DNA of 64,000 bases, taken from positions 2,046,001 to 2,110,000 of the forward strand of contig CP021223.1 in the NCBI GenBank assembly GCA_003999685.1. Direction: 5' to 3'. This document shows, piece by piece, positions 1 to 64,000 of the stretch. How positions within the stretch are numbered: the first letter of the stretch is position 1; the number at the start of each line of letters is the position of its first letter. A program made the position numbers and the translations under genes. Under the pieces are notes generated by a model, which had not been told where the DNA came from, did no database searches, and saw only the letters and a program-made list of their open reading frames with translations. Source of the DNA: Taiwanofungus camphoratus (Eukaryota > Basidiomycota > Agaricomycetes > Polyporales > Taiwanofungaceae).

Positions 1-9
1 CAGAGCAGC

Positions 10-1515
10 ATGTCTACGCCAACTAAAGTCATCATTTCCGGTGCTGGTATTGCGGGCCCTGTGCTTGCTATGTTTCTGAAGCTGAAGGGCTACGAGCCCG
101 TCGTATACGAAAGGACCGAGAAGATATCTGGTCTTGGGCTTAGTCTGATGTATGTCTAACACGTTACGACTCTTCCGTCCTCTCATGTTGGCTTCGGCAG
201 TTTGCAGCCCAACGGCCTCCGCGTCCTCTCCTTGATCCCCGGGCTTGTTGAGAAGATTGTCGGCAAGGAGCTCGAGAGCATCAGGCAGTGCTCCATTGTG
301 CCAGAAGACGAGGGTGTTCTCGCGGACTCGGATGCTATACCAAGGATATCAGACGACCTTGGATCCTGCATTTTAGCTACCCGGCGGCTGCTGTTCAACC
401 GCACCCTTGTCGACACCGCGGAGAGCCTGGGCATGAAGATCGTCTGGGGACATCAGCTCGTGGCGCTGAAGCAGGCAGACGGCAGTGTCGAAGTTGCCTT
501 TGCGAATGGGGCGACTGATACGGCAAGTTTCGTTGTCGGCTGTGACGGGCTGCACAGCAATACCCGCACATGCCTCCTTGGTCAGGAGCAAGCCGACTTT
601 ACGGGTCTGACCCAGGTAACTTGACTCAAGACTGGGTGGGTCCCGTCTCGCTTACGCTTCACGGCAGACCGGTGGTATCTCCCCTACGCCGGAGGTTCTC
701 TCTAAGCGTGCTACGTTGATGAACATTTATGGAGACGGTGTACACATGGTCTCCTATCCCATCTCTGACACTCACACGTCTTGGGCGTGAGCATCTCCCG
801 TTCTCCCTGGCTGCGTGGTCTCGTAGCTCAAAATCATTTGCAGCATTACCGTGCAGGAATCGGAGGCCAAAGAAACCTGGCGCTCGATGGACGAAGAACG
901 GCAGAAAGAATTCAAGGAAGGACCCATCTCCAAATGGGGCTTCGGGGCGGGTGAATTGGTATCCACTGCTGATAAAATTGTAAAGGTGAATTCGCCATGC
1001 TGGTGCGCGACTCACGAGAGACTGATGACGGAATGAATAGTATGGACTGTACGACCGGCCAGAGTTGCAGACTTGGCACGAAGGCAGGGTCGTATTGCTG
1101 GGAGACGCCGCGCACCCTACCAGTCCGGTGAGTTGTCAGTCCGGTCTTTTATTTTGTACATGATCCTACGACTCTCCGGTGCCAGCATCTTGGCCAAGGC
1201 GCCAATCAGGCTTTTGAAGACATCTACCATCTTGTGCGCCTCCTTGTGAAGCACAACCCTTCCGCCGAGTCGCCTTCGACAGCAGTTCTCTCGGACGTCT
1301 TCAGTGAGCTCGAGCGAATCCGCATACCTCGCTCTTCAGAACTGGTCAAAGGGGCGAGGAGGCAGGGCGAGAGCCGTGTGGTGCACGGAGTGGATGCATG
1401 TAAGACGCGGAATGACGGCATACGCGATGCGTGGAAGGATACTGCATTGATTGTCTCCGGTTATAAGATGATGTTTGGAACGCATCCATTCCCACCTGGA
1501 CAGAGTGAGATCTAG
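10..1515 (+). CDS. FAD-dependent monooxygenase (salicylate hydroxylase-like)
   Basis: This is a class A flavoprotein monooxygenase that would use FAD and NAD(P)H to hydroxylate a small, often aromatic, substrate; the substrate cannot be told. The ATG at 10 opens an N-terminal dinucleotide-binding motif (VIISGAGIAGP, a GxGxxG fold). GCDGLHSNTR near 540 is the family's DG motif and LGDAAHP near 1095 is the GD motif that contacts FAD ribityl. The final exon reads LGQGANQAFEDIYHLVRLL, typical of the family. Introns have GT-AG borders: 150-200 and 616-667 are clear, with further ones near 788-848, 985-1045 and 1130-1190. Length is about 400 residues, as usual for the family. No lesion was seen. 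The family call is secure, the substrate unknown, and I see no linked biosynthetic cluster. Confidence 0.88.
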
Positions 1516-1945
1516 TTTCGCAGGGCAGATTTTGCGTTATAGTTAGCGTTCGGTGCCCGCGTTTCCACTGATTTGGTGTTTGGTGCATGATATCCTGGAT
1601 GCTAGCACCTTCAGTTATCACCGTATGCAATCCGTGTGGGTGTTGAGTTTTGGGAGCGTTCCGGCGTTCCCGACCTGACCATTGTCCATGAGCTAAGGGG
1701 TCCAGGAAGGATGTGAGGTTGACAAATTCCTGTACACATAACAATCTCTGCATACCAGCGTAGCACTCAGGCTGTGATCGAGGATCGAACGCTGCACCAA
1801 GAAGGGAAGGTGACTTGCCAATTGCAAGCCGATCTAACTCGATGACATCACAGGAGCGCATCCCGGCGTGCGAACACCCTATGTATCCGTGTCCATGACC
1901 TGTTGACAGGAAAGGAGCAAGTCGCCGTTGGCAGTCATGGAACCA

Positions 1946-1953
1946 TATATAAG
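1946..1953 (+). promoter_or_regulatory. TATA-box-like element upstream of helical protein gene
   Basis: TATATAAG lies about 95 nt before the ATG at 2043, a plausible core promoter spacing. The rest of the 1516-2042 spacer shows no gene-like open frame that I trust. Confidence 0.45.
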
Positions 1954-2042
1954 CTCTTAGACTCCTCATCCTGGTCACAACCCTTCTCTGTCCTATCTTC
2001 CCACAAGAACGACTCGGTGTAGCCGCTGTGTGCTGTACCCCC

Positions 2043-3569
2043 ATGCTAGCATCATCAGGAAGTGTGCGGCTACTACGCAGCACTCAGAGGGTCGGGCAAC
2101 TTGGCACTCATCGGCTGGGCGGTAGACGAACCTTTCCAAGGTTCCAATCGACAGCAGCTGGTCAGTCGTCGTCGTCATCATCAAGTTCCCATGTAGTAGC
2201 CGGCATGGCAGGGGGAGGGGTGGTAATCCTAGGAAGTAAGGAACATCACACCTGACTCGAGCTGCCATTGATGTTTCTAGACTAATTTTATATGTGCAGT
2301 ATATACATGGTATCACTTTTCTGGAGCGAAGAAAGCGGTAGAGGCCTCAAAAGCTGCTCAACAATACTACCAACAAGCTAAAGAAGTGATCGTAGAGAAA
2401 GCCCCTAAGAATCCAAACGAGATGATCCAGTTCTTACGCTCGACTGCCAAGTCCTATACGGGGCTCATTCCAGGCGCGTCCTCATACATCGACAAAAGTT
2501 TCGACACGCTCGACGAACTACACAAAACGCATGGAGAGGAAATGGACAAAATCCTGCAGAGCGCATATGACGAGATCAAGCGTATCTTGGACGAAAAAGA
2601 CAGCGGCATGAATATGGAGACCGGCATGAAGGTAGCGGAAGTGCTGAGGCGGCGGATGGGCGAACTTCAGGAGGTAGGTAAGAGCGCTGGACAGGACGTG
2701 TTCAAGGCTCTCGGGGATCAATATCCGGAGATCACAGAAAAGCTGGGTGGAGGGTATGAGAACTTGAAGGCCATGGCGGAGAAGAGCGGCCCAGAGGCGA
2801 AGAAAATTCTGGACGACACCACGCAGCAGGTATGGTGTACGCTAGAACACTCAAGCTATAGAATTTTTGATTGATAATCTGAGCAGGTCAAGGACATGTT
2901 CACAAAAGGATTTAGCCTCGACCGCCTAAACGAAGCCCGTGAACTCATTCAAACCAAGACTGCGGAGGTCCGCAAGCTCGCAGAATCCTCCTCGCAGGAC
3001 GCATGGGACAAGGCCGTGCAACAGGCTTCACCTTACCTGGATAAGCTGCCCGAGATCAAAAAGTTGATCGACGAGAACGCAAGCAAGTTTATGGTGGCAG
3101 GTGCGGCGCAAGGGGCGGCGGCTCAGGAGGTGTTCACGAAGGTACGGGAGGCGGCGGAGGAAGGCGTGGCCGGGAACAAGCAGAAGATGAAGGAACTGCA
3201 GGACTTCATTGTCAAGAAGGCCAAGGAGGCGCAGGAGAAAGGATCAGGGGGTATCGAGAAGGGCTGGCAGACACTGAAGGAGTGGATCAAGACGATGCCT
3301 GGCGGGGAAGAGGTGAGCCTGGACGTGCATCTCGCAGGAGTAAACCGTTGAGAGAGCGGAATCGGCTGATTGACTTGTGCTGGCAGGCATTGAAGAAAGT
3401 GCCGGACATGGAGGCGCTCGTGAAGCTGACGCAAGAGGGAGACGATAAGGCGAAGAAGCTGGCACAAGAGACGTACGAAGAGATTTTGAAGGTGCTGCAG
3501 GAGAAGGGTAACAAAGCGAAGGATCTTTCTGGGAAGATGAAGGAGGATGAAAAGAAGAATACGTCGTGA
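2043..3569 (+). CDS. Amphipathic helical-repeat protein, probably mitochondrial
   Basis: Four exons with good borders: 2043-2235, 2300-2829, 2887-3312, 3387-3569. The ATG at 2043 gives an N-terminus rich in Arg, Ser and Leu without acids (MLASSGSVRLLRSTQRVG), typical of a mitochondrial presequence. A poly-Ser stretch and a glycine/hydrophobic patch (AGGGVVILG) follow, which could be a single membrane segment. The rest is highly charged amphipathic helix with regular Lys/Glu spacing (for example YTWYHFSGAKKAVEA, then repeated EEIL-KV and AKKLAQET-like turns), resembling LEA or apolipoprotein-type helices. I do not recognise a named family. A shorter paralogue follows at 4017 and shares the Y-x-x-YH-x-SG-x-K block after the first intron. 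Membrane- or lipid-associated helical function is inference only. Confidence 0.75.
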
Positions 3570-3829
3570 ATGCAAACCCGATGCACATCGAGAGTGATGT
3601 ACCACTTGAGCAATACGCGGCAGGCTTTGCAGAATTTGTCAGAGTTTGCAAGAAATCAGAATCACCGGGAATAATATTATAGGCTTTGTTGAGACTATGG
3701 TCATTTTGGAGAACTCTCGTAGTTTCCATCATCTAATGCGTTCGAGCCTCGTCCGTTGGACGACTCATTGGATCACTCTAAGCTGGAGAATTACGCCCGT
3801 AAAATGGATTCGAAATCACGTGGTGTTAT

Positions 3830-3853
3830 ACGCGTGAAAAGCGGGAGACGCGT
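3830..3853. promoter_or_regulatory. Pair of ACGCGT motifs in the spacer
   Basis: Two ACGCGT hexamers (3830-3835 and 3848-3853) sit 12 bp apart in the 3570-4016 spacer, about 165-185 bp before the next ATG. ACGCGT is the core of the MluI cell-cycle box in ascomycete yeasts. Relevance in this organism is unknown. I see nothing else in this spacer. Confidence 0.25.
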
Positions 3854-4016
3854 CAGACCATTGCCGCACAGTCGCGTCCCTCCGGCAGCCAAATGAACGC
3901 AGGTCAACGCTCATCTTCTGGTCTCGGGGGCGACTTCGTGGCTCCCACTACATAAACGTCTCCCTTCACAATGGGCTGAGTGACTTCCACATACCTCCCA
4001 TCTCGACTGGACCGAC

Positions 4017-4664
4017 ATGCAAATGTCACGATGCTCTCCGGTGCTGCATTCTCTCGTTTCGACTAGAGCTGGCCAGAAACTAGTCGCACCTCGTAAGCTG
4101 TCCACAGACCATGGGACAACAAGGCGGACATCCCTGCAACAGCAGTCGACGACATCGGGCCTGCCACCATCCTCTTCCCTCCGCTCCTATGCAGCAGGCG
4201 GCGTAGCGCTGATTATCGGAGGTACGTCAGACAACGTTTTGTCATGCATCACGTTTCTTACAAAAGACGGTGAAGGTTATGTGTTTTATCACTACTCCGG
4301 CATGAAGCGACCAGTGGAGGCGTACCGCACTGCCAATGCATACTACCACGAGAAGAAGGACATGATTACGGAGAAAGCGAAACACTCCGTGAAAAGACTG
4401 GTCGAGGCGAGACACAGCGTGCAGAACAAGTCTTCCGATATTCGGCAGCGCGTCGAAGCCTCAGTCGAGGAGTCCAGGAAGAGAGCAGTCGATGCCGGAG
4501 ATCGTGCCACGGAGAAAGTGAAGTCGTACGCCGATGAACTCCCAAGGTCGAGGGGAGATGCAGACAAGTCCGCGTCGGACGACGGTTCACAGAAGGGGCA
4601 ACAGAGGAAGCTGCAGGATGTTTTGCACAGATGGATGAAGCCAGGTCCTCGTGGGAATTCCTAG
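4017..4664 (+). CDS. Short paralogue of the upstream helical mitochondrial protein
   Basis: The protein has about 197 residues if the 54-nt intron at 4222-4275 is removed. That intron is a multiple of three without a stop, so the unspliced frame also stays open. The paralogous junction in the upstream gene (LG-IYTWYHFSGAKKAVEA) aligns with GG-YVFYHYSGMKRPVEA here only if the intron is spliced, which supports splicing. The N-terminus is basic and Ser/Thr-rich, a likely presequence; the in-frame ATG at 4023 is an alternative start. A poly-charged helix follows (VKRLVEARHSVQ, RQRVEASVEESRKRA). It lacks the long helical repeats of its neighbour. Function unknown; same-strand arrangement suggests tandem duplication followed by loss. 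Confidence 0.68.
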   Translation: MQMSRCSPVLHSLVSTRAGQKLVAPRKLSTDHGTTRRTSLQQQSTTSGLPPSSSLRSYAAGGVALIIGGTSDNVLSCITFLTKDGEGYVFYHYSGMKRPVEAYRTANAYYHEKKDMITEKAKHSVKRLVEARHSVQNKSSDIRQRVEASVEESRKRAVDAGDRATEKVKSYADELPRSRGDADKSASDDGSQKGQQRKLQDVLHRWMKPGPRGNS

Positions 4665-5424
4665 TAAGATAGCGAACCAGGATGTCCACGACGTATGGGC
4701 TAGTATCTCGGGAGCCGGCAAGTACATAGCCTGAGGACTGGTTAGCTTGAACCGTGATTTGTTCACAACTAAGCCAGCAGTAGCCGCATTTCTATGTGCA
4801 GTAACAGGACACTTATTCCCCAGGCCCGTAGTTCTGTTTATATTCAGTGCTGTACAAAGATAGTCCAAATAAGACACGCTCGTCACCCAAAGTTGCGCAG
4901 GGCTTCTATCCTGCTCAGAGAGTGGGCGGTAGCGGTAGGTCAAGCTCAAGATGCACATAGATTCGTAACAGTTGATACAGCTCAATAGCCCCGGTACCGG
5001 GACACCGGGACAGTCTGGAATTTGGGGACAATGGCACCAAACATGACCGGTCGGATAAGAATGCAGGTGATCATAGTACAATTCTGCTAATGCAACTACT
5101 ACTCGAATACGGACACTTATCCTGAGGTTGAGAAGAGCTTTGTCCTGCCTCTCTGGGGAGACCTCTTGTGCCCGAACCTGATTAGTTTTCACGTTTCCCA
5201 TGGCTCGATGTGCGGTGGCTCTGTGGGCAGCTTCTCAGCTTGAAACATTGCTGCTCGCAGTCACCCTTTGCTCAGTCAGGACATGCGCGTGCCTGCCATC
5301 TGCCTTCGGGAGGCCTCATGTTGTCAATGGCCCATATCTTGATATAAACAGGAGTGGACAGATAGGGCTGGTAGCCCTATCGTAACCCCATCCTGTCTTC
5401 TTCGTTGTGTCCTACCTCTATCTC
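4665..5424. other. Intergenic spacer, nothing recognised
   Basis: This 760-bp stretch has only short frames lacking family features. It probably holds the terminator of the helical protein gene and the promoter of the first BTB gene, but I see no clear element. Confidence 0.5.
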
Positions 5425-6904
5425 ATGGAGGCTGAATTGGTTTCAGAAATCGGACCTTTTCAGAAAGCGAAGAAGAATCCCAAGACAAAGCTCAAGGCGT
5501 CCAGATACTCTCAGCAAGCGCAAATAGCGGTTCCGCAGCATACTCGTACAGAGACTGCTGGACTCCCATTCTCTTTGAACGCCTCCAGACAAGAGATATT
5601 ACAGGCAGCTTTGAAGTCTTCTCTCACCAGTGGATTCATCGATACTCAATTTTATGCGTTCACTCGCCGCACTATCTCAGGATTTGTCGTCAAGGCAAGC
5701 CCCATTTTCGCCAATAGTATCGCCATGAGGTCAGCGTCCCCTAAGTTCGATCACTGTGCGTAATCTTTCCACTGCAGCTCAGGTGATAGCCATTCAACTG
5801 GACTTATCAGTACTGATGGGAGGGTTTTCGGAGAGCGCTGTGGCTCGTATGAATAGTGGCCTTTATTGCGATCAGCAGGTGTCCATAGACACGTATGGCT
5901 ATGAGTCTGATAGTGACCTGGATGACGACGACGAAAGACCCGATGAAAAGTCTGAGATGGACATTGTCCAGAAAAAGAACCGTCTGATATAGGTGAGTCC
6001 GTCTGTACTCAGCGCGAAAACGGTGTGTTAATACTGTAGAGGAATTTGCCGATCCTACCTCGACAGAAAACGATTCAGACATGGTTTGTCATCTGACCCT
6101 AGGCCGACTCTACATTTTGACAAGCAGGCCTAGAGTAAACATCTCATCGGTGGGAATGCGGCAAACATGGAGAATGTGTCAGTGGAGAACAAAGAGAGTA
6201 AAGTCATTGAAAGCACAGGCCGGACCATATTCGTAAGGGACATGGCATATAACACGTTAGTTTCCCCTTTCCACCTGGTGCAAATTCACTGACCTAGAAA
6301 TCATCAAGATGGCAAGCTCTAGTGTTTTACGTCTACACCGGCAAAGTTGCGTTTGCTCCTCTTCGTTCGCAAGCAGCAAAAATCTGTGATGAACAAATCG
6401 ATGAACGGGCAAGGTCATATCAGCCGCCTAGATGCTCTCCAAAATCAATGTATAGACTTGCTGACAAGGTATATATATTTGTTCGAGTCCCCAGGCTATT
6501 GGCCATCTCACATTGTAGTCTGCAGTACGATCTACAGGAACTGAAGTCGCTTGCCATCGAAGACATACGGTCGAAATTGTCTACCGACAATATACTAAAG
6601 GAGGTATTTTCAAGGTTCACGTCAAGGCGAGTCGGTCTCACCTGTGACATCTTGATGAAACACTTCAATTACTTTTCCGGACAGGTATTCTGAGATACAA
6701 CAGCTTCAGATTGAATTATTGTGCAGCAATTGTCTTCACCCTGATGTACTGGCGACAATGCCCCGATGGATGGAGCGCGTTGTTAAGGGCGACTTACCGT
6801 ATTGCGGTGCCGTGTTGGTATCTTTGATTCAAGCGCTTGCTACTCGAGCTTCTGTCCCCGCCAGCAACAGTGGTCCTACTTCAGCGCCAGCCTGGGACTT
6901 TTGA
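5425..6904 (+). CDS. BTB/POZ-type protein, tandem copy 1
   Basis: First of three tandem paralogues. The ATG at 5425 gives a basic N-terminus, then NASRQEILQAALKSS and the BTB start FIDTQFYAFTRRTISGFVVKASP. The intron at 5756-5810 leads to the exon with GGFSES and the acidic linker YGYESDSDLDDDDE. After further introns come FVRDMAYNT-WQALVFYVYTG, FAPLRSQ, CSPKSMYRLADK, YDLQELKSLA and IRSKLSTDNIL, the second half of a BTB fold as seen in many agaricomycete proteins, presumably dimerisation or Cullin-3 adaptors. The end of the acidic exon meets a TAG at about 5990 just before GTGAGT, so either splicing is earlier than I can place it or this copy is damaged. The last intron may use a GC donor (about 6629). 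No C-terminal Cys cluster, unlike copies 2 and 3. Confidence 0.75.
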
Positions 6905-7440
6905 GCCACGAGTTATCGGGTTGACTCCCTTTGAATTACCATGGTACGTGGTGACAATTAGCCTGTGGCCACCACATTGATGACTTCTTTACCTTAGGAT
7001 GCGGGATTTGTTTTCTATAAGACAGGTCTAGTTGTCAACGAGATTGTAATTGCTTTTTCTGAACATCGAGCTTTGACTCTGTGTGTTTGGACATCCCTCA
7101 GTAGGTAAAACTCTACACCGGTCGTTGACGTCCAGCGTGAGTGTGACCTTGACCCGGCTGGAAGTGCTTGACTACCCATCACGGAATGCTTGTTTGTTTT
7201 TGACTTGGAAAAATCTGCAGGATGGACCCAAGCTCTTTATCAGAATAGATCCATGCGTTGTTTATTGCTTTGGCCTATAGTATCATGTGATAGATTCAAC
7301 ACTGGCAGGCACCATAAAAATCTTTTCCGCATTTCATCAGCTGATCAAGCTCTCCCACAAAAGGATTTGTTCGACTCCTGGGTCTGTGCGCTCAACCCGG
7401 GATAAGCCCAGGCTAGGTAATTCCTCAATGCATCCATCTT
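6905..7440. other. Spacer between BTB copies 1 and 2
   Basis: Short overlapping frames only. The 5' end of copy 2 is uncertain, so part of this may be its leader. Confidence 0.45.
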
Positions 7441-9051
7441 ATGGATGCCGAAGCAGGACCTCATGGTTGTGCTATTACATGTGCGTCACAAAGACAATAC
7501 CGAGACATAAGACCTTCTGGCCGCTGGTGTGTGATAATAACAACCCCAGTTCTCTCCAGCGCGTACGCACTCCACCTATTCCAAATCCAGGCTGCGCGCC
7601 AAAAGGAGAGGAAGCGCCGACGGCTGAACACGGGCGTGTGACGAGCTTTCAGCGCGACGGGCAGTCAAAGCAGATGGCCGGTCTTACTGAAGATGCACTT
7701 CAGCATCCTGATGCTTCCCGAGAAGATGTTCTCCGAGCAGCTCTGATTGCAAATATCACTGGGGGCAACTTCACTGACACCAGGTTCTATGTGTTTTCTC
7801 GTCGTACTGCGTCAGGAATGGTGGACAAGCCAATCCCTACCTACGCGAATAGTCTAACCTTGCAAAAAGCGTCATCGCACTTTGGCCGACGTACGTGATG
7901 TATATCTAAGGAAGCCTAGCGTGTATTAATGTACTGACACGAATACAGTACTGTCTGGTGGTTTTGCTGAGAGTGCTATGACCAGCTTGGATGTTGATTT
8001 TCACACTGACGACCAAATACCAATCGACGTGTATGGGTATGAGTCTGACAGTGACCTCGACGACGAGGAACTTGATAGTCAAGATACGGGGCCGTCTTGT
8101 AACCCCAATATACTTGACAAAGAGGACAATGTAACCATTGACGAACACGTAGTGGGCACTTCGGGACAGGATGACGAGGATGTACGTGAACTTTGTAAGC
8201 TTTATTCTGCCGCTCTCATTTGAGGAGTTAGGTCGTATCGTCCTGGGACTTCAATACCGTTACGTTGGAGGCATCAGAGTCCTCCATTCACGTGGATCAG
8301 GAAGTAATTGGAAGAGCAGGTCAAACAGTATTTGTGAAGGACATGGCGTTCAGGACGTGAGTTGGATTGTTCAGATAGACATAATGTAGGTGGAGACCTC
8401 ACGATCTGCATGATCTCTAGGTGGTATTCATTTCTATGTTATCTGTGTACAGGCGAAGTGGCGTTTGCGCCCCTCAGGTCTCAAAAATCGAGGATACGTG
8501 ATGAAGAGGCCTCAGAGCAGACGAAGATTTATACGCTCCAGAAGTGCTCCCCGAAGTCCATGTACCGACTTGCTGATAAGGTAAGTCTCATATGTTCTCC
8601 AATATAGTATATTTCATAAACCATTTGCAGTACGACTTACAGGATCTGAAGGAGCTTTCCTTGAGAAATGTCCAGGCACAATTGTCCATTGACAACATAC
8701 TGACAGAGCTATTCTCAAAATTTACCTCAAGGTCATCAAATGTTTCACGAGAGGTGTCACAATGACTCATGATTTCTTCGATCGCATAGATACCCTGAAG
8801 TTCACGACATGGAAATCGAGTTCTTATGCAGCGCTGGCGTCCTGCCCAACATAATGGCTTCGTTGCCGCCCTGGATAGCGACAATAGCAGACGGCGACCT
8901 CCCACATGGCAGCGGTGTCCTTGTCTCGTTTATATTGAAGCTAGTAGCTGAAAATATGGCTCTCAGTAATCCGAAGTGCATCAGATGTAATGCACCCATA
9001 TCAGTCAGAGTGTACTGCGACAATTGCCCCCCCTCGGGGTCATCTACGTAG
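7441..9051 (+). CDS. BTB/POZ-type protein, tandem copy 2
   Basis: The conserved body starts with DASREDVLRAALIANITGG and DTRFYVFSRRTASGMV (about 7710-7820). It continues after an intron at about 7895-7948 with LLSGGFAESAM and the acidic linker YGYESDSDLDDEE, then VFVKDMAFRT, CTGEVAFAPLRSQ, CSPKSMYRLADK, YDLQDLKELS and YPEVHDMEIEFLC. The start is not settled. An ATG at 7441 (MDAEAG) resembles copy 1's start but needs an intron to reach the main frame; the ATG at 7674 (MAGLTED) is the first safe in-frame one. The C-terminus holds CIRCNAPISVRVYCDNC, two CxxC pairs that could bind one zinc ion. No stop was seen in the conserved exons. BTB-mediated protein binding is family knowledge. Confidence 0.75.
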
Positions 9052-9522
9052 TATTTCTGTGATGGTTAGTGGGTTTTTCACGACTGTCGTCTATAGGCTT
9101 GTGCTGATCGTTCGCTCTTATCAGCTGTTGACTCCGATGATTCGGACTAGAAGTTACTACTTCGGACTCGACCTCCTTTTCCTGATACACGAGTGCGAAG
9201 GGTATTCAATTACGATATATGACTTCGAATCACTGGATCATATGCCCAAAATCACATAATAGACTTACTGAATCATGTTCTCCATCTTAATCCGCAGGGA
9301 TCTAAGCGCCTAATAGCGAATCCAGACGTGTGTTCCGATTTGCAACAACATTCGAATGACATTCATCTTCCGACCCCAGGGACAGCTCCTCGCGGCGCGG
9401 GCATGTAACAGTCCCACAAAGAAGTACTATACTTCTATTTTGCCTCGATGTTATATGAAGGTGATTGCAAAGCATTAGTTGACCCCATCTAAGTTCCTGG
9501 CTTGCGCTTCACCAGTCTCATC
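9052..9522. other. Spacer between BTB copies 2 and 3
   Basis: I see nothing coding of note here. It presumably contains the copy 2 terminator and copy 3 promoter. Confidence 0.45.
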
Positions 9523-10988
9523 ATGGAGCAAGACCCTTTTTCCGAGTCACGTTCAAAATCTTCCAAGAGGGCCCTTGCTCAGAAGAACGGCAGAAAGAAA
9601 CCAGGTTTAAAACGCCCTGGCGAGCTGGACACCTCCGGCCAGCTTTTAAACATCTTTGGGATTTCATTACCATCGAACGCCTCAAGGCAAGAAGTTTTTC
9701 AAGCAGCGTTGAAATTGTCTGTTACAGGAGGGGACTTCATTGACACTAGAGTGTATCTTTTCTCGCGCCGTACTGCTTCCGGAATTGTCAAAAGGCCGCG
9801 TCCAGTGTTTGTGAATAGTACTGTATTGAGGGCAATGTCTCCTGACCTTGATACCTGTGCGCTTCAATTCGATCATCTAAGACCAAATACTCACTGCATC
9901 CCACTCACCGACAGTATTATCAGGAGGTTTCTCGGAGAGCGTCATCTCCCATTTGGACCCTACTTTCCAGCCGCCAGATCAATATGTCTCCGTCGAAGAA
10001 TACCAATATGAATTTGACAGTGACCTGGATGACGACGATGACGATGACAGTGACGACATTCAGAATACAGAATCATGCGACCTACACAAATCCAACGGTC
10101 GCGGCCACGACGAAAGTGTCATGGAACCTCGCGAAGAACCTGCGGTTCCTGACGACCTGAAAGTCACCAGCGAGGTACAGCAGGTCTCGTTGACTATATT
10201 CAATTGTCTCACAAAATCAGTCTATATCATCAGCCAATTGGGGACATTCTGCCGTGGGAGTGAGTTCTGGTGTCAATCCACAGGTCGGTGGGAACGTTGG
10301 CCGCACTGTGGTGGTGAAGGACATGGCATACAAGACGTGAGCGTGTCGTTCACTGCTGTTAGTAGTATATGCATAGTTCTGACATCATACAGTTGGCAGA
10401 GTTTGATATTTTACATTTACACCGGCCAGCTTGAGTTCGCACCTCTCAGGTCACAGATCCCCGCAATCCGGGACGTAAACGGGAAAGCTACTGAAAGAAA
10501 CCGATCATACCAGCCGCCTTCTTGCTCTCCGAAGTCAATGTACCGCCTCGCGGACAAGGTGCTTGCTTAGGATTTGTTGATTTCAGTGGTCAGCTAAGTT
10601 GACGTCCGATGGTCCAGTATGGTTTGAAAGAGTTGAAGGACCTCGCTGTCAATGATTTGAAGGTTAAGTTATCAGCTGACAACATACTAGCTGAACTGTT
10701 CTCACCTTTCACCTCATGGTTACGATCCTGGTGTATTTCATAGATCTCATGTCAACTCACGAACTGCCGATCCTCTGCAGGTATTCAGAAATACGTGATA
10801 TCGAAATTGAATATCTATGCAATAGTGGCCGACAAACAGCCGTGCTAGCATCAATTCCACAGTGGCTAGACAACTCAGTGCTGGCATCGTTGATTCAGAA
10901 GTTGGCAAATACCTCTAATACTAGATGTCCGCATGGGTGCAACTCGTCGTTCAGTAGGAATTGCCACAGCTGTGGGCGTCATTTCTAA
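9523..10988 (+). CDS. BTB/POZ-type protein, tandem copy 3
   Basis: The ATG at 9523 (MEQDPFSESRSKSSKRAL) gives a basic leader, then NASRQEVFQAALKLS, DTRVYLFSRRTASGIVKRP and FVNSTVLRAMSPD. The intron at about 9857-9919 leads to LSGGFSES and the linker EYQYEFDSDLDDDDDDD. Later exons give VVVKDMAYKT, WQSLIFYIYTG, FAPLRSQ, CSPKSMYRLADK, YGLKELKDLAV and YSEIRDIEIEYLC. The C-terminus ends in CPHGCNSSFSRNCHSCGRHF, again a compact Cys cluster that may bind zinc. Intron positions match the other two copies, so the family expanded by DNA-level tandem duplication. This is the most regular copy, with no lesion seen. Confidence 0.82.
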
Positions 10989-11431
10989 CAGGATGATTTT
11001 CATGTGGACTGTCATGCATGGTGGACGGAGGTTGCTTGGATTTAAGTAGCAATATGAGCACTGTCGCCGTTCTAGCAACTAGTTCAAATGAATGTTTCGT
11101 GTAGGTATTGTTGGCATGTGTGCCCAAGCAAAAACTAATGACTTGATGGCTTACCAATTTGGGGCCTGATCATATTGAATGAAACTCAAGCCAGCATACC
11201 CCATCCAGGACCACTTACGCATGCGATATTCCTCTCGAAGTTACGTACCCCTAGGCTTTCACTCAAGATCAAAACAAGCACTGGCCTCCCTTCACGAACT
11301 AAACTAATTCAGTATTGGTAAAGTACCGAGTAGCAACTTATGGGAAAACTGTCGAAAGGGTTACTCTTGATCTAATCTATGTGTCCTGTACAAACTGTTC
11401 ACCAGGATTTGTGAGCCCCCACTAAGCATAC

Positions 11432-11437
11432 TATATA
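11432..11437 (+). promoter_or_regulatory. TATA-box-like element upstream of MED1
   Basis: TATATA about 50 nt before the MED1 start at 11487. The rest of the 10989-11486 spacer has no recognisable feature. Confidence 0.4.
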
Positions 11438-11486
11438 GGCTCGTCGTCTGAGCGTTATCATTGATCATGTTTAGGTGCAATAAAGT

Positions 11487-13943
11487 ATGAGCGGCTTCAA
11501 GGAAATTCCGCACAATTTACATGGAGACTTGTCCCCGACAATTCTCTCCGTGTTACAAGCTTTGACCTCGCCAGATGCATTGTCACCTGAAAATGTTCAC
11601 CCGTTTGCATTCAATCCCGGATCTTCCATCACTCTGCTCGGGAAGATCATAGAAACAACAGATCAAATCTCCGATTCCCTCAATACTCACCTTTCTTTGC
11701 CGTTGGTCAATCCCAAGGTGCTCTCGCTGTTCAGGCAACATGCTACGATCTCCCATAATGTTTACCTTGTTAGGACCTTTCTTTTCTCGGACTGCCATAA
11801 TTGTCTTACGTTGAATCTGTGTCAGTCGGACCGGAACTTGCGCCAGACATTGGACTCGCTTCGCACGCGAGCCGGAATTACTTATGGAGAAGACATTCCA
11901 TTAGATCGCACGTCTATCATTGAGTGGTGTATATCACGTCTGGAAGCGTGGGGATCTTTGGCAGGTATGGAGGCATTCAGGGAAGAGGAGTTTGCAGGCC
12001 GCATGACAGTCGTGCTGGGTGGAAAGGTGCTCGTCATAGACATTGACTTTGCAGTGGAACGTACCGATGCGGACAATCCGAAAATAGCCCTTGCAAGCCT
12101 CAAGACATCCTATGCCATTCAAAGTGGTGCCGCTGGGTCGACCACAGAGGGTTCGCGGTCACTAGATGGTTTCCTGGCAGATCGATTGGCAGAGTTTCTG
12201 ACGGAGGCCCAAAAGGAGGTGGATGCGCAGGACAGCGTCCGAGCAGCACGGCTGAGTACACAATTCTCACAGCATCTCTCGTACCTCATGAGGCTTGACC
12301 GACTGGCATCGGGCGAAAGCGATGGTGGACTGCGCTGGTTCAACGATATCGACCTCCTATCGCTCGAGACGGAACAGTTTGCAGCAAGTGAAGCCAAGGC
12401 CGTGGCTGCGTATGCACATTCATGCTACTGTGTTGGTATTAATGGTGTCTGAATGGTCTTACACATAGCACGCTTTCAGTCACATCTGTCCCTTTGGATA
12501 TTTTCCTGATGCGCGCACACGCACTTCCTCTTCCGTATTTGACAAGTCCCTCGATTTCGTTCTTAGTTCATCTGTCTCCCCTTGCTTATCTCTCGCTACT
12601 CCGCACCTCCAAACCCTCATCCACAACCTCCAGCCCGAAGCTCAACTTACCCAAGTTAGATATCGCTTTCAAGCATCTGCGTTCCACACTGGCTTCGCAT
12701 CCCCGGCCACGAGGCGTCGCCATTGCTACACTTGTGCTCTCTTCTGCGACGACCCACGTACCCAATGCTGATACAATGCATGTATCGACTTTAGGCACTA
12801 GACCCACATTCCCCCTCATTTCCTCCGGTTTTCAAAACGATCACATATTACCGCAGATCGACCATTCGTCAGAACCCTATACGGGATTACCGTACGGATG
12901 GCAACTTGATTTTACGGATGGTGGGACATATCCAGGCGTTGTAATGAGCCAGTCCAGGATGCGGGAGATCGAACTCGTCGTCAATCCCCTTAGTGCCATG
13001 GATCATATCGGCAATGGCCAAATGTTAACATTCGGCGCCGGGAGCTGGGTGGATCTTCTGGTATGTCTGACATGTCTACTGAGAATAGTCTAGGCACTTC
13101 AGCGATTGAGTTTCACATATCCTAAGCTCAATCCAGGAAATTCAGTATCACCTGATAGGTATACAACATTGTATGTGAGTATCGATCGCAGGTGTGTCTA
13201 GACTTTCTGACCTTACGTATGAACAAGATCTCTCCGACATCTGCACACCCCCCGTTACAGCTGCGACTGACTGCCCCGGTAGAGCCTGGATTCATTCTCG
13301 AGACAGTCCCCGTTCGAAATCTGAAAGAGATTTGGGGTATTCTTGAGGTGCTAGACTTGATTAATTTATATGACTGGTTCCATTGATATTATTCTAGATC
13401 GTGAAAGAGCAATGTTGGCTAAACGAAGTCCTGACTAAACAGCAATGGGTAGCGGAAGGCCTCGTCAGTGGTGAAGAAGACATGAGCGACACAGAAGCAA
13501 CTGAGGAAGATCTCCAAGCCCTTCTCAAGGGTGCGCCGCAGGCTTCTCGTGGGCATCGTACTTTTGACTGACTCCGCTTTTTCGTCCGCTTTTTCGTAGG
13601 CACCCTTACACCTCGAAGGATTCCCGTCAATATTTATCTGCCATCGGTTCCCGCTTCAGACCCTCTCTTCGACTCAGAGGACTTGAACTCCATCACTCTC
13701 TCAAATTCATCACAAACCCATCGTACAAAAATCGTGATGACCTCCCCCGAGCGCCCGCCCATTCCTGGATTGGTGGAGATGACCGTGGCGTTCGACGTAA
13801 GCCGGCCTCGCGGCATCGCGCTAAACATGAACGGAGCTATGGGAGCGGACTTACAAGGCGATGCACTTGAAGAGGTATGCAGAAGAGGTGGTTTGTTGAG
13901 TTTGCCAGGAAGGATTTGGGCTAAGTCGCATGGTGCTACCTGA
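11487..13943 (+). CDS. MED1: Mediator complex subunit 1
   Basis: A subunit of the nuclear Mediator coactivator, linking transcription factors to RNA polymerase II. The large first exon carries the fungal Med1 signature: EWCISRLEAWGSLAGMEAF, GRMTVVLGGKVLVIDIDF and NPKIALASLKTSYAI. After a short intron near 12430-12479 comes LDIFLMRAHALPLPYL, then PSISFLVHLSPLAYLSLLR, also family-typical. Further introns near 13061-13094, 13174-13190, 13349-13397 and 13548-13600 join PPLQLRLTAPVEPGFI, a Glu/Asp-rich linker, IPVNIYLPSVP and the end RPRGIALNMNGAMGA...CRRGGLLSLPGRIW. The ATG at 11487 is the first in frame and is preceded by a TATA-like element. No stop or frameshift was seen. Exact borders of the smaller exons are approximate. 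Confidence 0.88.
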
Positions 13944-14401
13944 TGTCGAAAGGTAATTGCGCACGTCTCCCATCTTCTACGTGATCTTCCATATTCGACC
14001 TTGTCATTGCTTCTTGTAGTCTGAGTTGTCTTCAACTAAACATGCTAGTGCTGTAGTTTTCAATGTGCCAGCAAATCCATGCCGCTGTTGTGATATCCAA
14101 AACTTCCCGTTCCATAGGATAAAGAATACATTCTGACGCTCTGGCCTTTCATCCCACCGAATCGAGTCAAGAAAGCGACTCTTCCGGTAGACGAACAGAA
14201 GACGAAGGCGCGAATACTCACGAGCTGCAATACACGGGATCGCAGTAGAAATCAGCCCTACGCGTGAAACGCCACATCTGATCCCTAATGGACCATCCAG
14301 GTGCGTCGGATTTAGTAAGTTCTAAAGCTTCATGATGCGTTGCACCACGATGAGGGCCCTTTAGAGATGTGTGAAATTAGATTTTGATGTTGATCTTCAC
14401 A
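13944..14401. other. Spacer with a possible BTB-like remnant (minus strand)
   Basis: On the minus strand near 14100-14200 one frame reads TGRVAFLTRF followed by MYSLSYGTG, faintly like TGKVAFAPLR and MYRLADKYG of the BTB genes. The distance between the two blocks is shorter than in the intact copies, and the plus strand also has an open frame here. I treat this as a hint only. Confidence 0.25.
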
Positions 14402-14790
14402 TTATAATGTTCGAGGGTCATGATTATGCTCATGAAGCTTGTCTTGTTCTTCTGTTGGGGAGAAAATAGGCTCTTCTTTAAGGTCACTGTCAGAATCGTA
14501 GTCGTGTCCAGGCATATATGAATCGTCGCCCTCCGATAAATGTAAGTCAACGTCCATTGTCTTGCTTGATTCGGATAGTCCGCTTGAGAGTACTGGGCAG
14601 GCGAAAATACCACCTGTCTTATCAATGTTTCAGATTACTTGGTCTTTTTGAACTCAGAGCTTGCAGCCAGGATAGGGAGTGCTTGTCAGGTTCAACTGCC
14701 ATCGGGTGAACGTGTTCTCCTTGAACAAGCAAAGAGTACCGGGAAGAGTCAAGCGATGCCTTCCAAGCCTGTTTGTTCAGTGTGTCAAGG
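14402..14790 (-). pseudogene. Decayed, inverted fourth BTB copy
   Basis: On the minus strand, 14592-14402 translates to LSSGLSESSKTMDVDLHL, then HDYDSDSDLKEE and a stop. It matches exon 2 of the tandem BTB genes (LSGGFAESAMTSLDVDF, YGYESDSDLDDEE), and an AG acceptor sits exactly where those exons begin (AG|TACT). Just upstream (14613-14790) faint pieces resemble exon 1, such as AASSEFKK against KASSHFGR and LCLFKENT against YLFSRRT, but they lie in different frames. The C-terminal half is not convincingly present. This is an inverted duplicate of the array that has lost function. Confidence 0.6.
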
Positions 14791-15125
14791 CAGGCTGAGT
14801 TGACCTAAAGGTGAACATTTGTGACGATAGCGCACAGGAGACAGACTGAGCCACGGGCAGCTCTTTCTCTGTGAGTGTAGCCCACGCATGCAGCAACGTC
14901 ATGAAAGAAGTACAGAAGACTTGAGAAGGTCTCGTTAGCATTCAAGACAATACAGTGCTATCTGAGAGGCGAAAGCAGCAGTGATGCATTGAAGCGTATT
15001 CGCAACTTAGTTCGAATTCATGTGCCCGGTTTAGGATAAGTAGCGCAGAAATTCAGACTGGAGTGGGGCGCCCTGTTCAAACAGGCCGTCTAAATGATGT
15101 GTTAGCGGCACTAGCCCTGTTCGTT
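14791..15125. other. Host sequence left of the LINE, nothing recognised
   Basis: No supported gene, RNA or repeat was found in this stretch up to the LINE target duplication. Confidence 0.4.
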
Positions 15126-15139
15126 CCTCTTGTAGACTC
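15126..15139. repeat. Target-site duplication of the LINE, left copy
   Basis: CCTCTTGTAGACTC occurs here directly before the poly-T run and again at 57473-57486. The two copies match over 14 of 14 bases and differ immediately outside, as expected for a target-primed reverse-transcription duplication. Confidence 0.85.
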
Positions 15140-15157
15140 TTTTTTTTTTTTTTTTTA
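15140..15157 (-). repeat. Poly(A) tail of the LINE (poly-T on + strand)
   Basis: Eighteen T residues at the junction between the target duplication and the LINE 3' UTR. The adjacent 15158-15250 sequence matches the tail of a second copy at about 63900-63990. Confidence 0.85.
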
Positions 15158-15451
15158 ATTCCTCGGGTTTATACTCCATACAACGTAGGTACATGTAGAG
15201 TAATAATGATAGTAAGTGGGCATCCGCGCCCGCATGAGCGGCACACCTACAGTTTTCAGTGGCCTCGTTATGTGGCGTGGGCATATAATCCAGCAAGGCC
15301 TGCAAAAGGAGGGGTACAGTCATCCATAGGACGCCATACCCGACCTCCGCCCGACCTGCTTTTCACGCTCTGTGTGTTTACCCGGCCCGGTCATCCCGTT
15401 TCGTCAGTAAATCACCTAAGGAATTGAGTGTAGCCCTACAGGTTTCAGGCC

Positions 15452-17027
15452 TCAATTATCGTTCGGGTTGACAGGGGGGTCGTCGCGGATACTGGGTTCT
15501 GCTATCCCCTCATCTACCCAGTTATGGTATAATTCAAACACCTTTGCTTCGGCGTCATACCACTCACAGAAATCTCGATATTTTCCACCCAGGGCAGTGG
15601 TCATACCGGGATCTAAATGTCGGTCCACATGGAACCGTTGCCATGCCGTTTGTCTTCCGACAGTGTGGCATATAAGACGAGCACGAGTGAACGTTCTCGT
15701 GCACGCAGCTTCAGCTTCAAGCAGAGATTCAGCCAGAATCTCCGCCCAGTCAAATGTGAAGACCATTGGGTTAAGTCGAAGGAACTCCATAATATTGTCC
15801 GGGGTCCAACCCTTTTGTTCAGGGGGCCCCATCAGAAGCAGATCACGAGGACCCTGTTGGCGCTTCGTCCTGATCCAGAATGGACAGTCAAATAGCACGT
15901 GTTCCCTAGTTTCCTCCGCTCCGCACAAGCAGAGGTGAGGGCCTGGGATGTTGAACCTAGAGCGGTATTCACTGCTTGAGAAATGGTTGGTGAGCACACG
16001 ACACACGTGTGCCACCTCCTTGTTGGACTTGCCAGCTGCCTTCAAGACCCATGTGCCCTTGGCCGTGGTCCCGTGCAGTGGTAGAGCGTCCTCGGTTACT
16101 TTCCATAGCCGTCGACCGCGATAACTGGGGTTGTCGACTAATGTCCCCCAGCGCTTTTTGACCCTTGCCTTAACACGAGCAAGGGCCATTGATTGTGAGA
16201 TGAATTCTGGTTGGGGATCATCCAATGCTTTCTTTGCGAGTTTATCAACGAACTCGTTCTGAAAAATGCCTTTATGGGAAGGAACCCAAAAAAGGACAAT
16301 ACATCGGTGTTCATTTGCATCGAGGAACGCTCGGACGTGTTGAGAAGCCATGACCACCGCCATCTGCAACGGCCTGACTTCTGGCTTGAAGATTCGGTCA
16401 AGTGCCGATTGGTTATCGGAACAGACGATAAGGGTGGTGATATGGGCAGGGACGTCACGGACCGCTTCACGCAGCCTGTGCGCCAATGCCAACATCTCCG
16501 CATCAAAGCTCTGGACCTTGCCGGCCCCAAATTTCCCATGGGCAACGTGGTCTTCCCCATCAATGACGAGCCACGCGCTACCGGATCTCACTTGTGGCGC
16601 ATTTGCATACGATCCATCAGTGAATAGCATTCGCCCTTCTGGCTGGGCCAACTGGTGCCGGAATTTCGGCCACCAGGTGAACTCCAACCAGTCGGCGAAT
16701 TCAGGTGAGCATTTGTTTGGATCTTTTCCGTCCAGAAACACCCGCTCGAAGCGATCAATGTACCGATCCACGACCCGTTCACCGGGCTGCGCCTCCGGGT
16801 GGAGGGGTGCAAAGTCTTCTGATGACTGCCGCCTGATGCAATCTATGAACATCATGGGGGTGACAGCCTGTTTTTTGCCACGGTGCGAGTTAAGCGGCCA
16901 TGGCACAGTGATATTGGTGACGTTGGTCGCCCAATAAGGTGGAAGAGCGGCCCTCATTGGGTGCCCTTCATGAACTCGCCTCGCTCTAAGCGCAGCTTTT
17001 TCCATGTATTGGTCGACCTGAATGCGG
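15452..17027 (-). CDS. LINE ORF2 C-terminal part: RNase H and terminal Cys/His motif
   Basis: An open frame of over 510 codons, truncated at its 5' end by LTR insertion at 17028. The RNase H catalytic set is visible: D in LFTDGSYA, E in FDAEMLAL, D in CSDNQSAL and D in NEFVDKLAKKA, with the typical FWVPSHKG. Further on, LCLCGAEETREHVLFDCP has the Cys/His spacing found near the C-terminus of fungal LINE ORF2 proteins. It would remove RNA from RNA/DNA hybrids during retrotransposition. No stop is present in this part, but it is separated from the reverse transcriptase by 25 kb of inserted DNA, so no complete ORF2 can be made. Confidence 0.88.
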
Positions 17028-18140
17028 TGATGAGTCCCGTAGCCTCCTGGGCCCCGAATCGCGATTTTAGGAGCTTTCTAATCCCCCAACCGACCACTCT
17101 AAGACTCTCCTACAGCCTACGACAGGAGGGATAGGTTCCTATAATATTCCTAATGCCCCCTCTCCTTCCTAAACCCTCCTAACACCCTACGAAGTCTTGC
17201 GAAGTCACACGAGGTGCTACGAGATTTTGAATGCTAGACGCGAAGTCCCTAACTCCTGCTAAGTCCACTATCGGACACTGCCGGCCCTCCCATACTGTTC
17301 CATTGGATCTAGGTCCTATCTACTACGTCACTCATCCCGGGCTTAGCTAAGAAGTCTTAGCTAAGTCTCTCCTAGCTCTTGTGATTGCAGCTACCTCCGA
17401 TAGGCTCCGAAACGGTCTGAAGTTCCGGAAGTTGGACTTAGGAAGCCTTGTGCACCCCCATGGGTCTCGATCCTATGCCATAAGGTCATCCTAGGGCGTA
17501 CCCATATGACCCTCCACCCATTTAGGACACCTCCTGCCCCGATTAGGCCAAGTCCCGCTGCTAAGGACTTCGTGCGCTCTTAGCCCACTAAGATAGGTGA
17601 TCACGGCGCATGGCTGCTCTCGGATAGTCATCCCGCCCTCGTGAATGAACTTGGTCACCTTTCTACCGTATGTAGTTCCCCTGTTTCAGTTCCTAATTAG
17701 TTCCTATCCTCCTCGTGTTCACTTCGGAGTCCATGCGCTTTAGTACACATTTCAGACTCGTAAGGATCACTTCGCGCAAGATTAGTTCACCTCACGTTCC
17801 CCTATTTAGTCAGAGGTAGTTTACTATGTACAAGAGAGACCCCTCAGTGCACGCTTCTCCCTTTGGAATACCAGTTCCCCTGTAGCTCCGATCTCAGGAA
17901 AGCGCCGCGAGTACAACCTTAGGAACGGTCCTAAGGTCCCTAAGTCTCCACCCCAGCTTCATTTCAGTACCTTTGAACTACGTCTACGCTCGCGATATAT
18001 CTACGAACCACGTCTACGCTTCCCGAACTACGCACTACGATCTACGAAAGTCGCCGTGACCTCGCACCCTTCAGCACCTCTTATAGCACCTATCCGGTGG
18101 GCCTCCGCCTTAGTTATACCCTTAGGCTCACATTGCGTCA

Positions 18141-18148
18141 TCCCTACG
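18141..18148. repeat. hAT target-site duplication, left
   Basis: TCCCTACG directly precedes the left inverted terminus and is repeated at 41604-41611. The uninterrupted LTRs contain this octamer once, so it is a true 8-bp target duplication, the size known for hAT elements. Confidence 0.92.
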
Positions 18149-18164
18149 TAGTGTTGCCGCGGCT
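18149..18164 (+). repeat. hAT left terminal inverted repeat
   Basis: TAGTGTTGCCGCGGCT, matching the right end base for base in inverse orientation. The following 130 bp hold repeated AGTCG/CGACT and CCGGCT words, probably subterminal transposase-binding sites. Confidence 0.9.
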
Positions 18165-18736
18165 TCAGCTTGAAGCCGGCTGATAGCCGCAAGTCGAGCC
18201 ACGACTTTTAGCGACTCGGCTTGATTCGGCTATGTCAATAACCGGCTTTATCCATACCGGCTAAAGTTGTAACTGCAACTTTGCAGTCGACTATAGCCAG
18301 TAGAGCTGAGTCACATGACTTAAACACTTGCAGTCCAGAACCTCTGCCATCGACACCTCGTCTCCTTCGCCGCCATTGCCCTCACCGTTGTCTGGGAAAT
18401 TCTAGTGAGTCCTTTATTTGCTCCATACTCCTATATCTGGCACTCTTATCCACTGCAGAACAAGAGAACGTATTCCGCCCTCCGCTATCCTCCGACAATC
18501 ACTTCTGGTCTCGCTGCCAGAGGAGCTCAACAATGAGTTTCCATTTGCGTTCACAACACCACATGGCTTCACCGGCTCTAATTGCAAGCCGTCCGTGCGA
18601 TCAAGATGTTCCATCACATTGGCCTCCACCTCGACATCTGCGTTTCGCTCATTGTGCAGGGTGCGCAGCTCTACATGACGCTTTCGGACGTCCCCTTCAG
18701 CATTGACCCAGGCATTCCCGTCAACCGTGCGCACGC
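18165..18736. other. hAT left subterminal region and unassigned sequence
   Basis: The first part is rich in short AGTCG/CGACT and CCGGCT words. From about 18350 there are short open frames, including FHHIGLHLDICVSLIVQGAQL on +, that I cannot assign. They may be a decayed leader of the glucan synthase copy. Confidence 0.4.
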
Positions 18737-21700
18737 GCTCAGAGGTACTACGATAACGACTCCGACAACTATGGCCGTTGCGACACGTACATGTCTGACG
18801 GCAGCAACACTGGCTTGAATGATGACGACCGCTATTATGACCACCATGGCGCGTACGACCCGTACGGACGTGAGTGATGATTGAGCGCCATGCACCGGGG
18901 GCTTTAACGTTCTCTGTTCTACCTTTTGGTCCTTCTCTGACCGATACTCCACAGTTCGATTTCACGATGCAGCTTCTGGATAGCAGAGCATCGCGGATGT
19001 CGCCGAACCAGGCACTGCTGACGCTGCACGCAGACTATATCGGTGGGCAGCATGCGAACTACCGGAAATGGTACTTTGCGGCACAGCTGGACCTCGACGA
19101 CGCAGTGGGTCAGACGCAGAATCCGGGTCTGCAGCGACTGAAGACGGTGAAGAAGCGGGGGCCGAAGAACGCATCAGAAAAGTCGTTGAGCGGTGCAATG
19201 GACCGGTGGCGGCAGGCAATGAACAACATGAGCCAGTACGACTGTATGCGGCAAATCGCGCTGTGGCTATTGTGCTGGGGCGAGGCGGCGCAGGTATGCT
19301 TCGTCCCCGAGTGCTTGTGTTTCATCTTCAAGTGCGCGGACGACTATTACTAGTCCCCCGAGTGTCAGAACAGGGTCGATCCGGTACCGGAAGGTCTTTA
19401 TCTTCACTCAGTGGTCAAGCCACTGTACAGGTTCATTAGGGATCAGGGATATGAGGTTGTCGAGGGCAAGTTCGTGCGGCGCAAGAGGGATCATGAGAGC
19501 ATAATTGGCTACGATGATGTGAACTAGCTGTTTTGGTACCTAGAGGGTATTGCAAGGATTGTGCTTAATGATAAGGTCGACATTCTTTCGCCATGTCCTG
19601 GTCATTTTTGCTGATCTGGACACTATATAGACTCGACTGGTCGACTTGCCTCCTGCTCAACGGTTCATGAAGTTCGACAGGGTTGACTGGAACAGGGCGT
19701 TCTTCAAGACCTATTATGAGAAACGGTCTTTTGGACACCTCTTAGTCAATTTCAACCGTATCTGGGTCATCTATATCGCTATGTACTGGTTCTACACTGC
19801 GTACAACTCGCCGACGATCTATAAGGGAGATAGGTCACCTGCCTTGACATGGTCTGCGACCGCGTTGGGTGGCACTGTCGCCACTGTCATCATGATTGCG
19901 GCGACGCTCGCCGAGTTTTCGTACATCCCTACAACATGGAACAACACGTCTCATCTCACTCGTCGGCTTCTCTTCCTAATTGTCACTCTCGCACTTACGG
20001 CTGGTCCAACTGTCTACGTCGGCATCTCAGAGAGTAGCTCTCCAGGCAGCTCGTTGGCGCTCATCCTCGGTATTGTGCAGTTCTTCATTTCGGTTGTCGC
20101 GACGGTCCTCTTTGCCATTCTTCCATCGGGCCGCATGTTCAGCGATCGTGTCGCGGGCAAGTCAAGGAAGTATCTTGCTAGCCAGACGTTTACTGCCAGC
20201 TATCCTTCGCTTAAGCACACTGCACGATTAGCGTCGATCCTCCTGTGGATCCTTGTCTTCGGCTGCAAATTCACAGAGTCTTACTTCTTCTTGACGCTCT
20301 CATTCAAAAACCCGATCCGCGTCATGATTGGCATGAAGATCCAGAATTGCAATGCAAAATATTTTGGCAATGGGCTCTGTCGCAACCAGGCTGCGTTCAC
20401 CTTGACCATTATGTACACAATGGATCTTGTCCTGTTCTTCTTGGACACTTTCCTTTGGTGGATCATTTGGAACACAGTCTTTAGCATTGCACACTCATTT
20501 CTTCTGGGATTATCAATCTGGACGCCTTGGAAAGATATCTATACTCGGCTGCTGAAGAGGATTTATGCAAAGTTGCTTGCGACGTCTGATATGGAAACTA
20601 AGTACAAACCAAAGGTTGGGATCTCTGTGTTATTGGTATTCTTGCTTCTTACCGTTGTCAATACCTAGGTCCTGGTCTCGCAGATGTGGAACGCTATCAT
20701 CATCTCTATGTATCGCGAGCATCTGCTCTCTATCGATCATGTTCAAAGGCTTTTCTACCACCAAATCGATGTTGGTCAGAAAGGTCATCGCAGCCTTCGA
20801 GTACCTCCGTTCTTTATCTCGCAGAGCGATAAAGGCTTCAAGGGCGAATTTTTTACACCCGGTAGCGAAGCAGAGCGCCGTATCTCCTTCTTCGCACAGT
20901 CTCTTACTACTGCTGTTCTGGAGCCTTTGCCTGTCGATGCGATGCCGACCTTTACAGTCCTCACGCCGCATTATAGCGAAAAAGTAATCTCCTTCTCGAT
21001 CTCATAGTACTTTGTGGTTAACATATTTCGTAGATCTTACTTTCGCTCAGAAAGATCATCAGAGAGGAAGACCAGAACACCCGAGTCACTCTTTTGGAAT
21101 ATCTCAAGCAGTTGCATCCAGTGGAATGGGACAATTTGTCAAGGACACCAAGATTCTCGCAGAGGAGTCCCAGATGTACAATGGTCCAAATCCATTTGGT
21201 TCAGACGAGAAAGGCCAATCGAAGACAGACGACCTGCCGTTCTACTACATCGGTTTCAAAAGCACTGCGCCTGAATTCACATTGCGAACACGAATTTGAG
21301 CCTCACTTCGTGCAGACTCTGTATTGTACAGTCTCGGGTATGATGAATTACACGAAGGCCATCAAGCTACCTTACCGCGTCGAGAACCCGGAGGTTGTTC
21401 AGTGTTTCGGTGGCAACACGGACAAGTTGGAGCGAGAGCTAGAGCACATGGCGCGTCGCAAGTTCAAGTTCGTTGTTTCGATGCAACGCTACTCGAAATT
21501 CAGCCGAGAAGAGCAGGAGAACGCAGAATTCCTTCTTCGTGCTTACCCTGATTTACAGATTGCCTACCTCGAGGAGGAACCTGCACGCAAGAAAGGTGGT
21601 GAGGTTCGCTTGTTCTCAGCTCTGATCGATGGCCATTCCGAATTCATTCCCGAGAGTGGGCACCGCCGACCCCAAGTTCCACATTGAGCTACCTGGCAAC

Positions 21701-22083
21701 CCTATCCTCGGCGACGGCAAGTCAGATAACCAGAACCATGCTATTATCTTCTACCGTGGTGAATATCTGCAGCTCATTGACACCAACCGGGACAACTATT
21801 TGAAGAGTGCCTCAAAATTTGCAACGTACTTGATGAGTTCGAGGAATACACAGTTTCGAGCCAGAGTGCATATGCTCAATAGGGCCACAAGGAGTTCAAG
21901 AAAGAGCCAGTTGCTATTGTTGGCACTCGTGAGTACATTTCCGAATCTTCTCGAGCTCATGGTGCTTTGTGATTAAAATGTTCACCCGTTTATTCAAGTT
22001 GCTGACTCCATGGTACAAGAGGCACGGGAGAAGGCTGAGAAGGCTGTCGCGCTCACCGACGTCACTGAAGTGACATCATGATC
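18737..22083 (+). pseudogene. FKS1: 1,3-beta-glucan synthase (FKS-type) pseudogene fragment
   Basis: Cell-wall glucan synthase sequence. It opens with an Asp/Tyr/Gly-rich N-terminal exon (DNDSDNYGR, DDDRYYDHHGAYDPYG), then [39 protein letters not shown], the membrane block (DWNRAFFKTYYEKRSFGHLL, several hydrophobic helices, 19646-20668) and part of the cytosolic catalytic region (LELERMARRKF-like, [53 protein letters not shown]). Stops interrupt it at 19351, 19525, 21297 and about 21882, with a frameshift near 21655. The sequence ends about 21970, before the C-terminal third of the enzyme. A leftover resembling the TLAEFSY block lies near 22090. It is non-functional cargo of the hAT element. 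Confidence 0.9.
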
Positions 22084-22206
22084 GTGATGACGCTCGCCGA
22101 GTTCTCGTACTTCCCCACGACATCCTCAGTTTCCTTTTAACTACGACGTTTCACGCTTTTACATCCTCAATAAGAACCCTCACGAAGATTCTTAAGACCA
22201 AGCAAA

Positions 22207-25200
22207 GTGCAGAATACACTACCTCTCTTGTCTCGTGCAGCTACTCCAATGCTCCATCATCGACACGTTCGCCTTTCGCCCGTGTCTGCTAATGGGACTC
22301 CAGCTCAACATGTTCCTACCATTTGTCTTATCTCCGCCACACCGTCTGTGACGGGCTCAGCTTCCGATGCCAGTACATCTTTTTCTTCAGTTGCGCCTTT
22401 TGCATCATCGCCTCTCGCTCCACGCACTGACTCGCAAGCTCCTCGCAAACGTTTGGTTCCAAAGAAGTCCAAACTAGGACTGCTCGGAGGAGCGGGGAAA
22501 GCGAAGGAGAAGGCAACCAAGGACTTCTCAGATGTCGTATGACGTGTGGGTGGCGGAACTGCATCAACGGGTCGGAGCGGGTTCGAGATCTATGTAGACC
22601 ATGCAGACGACTCTGACCTCGGTGAAATTGTGGTAGTTAAGAAGAAGAAATCGAGGTTGGGCCTAGACGGCATGAAGTGGGGCGCGCTCAGTGAGGTAAC
22701 GAACATCCCGTCTGTACCGAAGGAAAGTAAGCAGCCTACGGAGCATCTATTGAAAGTGAAAGGAGATGAGAGCCAAAAGTGGTGGAGCATCGGGTGTGGA
22801 AGGAAGGATTCGAAAGAAAAGAGCAAAGAGAAGACCTGCGAGAAATCGCAGCCGCAAATCCGCTCACAGAGTAAGTTGACTCATGTATTGGGGGCTATAC
22901 CGCTGACTGATTTGTGCCTAGCTCCTGAGCCCGCGAAGTCACTAGAAACGCGTGCCCGCTTCAATTCGCTGGACTCCGGAATCATGCTCTCAAATCTGAC
23001 ACCTAAAGAAGTACTCCAGGATACTACTTTGTCAGTGCGAACCACGCCGCAACCCCCTTCAGTTATCTTGGATGCCAGTGCTGGAAAACCTTCAGACACC
23101 ACCAACGACCTTCTGGCTCCAGCCGCTGTTCCAGCTAACGGTTCAATTGCAGTGCGGGCTATCAAGTCCATGAGGTCGTTAGCACGGATGGCCAGTTGGG
23201 CACAATTGACGAATACTAACAATGGAGAGAAGGAGGGAGGTGGGTCCGCTAACGCCAACACGAACACCATCAACAGCACTAAGGTGAAAGCGAAGGAGAA
23301 AGAGAAAGATAAAGGGGATGGGGAGAAAAAGAAGAAGAAAGAAAAAGAAAAAGAGAAGGAGAAGGAGAAGACGATCCGTTACTCGGGAGTAGCTTCGAGG
23401 CGGGTGCTCTGAGCACACAAGGGAGCCCTGCACCACTACCTGCCATCTCTAGAGAAGAACCGACCAAGGCCCTTGGCAAGAAGAAGCAGAGCGTCCTAGG
23501 CCTTGGTTTGCCCTCAACTATGAGGTTGATGACTGTCCGCAACACTTCGTTGTCATCACACTCGTCAGCGGATCGCCTCCCGCTTCGAGCCAGCTGTCTG
23601 TTGACTCAGCCCATCTCATCATGAATGCCCAGGGTCGGCCTACATCTGTTGCTTCGAACGGCTCCTCGCTTTGGCCCCCATCTACCGCCTCTGCTGTGTC
23701 CGTATTCTCGGGGCGCTCGGCGTGTTCATCCTCGAGCTCCGTCGTTTCTGTGCGCTGGAATGAGGCAGGGATCTGGTCCTCGAAGGAGATGCAGAGGAAA
23801 GAGAGGAAGAGCCGCGAAAAAGAATCCAAGACTACAAGAGGTGTTAAGGAAAGTCACAGAAGCTCGGAGTCTAGGAAGCGCAAGACCATTATGGAAATCT
23901 TCCCTGAGGCTGAGCTACAGAGACCTCCATCCATGTCGCCTCCGTCGGTGGCTGAGCAACCCATAGTCACTGTCGAGGAGGCAACGATGGATGGTCATTC
24001 AGATCATACTGAAGAGCGTAGTATTGAGACTCCCATGAAGCATGCCCGTCTTCGACCTGTCTCTGAGCAAATGTTGGGTAGAGCGAGGCCTCAAGCAATA
24101 TGTGATGATGGAGACGGTCAGTATCTGAATTTTTGCTGACAGTTTTTGGTGCTCAATCTTTGTTGTTCAGGCGTCCTATCAATCCTGGATGCTGCGACTA
24201 ACGATCTAGCTTCTTTAATCAACCGTTTGGATTTGGAGGCCACACCAGCCAGCAGTACGAAGACATCACTGGTCAAGCCTGTCTGGCTGTAGAACAATGA
24301 TGAGAGTCCCATCAAGAAGCGAATCTTTGGTACAGGTAGTCCTTTGAAGACCGAGTTACGCGAGAGTAGTGCCTCCATCAGCTCTCTTCGACCTTATGGC
24401 CAAACCTTCACAGCAGGCGCCGCAGGAATGCAGCAACCATCGTATCCCAAACCCATGATCGGTCAACAGATTGCTCCGTGGTCTGAGCTCAACTGGGAAG
24501 TATCACCCAGGAAAGCACCCACGAGAACTACGGTGACTACCCGTCTGACTCACAAGCGTACCTTGACGCCGGTTCCTGCAGCTGAACCTCCTCTTGTGTT
24601 CCAGCCGCTATGCCCTGCGAAAGCCAAGTCTCCACCCATAGTGGCTATGGCGCCATCACCATCTCCGAGTACGGTCACGCCGCCTGTCAGCAATCCTGAG
24701 GGGGCCGCTCCTTCATCAGCCACGTTCGGTTCGAGGCCCTCTAAGGTCGGATTGAGATCATCGAACGGCGAAGACGAGTCCGTGCCTTCGCCGACTCCTG
24801 TATTCAAGAGGAGCACTGGTGATGTCGGGAGGGGCTCATCTCTGGTGGCCATCAAGGGCAAGATCAACCAGAGAAGTTTACGGAAGTCCCTTGATAATAG
24901 TGGTATTCCCATCTCTCCTGAGGCAAGGAAGGGCCTGGGACTAACCGGGACTATGAGAGGGTCTCCTTCTACTGAACCTCCTGTAGATCCTGAGGATCCG
25001 GATTCTGATATTCCTGATGAGTTGCAAGTGATCCTATCCGGCCAGTCCGATGAGGAGTGCACGAAATGTTTAGATGACACGCTTTCCTTCCGAGGACTTT
25101 CCGCACCGTCGTCTCCAGTTGAATCACCCGAATTGCCGCTTCCGCAGACTGAACTTCCAGGGGACACCGCCAATGTTCCGCCTGTCCCGCTCTTCCAGCT

Positions 25201-28200
25201 CTATGATGAGGAAGCCAACCAAGCGGACATTGATGAAGGAGGGAACGGATCATCTTCTGAGGATGACACCAAGAAGTCTTTTGACTTCACAGGGGAGTTA
25301 CAGAAACTCAACGAGTCTGGTGCCTCGGACAGGCGCAGCTTCGTGGAGCAGTTGGAAAATGCTTTCCGTACCCCTGCAAGGATTGAACTCGGTTATGGCT
25401 TAGGTGAGCAGTTAGGCCTCAAGGAGAAATTTTTGGCGGTACCTCCAGTGCCGGCTCTTCCGCCTGCTTTTCGTCGCGCCCCACCAGAAGATGTAGCCCC
25501 GCAGAGCGATCCAGACCCGGAAGGCCGATCAGCTCTGTATGACGATTTGATGAGCCCTCCATGCCTGGATTCTGGTGTTTCTGAGGATTTTCGATTCTTC
25601 ATGGACGAAGGGACGGAGGACGAATGTAGAGTTTATCCGGCAAGTACGCGTTCTGGCTCCATGCGCTCTAAGGCATCAGACGGGCAGTTGAACGTCGATT
25701 TCAAGTTCGGCGGCAAGCCATCTGTTCCTGAGACTGTTGAGGAGAGGCAGGCAAAGCCTATGACATTGTCAGATATTATCCCGCCACTGTCTCACATTCG
25801 CTCTCCATCTCAGCCGTCCGATGTCGAGGAGGACAGTTCTGTGCTCAGATCTATCATGGCGAAGGCATCAGAGATTGCACCAGCCGTTCCCCGGCCTCGA
25901 CTTCATTCTGATTCCAGCTCCAAACGACGTGCACGAGAGGTAAGGCAAGTTCCACAAACCTCTGAGTCCCATTTGAGTCATTCTCGAAATGCATCTGAAG
26001 CGAGTTTCACTGGTTTTGAATCTTTCGACGAGGTTAGACGAGGGTTCGAATTTGGTCCCAATCGACCAGCATTCTATCCGTCTCCAGGTGCATTTTCGCG
26101 ACTGACGCATGGGCGGGAAGATTCGGTATTCAGCATCGCATCTGAATCATCGTATGGTGCTGTCGTGCACTCTGGCTCCGCGGATCCATTTGGCTATGGT
26201 CCCAGTCGTCCTCCGTCGATCAACGCGATGTTAATGTCCATGTCAGTAGATGACACATTCTCCTTCATCCACAGAGACTACCATCGTCAACGTGTGGACA
26301 GCGACGCCTCGAGCTTTTACTTCCGAGCTCCTGGATCTACCCAGGTGTCATATCCTTCCAGGCGTGGTCATCGTCGTCATGAGTCCGGCATGTCTATCGC
26401 GTCAAACGGACCGCCGATCAGTTTATACAATCGTAGCTTCGGGGCACACAGACGGAATGACTCTGGTACCAGTGTCAGCTCTGTGGCGCACTCGTATGCT
26501 ATGTATGGTGCTCATGGGGGTCGTGCGGCGTGGGCTCGTCATCGCCACGACGCTTCGATCGATTCGCAGTGGAGTGACTTCTCAGCGCATCGGCTTGGTC
26601 GTCCTGGGCTAGGAGACAAGATGTTCGATAACGATCATGGCATGCCCCTCACTGCAATATCAGCCTCTCCGCCTGAGAGCGTCGCGGGTGAATCGCTCAA
26701 TCACCGCCCGTCTTGGGAGTCATTCTCAGACGAGGCCAGGAAGTCGTTCATGGATGGTTCACTATTCGAAAAGACCACAAACCGGACATCGGTCTCCTCA
26801 GATTCGGTCTTTGGTTGCGATCAATCTTATTCGCAACATGGTCATCAGCTACCGACTCATCAGTTCCGCCCTCTTTCCATGATGAGCGAAGCAAGTGTAC
26901 ATAGTCCACGGAAGGAAGATGACACAATGATCACTGTAAGTTTCTCTATTTACATTTTATGAATCAATCTGATGTGTCTCGATAGATGCTAGACGGTGAT
27001 CGTGTTCGTCGTCGGTCAATTAGCTGGTTGATTGGGACTTCTCCTTGTGTCAGGGTTGAGAAAATGCAGCGCTCAGCGCTGCCCCAGGCTGTTCTTCAAT
27101 TCAGGCAGGAAGATGTCCAGAAGGTTGACTCTCCAAACAAAACGAGACTGATAGAGAAGCCTTCAATCGCCTCTACATCATCTCGTCAATTCGGTGGAGA
27201 ACGGATGATCATGGCACGCAAGGGGCTCTTAGAACGGCAGAGTCTAGAGGATAGTGCTTTCATGGCTCACAGAGAGGATCTACTCGTGTCTTGTGAGTCG
27301 CAATCATTGTATTGGAAACATGCCCCGTTCATGTATACTAATATGACATTGAAGTACGCTCGCGTTCCATCTTCTCTCGACCTGAACCTGGCTCACGGTC
27401 GCGTTCAAGCACTGTCTCCAGTTCAGGAGCTGAGACGCCTCCCTTGTCGAGTTCAGATGGTTCTTCCCAGTCTAGCGGTTCACAATCTAGCATTGATCTT
27501 GGCCATTTAAATGCCCTCCTGACCAACTCCACGTATCCAAGTAGTGGTGTCGCAAGTGCCAGAGCCAGAGCCAGAGCTCGAGGTACTGGGCACCGTCATC
27601 GTATTTCTCAGGCACGTGCATCACGATCATCGGTTTATGAGATTATCCAGGAGGAATCCTCTGTGGCAAGTTCACCATCTCCTATCAAGCCATTAGGGCC
27701 GGAGACAGCTTCTCCTCTCGTCTGTGACTCAGTCTTCATTGTTGATGGCGACACTGAATCCATGCCGAGCGATTGGGACGAGGAGCATGGCATAACAACC
27801 TTGCAAAGGTATTATGCCCTGCGAGATGAGGCACAGGAAACAGTGGTTGAGAGCAAACAGACCTGGGTGGACACCCCGTTCTCAATTTTCGCAGTCCAAT
27901 GTGAGTGTCGAGCGTCTTCGTCTAGTCCTCTGCTGAATTTCATATTGCAGCTTTCCATCCTCCCAGAAACCGAGAGGGAATGCGAGCAATGCTAGAGCAT
28001 TCCCAAAAGAATTACGGACCACTTCCCTCGGACCTCCATCCTCGTCGTGTTCGTTCTCGCACTTCATCAAGAGCGTCGCCGTACCCTATCCGAATCATAA
28101 GGTCGTCACTATCTCCCGAACAGTTGTGACGGTCGGTTGGGGAGCTTCCTCACGACGTTCCTACCAGCGAACATCTCGCAATATCCTCTCAAGCTGTCCT

Positions 28201-28489
28201 TCAAAAGGTTCCTGTCAACGGCAATGTCAAGACAGTCTCCCCACCAGCCGCTCTGGAGGTGATCAAACCTTTTACACCCTTCGCCATTGATTTCGAGCCA
28301 TCCAAGCTGGGCAAGAACCTCGGCCAGCCGCCCCTTCCTACACACCCACGAGCGACATCTAGTGCTCGTTGCACCACTCATGGTCGGTCTAAACGCAGTA
28401 CAGGAAAGTTCAATTCCAATGATCAGAAGGAGAACGTCAGTCAAGGAACGCCCTTTATGTAAGATTTTTCGCACGTAACACAATACCAT
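22207..28489 (+). pseudogene. Broken large Ser-rich protein gene (uncharacterised)
   Basis: A long, mostly in-phase series of exons encoding a low-complexity Ser/Pro/Lys-rich protein of roughly 1900 residues that I do not recognise. Segments include KKSKLGLLGGAGKAKEKA, RAIKSMRSLARMASWAQL, a Lys/Glu tract (23280-23370), GRPTSVASNGSSLWPP and an 870-codon frame (24344-26962) with repeated RRHESGMSIAS-type and HRRNDSGTSVSS-type runs. The 3' exons contain RRRSISWLIGTSPCVRVEK and QRYYALRDEAQETV. Damage: TGA at about 22540, a frameshift near 23390, TAG at 24290 (WL*NNDESPIKKR) and TGA at about 28128. Introns remain. It is probably a captured host gene. It has no catalytic motif and looks disordered. 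Confidence 0.6.
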
Positions 28490-28790
28490 TTCTCATGACT
28501 TTGCAAGTCCCTCTGAGACTCTCAGACTCAATCGCCTTTTGACGTCTTTGCACACGAGTATATGTAGCGGTTCTGATAGTGGGGTCATAGGGGTCGGTTA
28601 GGTACGTCAGATGCTCTTTCACTTACGTGACTTCTCTTCTAAGTGTGTTCTATTACTCTTTACTTATTCTTAGAAAGCTACGAGAATCAAGGCCTAGTCA
28701 TCAGGCGCAAATGTTGGTGGCAAATTGTGTACGCACTGTATATATTTACACTAGCATGAGAAGGCCCGTAGTCCCAACTCCCATTTCTCG
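28490..28790. other. Spacer inside the hAT element
   Basis: No gene was recognised. It lies upstream of the small accessory gene and could carry its promoter. Confidence 0.4.
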
Positions 28791-29498
28791 ATGCAACGCT
28801 CCACTGACACAACCCGTTCTCAGCCCAACAACAATCCATCAGGGCTATTGACGGACGTATGGATGAATGGTCCACACAGAAGCTTAGCCGTAACAGCGAT
28901 ATCTGTCCCAGAATCGGACTCTTTTGTACGTGATTCAAAGTATATAGGAAGTGTCTTCACACTTACAAGAAGTCATTCACAGATACATCTCTCCGCTACT
29001 GATCTGGTCATCCCACCTGACAGACAGCTCAACCATCCTGTCATCCTTGCGAAAATGACCGAAGCACAGCAACAATTATTAAAGGATTTTTTTGACCTTT
29101 TGCGTTCCTCTGTCACGAGAGCTCACAGACGGGTGGATTGGTGTCATGTCTGGCACATGCTACAATCTGTTGTTCTTCAAGACAATTGTGAACATGAGCT
29201 AGATTCATTTCTGAAGTGGGTCCGAATTGAATATTTTGTAAGCTTACATTTATCTCTCAAGATGTTACGTCTGAGATAAGAACAAATTTAGAGGCTGTTG
29301 CACGCTGACTCAAACATGAACGCAGATTCATCTACTGCGGTGTCTGTCAATTTGAAATCTGATACTAGTACTACTGTCGAAAACGAGGAGAATTCTCTAG
29401 GTAGCTGCACTAATGAAGATATGGACTTACCTCAGCTATTGACGCCATCAGACTCGGGTGAAGAGGATGAGATTGATGGCAGGTTTGAATGTATGTAG
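28791..29498 (+). CDS. Small second gene of the hAT element (unknown function)
   Basis: Three exons fit well. Exon 1 ends PESDSF before GTACGT at 28926; exon 2 starts IHLSATDLVIPPDRQLNH after CAG at 28980; the second intron is 29238-29291. The product has about 198 residues. The centre is helical and rich in Trp/His/Leu (LLKDFFDLLRSSVTRAHRR, DWCHVWHMLQSVV); the C-terminal third is acidic with Ser/Asp/Glu. No known domain was recognised. It ends about 150 bp before the transposase start on the same strand and has no stop inside its frames, unlike the cargo genes. A role as accessory protein in transposition is a guess from position. Confidence 0.5.
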
Positions 29499-29645
29499 AG
29501 TACAATTTCTCCATTATTACGTGAATCACAGTGAGGTTTGGGCATCTTCGCCTCGTGTAAATCTTGCGGAAGGTGTGTGGCTTGCCAGGCATTTTTGCCA
29601 TATATACTGAGATGTTACTTGTAAGTTAGGTGCAATACTACTAAC

Positions 29646-32600
29646 ATGGCTAAGCACCGAAATGGACATGGCAGACACAGCCGCAAAACTCGTATAGCAT
29701 CCTCTAAGGCCTCGTCAGAAGAGGATTTTAACCTTGATGTATCTGGCGGATCCGAGTCATCTCGAAGAGAGATGATGCAGAGCAAGAATCCCCAGCCTCA
29801 TCCCCGTGGTCATCTGGATTCCGCAGCTGCAACTGCAACTGGTTCAGTTGCCGATTCTGAACCTACTCCTCCTAGTTCTAGAAGCACGGCCCATGACATT
29901 AATTTCTTTTTTGAGAAAGTAGCTCCTCGCGACAGAAATGACAAGACCAAGCGAACTGTTTGTAAGCTGTGCAAGTAAGTCAATTCAGAACGTATTGAAG
30001 CTAAAGTTCAACTAATATTGTTATGACGGCTTAAAAAGACAGTCACATGAGTCTACCTTGTCAACATGGCCCGAGAGCCGTAGATACATGTTCTCAACCT
30101 CAACCTCAAACACATCCTTACGCGTTCACTTGGAGAGATATCATGAAGATATCTACTTATCGAAGTGTACCGAGTTCGGCTGGTTGATGCAACTGCCGAA
30201 GAGAAGGGAGCGCGAAAAGGAGGCCAAGGCTCTCTCAGTGAAGGCGGAGCAACTCGCAGCCATCAACCAGAGTGGTGTCAGTCGGGGGTTATTCTCTTTG
30301 TCGGAATTTCACCAGCACCTAATAAGATTCATAGTTGCTGATGACCAAGTACAGAGTCAATTTATTATTTCTGCTTCCCAGTGCTAATAAAAGTTATCTA
30401 GTCACTTAATGTTGTCCAATGCCCAGAATTCCGCAGTCTTCTCCTATACCTGCGTGAAGATCTGCAGGAGAAAGATATACCCCGTCGCACGAAGGTTCGT
30501 GAGTTGATAATCAAAGCTTGGAAGATAGGGTTTGATATGCTTAAGGATGATCTCACGGTACGTTTTCAAAACCATTTGCGTACTTATGGCACGCTCACAG
30601 CTGTGCTTCCCAGCATGCGATCGGCAAAATCAGCTTCACTCTGGACATTTGGTCTGATCAAAGACGTCGCCCATACCTTTGCCTCACAGGTCACTGGATA
30701 GCCAGGGACAAGTTAACAAAATCTCTACTTCTAAAAGCAGGTCTGCTGGCCTTCCATCGTATATTCGGAAAACACGATGGAAAAAACCTTGCCAAGATTG
30801 TTTTAAAGCTGCTTGATCGTGCAGGCGTGACTGTCAGGGTAAGCACCCCACTCCCTTAGTCAGCTCCATTGTTGACCGCTCAAAACACGTTCAGATCGGA
30901 CATTTTACACTCGACAACGCCAGTAACAATGAAACATTCCTTAAGGAGTTTGAGACCTTGCTTCGCCCTCGAGAGATTATCTTCGATAGCCAGGATAATC
31001 GAATTATGTGTTTTGCTCACGTTATCAATATTGCTTGTCAACATGTCATTGATGAAATGACAGATAACAAGCACCCTGACATGAACACTGACGATTCTGA
31101 TTCAGAGCTCTCGACGGACTCTCTTGTCACCCATCAACGTGAACGCGAGCGTCATCCAATTGCACTGGGTTGCGCAATCGTGCAAGCATTACGTTCTTCT
31201 GGAAAGCGTCGTGACGACTTCGATGATCTGATCAGTAACGGTAATGCGAAGGGCTGGTTCCAGGTCGGTGACCCTCCTATCATAGTTCGAGTGCCCCCAC
31301 TCCAACTATTGAGAGACGTCAAGACTCGTTGGGACTCAGTATATTATATGATTAGATGTTTACTTGAATTGCGTCCGGTAAGCTCATCCTGCGACTTGTA
31401 ATTTGCGGCTCTCATTGTCTCTAAATAGGCAATTGATCATTTCGTTGAGAGCCCTAATCAGAAGGACCTGTCACAACTCAAATTGACTGAGTTGCAGTGG
31501 TCTGCATTAACTGATTTCGGAGTTATCTTATGTGTGAGTTTTGCGTTATAGCTTCACTCAAGCACCACTGACAGCCTGAGCAAATTTCAAGATTCCCCAT
31601 CGTGTACAACAGATCATGTCTAGTGAACTCAATCCAATTCTGTCAGGCTCGATTCCGTCATTTGAGACCTTTATGACGAGTTGGGAGCGACTTGCTGAGA
31701 AGAAACCTCATCTCGGAACATTCACCAAAGTCGGATTAAAATGGGCAACAAAATACTATTCTCGCATGGATTGTACACGTGCATACATCATTTCAATGCG
31801 TGAGTTTTCTATTCTATCATTGATTTTATCCTTATTCTTATGCCGGAGGGCATAGTTCTAAACCCCACTGTGCGTTTGTCTTGGATTCACAACCATTGGG
31901 AGGACAGCTACGTTACTGATGCGGTTTTCAAAATCAAATCCATGGTATGACTTACTTTTACTCAAACCCTGGTAAATCCTGACTTATAAAAAATTAGATG
32001 AACGAATACCGTGAACGGGCAGAGCATGCCAGAACAATGCGTGATACAGATGTGGGCAGGGCCAGTGGGACCAATCGGTCCAATCCCACTGGCATCGGTG
32101 GAGATGCGTGGACAACGCTTGCGTCGCAGTATGGGTTTAGTGATCTGGTAATCGGCGATGATGAGAGTCAATCCCACCAGCAGACGGTCGAAGAAGAGTA
32201 CATGGCGTACACGACCGCTGCACCCTCACCAAAAGGGATGAACATTCTCAAATTCTGGGAGGTCAGTGTTTGACCGTTGCTGATCCAGATACACATGCTT
32301 ACCTTGCGCACATTAGGCTAATGAAACCACATTTCCGACGCTCTACTCGATGGCAATGGACTACTTACCAATCCAGGCCTCTTCTGTTCCAAGCGAGCGT
32401 ATCTTCTCATCCAGCGGTGAAACGGACACCAAGAAGAGGAACCGTATTAAACCAGTCCTGATGGAAGCCCTTCAGATGCTCAAGTTCATGATCAAGAAGG
32501 AGCGCCTGAACTTCACCGCTGGTTGGATTACGTCTGAGAAAGCAATGTTGGAGACGGAGAACGTCGAAGACCAGGACCTTCTTGCCCAGCTATTTGAGGG

Positions 32601-32697
32601 CAACAAGGAGGATTCCATCGACAAACTTATTGGTGTTCTTGGTGAGGATGACTCTGATGATGACTTGGACATCGAGCCGTCTCAAGTTCAGTTGTAA
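29646..32697 (+). CDS. hAT-family transposase
   Basis: Catalyses cut-and-paste transposition of its element. About ten exons join cleanly. First comes a Ser-rich N-terminus, then a BED-type zinc finger split by an intron (INFFFEKV, TVCKLC, later TSLRVHLERYH). The catalytic core includes FTLDIWSDQ with the first Asp (about 30640), IGHFTLDNASNN with the second (about 30900), CFAHVINIACQHV and VKTRWDSVYYMI. The C-terminal hAT dimerisation block is MDYLPIQASSVPSERIFSS, then RIKPVLMEALQMLKF (32350-32520), with an acidic tail. No stop or frameshift was found once introns are removed, so it could be functional. The third catalytic residue, a Glu, cannot be assigned with certainty by eye. Confidence 0.87.
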
Positions 32698-32842
32698 TTA
32701 TGATACTTTCAGTACTGAACCTGAATCTCGTCACCTCACTCTGGCTTATGGTATGTAGATTGGTTTATGATGTACTTCTACACACTACCTTATCTACCAT
32801 ATCGATACGTTTTTCTCCCGTCTTCTCGAGAAGCCACCCATC

Positions 32843-33830
32843 ATGGCTGCGGTGATGACACCGACGACTGTGAGAAATGGTTTGGTAAGCGCTGCAGGCT
32901 ACCACGTCGAGATTGCGAGTGGCGGACACCACAACTTCTGTGTTGACAAGCCTCAAGCATTCATAGAGGAGTTTTTCAAGAGTTATCCGCTGGTGACTGA
33001 GCAACTTCTTGCTTCGGAGGGCAAAGCTTACTTCCTCACCATCTCGCAGTGGCCTGGACAGAAACCAGTCCCATTCATTCCGGTTCTTGATGCTGATTTT
33101 GAGGTTTGGTTCAAGAAGGTACGTAACATCACAGTACTGTGTGCGTCGATTATAACATCAGCTTCAGGATTCGCTGTGGGCAGCTGAGGACATCGAGGCT
33201 GTCTTTGACCAGGACAGAGATACATGCAAAGCTGAGGCCCGCATCATCTCTGTGATAAACACTGATGCTGGGAAAACGGTGAAGGTCAAAGGCTTCGTGA
33301 TGCGAGATTCTAAGCCCGTTGTGGAGGTCGTTTCTGCGTTCTTATACTGTGGCCACTATTCTGACTATCACAACATGTTCGAGCTTATTGAGGAGCCTGA
33401 TTACGAAGTCGAACTCGCGACTGAAGCTGCTGTTGGTGTTTTTGCAATCGAAGGAATGGTTCGACTGGGACGATGAGTCGAAACCGCTTCAGGCTGGCAC
33501 AACCCTCATTTTCCGTGTCAAGTCTGAGGTGACGTACCGTAACAAGACTTGCTACAAGTCAGTATCGGTTTCTGGTGACGTTTTCGTACGTGATCAAATT
33601 CAGCAGCCGGTGAAGGTTGGCTCCGTGGATTTCCTCCAGGACGACAGTCGAGGCAACCCTGTTGTTGCATATCTCCAGCGCAACGGCAAACCGCAGGGTT
33701 TGCCAAGCCCCTTGTCAAACGATGGTTACACAATGACCACATCGGGCGCCACAGTCTTTGGCTCCCCGGCTTCCAATGAGCCATACTCCAAGGTTTCGGG
33801 CGATTACAATCCCATCCATGTAGGCACATG
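32843..33830 (+). pseudogene. Fatty-acid synthase fragment A (enoyl reductase to dehydratase)
   Basis: Starts with [21 protein letters not shown] of the fungal FAS enoyl-reductase region. An internal deletion then joins GGHHN to [20 protein letters not shown] and [14 protein letters not shown]. The dehydratase/hot-dog region follows (SVSGDVFVRDQIQQPVKVGS, SNEPYSKVSGDYNPIH). A frameshift is present near 33440 (FAIEG against KEWFDWDDESKPL). At about 33826-33831 the sequence changes abruptly to BRR2. The same gene type resumes at about 37446. In an intact gene this part builds the beta-half of type I fungal FAS in the cytosol; here it is cargo debris. Confidence 0.85.
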
Positions 33831-34078
33831 ACGTTGTTCGCAGTGCCGCAGACACCGTATTGGAGACGCTGAAAAATGAGAACCTGAAGGACTTCGACAA
33901 GAAGAAGGAGGTACAAGAAGTTGTCGGGCCCATCTCAAATGAGTCTTTTGCTCAGCTTCTCAACTTGTCGAAGAAGATCACGGATTACGGTGCGGAGGAT
34001 GAGACAATGGTCGATCCCGACATGGAACGCAAAGACGCCGAGATAGACGACGAGACGGGCGTTGCAGCCGTATTTGAT

Positions 34079-34109
<31 letters not shown>

Positions 34110-37100
34110 GCTATGAGATTCAAGACGAGTCGGACGAAGAAAATGAGGAGGAGGCAGCCGGGGAGGGCCCGCCCGAGTCCTTGGAAGGAGATGACGAACT
34201 TGTCATCGGGAACAGTTCCGCTGCGCGGCAGGGCAGGATGCATATTGACAAAGATATTGTTTCGCCTCACTCTATCGATGGTTTCTGGGTCCAACGACAG
34301 ATTTCTGAAGTCTACTCTGATCCAGTTACTGCTGCCGATAAAGCAGCTTCAGTACTTTCCATCCTAGGCTCAGAATCCAACCTGCGCGATTGTGAGAACC
34401 AGCTCATGGAGCTCTTCGAATACCAAAGCTTCCATGTCATTACGAAGTTTCTCAAAAACCGTGACGTTATTGTGTGGTGCACCAAACTTATGCGCAGTGA
34501 TGCTGATGAGCGTGTCAACGTCGAGGTTGCCATGCGGGAGAAGGGTCTCGGTTGGATCTTGAGGGAGCTCGCTGGAGACAGGAAGGCGAAGGCACGGACC
34601 GATGTCATGGACGTGGACGAGAAGCCGAAAGTAGAGCAAGTACCGAAGACTGCAACTCTTGCGCTGGGTTCGACGGTCCAACCGAAGAAAACCGTGGATC
34701 TGGAAGGTATGGCATTCAGTCAAGGTGGCCATCTCATGTCGAATAAGAAGTGCAAGCTGCCGGAGGGCTCGTTCAAGCGGGCGAAAAAGGGGTATGAAGA
34801 GATTCATGTCCCTGCTCCTAAGCAAAAACCGGTCGCTCCGGGAGACTTCGTTCCGATCACTGATCTTCCAGCCTGGGCAAGAGAAGGCTTCCCAGGCATC
34901 AAGAACCTCAATCGCATTCAGAGCAAGCTCTATCCTGTCGCGTTTGGCACAGATGAACCAATCCTCCTTTGTGCGCCTACTGGAGCTGGCAAGGTATGTT
35001 TATTTAACATTAGATTGTTGCGGTATCACTCAAGCTAAGTACCAGACAAACGTCGCTATGCTTACGATATTGAACGAGTTATCGAAATACCGGGATGAAG
35101 AAAGCGGTGTTTTTGATCTCAACTCATTCAAGATTATCTATGTCGCTCCTATGAAGGCTTTGGTGCAGGAAATGGTTGGCAACTTCAGCTCTCGGCTCAG
35201 CGTTTATGGTGTCAAGGTCGGCGAACTAACCGGCGACGCACAAATGACCAAGCAGCAAATCGCCGAGACACAGATAATCGTCACGACGCCGGAGAAATAC
35301 GATGTCATCACCCGCAAGAGCACGGATACCAGTTACACCAATCTCGTGCGTCTCATCATTATTGACGAGATCCACTTGCTGCATGACGAGCGTGGCCCTG
35401 TCCTCGAGAGCATCATCGCGCGAACGATTAGACGGATGGAACAGACGTCTGAGTATGTTCGCTTGGTTGGCCTTTCTGCGACGTTGCCGAACTACCAGGA
35501 CGTTGCCACATTCCTTCGAGTCGATCCATCAAAAGGTATCTTCTACTTCGACGCGTCCTATCGACCATGTGTCTTGCAGCAACAGTTCATCGGTGTTACA
35601 GAGAAGAAGGCCATCAAACGATACCAGGTGATGAATGAAGTTTGCTACGAGAAAGTGCTTGACCAGGCGGGCAAGAATCAGACGCTCGTCTTCGTACACT
35701 CGCGGAAGGAGACCTCAAAGACGGCTAAGTTCATCCGAGATATGGCCATCGAAAAGGAGACTATTACACAATTCGTCAAGCCTGAAGGAGCTACGAGAGA
35801 GATTCTTCTCGAAGAATCAAACAATGTGAAGGATACAAATCTGAAGGACCTGCTTCAGTTTGGTTTTGGTATCCATCATGCTGGAATGTCGAGGGAGGAT
35901 CGTGGGTTAGTAGAGGAGCTCTTCGCCGATGGGCATCTCCAGGTCCTCGTCTGCACCGCCACACTCGCTTGGGGCGTCAACTTGCCCGCGCACACAGTTA
36001 TAATCAAAGGCACACAGATTTACAACCCAGAGAAAGGTCGGTGGGTTGAGCTATCATCTCAGGATGTGTTGCAGATGCTCGGTCGCGCTGGTCGTCCGCA
36101 GTATGATACCTACGGAGAAGGTATCATCATCACGAATCACTCAGAATTGCAGTACTACCTGAGCTTGATGAATCAGCAGCTGCCTATCGAGTCGCAGTTC
36201 GTGTCAAAACTTGCGGATAATCTCAATGCTGAGATTGTCCTGGGGACAATTCGAAACCGAGATGAAGCCGTCCAGTGGTTAGGATATACATATTTGTAAG
36301 TTCAATGTCTCATCCTGGTCATAAGCTCTCGCTTACTGAGATCGTGCTTTAATCAGATATGTTCGAATGCTCAAAGATTCAGCGCTGTACAGTGTCGGAA
36401 TCGACTACCTAGAAGATGATCCGACGCTGGTTCAGAAGCGTGCGGATATTGCTCACACTGCTGCAGTCTTACTCGAGAAGTGCCATCTAATCAAGTACGA
36501 GCGAGCATCGGGGAGATTCCAAAGCACTGAGCTAGGTCGCATTGCCTCACATTACTATGTCTCGTACACTTCAATGGCGACGTACAATCAGCATCTCAGA
36601 CCAACAATGTCAACTTTGGAGCTTTTCAGAGTGTTCGCTCTGTCAAGCGAGTTCAAGCTACTGCCAGTGCGTGCTCATTTTCATCACCGTGTTATGCACA
36701 GGATTGATGTCACAATTATTACAGGTGCGACAAGATGTAAGTTCCTTTTACGTCGCTTGTAATATGCATCTTGACAATCATATGCACGCAGGAAAAATTA
36801 GAATTGGGCAAGCTGCTGGAGAGAGTTCCAATTCCTGTCAAGGAAAGTGTGGAAGAGCCTGCTGCCAAAATCAATGTTCTGCTTCAAGCCTACATCTTGC
36901 AACTCAAGCTTGAAGGCTGGTACACCGTTTCAATCTGCAGTACACCTACTGATCTAGGCACTATAGGCTTTGCTCTTGTTGCAGATATGGTCTATGTCCA
37001 ACAGTCGGCTGGACGGTGAGTTATTCTCTCCCCGATCATCGCCTATGCCTGACTTCACCGCCTCAAATTAGTATTTTACGAGCCATGTTTGAAATTTGTC

Positions 37101-37445
37101 TCAAACATGGTTGGGCCATGCCGGCAAAGGCTGTTCTTGATCTATGTAAGATGGTCGAGAGACGGATGTGAGTAGGAATAGCTGTCCATGATTGATGCAA
37201 TGCTAATACTCCATCTTAGGTGGGGATCCATGACTCCATTACGGCAGTTCAAGGGAGTTCCATCCGAAATCATCAGGAAAGCCGAAGGCAAACAGTTTGT
37301 AAGTGATCAATTCCTAGTCGATCAATCCCAGTCCTTGACCATTATGTTTGTGTAGCCATGGTATCGCTACTTCGACCTAGTGAGTAGATGTTTAAAAATC
37401 GAATATGATTGTTTCTTACGCACCCTTAGAACCCTCCTGAAATTG
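33831..37445 (+). pseudogene. BRR2: BRR2 (U5 snRNP helicase) fragment inserted in FAS sequence
   Basis: Pre-mRNA splicing helicase sequence that in the intact protein unwinds U4/U6. It begins inside the N-terminal region (DVVRSAADTVLETLKNE), passes an acidic tract, then the first helicase cassette: motif I APTGAGK-T split by an intron at about 34995-35044, [63 protein letters not shown] and [12 protein letters not shown]. The winged-helix and Sec63-like part runs to TPLRQFKGVPSEII and LNPPEIGE, where FAS resumes. Introns remain and I saw no stop in the helicase exons, but the ATG region, the second cassette and the C-terminus are missing. It cannot make a normal BRR2. Confidence 0.9.
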
Positions 37446-40400
37446 GAGAAATCAAAGGTCAGGCAATATGCCAGCAGTACATGGATATGACCTACGATAC
37501 GATGGATAAGGACGGCAATGTCAAGACTCTTCCTCTGTTTGGTGACATTAATGTCAGAACCCAGCGGTACACTTTCAGTCATCCTTCCGGCTTGTTGCTT
37601 GCTACACAATTCGCTCAAATTGCCCTCGTCGTCACTGAGCGCGCTGCCTTCGAGGACATGCGTTCCAAAGGCCTCGTTCAGAGAGATTCGCCTTTTGCCG
37701 GCCACTCCCTTGGTGAATACTCTGCTCTCGCGTCAATCGCCGGAGTCCTTGCTATTTCGTCTCTCGTCGACATCGTCTTCTATCGTGGGATCACCATGTA
37801 GCGGGCTGTCGAACGGGACGCACAGAATCGATCCAATTATGCGATGTGTGCAGTCAATCCAAGTAGGATATCGAAGACTTTCAACGACGCTGCTCTGCGT
37901 GAGGTAGTTGACGATATCGCTCATCGAACCGGCTGCTTGCTTGAGATCGTCAATTTCAATGTCGAGGTATGGGATGTTTTTCAGTTGATTGGTTAAATTC
38001 TGGCTGAATTTGCCATTCTCACTAGGGCCAACAATATGTTTGTGCCGGCGAACTGATTGCTCTTCAGACTTTAACTAACGTGCTGAAATGGAGAAGGTTG
38101 ACATTCAGAAGGTATGCGATGAGGTGCCTCGCTTCCTAATTTGACACTGATCGTTTACCAGTTAACCGAGAAATTCACTGTCGAACAAGTCAAGGAAATG
38201 CTCAGCGAAATTGTCGACTCATCGTTTACCCGGGCAAAAGAACAGCAGGCCTCTGAAGGATACATCAAGTTGGAGCGTGGCTTTGCTACCATTCCCTTGC
38301 CTGGGATTGACGTTCCGTTCCACTCCCGTTATTTATGGGCAGGAGTTATGCCGTTCAGAGCTTGTACGTCCTTGTTTGTCTGCAGAAGTCATCATTTTGA
38401 AATGAATTTTGTTTTCTTAGATCTGTCCAAGAAGATCAATCCTGCACATCTGAACCCGGATACGCTCATAGGGAAGTATGTCCCGAACCTCGTCGCCAAG
38501 CCTTTCGAAGTTAGCAGGGAATATGCACAGATCATCTACGACCAGACTTTGTCCGCACGTCTTGACAAAGTCCTTCGAAAATGGGATCAAGAGAATTGGG
38601 GTTCCCCCGAGCAGCAGCAAAAACTCACTTATATTATTCTCGTTGAACTTTTGGCATATCAATTCGCGTCGCCGGTGAGGTGGATCGAAACGCAGGACAT
38701 ATTATTCACCCGTTATGATTTCGAACGTTTCATTGAAATCGGCCCCTCTCCCACTCTCACGGGCATGGCAACTCGAACGTTGAAGGCCAAGTATGAAGCA
38801 CAGGACGACTCCGTCAGCCATGTTCGAGCCATTTTCTGTCATGCGAAGAACGTCAAAGAGGTATATTACCAGTTCGAGGACGAGCTGGAGGCCTCTACCA
38901 ATGAAGCGTCCACTTCCAATATTGACTCGATATCGCCCAAGGATATAACTTCCTCCCAAGTAGTTGTGCAAGCACCCCCTGCAGTCGCTAATGTGGTGGC
39001 CGCAGTGGCTAGCGTCGACGACGTTCCGGTCAAGGCGACGGATATTCTCACTGTCATTGTAGCTCAGAAGCTCAAAAAGAAGGTAGAAGAGATACCTCTG
39101 TCGAAATCCGTCAAAGACCTTGTTGGTGGCAAGTCGACTCTTCAAAATGAGATTCTCGGCGATCTTCAGCTAGAATTTACATCTGCACCTGAGAAAGGAG
39201 AGGAGCTTCCTTTAGAAGAACTTGGTGCGGCCTTAGGCGTCGGACACTCGGGCGTACTAGGTAAATATTCGTCTGGTCTTGTCTCGCGTCTCATCGGTGG
39301 CAAAATGCCTGGTGGCTTCAATATGTCTGCGATCAAATCGTATCTTTCGAAGACTTGGGGTTTGGGACCTTCACGTGGTGATGGTGTCCTCATACTTGGA
39401 ACCACGATGGAACCGTCTAAGCGGTTAGCGTCGGAAGTTGATGCCAAAATGTGGTTGGACTCGGTCGTCGCAGTGTACGCTCAAAGGGCTGGTATTTCAT
39501 TGGCTACTGGCAGTTCTAGTAGTGGAGGCGGAGGTGGTGGTGGTGGTCCCACCATTAACAGTGAAGAGTTCCTCAAGTTCCAGGCAGAACAGGAGCAGTT
39601 TGCGGCGCAGCAGATTGAACTTTACATGCGGTACCTCAAATGCGATTCTCGAGCTGGAGAGCATAAATATGAGGCGGAAAAGGTTAACGTTGGAGCTCTT
39701 CAATCTCGGTTGGATGCCATTTCGAGAGAACACGGAGATACTTATATAGATGGAATCCAGCCAGTATTCGACGCGCTCAAGGCCAGACATTTCGATTCGT
39801 CCTGGAATTGGGTTCGTCAAGATGCCCTGTTGATGTTCTACGATATCATTTTTGGCCGTTTAACGACTGTGGATCGTGAGATCACAGCCCGCTGCATTGC
39901 TATCATGAACCGTGCGGATCCTGAACTCGTCACTTACATGCAATATTACATCGATCAATGTGATCCCACTCGCGGAGAGACTTACAAGCTCGCGAAGCAG
40001 TTTGGCCAACAGCTGATTGACAACTGTCGTGAAGTAATTGGCCAGCCACCTCTTTATAAAGACGGTATGCTTTGATTTTCTGAACGTAATTTGTTTCATG
40101 CTAATCATGACTGAACGGTCACGTTTCCGACTGCCCCGCACACGGAAGTCACGGCAAAGGGTGATATCGTCTACTCCGAAGTAGTAAGAGAAAACGTCAG
40201 GAAGTTGGAAGCATATGTTGAGGAAATGGCTAGCGGTGACACAATCTCGTCTCCGACCAATATTTAGAAGATCCAGGACGACGTTTTGAAGCTGTGGAAC
40301 GTGGTGAAATCTCAGCCCGAAATCAGCGAAGAGCAGAAGAATCGCATCAAGGCTCTTTACGAAGGCGTCGTGCGCACCCTTCGTAAGCGGCCTGAATCGC

Positions 40401-41377
40401 GTCCCCGTCCTGGAGCGCCTCGTACCCGCCGTTCTTCCTCGCAATTCCTCCGCCCTCAAGTGTCTGGCATCACTTCTGTTACCGCGGATAAGGTTCCTCT
40501 TCTCCATCTCAAGCGTAAGGTTGGCACCACTTGGGAGTATAGCAGTAATCTCACTGGTGTCTACCTCGATATACTCCATGAAATTGCAACTTCCGGAACG
40601 ACGTTCAAGGATAAGAACGCGCTTCTGACTGGTGTGGGCAAAGGGTCAATCGGGGTCGAGGTTCTCAAAGGCCTGCTATCCGGCGGTGCTCAGGTTGTCA
40701 TCACAACATCTCGTTATAGTCGTTCGACGGTGGAATACTACCAGGGCATTTTCCAACGGTTCGGTAGCAAAGGCTCCGCATTGACTGTTGTCCCTTTCAA
40801 CCAGGGCTCGAAGCAAGATGTGGAGGCTCTTGTTGATTATATTTATTCCACACTTGGCCTTGATCTAGACTATGTTCTACCTTTTGCGGCCGTCCCCGAG
40901 AATGGTCGCGAGATCGACGGTTTGGATGATAAATCAGAACTTGCACACCGCATCATGTTAGTCAACCTCCTTCGTTTGCTTGGAGCAGTCAAAGTCAAGA
41001 AGGCGGGTCGTCACATTCTTACTCGGCCTACTCAAGTCATCTTGCCTCTGTCACCGAACCACAGGCTCTTTGGTAATAATGGCCTGTACTTCGAATCGAA
41101 GATTGCGCTGGAAACCTTGTTCAACTGTTGGAACTCTGAGAGTTGGGGCGAGTATCTTTGTCTTGCTGGTGCTGTTATAGGGTGTGTGCACAATTTTTTC
41201 TTGTTCTCGTGGTTTTACTCAAATTTGTCCAGCTGGATGCATGGCACCGGTGTGATGGAGGCAACTTCAGAGACAAGGTGGGAAGGTCGGTGCCTGCTCC
41301 TGGGTGCGGTGCCCTTACAATTGGCAGAGAGCTTCATTCCATGGAATGTTAGTCTTATAGATTGTTATAGCTTATAA
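37446..41377 (+). pseudogene. Fatty-acid synthase fragment B (MPT, ACP, ketoreductase; fused beta-alpha type)
   Basis: Continues FAS with MDMTYDTMDKDGNVKTLPLF and the malonyl/palmitoyl transferase nucleophile motif GHSLGEYSALAS (37690-37730), then QQYVCAGELIALQ, FHSRYLWAGV and IEIGPSPTLTGMA. A Pro/Ala/Val linker leads without a break into the acyl-carrier segment (KATDILTVIVAQKLKKKVEE, DLVGGKSTLQNEILGDLQ) and the alpha-half: SKTWGLGPSRGDGVL, then the ketoreductase (LLTGVGKGSIGVEVLKGLL, ITTSRYSRSTVEYYQ). The continuous frame 38141-40075 shows that the source gene had beta and alpha halves in one chain. Defects: TAG at about 40265 (TNI*KIQDDV), damage near 38090, and an end at about 41377 without the ketosynthase. 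Confidence 0.88.
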
Positions 41378-41419
41378 GTAGTGTATAATATCAATATAAT
41401 TTGTCATATTACATATGAT

Positions 41420-41587
41420 ATAGTCGACTTACAGTCGGCTTCTAGTCGACTAAGTCGCGCACCAACCTAAGTCGACTGCAAGTCGCGGCTCATAGCTGAG
41501 CTGATCATGAGCCGCGACTTGCCGAGTTGCAGCCGAGCCGTGACGTGGGAAAGTCGCAGCTCGCTGTAGTCGGTTTGCGACTAGCCG
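41420..41587. repeat. hAT right subterminal repeats and hairpin
   Basis: About eleven AGTCG/CGACT words occur in under 180 bp. They include a 16-bp inverted pair, GCAAGTCGCGGCTCAT at 41478-41493 and its complement at 41507-41522. The left end has the same words at lower density. hAT transposases bind such subterminal repeats. Confidence 0.65.
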
Positions 41588-41603
41588 AGCCGCGGCAACA
41601 CTA
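41588..41603 (-). repeat. hAT right terminal inverted repeat
   Basis: AGCCGCGGCAACACTA, the exact inverse of 18149-18164. Confidence 0.9.
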
Positions 41604-41611
41604 TCCCTACG
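41604..41611. repeat. hAT target-site duplication, right
   Basis: TCCCTACG, identical to 18141-18148; the LTR resumes here. Confidence 0.92.
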
Positions 41612-42097
41612 TTCTACGAATAGCCCTACGACTCTCCCATAGCCTTAGTTACAGGCTATAGTACATCTCCCTACGCCCTCGAACTCTCCAACCTCTCCTA
41701 CAGGTCTCCTACGCTAGCCAAACCTCGCCCACCTCGCTCTAACAAACCTCTAAACCTTACGCCCTTTAGCTAACTCTAGCTAAAAGGACTTCGCAGCATC
41801 TACGAAGTCAGCTCGCGCGATTTAGCTAAAACTTTGAAGGACTTCGCAAAACTTCGAAGAACTTCGTGTACTTCGGAGGGCCTCGCAAGGCCTTAGGGAT
41901 AGTATAGCACTTAGGAACAAGATCCTGTTGTGCAGGACCCTTGACCCCTTACTCCCCTACTTACAAAAACAAAACATACAGGTTTCCCGGTATCATACAG
42001 GTTGTAGCTCCTACCCTCACACCCTCACAGTTATCACACTACCCCCAGCCACGTTGCGGAGCACTCCCTAGGTACCAGGGTCCCCTAGGTCGTATCA

Positions 42098-43488
42098 GCG
42101 GATGGGGACTAACCCACCCAACATTTCCATCGCCCCGATTGGTGTGGTCTTAAAACAGCCGGTGATCCACCTAGCTGCTCTCGACTGGGCGGTCTGCAAT
42201 TCTTTTGCAGCCCATTTGAGGCCCTTCCACTGTGGGTTCCACCACAATTGAGCGCCGTATAGCATCAACGGAACGACGTGCGCTATATAGAGCCGCCTTT
42301 TGTTGATGAAATGAAATTCGCATGCCGAATTACCGAGCATGCGAAGTGCATTGCATGTGCTGGCCACCTTATTAGCGTAAAACTGCACGTGTGCATGAAA
42401 GCTAAGCTTGGGGTCTAAAAAGAACCCAAGATAGCGCATTGTGTCCTTTGCTCGCAAAGTGACGTCATGTCCATCAGTTCGGATGGTTAGATTCAGACCA
42501 AGGGGTCGAGAAGTCGAATACCCCTTCTGGCGCTTCCAGAAGTGCATCAACTCCAACTTATCTCCTTCGACGCCTAAACCTAAACAGTTCAGATCACCAA
42601 CGAGATCATGGAAGACATCCACCAAAATGGCGTTGTTCTTCAAAACAAGGGCTTGCGGGCTGTCGTCAACAGCCTTTGGCGAAGCCGCCATGATGAGACC
42701 GTCGTCCACATAGAACTGGGTCCCGGTATGGCCCGGTTGTACCAAGTGGACTGGCGCCCACTTGTGTATGACCGGTGCAATATAAACCCCAGATAGAATC
42801 GGGGATAAACTTGAACCCTGACCAACTCTGACATCAAAGTCAGATGGATCAGTCAGGGTGCCATTGAACAAGAATCGGGTTTTCCGCCTGATCAAGTAAT
42901 TTGCCATGAAATTGCAGAGCTTGCTATTGAAGCCCTGCTTTTGCATGATTCCTACCAGTGCATCATGGTTGATGGAAGGTAGAATTGTGACACATCGAGC
43001 AATAGCACCGATGGGATAAGGTTTCATGCCCATGCCTCTTTGACATTGTGCACAAGCTGGATGCCAGCGTCAGTGGTACTGTGCTGCATAGCCCCACCAA
43101 ACTGGCATGGGTGTAAGATTCCCCACTTCTGGGCATCCCACTGCATTTGTTTGGCAATGATCTTTTCGAACAGTTTGCCAAAACAATTGAGCAAGCAGAT
43201 AGGCCTATAGGCCTTCACTAGCGTATAGTCCGGTTTGTTCGGTTTTGGCAGAACCACCGTAACAGACCGTTTGAAGACGCTCGGATACACCTCGAAATCG
43301 AGGCAAGCGTTATAGTATGCGCGCAGCCATTGTCGCACGTGTATACCGAGATCGGTTTCGATGCCCTCCTCAGAGCGCTCGATCCGGTCCACCAACCATT
43401 TAATCCACATCCAGTTCACGTGATCAGGACCGGGTGCAGACGTATTGCTAGTGGATTTGAGATTCTCACTAATCTCAAACTCACTAAT
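42098..43488 (-). pseudogene. LINE ORF2 reverse transcriptase part, inactivated
   Basis: Reading down the minus strand: SAPGPDHVNWMWIKWLV, VVLPKPNKPDYTLVKAYRP, ICLLNCFGKLFEKIIAKQM, GGAMQHSTTDAG, then after damage SINHDALVGIM, VGQGSSLSPILSGVYIAPV and the catalytic FYVDDG (about 42710), followed by TMRYLGFFLDPKLSF and the thumb region to GAMEMLGGLVPIR at the solo LTR border. An in-frame TGA at about 43030 (EAWA*NLIPS) and a one-base shift near 42985 (DVSQFY-LPSINH) break the frame. The protein would copy the element's RNA at the target site. The endonuclease normally expected upstream is absent because an LTR-like piece begins at 43489. Confidence 0.88.
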
Positions 43489-44050
43489 TGTTACGGGGGG
43501 TCTACACCCGTAGGGGACTACCGTGACGGGGGGTCGTTGAGTAGTCAGGCGTAAAGTGTAAATGAGGAGTCAGCCTGGCTGACGACGAGTACACGTCTAA
43601 GTCTTCAACCGCTAGCCCAACGGTCTCGAGAGAGTTGTGGGCTAACTCACAGCCTAAGTCCTAGTGTAGTCACAAGGATATAGATGGTCTAAGGCGACCC
43701 GTTGAATAGACAAAGGTATAGGGGCCTAAGCCCAGTCGTAAAGTACAAATGGTAACGACGGCACCAAAGTACACAGTGTAACTAAGGAGAACAAGATTGG
43801 GGTGCTCCACAGTGAGCCAACCCCTTAAGTACTATGGTGGGTTTAGGGCAAGCCAGCCCTCGCTCCCACGGGTACCAGCATCTAAGCATCCATAAGTCAA
43901 AGGCCCGAGTGGTCCCTCCTGAGGAACAGTCCATAACTAAGCGGGTGACGGTCAGCCCGTCAGGAATAATGGTGATGATTGTAAGTGTACACGACCCGCT
44001 AGTCCAGTATAGTGAAGAGAAACGAAAATGTATGTTCGCACCATTACCGC
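43489..44050. mobile_element. LTR-like piece (TGTTAC...GTAACA), interrupted by the Gypsy element
   Basis: Begins TGTTACGGGGGGTC inside the LINE. It continues beyond the Gypsy insertion at 56130-56142, where it ends CTTGTAACA, giving about 571 bp with complementary 6-bp ends. It is non-coding on both strands (many stops). No clear target duplication flanks it, and it sits where the LINE endonuclease region should be. It is best read as a solo LTR or the scar of an LTR-mediated deletion; family unknown. Confidence 0.5.
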
Positions 44051-45658
44051 TGATGAGTCCCGTAGCCTCCTGGCCCCCGAATCGCGATTTTAGGAGCTTT
44101 CTAATCCCCCAACCGACCACTCTAAGACTCTCCTACAGCCTATGACAGGAGGGATAGGTTCCTATAATATTCCTAACGCCCCCTCTCCTTCCTAAACCCT
44201 CCTAACACCCTACGAAGTCTTGCGAAGTCACACGAGGTGCTACGAGATTTCGAATGCTAGACGCGAAGTCCCTAACTCCTGCTAAGTCCACTATCGGACA
44301 CTGCTGGCCCTCCCATACTGTTCCATTGGATCTAGGTCCTATCTACTACGTCACTCATCCCGGGCTTAGCTAAGAAGTCTTAGCTAAGTCTCTCCTAGCT
44401 CTTGTGATTGCAGCTACCTCCGATAGGCTCCGAAACGGTCCGAAGTTCCGGAAGTTGGACTTAGGAAGCCTTGTGCACCCCCATGGGTCTCGATCCTATG
44501 CCATAAGGTCATCCTAGGACGTACCCATATGACCCTCCACCCATTTAGGACACCTCCTGCCCCGATTAGGCCAAGTCCCGCTGCTAAGGACTTCGTGCGC
44601 TCTTAGCCCACTAAGATAGGTGATCACGGCGCATGGCTGCTCTCGGATAGTCATCCTGCCCTCGTGAATGAACTTGGTCACCTTTCTACCGTACGTAGTT
44701 CCCCTGTTTCAGTTCCTAATTAGTTCCTATCCCCCTCGTGTTCACTTCGGAGTCCATGCGTTTTAGTACACATTTCGGACTCGTAAGGATCACTTCGCGC
44801 AAGATTAGTTCACCTCACGCTCCCCTATTTAGTCAGAGGTAGTTTACTATGTAAGAGAGAGACCCCTCAGTGCACGCTTCTCTCTTTGGAATACCAGTTC
44901 CCCTGTAGCTCCGATCTCAGGAAAGCGCCGCGAGTACAACCTTAGGAACGGTCCTAAGGTCCCTAAGTCTCCACCCCAGCTTCGTTTCAGTACCTTTGAA
45001 CTACGTCTACGCTCGCGATATAGCTACGAACTACGTCTACGCTTCCCGAACTACGCACTACCATCTACGAAAGTCGCCGTGACTTCGCACCCTTCAGCAC
45101 CTTTTATAGCACCTATCCGGTGGGCCTCCGCCTTAGTTATACCCTTAGGCTCACGTTGCGTTATCCCTACGTCCTACGAATAGCCCTACGACCCTCCCAT
45201 AGCCTTAGTTACAGGCTATAGTACATCTCTCTACGCCCTCGAACTCTCCGACCTCTCCTACAGGTCTCCTACGCTAGCCAAACCTCGCCCACTTCGCTCT
45301 AACAAACTCCAAAAACCTTACGCCCTTTAGCTAACTCTAACCAGAAGGGCTTCGCAGCATCTACGAAGTCAGCTCGCACGATTTAGCTAAAACTTCGAAG
45401 GGCTTCGCAAAACCTCGAAGAACTTCGCATACTTCGGAGGGCCTCGCAAGGCCTTAGGGATAGTATAGCACTTAGGAACAAGATCCTGTTGTGCAGGACC
45501 CTTGACCCCTTACTCCCCTACTTACAAAAACAAGACATACAGGTTTCCCGGTATCATACAGGTTGTAGCTCCTACCCTCACACCCACACAGTTATCACAC
45601 TACCCCCAGTCACGTTGCGGAGCACTCCCTAGGTACCAGGGTCCCCTAGGTCGTATCA
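44051..45658 (+). repeat. 5' LTR of the Gypsy element
   Basis: 1608 bp, TGATGAG...GTATCA. Almost identical to 54522-56129 and closely similar to the split solo LTR at 17028/41604. Confidence 0.93.
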
Positions 45659-45662
45659 TTTC

Positions 45663-45680
45663 TGGAGCCCACCGCGAGGG
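45663..45680 (+). other. Putative primer-binding site
   Basis: TGGAGCCCACCGCGAG begins four bases after the 5' LTR. The TGG start is complementary to a tRNA CCA end. Which tRNA it pairs with is not known. Confidence 0.45.
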
Positions 45681-45698
45681 GGAGCAGTCAAGATTTCA

Positions 45699-47918
45699 TT
45701 GCCTTCAGATCATCCTACGTCTAACCAGTCCTCTCCGAGAAACAGCGATCAGTTACTATCTGAGTTCTTTCAGGTCGGCTATCGTTACTATACTCAAGCA
45801 GGCCTTCCACGAAGCACCTCTTCGCGAACACCTACGACTATCCCCTCCGATATCATTTCTACACTCGGATCTTCCGAATCGACCCCCGACTTCGAGGCTC
45901 TTTTCGAAGGGTCTCTAGACACGCTTACCACGTCCGAAGACTCACCAATTGAGGACTTCGAACCTCAGTCCACGTCCCCTGAGCTTCCTAACACCTCCGA
46001 AGGAAGCGGTCCTTCTTCAGCGTCTGACCCTATCTTAGTCCATTTACCGGAATCCCCTCAGTTATCCTCTACGCTCCCATCAACTTCGCATTCCCCTCCG
46101 ATTCCTTCTATTACACTTTCCGACACTTCTACGACCCCATCCTCTTCAGCTAGCATCAACTCAGCTTCGAACCCATCTTTGACCGCACCCACTTTAGCTA
46201 ATCCCCTAAATCCTATTTCTGTGTCAACCATGAACGTACCTCCACTCATGCCGCCCCGAGGAGATCGTACATCCCCCACCTTCGATCCTGACCAGCCTAG
46301 GACCATCCGAAGGTATTTCCAGGACTTAGAGTCACTTTTTGTCCGCTGCCAGATAGCGGATGAGGCAACGAAGAAACACTGGACTACTCGCTACCCTCCT
46401 ATCGATGTTTCGGACCTATGGGAGTCCCTCCCTGAGTGTTCCGATGTCACGAAGACCTACGAAGACTTCAAGAAGGAGATTAGAAGCCTCTACCCAGGCA
46501 CAGAGGACGATAGAATGTGGTCTATGTCTGACTTGGATCAGTTGATAGGAGAACGTGCTAGAATTGGAATCAACAATGCGGCAGACTTAGGAAGCTTCTA
46601 TCGTGAGTTTTACGCCATCACGAAGTACCTAATTTCGAAAAATAGGTTGTCTACTATCGAGCAAAGCCGTGCTTTCGCGAGGGCCTTCCAGCCTTCGCTA
46701 TGGGCTCGCGTGTCTACTAGGTTACAGCTAAAGTTCCCTGATCACTTACCCGATGATCCCTACACCTTGGACCAGCTACATAGCGCAGCGAAGTTCGTAC
46801 TCCTTGGTACTTCTACGACTCTTACCTCTGCTACGACTGTAACTGCTTCGACCACTACCATGCCCGTGGGGGGCTCATCGCTAAAGATAGAGGATCTACA
46901 GACGTTCGCAGAGATCCTCACGAAGTCCGTAACCAGTGCGCTAGCTCCTGTTCTTGCGAACCAGCGACCTCCTCGATTGGACAGCTCGCGCAGCGAGCAC
47001 ACTCATGTAGAAGGCCAGTACTGTCACTATTGCGGGGACTTGGACTGCTGCACTAGGTGTTGCAAGCACATTGAGCAAGACATCAAGGATGGCAAGTGCA
47101 AGCGCAACCCAGATGGAAAGATAGTGCTGCCAAATGGAAATTTTGTACCCAGAACGATCCCAGGACGTACGATTCGCGATAGGCTTTACGAATATCATCG
47201 ACGAAATGGCACAAATTCCTCCCCACAGCTCCTATTCGAAATCGACAATCGCCTAAATGTGCCCGCATTCTCACTATCCGCCGAGGATCGTATAGCCGCT
47301 TTAGAACACAAGATTTACCAACTTCGGAGACGTCGCGAAGTCTTCGATGGTGTGGAAGTACCCCAGCGCAGAAGGCAGGGTGCTCCTAACGCGCAGTCTG
47401 ATCCTAGAAACCCACCCATAGCCAACGCACCTCCGATAGGACACGATCGACATCCGGTAGTGGATCCCCCTGCTAACCAAGATGCCCCAGTGGCAGAGAC
47501 GCAGAACCAGACCCCTCCTACCATTCTAAGGCGATCCAATTATCCTTCTAATTCAGCGCCTTCGCCTCCGAAGCCTGCGAATGCGTCCGATCCACCCACG
47601 AACTCATCGGAGCATGCCTCGTCTACACCTAACGTACCAGCCCAACCAGCATCACAGGCAGCCATTCCACCGCCCGCTCCACCAGTACATCCTTTCGCTA
47701 ATGCTCGAGATGCTACTTACGCACCTCCGAATCTTCGAAATTTCGCAGCAGCTCCGAAGCCTACAGCAGACAAGGGCAAGGACGTGGCCTATAAGACGAT
47801 CACACCGGTTCATCAGGAGAAGCTTACAGAGGAAATATTCGCGCGATCTATGAGAACACCAGTGGTTACACTAACGCCCGAGGAGCTACTATCTATATCC
47901 CCGGATGTTCGTGCGTGA
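45699..47918 (+). CDS. Gypsy Gag polyprotein
   Basis: Structural capsid protein. The N-terminal third is Ser/Thr/Pro-rich. The capsid-like core includes FDPDQPRTIRRYFQDLESLF, ECSDVTKTYEDFKKEIRSLY and RAFARAFQPSLW. A Cys-rich nucleic-acid-binding segment follows (CHYCGDLDCCTRCCKHIEQD, then GKC at about 47100), and IPGRTIRDRLYEYHRRN. No ATG is present at the start of the frame; the first in-frame ATG is at about 46227 (MNVPPLMPPRGD), so the true N-terminus is uncertain. The frame ends at TGA 47916-47918, but the next codons in the same frame (YREAITPKRVPM) read like a natural continuation into the protease. The stop is therefore probably a CGA-to-TGA change or a read-through site. Confidence 0.88.
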   Translation: MPSDHPTSNQSSPRNSDQLLSEFFQVGYRYYTQAGLPRSTSSRTPTTIPSDIISTLGSSESTPDFEALFEGSLDTLTTSEDSPIEDFEPQSTSPELPNTSEGSGPSSASDPILVHLPESPQLSSTLPSTSHSPPIPSITLSDTSTTPSSSASINSASNPSLTAPTLANPLNPISVSTMNVPPLMPPRGDRTSPTFDPDQPRTIRRYFQDLESLFVRCQIADEATKKHWTTRYPPIDVSDLWESLPECSDVTKTYEDFKKEIRSLYPGTEDDRMWSMSDLDQLIGERARIGINNAADLGSFYREFYAITKYLISKNRLSTIEQSRAFARAFQPSLWARVSTRLQLKFPDHLPDDPYTLDQLHSAAKFVLLGTSTTLTSATTVTASTTTMPVGGSSLKIEDLQTFAEILTKSVTSALAPVLANQRPPRLDSSRSEHTHVEGQYCHYCGDLDCCTRCCKHIEQDIKDGKCKRNPDGKIVLPNGNFVPRTIPGRTIRDRLYEYHRRNGTNSSPQLLFEIDNRLNVPAFSLSAEDRIAALEHKIYQLRRRREVFDGVEVPQRRRQGAPNAQSDPRNPPIANAPPIGHDRHPVVDPPANQDAPVAETQNQTPPTILRRSNYPSNSAPSPPKPANASDPPTNSSEHASSTPNVPAQPASQAAIPPPAPPVHPFANARDATYAPPNLRNFAAAPKPTADKGKDVAYKTITPVHQEKLTEEIFARSMRTPVVTLTPEELLSISPDVRA

Positions 47919-48632
47919 TATCGCGAGGCTATTACCCCTAAACGTGTGCCTATGGATCCTAAGGCTACTCATATGGCTCAAATTACGGAACTCTCAGACG
48001 ATCTCGCTTCTAAAACGACGCTAGCAACCTCCGAACTATCGTGCCACGGTGAACCCCTTGTCCCTGGTTCGACCATCATTCCAGACCCCTACGAAACGTA
48101 CTTACGACACGTACCCGGAAAGGAAGAACCCTCCGAAATCATAGTAGCCCGCGACTCGAACTCTATCCGTTCTATCGAAGCCCTAATCGACAACAAAGAG
48201 CGAATCGAATGCATCGTGGACCCTGGGTCACAAGTGGTTGCGATGTCAGAGCAAGTCTGTCATGCCTTAGGGCTAATCTACGACCCTTCCGTGCAGCTAA
48301 ATATGCAGTCTGCTAATGGCAGTATTGACCGTTCTTTAGGACTGGTTCGAAACGTCTCGTTCCAAGTAGGCGACATCGTGTTGTACCTACAGATGCACGT
48401 CATACGCAATCCCTCCTACGATATCCTTCTAGGCCGACCCTTCGATGTGGTAACCGAGAGTGTGGTTAAGAACTTCGGAAACGAGGAGCAGACCATCACG
48501 ATCGTATGCCCGAACACGAGCGAAGTCGCGACCATCCCTACGATGCCTCGAGGACGTCAAAAGTTCTTACCAGCCCATCATCATAGTTGCCCCCACGCGA
48601 ACTCTTCGAATCATTTGCGATCGGGTTTTTAG
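47919..48632 (+). CDS. Gypsy retroviral-type aspartic protease region
   Basis: Lies in the same frame as gag, directly after its TGA. The catalytic loop is DPGSQVVAMSEQ (about 48220), a variant of D-S/T-G, and the second signature ILLGRPFDV is at about 48425. It would cleave the polyprotein. The frame runs out at 48632, while the polymerase frame (-1 relative to it) begins before that. The switch occurs near a run of five C (about 48590), with the coding sense of the -1 frame starting at PPRELFESFAIGF. Confidence 0.82.
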   Translation, partial: YREAITPKRVPMDPKATHMAQITELSDDLASKTTLATSELSCHGEPLVPGSTIIPDPYETYLRHVPGKEEPSEIIVARDSNSIRSIEALIDNKERIECIVDPGSQVVAMSEQVCHALGLIYDPSVQLNMQSANGSIDRSLGLVRNVSFQVGDIVLYLQMHVIRNPSYDILLGRPFDVVTESVVKNFGNEEQTITIVCPNTSEVATIPTMPRGRQKFLPAHHHSCPHANSSNHLRSGF

Positions 48633-51600
48633 ATTTCGAGGATTTGAGAAATCAAGGAGAGGTCGCCCTGGTCATTGAGTATGAATCTGATACCCCTAAA
48701 ATCGTGTCTTTCGCTGCTGTAAATGCAGCAGATAACAATTCTGTTCCTGCGCTCTATCTATCAGTCTCTAACTCTGTGTCTAGCTATCTGCAGTCTCTCT
48801 ATTTTAGCGAAACTTCGAAAGTCTCGGAAGGTCCTGCTGATCATACTAGGTGGCTATCTGGCTTTCTAGCAGCAGCAACACCGCCCGAGGCTCCCTCCCT
48901 TTCACACGATAATCCAAATTCTCTCCCTATGCTTTCGCTTTCCGCCTCTAAAGACATATCCTCTATCCCCATTCCAGGTCCCAGGAACGCTACGAAGGTC
49001 ACGAAGTCAGCCCGAAGACCCTCCCTTGCTCCTGATCCGATGGTATCCCTTCCTAAGTTGTCAGATTCTTCCCCTATTCCTACATTTGCAGCATCGAAAA
49101 AGAAGTACAAGCCTGTAGCGCTGAAGACTCGCCCTATTCTGGGAGCTTTGGACGAACGATTCCGAATCATTCGCGAAATTAAAGGCGACCCTTTAGCAAC
49201 GATGCCTACCCTATCACTGACTCCACCACCTTTCGAACCTACTTTGCGATATACGCGAGAACGGCACGATCTCACGGACAAGCTACACAGTGGAGACTTC
49301 CTACAACCAGCAGAGAGGGACCTCCTACATCACTTTATGACCCTGCATGCTGATGCGTTCGCTTGGAATGATTCCGAAAGAGGGTGCTTCAAGCCAGAGT
49401 ACTTCCCTCCCATCGACTTTCCGGTAGTACCGCACACGCCATGGGTACAAAAGAACATTCCTATCCCACCCGGAATCTACAACGAAGTGTGCGCAATAAT
49501 CAAAAAGAAGATCGCAGCGGGGGTCTACGAACCTTCGAATTCTTCCTATCGTTCACGATGGTTTTGTGTGGTGAAGAAAGACGGAAAGTCCCTACGTCTC
49601 GTACATAGTCTGGAACCCCTAAACGCTGTCACGATTCAACACTCAGGCATTCCCCCGACTCCCGAACACCTCGCAGAACAGTTCGGAGGACGACCTTGTG
49701 GTGCTATGTTGGATCTGTATGTAGGCTATGATGAACGCTTGATAGCGGAGACTTCGCGCGATCTTACGACATTTCAAACACCTTTCGGAGCTATGAGATT
49801 GGTCACTCTACCTATGGGGTGGACCAACTCGGTCCCTATCTTCCACGACGATGTTACGCACATCCTACAGCCCGAAATTCCTCACCTAACGGTTCCCTAT
49901 ATCGACGATGTTCCGGTCAAAGGCCCTGAAAGTTCGTACGATCTCGTACCTATTTCGGAGAACCCAGGCATTCGAAAGTTTGTTTGGGAACATTTTACGA
50001 ACCTCAATAGGATAGTCACACGCATGCGCTACGCAGGAGGTACCTTTTCTGGAGTTAAAAGCATTCTAATTGCCCGCGAAATCACCGTTGTGGGGCATCG
50101 GTGTACTCCAGAAGGTCGCCTACCGGACGAGTCTCGTGTTGCAGCCATACGCAACTGGGGACCTTGTGCGACCCTATCTGACGTTCGAGCCTTTTTAGGA
50201 ACCATTGGAGTGGTCCGTATCTTCATCCGAAACTTCGCGCATCGTGCAGATGCCTTAGTACGCCTAACGCGAAAGGCGGTACCCTTCGAATTTGGTCCAG
50301 CGCAAATCGCAGCGCAAGAGGACCTTAAGGATGCTTTGCTGTCCTCTCCAGCTCTCCGATCCATTAACTATTTGTCAGGTGCGCCCGTCATCTTAGCGGT
50401 TGACACCTCCTATATTGCAGTTGGCTATCACCTTTGCCAATGCGATGAGGACAACCCTAAAGTCCGATTCTACAATCGTTTCGGATCCATCACCCTAAAT
50501 GATCGCGAGCGGAGGTTCTCGCAACCGAAGTTAGAGATCTACGGATTGTTTCGAGCACTTCGCGTACTACGAATCTACCTAATCGGAGTTAGGAACCTTA
50601 TAGTGGAAGTGGACGCACGCTATATCAAAGGGATGTTGCAAAATCCGGACATCGCACCCAGCGCGAGTATAAATCGCTGGATCGTATCGATTCTAACATT
50701 CCATTTCACCCTAGTACATGTACCAGGTACGATGCATGGACCAGATGGACTATCAAGACGAACCCCCCAGCCAGGAGATCAAGAAGAGAGCAGCGAAGAA
50801 GACTTCGAAGACTGGATAGACAAAATGCACTCGTTTCTACATCACATCCAAGCCCCCCCTTCCCATCCTATACCATCGATTTCTACCCTATTCCCTTACG
50901 AATTCGCCTCTAACATTCCTATCACAACACCCACACCTCCAATAGCTCCAACCTTCGCCTCCGAGTTGGCTGAGGACAGCCAAGGTCTCAATAGGGAGGA
51001 GGAGAGCTACGATACCGTCCCAAGATCCGAAATGGCCAAGGAAGCTGACGCAAGACTTGACTTAGTAGCAAAATTCCTACGAAGCCTCGCGAGACCTGCC
51101 AACCTATCGGATGCAGAATACGAAGGTTTCGTAAAATACTGTCTTCTATTCTTCCTCGATGAGGACATACTATGGCGCAAAGATCCACAAGGAGCTCACA
51201 AACTAGTTGTTAAGCAGGCAGATCGTCTACGAATCCTCCGAGAATGTCACGATGCAGTCGCGCATCGAGGAATACACGCTACGAAGGTGCTGATTTCAGA
51301 GCGGTTTTGGTGGCCCTACCATCATATCGACATTGCCTGGTATGTTCGAAGCTGCCACCTATGCCAGATTCGCCAAGTGCGGCAGATCCTAATCCCTCCT
51401 ACGGTCGCTACGCCCGCTCCGATCTTCGCAAAGGTTCATATAGATACCATGCATATGCCCCCTTCTAACGGATTTAGGTACTTGGTGCAAGGCCGGTGTT
51501 CTCTAACCCAGTACCCCGAATTTCGGATGCTTCGCAAGGAGACGGCTAAAGCTTTGGCAGAATGGCTCTTCGAAGACTTTGTTTGTAGGTGGGGTGCGCT

Positions 51601-52441
51601 ATCGGAGATAGTCACGGACAACGGCGCTCCCTTCGTAAAAGCCACGAACTACATAGCGAAGAAGTACCAGCTACGACACATCCGAATTAGCGGATACAAT
51701 TCGCGTGCCAACGGACTGGTGGAGAGGCCTCACTTCGATGTTAGGCAGGCTCTATTCAAGGCCGTGGATGGCGAAGAGTCTAAATGGTCTCAGGCAACGT
51801 ACTCAGTCTTCTGGTCCGAAAGGATCACGACTCGAAAGCGCATGGGATGTTCGCCCTATTTCGCGGTCACTGGCACCCACCCTGTTATCCCTTTGGACGT
51901 CGTAGAGGCCACCTATATCCTTCCTCCTCCGTCTTCTATGCTATCCACGACCGATCTTATCGCACGTCGAGCTATCGCATTGCAAAAGCGGGTGACTCAG
52001 ATAGCGGAACTACATTCGAAGGTCTACGAAGCGCGAAGACAAGCTGCTCTGCGATTCGAAGAGAAGCATAAGCACTCCATCCACGATTTCAACTTCGAAA
52101 AGGGCGATTTAGTACTAATTCGCAACACACAGATAGAAAAGTCCCTAAATCGGAAGATGCGACCTCGCTACCTCGGCCCAGTACTCGTAGTATCTAGGAA
52201 CAAAGGTGGTGCTTATATCCTATGCGAATTGGATGGTTCGGTACTCGACAGGCCTACGGCAGCCTTCCGAGTCATCCCCTACTTAGCGCGAAAAGCCCTC
52301 GAACTTCCTACCGAACTCCTGGACGTGTCGACGGAGCGACTTCGCGAACTAGAGCTGACTACCACCCAAGGCGATGACGAAGAACTAGGATCGTATCCCT
52401 ACTCTCCTAAGTCCGGCTCTAGTCCTTCCGAAGCTCACTAA
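48587..52441 (+). CDS. Gypsy Pol: reverse transcriptase, RNase H, integrase
   Basis: An uninterrupted 1284-codon frame. The reverse transcriptase includes RSRWFCVVKKDGKSLRLVHS, LDLYVGYDE, TPFGAMRLVTLPMGWTNS and the catalytic YIDDVPVKG (about 49905). The RNase H part has ILAVDTSYIAVGYHL and PKLEIYGLFRALR. The integrase has an HHCC zinc motif (HDAVAHRGIHATKV...CHLCQIRQ, about 51250-51370) and the DDE set in VHIDTMHM, EIVTDNGAPF and ANGLVERPHFD. The C-terminal RPRYLGPVLVVSRN is the usual post-integrase fold. All catalytic residues are visible. Expression needs a frame change from the protease frame or relies on other copies in trans. Confidence 0.93.
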   Translation: MPPRELFESFAIGFLDFEDLRNQGEVALVIEYESDTPKIVSFAAVNAADNNSVPALYLSVSNSVSSYLQSLYFSETSKVSEGPADHTRWLSGFLAAATPPEAPSLSHDNPNSLPMLSLSASKDISSIPIPGPRNATKVTKSARRPSLAPDPMVSLPKLSDSSPIPTFAASKKKYKPVALKTRPILGALDERFRIIREIKGDPLATMPTLSLTPPPFEPTLRYTRERHDLTDKLHSGDFLQPAERDLLHHFMTLHADAFAWNDSERGCFKPEYFPPIDFPVVPHTPWVQKNIPIPPGIYNEVCAIIKKKIAAGVYEPSNSSYRSRWFCVVKKDGKSLRLVHSLEPLNAVTIQHSGIPPTPEHLAEQFGGRPCGAMLDLYVGYDERLIAETSRDLTTFQTPFGAMRLVTLPMGWTNSVPIFHDDVTHILQPEIPHLTVPYIDDVPVKGPESSYDLVPISENPGIRKFVWEHFTNLNRIVTRMRYAGGTFSGVKSILIAREITVVGHRCTPEGRLPDESRVAAIRNWGPCATLSDVRAFLGTIGVVRIFIRNFAHRADALVRLTRKAVPFEFGPAQIAAQEDLKDALLSSPALRSINYLSGAPVILAVDTSYIAVGYHLCQCDEDNPKVRFYNRFGSITLNDRERRFSQPKLEIYGLFRALRVLRIYLIGVRNLIVEVDARYIKGMLQNPDIAPSASINRWIVSILTFHFTLVHVPGTMHGPDGLSRRTPQPGDQEESSEEDFEDWIDKMHSFLHHIQAPPSHPIPSISTLFPYEFASNIPITTPTPPIAPTFASELAEDSQGLNREEESYDTVPRSEMAKEADARLDLVAKFLRSLARPANLSDAEYEGFVKYCLLFFLDEDILWRKDPQGAHKLVVKQADRLRILRECHDAVAHRGIHATKVLISERFWWPYHHIDIAWYVRSCHLCQIRQVRQILIPPTVATPAPIFAKVHIDTMHMPPSNGFRYLVQGRCSLTQYPEFRMLRKETAKALAEWLFEDFVCRWGALSEIVTDNGAPFVKATNYIAKKYQLRHIRISGYNSRANGLVERPHFDVRQALFKAVDGEESKWSQATYSVFWSERITTRKRMGCSPYFAVTGTHPVIPLDVVEATYILPPPSSMLSTTDLIARRAIALQKRVTQIAELHSKVYEARRQAALRFEEKHKHSIHDFNFEKGDLVLIRNTQIEKSLNRKMRPRYLGPVLVVSRNKGGAYILCELDGSVLDRPTAAFRVIPYLARKALELPTELLDVSTERLRELELTTTQGDDEELGSYPYSPKSGSSPSEAH
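50989..51002 (+). other. Internal copy of the polypurine tract (possible central PPT)
   Basis: CAATAGGGAGGAGG within pol is identical to the sequence that ends at the 3' LTR (54508-54521). Upstream TGAGGACAG also recurs at similar distance (50971 and 54490). A central polypurine tract can prime a second plus strand in some retroelements. Confidence 0.5.
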
Positions 52442-52975
52442 AGAATCAGAGGAGCAATCGACGATACCCCGACTTTAGCTAAGATTACGCTACGTCCATT
52501 TTACTTTTCGCTTACCTTTTGGTCATGTTTTACTTTCCCCAACAAGCCCCCACTCAGTTTGACAGCTACGAAGTTCCGAATGTCTACGAATTTTTACTTA
52601 CAACATTTCCTACTTTTTACTATAGTGATTCAACTCACGAAGTCGCGATATCGTTCTAAAGGCTCCTAAAATGCCAAGCGGAGCGAAGATTGCGTGAGGG
52701 GCCTTAAGCCCTTCAAGGCCATGATGATTTACTGAGCCTAAATGAGCGCATTTTATCCCCCTAAGTCTTCTAATTCTTCGCTGTGTTGTTTGGTTACTTC
52801 ACGCACTTAGGAACCTTTTCACAAGGACGACGTTTGCGTCCGCTTTATTCAGACTACTGTACACATATTGGAAAAGGTCCCTAGCAAAGGGACGCGCAAC
52901 GAGAGAGAATACAGCACGTTGGTGCGACAGATACGGAACGGGCGAGATGACGAGCTACGAACCTCCCCCCACCTT
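52442..52975. other. Gypsy internal non-coding stretch
   Basis: Lies between the pol stop and the stop of the antisense gene, which converge here. Likely holds 3' ends for both transcripts. No other feature seen. Confidence 0.45.
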
Positions 52976-54353
52976 CTAAACCTCGGCCTCGGCATCTTCC
53001 TCATCCTGCTCGGACTCACCGGAGGGACCAGAATCAGTAGAGGAGGCGGCGACGCGACGGCGAGGAAGGGGGAGAGAGCTCAAGTCGAGCGGCGCAGGCG
53101 TACGACCGGTTAGGGCGGTTTCGGCACGATAGAGCCCCGAGATGTAGTCTTCGAGACGCATCGCGCGACTCTCGGCCATCGCGCGGTCATACCAGAGGCC
53201 TTCGACAACGGCTTGATGCGCAGGGGTGAGGCCGTCCAAGTATTCAGCGCCGTTAAGGGCCAGCGAGGCCTCAAGCGACATCGTAGGCGCAGGGGTCGAC
53301 TTCGCCTTCTTGGACTCGCGGGCGCGAGGCGGGGACACCTGAGGAGGTTGGCCCGCAGCTAGGGAACGTCTTAACATCAGCAATGTCGCGATAACGAGGG
53401 CACGAGAAGCCCTACCACGCTTCGAAACGCGCACGCCGCGCTCCTTACCGTCTACGGAGAATCCGCCCCAATAACACCCCTGCGACTCTCGCAGGCACTT
53501 ACCACACTTCACGGCGCCCGCGGGGAGTTCGCACTCGAAGTCTGCGGTGTAGGTGCTGCAGCGATCGCACTAGGTAGCAATCATAAGCCGCGAACGGTCA
53601 CGAAAAGGACGTGCACTCACCTTCGCATGAGTTCGCCTATGCTCCGCCGCCTTCGCCATGTTAGCCAGGGCTTCGGGCGTCGGAGGAGCCTTCGCCTTCG
53701 CAGTGTCCTTCCCCTGAGCAGGAGGGACCCCTACGAAGACACCCGAACTCGTGGACGAGGCGAGTTCGCCGACTTGGCCGCTAGAAACGGAGGCCATGAT
53801 CGAGCTGGCCTGGGAAGCCGCGCGAGTAGAAGCTGCTGCCTTGGCCCGAGCTGAGGGACGACGAGTACGCGATGAGGTACGACTAGGGGCCGGCGAAGGA
53901 GCAGAAGACGAAGCCGCAAGTTGGGCAGCACGTTCAAGCGCAGCGCGCTCGGCCGCCTCCACACGAAGTCGTTCGGTCGCGCGGGCAAGTTCGCGCTGCG
54001 CGTCTCGCTCTTGAAGCATAGCGGCGAACTGAGGAAAGCCGGTACGCGCCCACGAGATCCACGACGAGTCCGCGAGAGGGAGGATCGCCGTCAAACCTTC
54101 GACGATGGCGGCCTCTAAAGTAGGATCGGCAGGAGCGTTCGAAGCCTGGGACAGGACCCGCCAGTTACCCTATAACGCAGTGAAGACGATGTAATGGGCG
54201 ACCGAGGAGGGTACGTACCACACGACGTCCTAAGTTCCTCGCCCACCGCAAGTAATCTTCGGCCTCCGCTACGCCCTCCGGACGAGAATCGAGGAGCGCC
54301 AGGACGTCGCTGTGAGCTAGGCCAACACCATCAGAGTCCATATCGTCGAACAT
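52976..54353 (-). CDS. Antisense accessory gene of the Gypsy element (Zn2Cys6-like Cys motif)
   Basis: Three exons, all in phase 0: 54353-54219, 54169-53621 and 53569-52976, with GT-AG borders (GTACGT/ATAG and GTGAGT/CTAG). The product has 425 residues. It starts MFDDMDSDGVGLAHSDVL. The central exon is an Ala/Arg/Glu-rich probable coiled coil (QRELARATERLRVEAAER), then Ser/Ala-rich. The third exon opens with cysteines spaced C-x2-C-x8-C-x8-C-x2-C-x6-C, close to the fungal Zn2Cys6 cluster (C-x2-C-x6-C-x5-12-C-x2-C-x6-8-C), followed by a helical region and an acidic tail. No stop interrupts it. Direction opposite to gag-pol and splicing suggest its own promoter near or in the 3' LTR. DNA binding is inferred. 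Confidence 0.72.
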
Positions 54354-54511
54354 GATGGGGAAGGGAAAGGCAAAAGGGAAGGAGGAGAAAAAGATAAGAG
54401 GCACCCACGATTTAGCTTCTATCAGGATATCGCCCACTTCGCAGATCGGACGCGATAGGCTACAAATTCCCACGGTCGCGCACACTGACTGAGGACAGTC
54501 AGGATTTCAAT

Positions 54512-54521
54512 AGGGAGGAGG
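54512..54521 (+). other. 3' polypurine tract
   Basis: AGGGAGGAGG immediately before the 3' LTR, the plus-strand primer site of the element. Confidence 0.8.
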
Positions 54522-56129
54522 TGATGAGTCCCGTAGCCTCCTGGCCCCCGAATCGCGATTTTAGGAGCTTTCTAATCCCCCAACCGACCACTCTAAGACT
54601 CTCCTACAGCCTACGACAGGAGGGATAGGTTCCTATAATATTCCTAACGCCCCCTCTCCTTCCTAAACCCTCCTAACACCCTACGAAGTCTTGCGAAGTC
54701 ACACGAGGTGCTACGAGATTTCGAATGCTAGACGCGAAGTCCCTAACTCCTGCTAAGTCCACTATCGGACACTGCCGGCCCTCCCATACTGTTCCATTGG
54801 ATCTAGGTCCTATCTACTACGTCACTCATCCCGGGCTTAGCTAAGAAGTCTTAGCTAAGTCTCTCCTAGCTCTTGTGATTGCAGCTACCTCCGATAGGCT
54901 CCGAAACGGTCCGAAGTTCCGGAAGTTGGACTTAGGAAGCCTTGTGCACCCCCATGGGTCTCGATCCTATGCCATAAGGTCATCCTAGGACGTACCCATA
55001 TGACCCTCCACCCATTTAGGACACCTCCTGCCCCGATTAGGCCAAGTCCCGCTGCTAAGGACTTCGTGCGCTCTTAGCCCACTAAGATAGGTGATCACGG
55101 CGCATGGCTGCTCTCGGATAGTCATCCCGCCCTCGTGAATGAACTTGGTCACCTTTCTACCGTACGTAGTTCCCCTGTTTCAGTTCCTAATTAGTTCCTA
55201 TCCCCCTCGTGTTCACTTCGGAGTCCATGCGTTTTAGTACACATTTCGGACTCGTAAGGATCACTTCGCGCAAGATTAGTTCACCTCACGCTCCCCTATT
55301 TAGTCAGAGGTAGTTTACTATGTAAGAGAGAGACCCCTCAGTGCACGCTTCTCTCTTTGGAATACCAGTTCCCCTGTAGCTCCGATCTCAGGAAAGCGCC
55401 GCGAGTACAACCTTAGGAACGGTCCTAAGGTCCCTAAGTCTCCACCCCAGCTTCGTTTCAGTACCTTTGAACTACGTCTACGCTCGCGATATAGCTACGA
55501 ACTACGTCTACGCTTCCCGAACTACGCACTACCATCTACGAAAGTCGCCGTGACTTCGCACCCTTCAGCACCTTTTATAGCACCTATCCGGTGGGCCTCC
55601 GCCTTAGTTATACCCTTAGGCTCACGTTGCGTTATCCCTACGTCCTACGAATAGCCCTACGACCCTCCCATAGCCTTAGTTACAGGCTATAGTACATCTC
55701 TCTACGCCCTCGAACTCTCCGACCTCTCCTACAGGTCTCCTACGCTAGCCAAACCTCGCCCACTTCGCTCTAACAAACTCCAAAAACCTTACGCCCTTTA
55801 GCTAACTCTAACCAGAAGGGCTTCGCAGCATCTACGAAGTCAGCTCGCGCGATTTAGCTAAAACTTCGAAGGGCTTCGCAAAACCTCGAAGAACTTCGCA
55901 TACTTCGGAGGGCCTCGCAAGGCCTTAGGGATAGTATAGCACTTAGGAACAAGATCCTGTTGTGCAGGACCCTTGACCCCTTACTCCCCTACTTACAAAA
56001 ACAAGACATACAGGTTTCCCGGTATCATACAGGTTGTAGCTCCTACCCTCACACCCACACAGTTATCACACTACCCCCAGTCACGTTGCGGAGCACTCCC
56101 TAGGTACCAGGGTCCCCTAGGTCGTATCA
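54522..56129 (+). repeat. 3' LTR of the Gypsy element
   Basis: 1608 bp, same ends as the 5' LTR. Differences seen include single-base changes such as CTGCCGG here versus CTGCTGG in the 5' copy. Confidence 0.93.
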
Positions 56130-56142
56130 CCGCCTTGTAACA

Positions 56143-57411
56143 TAAAGCATCCGACAGGGAAATGTTGGGGGCAATTTGTGCGATCTCAGTCGCTCCCCGA
56201 ATGTCGTCCCAGTTGGGACCTTCGTCTGCTGTCAAGTCGATTACTTGGGATGTATTCGCTCGTTTCGCAGCTGGAGAGGCCGCCCTGCTCCTAGTTGGGG
56301 AGGGTGGTGCCGCTCGTTTCTTTTCCTTATCCACTGGTGTAGATGGAGGGTTGTCTTTGGGTGGCGATTGGATGCGCACCTGCTTGGGTGTCTGTTTGGC
56401 AGACGACGAGGCTGTAGCTACAGCATAGCCAGGTGCTGCAGCGGCAATTCCCTCGACTCTCTTTGATAGCGCTCAGAGAGTCGAAGTGTTAGTAGTGACA
56501 GCTTGTATAAGCTTGCCACTGTCGTTGATGGTCGAGGTCGCAATGGCCCCGAGTGTTGTGCGCACTCCTTCAAACCATTGATCCGATGGTTTGGGGAGTA
56601 CCGATGTAAGCGCCACTGACATTTCGCCAATGGTTCTTCTCTGTTCGGCAATGGTGGATTCAAGCTCTGCCCTAATGTCGGTTAATTCGCGAACACGAGA
56701 AGCCAGATGGCCTATCCCGTTAAGATCCGCAATATGTTCTGCTCCGATCAATGTGACCATTTGACTAGCCACTTGAAGAGCAGATTGAGCAGTGTCCCGC
56801 CACTCAAGCCCATAAGCTTCAGCACGGTACTTGTTAACATCCCTCCGAATGATGCGTGTGTAAGCATCCCGGTTGACGTGCAGAGTATACAAGATGTGTT
56901 GCAGCGATTCCCTGATGACCGCTAGCAGGGAATCTGGAGTCTCATCTGGCGAGGAACAGGTGCCTTGGAAGACCTGCACTTTGGGGGCCGTTGCATACAT
57001 TGTGGCCTCAGGCAGGGCCGAGACATGCGGTGCAGGCCCCCCCTGTGGGAAATCGATAAACGTGTTGTCCTCAATGTCCCTCTGGGGGTTGCTCACCTCT
57101 GGTGTAGGGGTGGGTATGAAAGGCTGAATTGGCATGAAAGCCTCTGCAGCAACTGAGGGAGGTGGAGACGACTCTGGGATCGTTTCCATCTCAAAGGAAG
57201 CTCCACGAGCAAGTCGTAGAGCCTCAACTTGGGCTTGGGTTTGAGATCTCCGCGCATCAGGCGCAGGGTATGGGGCAGGTCACCCTGAAGGTGTACCGCC
57301 GGACACCCTCGAGGACGACGAGCCAGTCGAGGGCATCCCAGTGACTTGAGAGTCACCAGTGGTATAGTGGGAGCCAGTTGGATGGGAAATGGGAGTGAAA
57401 GCAGGAGCCAT
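56143..57411 (-). pseudogene. LINE ORF1 (Gag-like), inactivated
   Basis: Starts at the ATG at 57411 (MAPAFTPISHPTGSHY), about 60 bp inside the LINE 5' end. One frame continues to 56143 apart from two TGA stops at 57280-57282 (TPSG*PAPYPAPDARR) and 56473-56475 (NTSTL*ALSKRVEGI). The central part is a probable coiled coil (VRELTDIRAELESTIAEQRR); the end is basic and Pro/Ser-rich (PPSPTRSRAASPAAKRA) with DLTADEGPNWDDI. LINE ORF1 proteins bind the element's RNA. No zinc knuckle is seen, but the C-terminus is cut by the LTR-like piece. Assignment rests on position within the LINE boundaries and the lack of any other family match. Confidence 0.68.
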
Positions 57412-57472
57412 TTGGACGACTAAGCTAGGGCGTCTAATGGAGATGGTGGTGGTACTGGTTCAAGAAGCGGTG

Positions 57473-57486
57473 CCTCTTGTAGACTC
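57473..57486. repeat. Target-site duplication of the LINE, right copy
   Basis: CCTCTTGTAGACTC, identical to 15126-15139; host sequence resumes after it. Confidence 0.85.
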
Positions 57487-59398
57487 GAGGACCGACGAGG
57501 GTGTTCTACTCCAACCTGACGTCGTGAATACAGAACGCACTTCAAAGACATCCTGAACTATCCAATTCTTCACTTGTGAATACGCTCTACTGTGGGGCTA
57601 TTGACGCAAGTTGGTTCTGGTATTAACGAGGAAATCACCTGAGGGTCGAAGAGCATCGCAAGTTAGAGCGTGCGTCCCTCATGGCAAACAGCGCAGGGTA
57701 CAGGACGCTGTAGAAATTCATTATCACTATTCAGCTGGCCTGGAATTCAGGCGCGTTAGAGTCAAGATGGATCTCAGAAACATATGGGTTTTGCACTGTA
57801 ATATGTGTCTACGCATCTACAGGCTACAGCCGACATACGCCCGGGGGTGTCGTGTCATTCAGCAGATACGCTTGCACGATCATTGTGTCAATCTGGTCCG
57901 GTGGCACTCGGCCGCCAAGAAACAAGTAGCTGATGCCTTCAATTGAGTTGTTCTTCTTGCCCTAGCAAGCCAGGCGCCCAGAATACCTCCCATTTTATCT
58001 GACAGCATCTGCAATATGCCGTACGAGAGGACTAAAGCTCTAGCAATGTGTCGGACACATGCGCTGCGACACAGGGTGTTATGATGGAGTAGAGAAGCGT
58101 GTGGGGCAGTCCGCTTACGGTTCTCTGATCACTCATTGAGATGCTTGGTGATTGATGATAAGTGCACGTCCGGGCTGTTCGGGCTGTCTCCGTAAGGTTT
58201 GCTGGATAGGGAAAGGGACGTATGCGATGTAGAGGCGCGAGGACGGCGAGCAGCTTACCAATAGGGAACAAACAGGAATCCTTGGTTCGCAACGACTTCA
58301 TGATGAGCGAGACATCGAATGAGGTGTTGTCATCAGTGCAGCAAGTGGTTGAGCTCTTGTGCAAAGCATAGACGTCGTGTTGAGACTACCGGGCCTGAAC
58401 AAGTCGAGAAAGCGCATTCATGGTGCAGGTGTTTGACGGACACATGCCACGCACGTCGTGCGACTTTTTCTTGTGGTTTGCGGGGCCCCGCGTCTGCCCC
58501 GCCAAGAAGATTCCAATGAAATGAAACAGCCAGCGTTCTCTGCCTTGACGGTGCTTCGGTAGTTGATCGAGCAGTCAAGGGATGACCTCATGCTATCATG
58601 GGACCGCTTGGTCAGTGGGAAATATAGTACGTGTTACTCTTCATCGACTACGCCGGTTGCCTTTGCAATACAATTTGAGAGGAATATTAGTTTGATCTAT
58701 TGAATTTCTGTATGCTTTGACCAAGAAGAGAACAATACGGTCATGTGAGTTTCAATTCTCAGAATGATAGAATTTTCAGTCGGGAACGCATCGCGCCAGC
58801 ACTGCTCCCATTACTTGCACATCTATACTGATGGAGACTCAGTGGACACATGGTGAATTCCGGAAGCGCCCGATTATATACAATCTTACGACCATAGACC
58901 TTTTGCACAATTTGCAAAGCACTCACGAGAAAAGCATCCACGCAATTTGATACTGTGTAAACCAACCGTTACTCATTGAATAACCGTTCTCACACTCACC
59001 ATCCGCAGGCAGGTACGACCGGCATGTGGGTTGAGGGAGCCAGCGTCTCGCCTGAGCTAAACGCCTTGGTATGATCCGAATCCCAGGGGGCATCTGTAAG
59101 TGGGGCACTGCACAAGGCTTGGGGTTGTAAGAGGAATGCTCCGAGTGGTTTGGCATGTCCCTCGGTGGGTTGCGTCCGCGTGCCGATAAGTCCAGACTTG
59201 GTACCCTAGTCTTGACTGATTTACTGAGTTTGAAATGTCGGAGGTACAGTATGCTCACGGAGCTATTGGACTGATGTATATTGAATCGGCGACGATATAA
59301 CCCGGTCTGGACCCTCGACTTCCTCGTAACATTTGCATAACTATTTCCTCCACGCCTCTAAGCACCGTTCCCCTCCTTTTCTTCTTTCTCCTCCTCGG
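57487..59398. other. Host spacer, no supported gene
   Basis: Several short frames exist on both strands. One minus-strand series (59258 to 58759) has splice-like borders (GTGAGT at about 58999, CAG at about 58956) but no recognisable protein. The last part is the leader of the kinase gene. I see no RNA gene. Confidence 0.4.
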
Positions 59399-62136
59399 AT
59401 GCTCAAAATTCAGGTCTCGTCGCCCTCGCCAGACTCGTCCAACCAAACCACCCCGACACTAGCAGACCTCAGTAGAAACGCTTCTGTTATATCCTCATCC
59501 TCGAGTTCTAGTTCAACCTCCGATCTGACTCTACAGACTCCTGCGCGTCCTCGTCCCCTCCGCACATTCTCGTCGCCCCGGACGAATGTACGCTCAAGAA
59601 GCCCGCAGTCTCCCACCACCCCCCGCGGCTCGAGACCTCCCCCATATCTAGTTAGGGAGCTAGGCCTCGCGTCGGATGAAGAAGACGGGTCGTCGGAACT
59701 AAGACCCCCTCCTGGCTCGCGGGCGCAGTCCAAGTCACGCAACAGCTCTGTCAATGGACGCGGGGGAGCTGAGGACTTTGAGTATAAGCGCGAGTTGGGG
59801 GAAGGGTCGTACTCATACGTGAGTCCGTTTACAGCGTGTGTCAGGCCTGGTCACATTGGATGCTATCAACACGTAAACAGGTCATGCTTGCCAGACATCG
59901 TGCAAGTGGGCGTGAGTATGCTATCAAGATACTCAATAAGAATTATCTGCGTCGTCATGATAAGCATGCGACCGCTCTTGCTGAGAAGAACACGTTGGTC
60001 AGACTGGGTGCAGGCCACCCGGGCATAGTGCGGTTACATTGGACTTTTCAGGATGAATGGAGTCTGTGTGAGCGCGAACTCTACCTTCACACTGTGTCAG
60101 ATGCGCTTATTTTTTTTTTCCTCTTTTGGGTGAAGGCTTCGTTCTGGACTTTGCGAGAAACGGAGAATTGCAGTCGCAAATATCTCGCTTGGGTTCCCTG
60201 TCCATTGGTTGTGCCCGGGTTTATGCCGCGCAGCTTGTCGATGCTTTAGACTATATGCACTCGAAAGGTGTCATTCATCGGTAAATGTTCCATTGTTTCT
60301 ACGTCTTCAATATCTGACCTCGCTATCGACTCATGCAGCGACCTAAAGCCTGAGAATTTACTTTTGGATGACGATTTCCGGATCAAGATCACAGACTTTG
60401 GTACCGGAAAAATTCTGGACTCCGGAGGTCGGTCCAGTCATGTCGGCTTCTTCCGTCTCTGATTAGCTCTTAGGTGATCGTTCGAAGACTTGGGTCGGTA
60501 CAGCACAGTATGTGTCCCCGGAGTTACTTGAAGGCAGCGAGACTAGCAAGAGGTGCGTTCTGATTATCTGCTCGCCGATATCATCTGATAGCTTATCTTT
60601 ATGTACACAGCTCCGACTTCTGGGCCCTTGGTTGCATTATCTACCAAATGATTGCGGGGCGCTTCGCGTTTCAGGGACTGTCAGATTACCTCACATGGCA
60701 GAAAATCAAAAGGATCGAATACTCGTTTCCGGAGGGGTTCGACGACCAGGCGAAGGACCTCGTCCAGAGGCTTCTTGTGTGTCTTTATTCCTCCGTCTGC
60801 AGGTCGGTCCGGTTGTTGAAACTTGCGTGGATGTAGGTCCGCGACCCCCTGCAGCGGTTGGGTGCTGGTCCTTCCGGAAGTGGCTGCGATATGCAGGCGC
60901 TGCGTGCACATCTTTTTTTCGCCTCAATTAATTGGAGCACATTGTGGTCTGATCCGGTGCCACCGCTAGAGCCCGGGCTCATCAAGAAGGAACAATATCC
61001 GCCGGGCCAGTCGCCGAACGGGACGCGAGAGTGGGAAGATGTTGGTGCTGCTTGGGACAACCTCGTTGGTGGCGATGACCTTGACGACGGGATTAGCTGG
61101 GCTTCAGACGGTGAGGGCGGAGAGTACATTTTGGGACCAGGCGCTCGAATACCGAATGGATCTAAATTCGGGGAAGAAGTGGGACCTATGGGTGAACAGC
61201 GGCCTTTTGCGTTTCCAACGGTTGCTGTACCAGGCAACGGAGATGAAGGCTTGTCAGACCCCTCGCCGTCGGCTGACCGCAATGTATCGAACCAGGCGCC
61301 TGCTGTACGTTTTGCGGACGCGCCGGAAGCTGGTTCTGCTGTTGTCGACGATGAAACGCATGATCGATTAAAGTCGACGCTGGACGTTCCCTCAGCTGTG
61401 AAGGCTCGACCTATTGACGTGCCGAAAGCTACGGTTGTCGATTCCTATTCGACAGAGTCTGCGACAAGTTCATCCGATAGCAGTCCAATCGAACGGCTAG
61501 GGGCGGCACTAGAAGCAACAGGATTAGACCGAGGGCGGAATCGCGCGCAGACGCCGATTCAAGGCAACGGTCTTCCTGTTGAGTTCCAATTGTAAGACGG
61601 GCGCGCCAGGTCTATGTGCTTCAAAATTTCTGACGCGCTGTTTAGGTCTTTACTACTACCTGGCGAAAGCGTCGTCTTCAACACGACCATAACGCCGAGC
61701 GGTCCCAAGCGACGCGCAAGCCGCCTGCTAGCCATGGCTGTAGCGCCGAAGAAGATCAAGACGCGGGACTTAGTTCTGACTACCCACCGATTAATATGTC
61801 TGAAAGAGAAGCCAGGTCGAGGGGTGCTGGTAAGGACTGAACTTTTTGTCCAGCCTTGCGAGAGAGATAAGGATGGTCGAAATACCATCACAAGTATTGA
61901 GCCAAAGGGTGAATTGGAGTTCGTGGTGATGACGGTGAACTTTTCAGCACACCTCGCTCGTTGCCTATCGTATGCTCATTGTCTTTTTTTTCCAGCCAGC
62001 GAAGTCGCACTGTTTTCTTGCTGCCAGCCCCACGATAGCGAGCACCTGGATTCGTAAGATCCGCGATGCCCTTCGTACATGTGCCCCGGCAACTAACAAT
62101 GTTCGTCACCCTTCGAATTCCCGCACACGGACGTGA
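59399..62136 (+). CDS. PDK1/Pkh-type AGC protein kinase
   Basis: Ser/Thr kinase of the 3-phosphoinositide-dependent kinase group, which activates other AGC kinases in membrane and TOR/sphingolipid signalling. The ATG at 59399 gives a Ser/Pro-rich leader, then YKRELGEGSYSY-VMLARH (glycine loop across an intron), YAIKILNK (ATP Lys), ALAEKNTLVRL, VIHR-DLKPENLLLDDDF (catalytic loop across an intron), DFGTGK, WVGTAQYVSPELL and DFWALGCIIYQMIAGRFAF. The linker is long, and the C-terminal exons (61650-62136) read like a PH domain: LLLPGESVVFNTTI, RDLVLTTHRLICLKEK, ending with a Trp-containing helix (STWIRKIRDALR). About eight introns. Frames are intact; the intron near 60069-60136 contains a T run. 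Symbols used elsewhere are pkh1/ksg1; the exact orthologue is not tested. Confidence 0.88.
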
Positions 62137-62506
62137 CTATATATTCTTTTTGATGCATGTTGTAAGTTCATCTCACTGACTGGTCTGGGACATTGCTGTT
62201 GGGCACGGCGTACACACATTGTATTTAAGGATATCATTAGTGCCATCTATGTATCGTAGCTTATGTTCGAACACGCATCCACTTATAATGTGTTGCATTA
62301 ATCCACCAGATTGTCCGACATGTAGCAAACCCGCGGTAGATACTTTTAAACGGACTGCAAGCAGTTTCGGAGATGTCTCAGCCGGGAGGCAGGAGACTTG
62401 CATCCACAGCTCCAGCGTCTTCCGCGTCATCACTGTCCTCCGCGGACCTTGGAATTGGCGTGCGAGGCATGACCATCAGACCTGGAAAATCCGAGTGAGA
62501 AGGTAG
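62137..62506. other. Convergent intergenic region
   Basis: Lies between the 3' ends of the kinase gene (+) and ILV6 (-). Probably contains both terminators. Nothing else seen. Confidence 0.5.
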
Positions 62507-63596
62507 TCATATATCGTCTGAAATTCTCTGACCGGTACGAGCAGCCTCAAGAACGCCAAATGGCTTCAGCAATGCCAAAAAGGCCTCTACCCGTTTTGTC
62601 TTGCCCGACATTTCCACAATGACGCTGTTTTCGCTGACGTCGACAATGCGCCCGCCAAACTGCGACGACAGGACGGACACAGCGTGAAGATTGTCATTCT
62701 TCAGGCGCAGTGCCTGTGAAGGAGTGAGCGGAGGGGGAGCGTGGCTGTCCTGCTCCGGGTGCCCACCACGCTCGAAGTTTTGTGCCAACATCATCTCACG
62801 CCCTAGCTTTGATGCATCTGGGGATGCAGCGTCAGAAGCACGCTCGAGACTGCTCCGTCGCGGTTCGTGTGCCGGCCCGCCCTGAAGCTGGTCTTCAACG
62901 TATTCCAGACCGAGGATCGACACCTTGACGAGTAGCAGTTCGCGCTCTATACAATGAGTGTCGGTGTAATCTAACACGGCCCACACGGGAACCTATAAAG
63001 TATGCTTATTAGGGAAAGGTCAGAAGACTGATATGTCACGCACAAGGTCCTCCAACTGTCTTCGGGCCTGCTCGATTACCCCGTCCTGGCCTCGGAGGAC
63101 AATACACATCCGACTCAGGTCGCGGATCTCTGTGCGGCAGACAACCAAAGAATCGATATTGAATCCCCGACCGGCCAAAATTCCTGAGACACGGGACAGA
63201 ACTCCTGGTTCATTCTGCACGAGACAGTTCAAGACGTGTCTAGAAACAGATAATCGGTGCAATGATTAATTATTTATGTCCAGTCCGATGAAACCTAGCC
63301 TACTTCTTGAATGGCTGCAAACTTGGCGGAGGTGTGTTGTACAGAATGTTAGTCACAGCTTCTTCAGCAGACCTTGGGCGTAAGTCCATTGCAGGAAGAG
63401 GGGGGGGACGATGCTTCAGAGTCATGGACCTTTTGTAGTCAAGCGCAGACGTGGAATCGTCGATGGGAGGAGGCGGCTTTGGTGCATTTTCTGAATCAGG
63501 CGTGCGCCTGCACAATGATGAAGAGAGGTAGCGTGGCTTGAATGCCCTCGTCGCGGACACGCCCCTCCGCGCAGCACTGGCGAAAAGATACGCCAT
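62507..63596 (-). CDS. ILV6: Acetolactate synthase regulatory (small) subunit
   Basis: Regulatory subunit of mitochondrial acetohydroxyacid synthase, the first common step of valine, leucine and isoleucine synthesis, which mediates valine feedback. Exons are 63596-63304, 63239-63044 and 62992-62507. The ATG at 63596 gives MAYLFASAARRGVSATRAF, a mitochondrial presequence. The first ACT domain reads HVLNCLVQNEPGVLSRVSGI, GRGFNIDSLVV and MCIVLRGQDGVIEQARRQLE, then PVWAVLDYTDTHCIEREL. A linker typical of fungal members precedes the second ACT-like part, LHAVSVLSSQFGGRIVDVS, with ENSVIVEMSGKTKRVEAFL and KPFGVLEAARTG. Length and order match the family; no lesion. A GTG-started upstream extension exists, but the ATG is the sensible start. 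Confidence 0.93.
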
Positions 63597-63866
63597 ACTG
63601 CAGCAAGCAAGAGGAGATTGGGAAAGGTATACTCTCACTACTAGTCGATCGAGTCAAATGTAAATTGTCACGTGCGTGATATGTGAAATGACAATGAGGT
63701 ACTGACTGGTAGTAAGTACCACAGAGAGTTGTCCTCCTACGCCGCCTTCAAGCAACTTAGGAGCTTCGAAGCCAAGGTCGGATGTATGAGAATGTCGTAT
63801 TGAAAAATGATAACTACGAGCGAGCTTTAAATTACTACTCTGTATGGACGCTCGTCGCGTGATGAG

Positions 63867-63867
<1 letters not shown>

Positions 63868-63904
<37 letters not shown>

Positions 63905-64000
63905 CACCGGGTTTATACTCCGTACACCGTGGTACATGTAGAGTTAGGGATAGTAAGTAGGCTCCGCGCCCCCATGAGCGGTGCACCGTTATCGATCGGT
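63868..64000 (-). mobile_element. 3' end of a second LINE copy (runs off the window)
   Basis: A run of about 32 T is followed by GGGTTTATACTCCGTACACC, GTACATGTAGAG, GATAGTAAGTAG and CCATGAGCGG. These match the 3' tail of the large LINE (15158-15240) with small differences, in the same orientation. Only the poly(A) and part of the 3' UTR are inside the window. Confidence 0.75.

Follow-up and report, generated by a model that had tools for sequence, protein, structure and literature searches.

According to the reports cited in this paragraph, transposons of the hAT superfamily, whose terminal inverted repeats are 5–27 bp long (PMC12506042), include histone-H3-carrying elements in the Dothideomycetes Pyrenophora tritici-repentis (PMC3538342) and Pseudocercospora fijiensis (PMC6710886), and MarorhAT-10 of Marasmius oreades, an active basidiomycete hAT of 3,396 bp (PMC9674265). 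Among the Pack-TIRs of animals hAT is the commonest superfamily (208 of 370), and gap-filling and FoSTeST are the models given for them (PMC8277862). The 14-kb class II cargo element ToxhAT/ToxTA of wheat pathogens, with its TA duplication and 74-bp termini, is now placed with Tc1/mariner, and so would not be a cargo hAT (PMC12506042).

How does a locus in the basidiomycete Taiwanofungus camphoratus W1 compare with these? The window, a stretch of 64,000 nucleotides, has at 18149–41603 a single hAT transposon of 23,455 bp, seated in a solo LTR (Table 1). Very probably, a transposase-encoding hAT swelled to 23.5 kb by way of at least four host loci, and then moved whole to several chromosomes.

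Ends, insertion site and transposase

The first-pass annotation, made from the letters of this DNA, had pointed to perfect 16-bp inverted termini, a perfect 8-bp duplication (TCCCTACG) on both sides and two uninterrupted LTRs as the reference for an empty site, with an apparently intact hAT transposase inside, and on each of these points it is borne out. The octamer occurs seven times in the window against a shuffle mean of 1.63, and at the insertion point it stands once per sister LTR (45164 and 55635). When the flanks of the element are joined with one octamer they align end-to-end with both sister LTRs, at 97.1–97.3% over ~1.61 kb with one gap each. The interrupted solo LTR itself lies between the RNase H and reverse-transcriptase open reading frames of another retroelement.

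What belongs to the element proper is a backbone of ~5.2 kb, consisting of the two ends and the gene for an 834-aa transposase, with five subterminal AGTCG/CGACT motifs in the first 250 bp and 13 in the last 250 bp. In the ten-exon model of that gene the first intron and the start codon are choices. Its product has a hAT dimerisation domain (Dimer_Tnp_hAT, PF05699) at residues 695–765, scoring 60.6 bits (cut-off 21.4), and five further such domains are encoded elsewhere in the genome. D261, D332, E735, C364 and H367 are invariant across 12 aligned proteins; we take the first three to be the DDE residues, and the last two the CxxH motif, of hAT transposases. A CxxC...H pattern is visible, yet it gives no Pfam match to BED. 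If spliced as modelled, the gene is open in three of the five copies described below, namely those on C4, C2 and C11.

Table 1. Positions in the window of the hAT element, its parts and the LTRs that bear on its insertion
Feature	Position	Strand	Remarks
Solo LTR split by the hAT element	17028..42097	+	TG...CA; GCGG flanking both sides
Left target-site duplication TCCCTACG	18141..18148	+	8 bp; single in uninterrupted LTRs at 45164, 55635
Left terminal inverted repeat TAGTGTTGCCGCGGCT	18149..18164	+	16 bp, perfect; conserved across family
Left backbone	18149..18735	+	first 155–170 bp common to short family members
Captured 1,3-beta-glucan synthase (FKS1) fragment	18736..21938	+	parent C13:973339-969617(-)
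Filler between captures	21939..22124	+	
Captured Ser-rich gene, function unassigned, most of coding region	22125..28534	+	parent C9:924113-917707(-), 96%
Backbone with transposase gene	28535..32797	+	in this genome only in the four full copies, bar one 94-bp C7 match
hAT transposase gene	29646..32697	+	834 aa, 10-exon model
Transposase exons 1–5	29646-29974, 30084-30348, 30402-30557, 30614-30838, 30895-31377	+	
Transposase exons 6–10	31429-31533, 31592-31799, 31856-31944, 31998-32261, 32317-32697	+	
Captured fatty-acid-synthase fragments, three pieces	32798..33821	+	parent C6:213404-213543, 214612-214891, 215928-216539
Captured BRR2 (spliceosomal helicase) fragment	33822..37450	+	parent C10:1612176-1615804(+), 97.2%, gap-free over 3,629 bp
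Captured fatty-acid-synthase fragment	37443..41265	+	parent C6:217056-220893(+), 95.5%; ACP, helical, short-chain-dehydrogenase regions
Right backbone	41266..41603	+	dense subterminal AGTCG/CGACT motifs
Right terminal inverted repeat	41588..41603	-	16 bp, perfect match to left
Right target-site duplication TCCCTACG	41604..41611	+	8 bp
Uninterrupted sister LTR	44051..45658	+	paralogous empty site
Uninterrupted sister LTR	54522..56129	+	paralogous empty site

Captured host genes and the copies that share them

Between the termini lies captured host coding DNA: four host loci elsewhere in the genome account by alignment for 18,064 of the 23,455 bases (77.0%), four being a count of sources and not of capture events, and for each of the four cargo genes a likely parent is present there. 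The earlier reading of four host-gene sources, all on the strand of the transposase, stands; its figure of about 17 kb was slightly low against the 18.06 kb measured. The glucan-synthase cargo is in two pieces (18736–18892 and 18889–21938) from between which ~0.51 kb of the parent is absent at a 4-bp microhomology, and ~1.07 and ~1.04 kb of parent are absent between the three 5′ fatty-acid-synthase pieces. Within the filler, 21989–22063 matches C14:297079-297153 (92%) and 22071–22123 repeats a stretch of the glucan synthase a second time, in diverged form (85%). The BRR2 piece, with Pfam domains BRR2_plug and Helicase_PWI, is nested within the fatty-acid-synthase piece, and its BLAST overlap with the 3′ part of the latter is alignment slop, the best breakpoint being at ~37451. 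Alignments of cargo to parents at the genomic level continue unbroken where the parental reading frames are interrupted; since presumed introns are retained in this way, it was evidently genomic DNA that was captured. In a separate assembly, that of strain V5, an annotated protein extends out of the Ser-rich cargo into the element backbone.

The search for other copies covered the one genome of W1, and besides the copy in the window (C4) it found three further full loci, on C2, C3 and C11, and a derivative on C5. The core is the same in all four full copies (99.1–99.8% identity by aligned piece), and each, on its own chromosome, has a different perfect 8-bp duplication (TCCCTACG, CTGTGGTC, TACCAGGG and GATCACTC for C4, C2, C3 and C11). 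The same mosaic at four loci with four different duplications, together with the located parents, accords with the initial view of one hAT with host-gene fragments. The C5 copy is an internal-deletion derivative of 11.3 kb, lacks the transposase and has the duplication GTCAGAGA. On C6, C13 and C9 there are short relatives whose ends are similar and whose contents differ. Counting two of the short members with the five of the giant lineage, all seven from which both ends were extracted for comparison have a perfect 8-bp duplication, the length characteristic of the hAT superfamily, each of different sequence; to these may be added the C9 insertion, seen in two places that reflect one event. No cargo-free full-length ancestor was found in this genome.

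Might the interval instead be no single element, with two hAT ends bracketing unrelated host duplications and its copies being segmental duplications? Segmental duplication does occur in this genome, as two C9 loci share a short hAT insertion, down to its duplication (GCTGGAGT), within blocks 98.6–99.8% identical; short hATs with similar ends exist, as noted; and the 1.5-kb flanks of seven elements give ten cross-matches. However, the giant-lineage copies, four full ones and the derivative on C5, each have an 8-bp duplication of their own, five different ones in all, and there is no collinear flank homology (5′ against 5′ and 3′ against 3′ in the same orientation) beyond the termini among these five. 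The cross-matches, of C3 with C11 (73–81%, inverted) and with C6, look like insertion into related retrotransposons. Against chance bracketing, the 16-bp terminus has just two matches in the window at up to three mismatches, and no internal copy. The annotation had named small cargo-free elements with unrelated ends as fatal to its case, and while short relatives do exist, the four full copies are not of that kind. We accord the bracketing reading next to no likelihood.

Misjoining of cargo and ends in a repeat-rich genome is a further worry, as the copies are long, ~99% identical and judged from the assembly. Even so, the internal joins are the same at four loci that each have 30–91 copy-private substitutions, the C3 and C11 copies were each later hit by a nested LTR retrotransposon, different in each, and the V5 protein joins Ser-rich cargo to backbone in an assembly made separately. 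That the element is an artefact of assembly is thus hardly credible.

Divergence, decay and a possible mode of uptake

Divergence of cargo from parents is uneven, a pattern for which one simple capture from W1 alleles fails to account. Measured against the W1 parents, synonymous divergence is 11.7–13.9% in the 3′ fatty-acid-synthase part, 6.7–10.1% in BRR2, 25.3% in the 3′ part of the glucan synthase and 26.8% in the 5′ part of the fatty-acid synthase, and it is low in the 5′ part of the glucan synthase (1.1–2.0%) and nil, 0 of 540 sites, in the middle Ser-rich block. Nonsynonymous change is 0.6–1.9% in the 3′ fatty-acid synthase, BRR2 and 5′ glucan synthase, 3.1% in the 3′ glucan synthase, 2.0–2.7% in the outer Ser-rich blocks and 7.1% in the 5′ fatty-acid-synthase piece. 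For the 3′ fatty-acid synthase, BRR2 and 3′ glucan synthase it is far below the synonymous level, and so most of that divergence arose under purifying selection, prior to capture.

Was the element then assembled in a related species or divergent strain, entering by crossing or transfer? The high and patchy synonymous divergence would suit such an origin, as would a third-haplotype tract of 0.9 kb in the C2 copy, but the same pattern would come from one diverse species whose haplotypes recombine, or from cargo and host alleles exchanging sequence at a later time; we hold a foreign origin to be possible but doubtful. Reversion of C2 at 23540–24480 by conversion to the W1 parent allele was considered and dropped, because many differences between C2 and the parent persist in that stretch. 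Glucan-synthase homologues were then examined for the native alleles of further strains, and among the 120 matches listed out of 1875, several of them without a name, none was named Taiwanofungus.

Most likely the cargo is a passenger without function. Its retention by selection as something useful to element or fungus, be it chimeric genes, decoys or regulatory RNA, could be argued from the V5 annotation of Ser-rich cargo as protein, from the shared strand of cargo and transposase, from the nearly unchanged middle Ser-rich block and from a stop-free BRR2. Yet domains are truncated, frames are broken, four of 15 cargo coding stretches have stops in comparison with their parents, and change in the 5′ part of the glucan synthase is neutral-like (synonymous 8/503, nonsynonymous 23/1645), so that we judge usefulness of the cargo quite improbable.

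As to the copies themselves, C-to-T changes are at CpG in 43 of 52 cases in C4, 35 of 56 in C2, 34 of 48 in C3, 32 of 38 in C11 and 60 of 72 in C5, where CpG accounts for 23% of cytosines. Decay was mainly by this route, a likely footprint of methylation, which speaks for silencing. The element is possibly still mobile, with which the open transposase in three of five copies and a non-CpG divergence between copies of 0.11–0.36% are compatible.

By what means could a passenger load of this size have been acquired? To the termini, duplications, shared mosaic, likely parents, presumed introns, transposase open in three copies and deletion derivative, all read from the assembled DNA, the following account may be added. 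Breaks in a transposase-encoding hAT with a backbone of ~5.2 kb would have been faultily repaired, with host genes serving as template after a switch; in this way genomic DNA of four or more host loci would have been incorporated in pieces, with gaps, short overlaps, filler and BRR2 inside the fatty-acid synthase as the outcome. The whole package would then have moved to several chromosomes as one cut-and-paste unit, its transposase recognising the termini and the AGTCG-rich subterminal repeats, and the copies would afterwards have been CpG-methylated. By best-breakpoint scoring, four joins have overlaps of 4, 2–3, 0 and 0 bp and the C5 deletion has one of 5 bp, where the chance mean is 0.66. 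Two overlaps in the BLAST alignments (6 and 8 bp), at first candidates for microhomology, come to 2–3 and 0 bp by that scoring. Overlap exceeds the chance mean in just three of the five joins measured, two having none; template switching therefore leans mainly on the mosaic order.

An ordinary cut-and-paste hAT can, then, be linked to a load of 18 kb of host DNA and yet give several full copies. With parents known, copies near-identical and sister monokaryons sequenced, gene capture by template switching is directly testable, and the V5 listing of a cargo copy as an ordinary gene is a warning for annotation. A wider proposal, that basidiomycetes hold self-mobilising giant hATs as a class, growing by copying genomic DNA of large housekeeping genes in break repair, with cargo still exchanging with host alleles, is tentative and for now on the unlikely side; if true, giant hATs would act as mobile stores of essential-gene alleles that are old or foreign. 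The C2 haplotype tract and a near-identical 2.25-kb Ser-rich block are the signs cited for exchange.

Relation to described cargo elements

No giant cargo hAT in a basidiomycete was found in the open-licence literature searched, nor a paper there on a hAT transposon of Antrodia cinnamomea; PMC8865532 has no word that begins with ‘hat’. Starships are giant fungal cargo elements with a tyrosine-recombinase captain (PMC12506042), whereas here a hAT transposase goes with inverted termini and 8-bp duplications, and Pfam gave no DUF3435 captain, which in Starships stands at the 5′ edge, in the transposase or in any of the 23 open reading frames of at least 150 aa inside the element. ToxhAT/ToxTA shares with the present element that it is a class II cargo element in fungi (PMC12506042). 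Like the present family, MarorhAT-10 has short non-autonomous relatives and CpG methylation of its copies, methylation being presumed in our case, and the words ‘cargo’ and ‘captured’ are absent from the main text of its report (PMC9674265).

Plant Pack-TYPE elements, Pack-hAT among them, likewise enclose pieces of host genes in hAT termini, pieces that multiply along with the element, and are defined as non-autonomous (PMC8903248); by contrast, the full copies here encode their own transposase, open in C4, C2 and C11. The C5 copy, without transposase, fits the Pack-hAT definition, as the short C6 and C13 elements probably do. With animal Pack-TIRs there are in common microhomology, template switching (proposed in our case) and multicopy cases with distinct duplications, but those are mostly single-copy and the hAT example captured 291 bp (PMC8277862), as against 18 kb here, drawn from four loci and present in each of four full copies.

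The Dothideomycete elements resemble ours in having a hAT transposase domain and a captured housekeeping gene between inverted termini, and in being amplified, as the FKS1, fatty-acid-synthase and BRR2 fragments are in the four full copies. An 8-bp duplication is reported for that of P. fijiensis, as here, with RIP at CA in contrast to the CpG-type decay seen here (PMC6710886), and the shorter recombinant form in Pyrenophora (PMC3538342) can be likened to the present family. Their cargo is described as transcript-derived and intronless, whereas here alignments span the parental frame breaks and presumed introns are kept. The gene-capturing fungal hATs so far described in the works compared are 5.6–9.9 kb long (~5.6 kb and 9.5–9.9 kb) with one gene, an intronless histone gene, and the present element, 23.5 kb with four source loci, is well above them. 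It is thus a new, unusually large and transposase-encoding form of gene-capturing hAT.

Termini, insertion site and copies

The perfect 16-bp inverted termini of the giant hAT transposon and its 8-bp target-site duplication, TCCCTACG, were seen again in the sequence, as the first-pass annotation had them. The uninterrupted empty-site reference that it had proposed also stands, for the flanks, rejoined with a single octamer, match the two sister LTRs of the window over their entire length. Those LTRs enclose an element with a 1,284-aa ORF having RNase H and integrase zinc-binding domains, with which its earlier label, ‘Gypsy’, is compatible. The giant element lies in a solo LTR (see table). RNase H and reverse-transcriptase ORFs flank the site on both sides (15452-17077 and 42095-43069, minus strand), suggesting three-fold nesting: an older retroelement, in it the solo LTR, and in that the hAT. 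Elsewhere in the window, a 65-nt stretch occurs three times at a spacing of ~2 kb (5870-5934, 8008-8072 and 9977-10041, the copies 71-72% identical to the first), possibly marking tandem paralogous genes.

Is the window copy the only one? In the 15 contigs searched, 33.2 Mb (33,194,378 bp), 301 bp of the left end matched at 9 places and 300 bp of the right end at 16, four of these 16 being 45-bp self-inverse matches within the same copies. Both ends are present at 99-100% in five loci, on contigs C4 (the window), C2, C3, C11 and C5, and the cores of the four full copies are 99.1-99.8% identical, by aligned piece. A perfect 8-bp duplication, different each time, bounds all seven elements compared, namely these five and the short relatives on C6 (4.4 kb) and C13 (3.7 kb). 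The two short copies on C9 have one common 8-bp duplication and are located in a duplicated block, and for that reason are counted as one insertion. Outside all counts are the one-ended places L040, L041, L042 and L044, and C1:4136197-4136450, 81% identical to the left backbone.

Hosts and copies of the giant element and its short relatives
Feature	Position or length	Description
Solo LTR hosting C4 copy	window 17028-42097	TG...CA ends, GCGG on either side
C4 copy	window 18149-41603; 23,455 bp	full
C2 copy	23,460 bp	aligns with C4 end to end
C3 copy	31,205 bp	core plus nested LTR element, 503-bp LTRs 99.8%
C11 copy	29,560 bp	core plus a different nested LTR element, 573-bp LTRs 99.8%
C5 copy	11,342 bp	without window-copy positions 2632-14733, transposase among them
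Short C6 element	locus L038, 2380-6787	termini as giant element
Short C13 element	locus L039, 2332-6067	termini as giant element
Short C9 elements	loci L043, 5285-8791, and L045, 4475-8775	termini as giant element

When 1.5 kb on either side of each of the seven elements was compared, there were 10 cross-matches, none of them collinear between giant-lineage copies (5′ with 5′ or 3′ with 3′, same orientation); C4 and C6 share one LTR family, and the C3 and C11 flanks have related sequence, 73-81%, in opposite orientation. As giant-lineage duplications differ and collinear flanks are not seen, each copy inserted separately. Four or more of the seven entered sequence that also occurs in another element's flank, probably retrotransposons. 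LTR-like repeats are common to the flanks of the C4, C6, C3 and C11 elements, and so the family is often nested in retrotransposons, which may reflect a target preference or the shelter of a safe haven.

Cargo, its capture and its divergence

Of the 23,455 bases, 18,064 (77.0%) are alignable to four parents: the glucan synthase gene FKS1 on C13 (its C3 paralogue is just 67-68% identical), a Ser-rich gene on C9, fatty-acid synthase (FAS) on C6 and the spliceosomal helicase BRR2 on C10. All pieces are on the transposase strand. The BRR2 piece sits within a FAS piece, in place of ~0.52 kb, and small filler comes from C14 and a second glucan-synthase stretch. FKS1, FAS and BRR2 pieces are truncated; the Ser-rich cargo is most of a coding region, from a gene conserved in agaricomycetes (198 matches, of which the best 120 were considered) in which no Pfam domain was found. 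Partial matches to the captured FAS stretch also occur at G000:C4:17938-18397 and G000:C9:1520586-1520740 (79% and 84%), perhaps a paralogue or another fragment.

Was the source mRNA? The alignments are continuous across breaks between parental reading frames, that of BRR2 being gap-free for 3,629 bp and several frames; with these breaks presumably introns, it was DNA that was copied. The gapped pieces, the filler and the nesting of one gene within a piece of another are consistent with template switching during break repair, in which cargo would have been taken up as the repair moved to host templates. That model has been applied to Pack-TIRs (PMC8277862). Scored at the best breakpoint, four internal joins overlap by 4, 2-3, 0 and 0 bp and the C5 deletion by 5 bp, where chance would give a mean of 0.66 (P for 4 or more, 0.016), and 7 unaligned bases lie between the first and second FAS pieces.

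The divergence of cargo from parents is blocky, which counts against a simple single capture. The FKS 5′ part, ~1.3% diverged, is neutral-like (8/503 synonymous, 23/1645 nonsynonymous). The FKS 3′ part has 25.3% synonymous change. For FAS the synonymous values are 26.8% in the 5′ piece, 3.5% in the piece after it and 11.7-13.9% in the 3′ pieces; BRR2 has 6.7-10.1% and the outer Ser-rich blocks have 6.8-15.9%; a 2.25-kb Ser-rich block (window 24525-26775) has 4 changes while its neighbours are roughly 2-17% diverged. At nonsynonymous sites, FAS 3′, BRR2 and FKS 5′ have changed by 0.6-1.9%, FKS 3′ and the Ser-rich outer blocks by 2.0-3.1%, and the FAS 5′ piece by 7.1%. In FAS 3′, BRR2 and FKS 3′ this is low beside the synonymous change, which implies that most of the divergence in these three is older than capture, and hence that donor alleles differed from those of W1, the monokaryon taken as host; the contrast is weaker in the Ser-rich blocks and FAS 5′ piece. 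In the C2 copy, 56 of 91 private sites fall in two 500-bp bins, within a 0.9-kb tract (equivalent of window 23540-24480) unlike both the parent and the other three copies, a third haplotype that hints at ectopic exchange with some other allele. The blocks and this tract may go back to donor haplotypes that were already divergent, to a foreign donor, or to sequence exchanged with host genes afterwards.

Transposase, age and relatives

The transposase gene model (29646-32697) gives 834 aa, open in C4, in C2 with 10 aa changes and in C11 with 7, provided the modelled splice sites hold; in C3 it is broken by the nested LTR element. Homologues number 41 of 8000 scored candidates at E 0.001, the best named being from Amanita muscaria (49% over 94%). 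D261, D332, C364, H367 and E735, invariant in an alignment of 12 proteins, we take to be catalytic. In 250 bp at each end there are 5 subterminal AGTCG/CGACT motifs on the left and 13 on the right, at positions partly the same in C6 and C13, the C9 elements being almost without (0 and 1); GTCGAC is enriched ~90-fold at the ends over the interior. By analogy with Ac, the transposase may bind to these motifs.

The five copies differ by 0.44-0.99% (10 pairs), mainly C-to-T at CpG. Against the copies' majority, CpG accounts for 43/52 such changes in C4, 35/56 in C2, 34/48 in C3, 32/38 in C11 and 60/72 in C5, with 23% of cytosines in CpG; removing CpG sites and the C2 tract leaves 0.11-0.36%. This is read as recent spread followed by methylation. 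The element is also present in strain V5, as protein AcV5_000019, from a 4,545,385-bp contig, is Ser-rich cargo fused to backbone in its last 29 residues, C2 being the nearest copy. This protein, transposon cargo plus backbone, is publicly annotated as an ordinary gene.

The short C6 element matches C1:3959659-3962355, the candidate host-gene parent, piecewise at 80-90%, its interior partly duplicated; the C13 and C9 elements hold parts of the same interior. These relatives look like Pack-hATs without the giant element's transposase, and elements with this family of termini may capture genes habitually. On C9, 1162700-1200900 and 1238500-1283900 (L042/L044 and L043/L045) are a segmental duplication, 98.6-99.8% identical over stretches compared, with blocks ~76-84 kb apart; hAT ends lie in them, and one short hAT insertion is thereby present in duplicate.

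Comparison with known systems

No comparable giant cargo hAT was found in the open-licence papers searched. ToxhAT is now assigned to Tc1/mariner (PMC12506042), and histone H3-capturing fungal hATs, of ~5.6 kb (PMC3538342) and 9.5-9.9 kb (PMC6710886), are described as transcript-derived, whereas the giant element is of 23,455 bp, with four sources and captured genomic DNA. Plant Pack-hATs are non-autonomous (PMC8903248), while the giant element encodes its own transposase, and animal Pack-TIRs are for the most part single-copy (PMC8277862), in contrast to its four full copies. Gene-carrying hATs were thus already known; among those in the papers searched, the giant element stands apart in its size, in how many sources it drew on, in having captured genomic DNA and in encoding a transposase itself.
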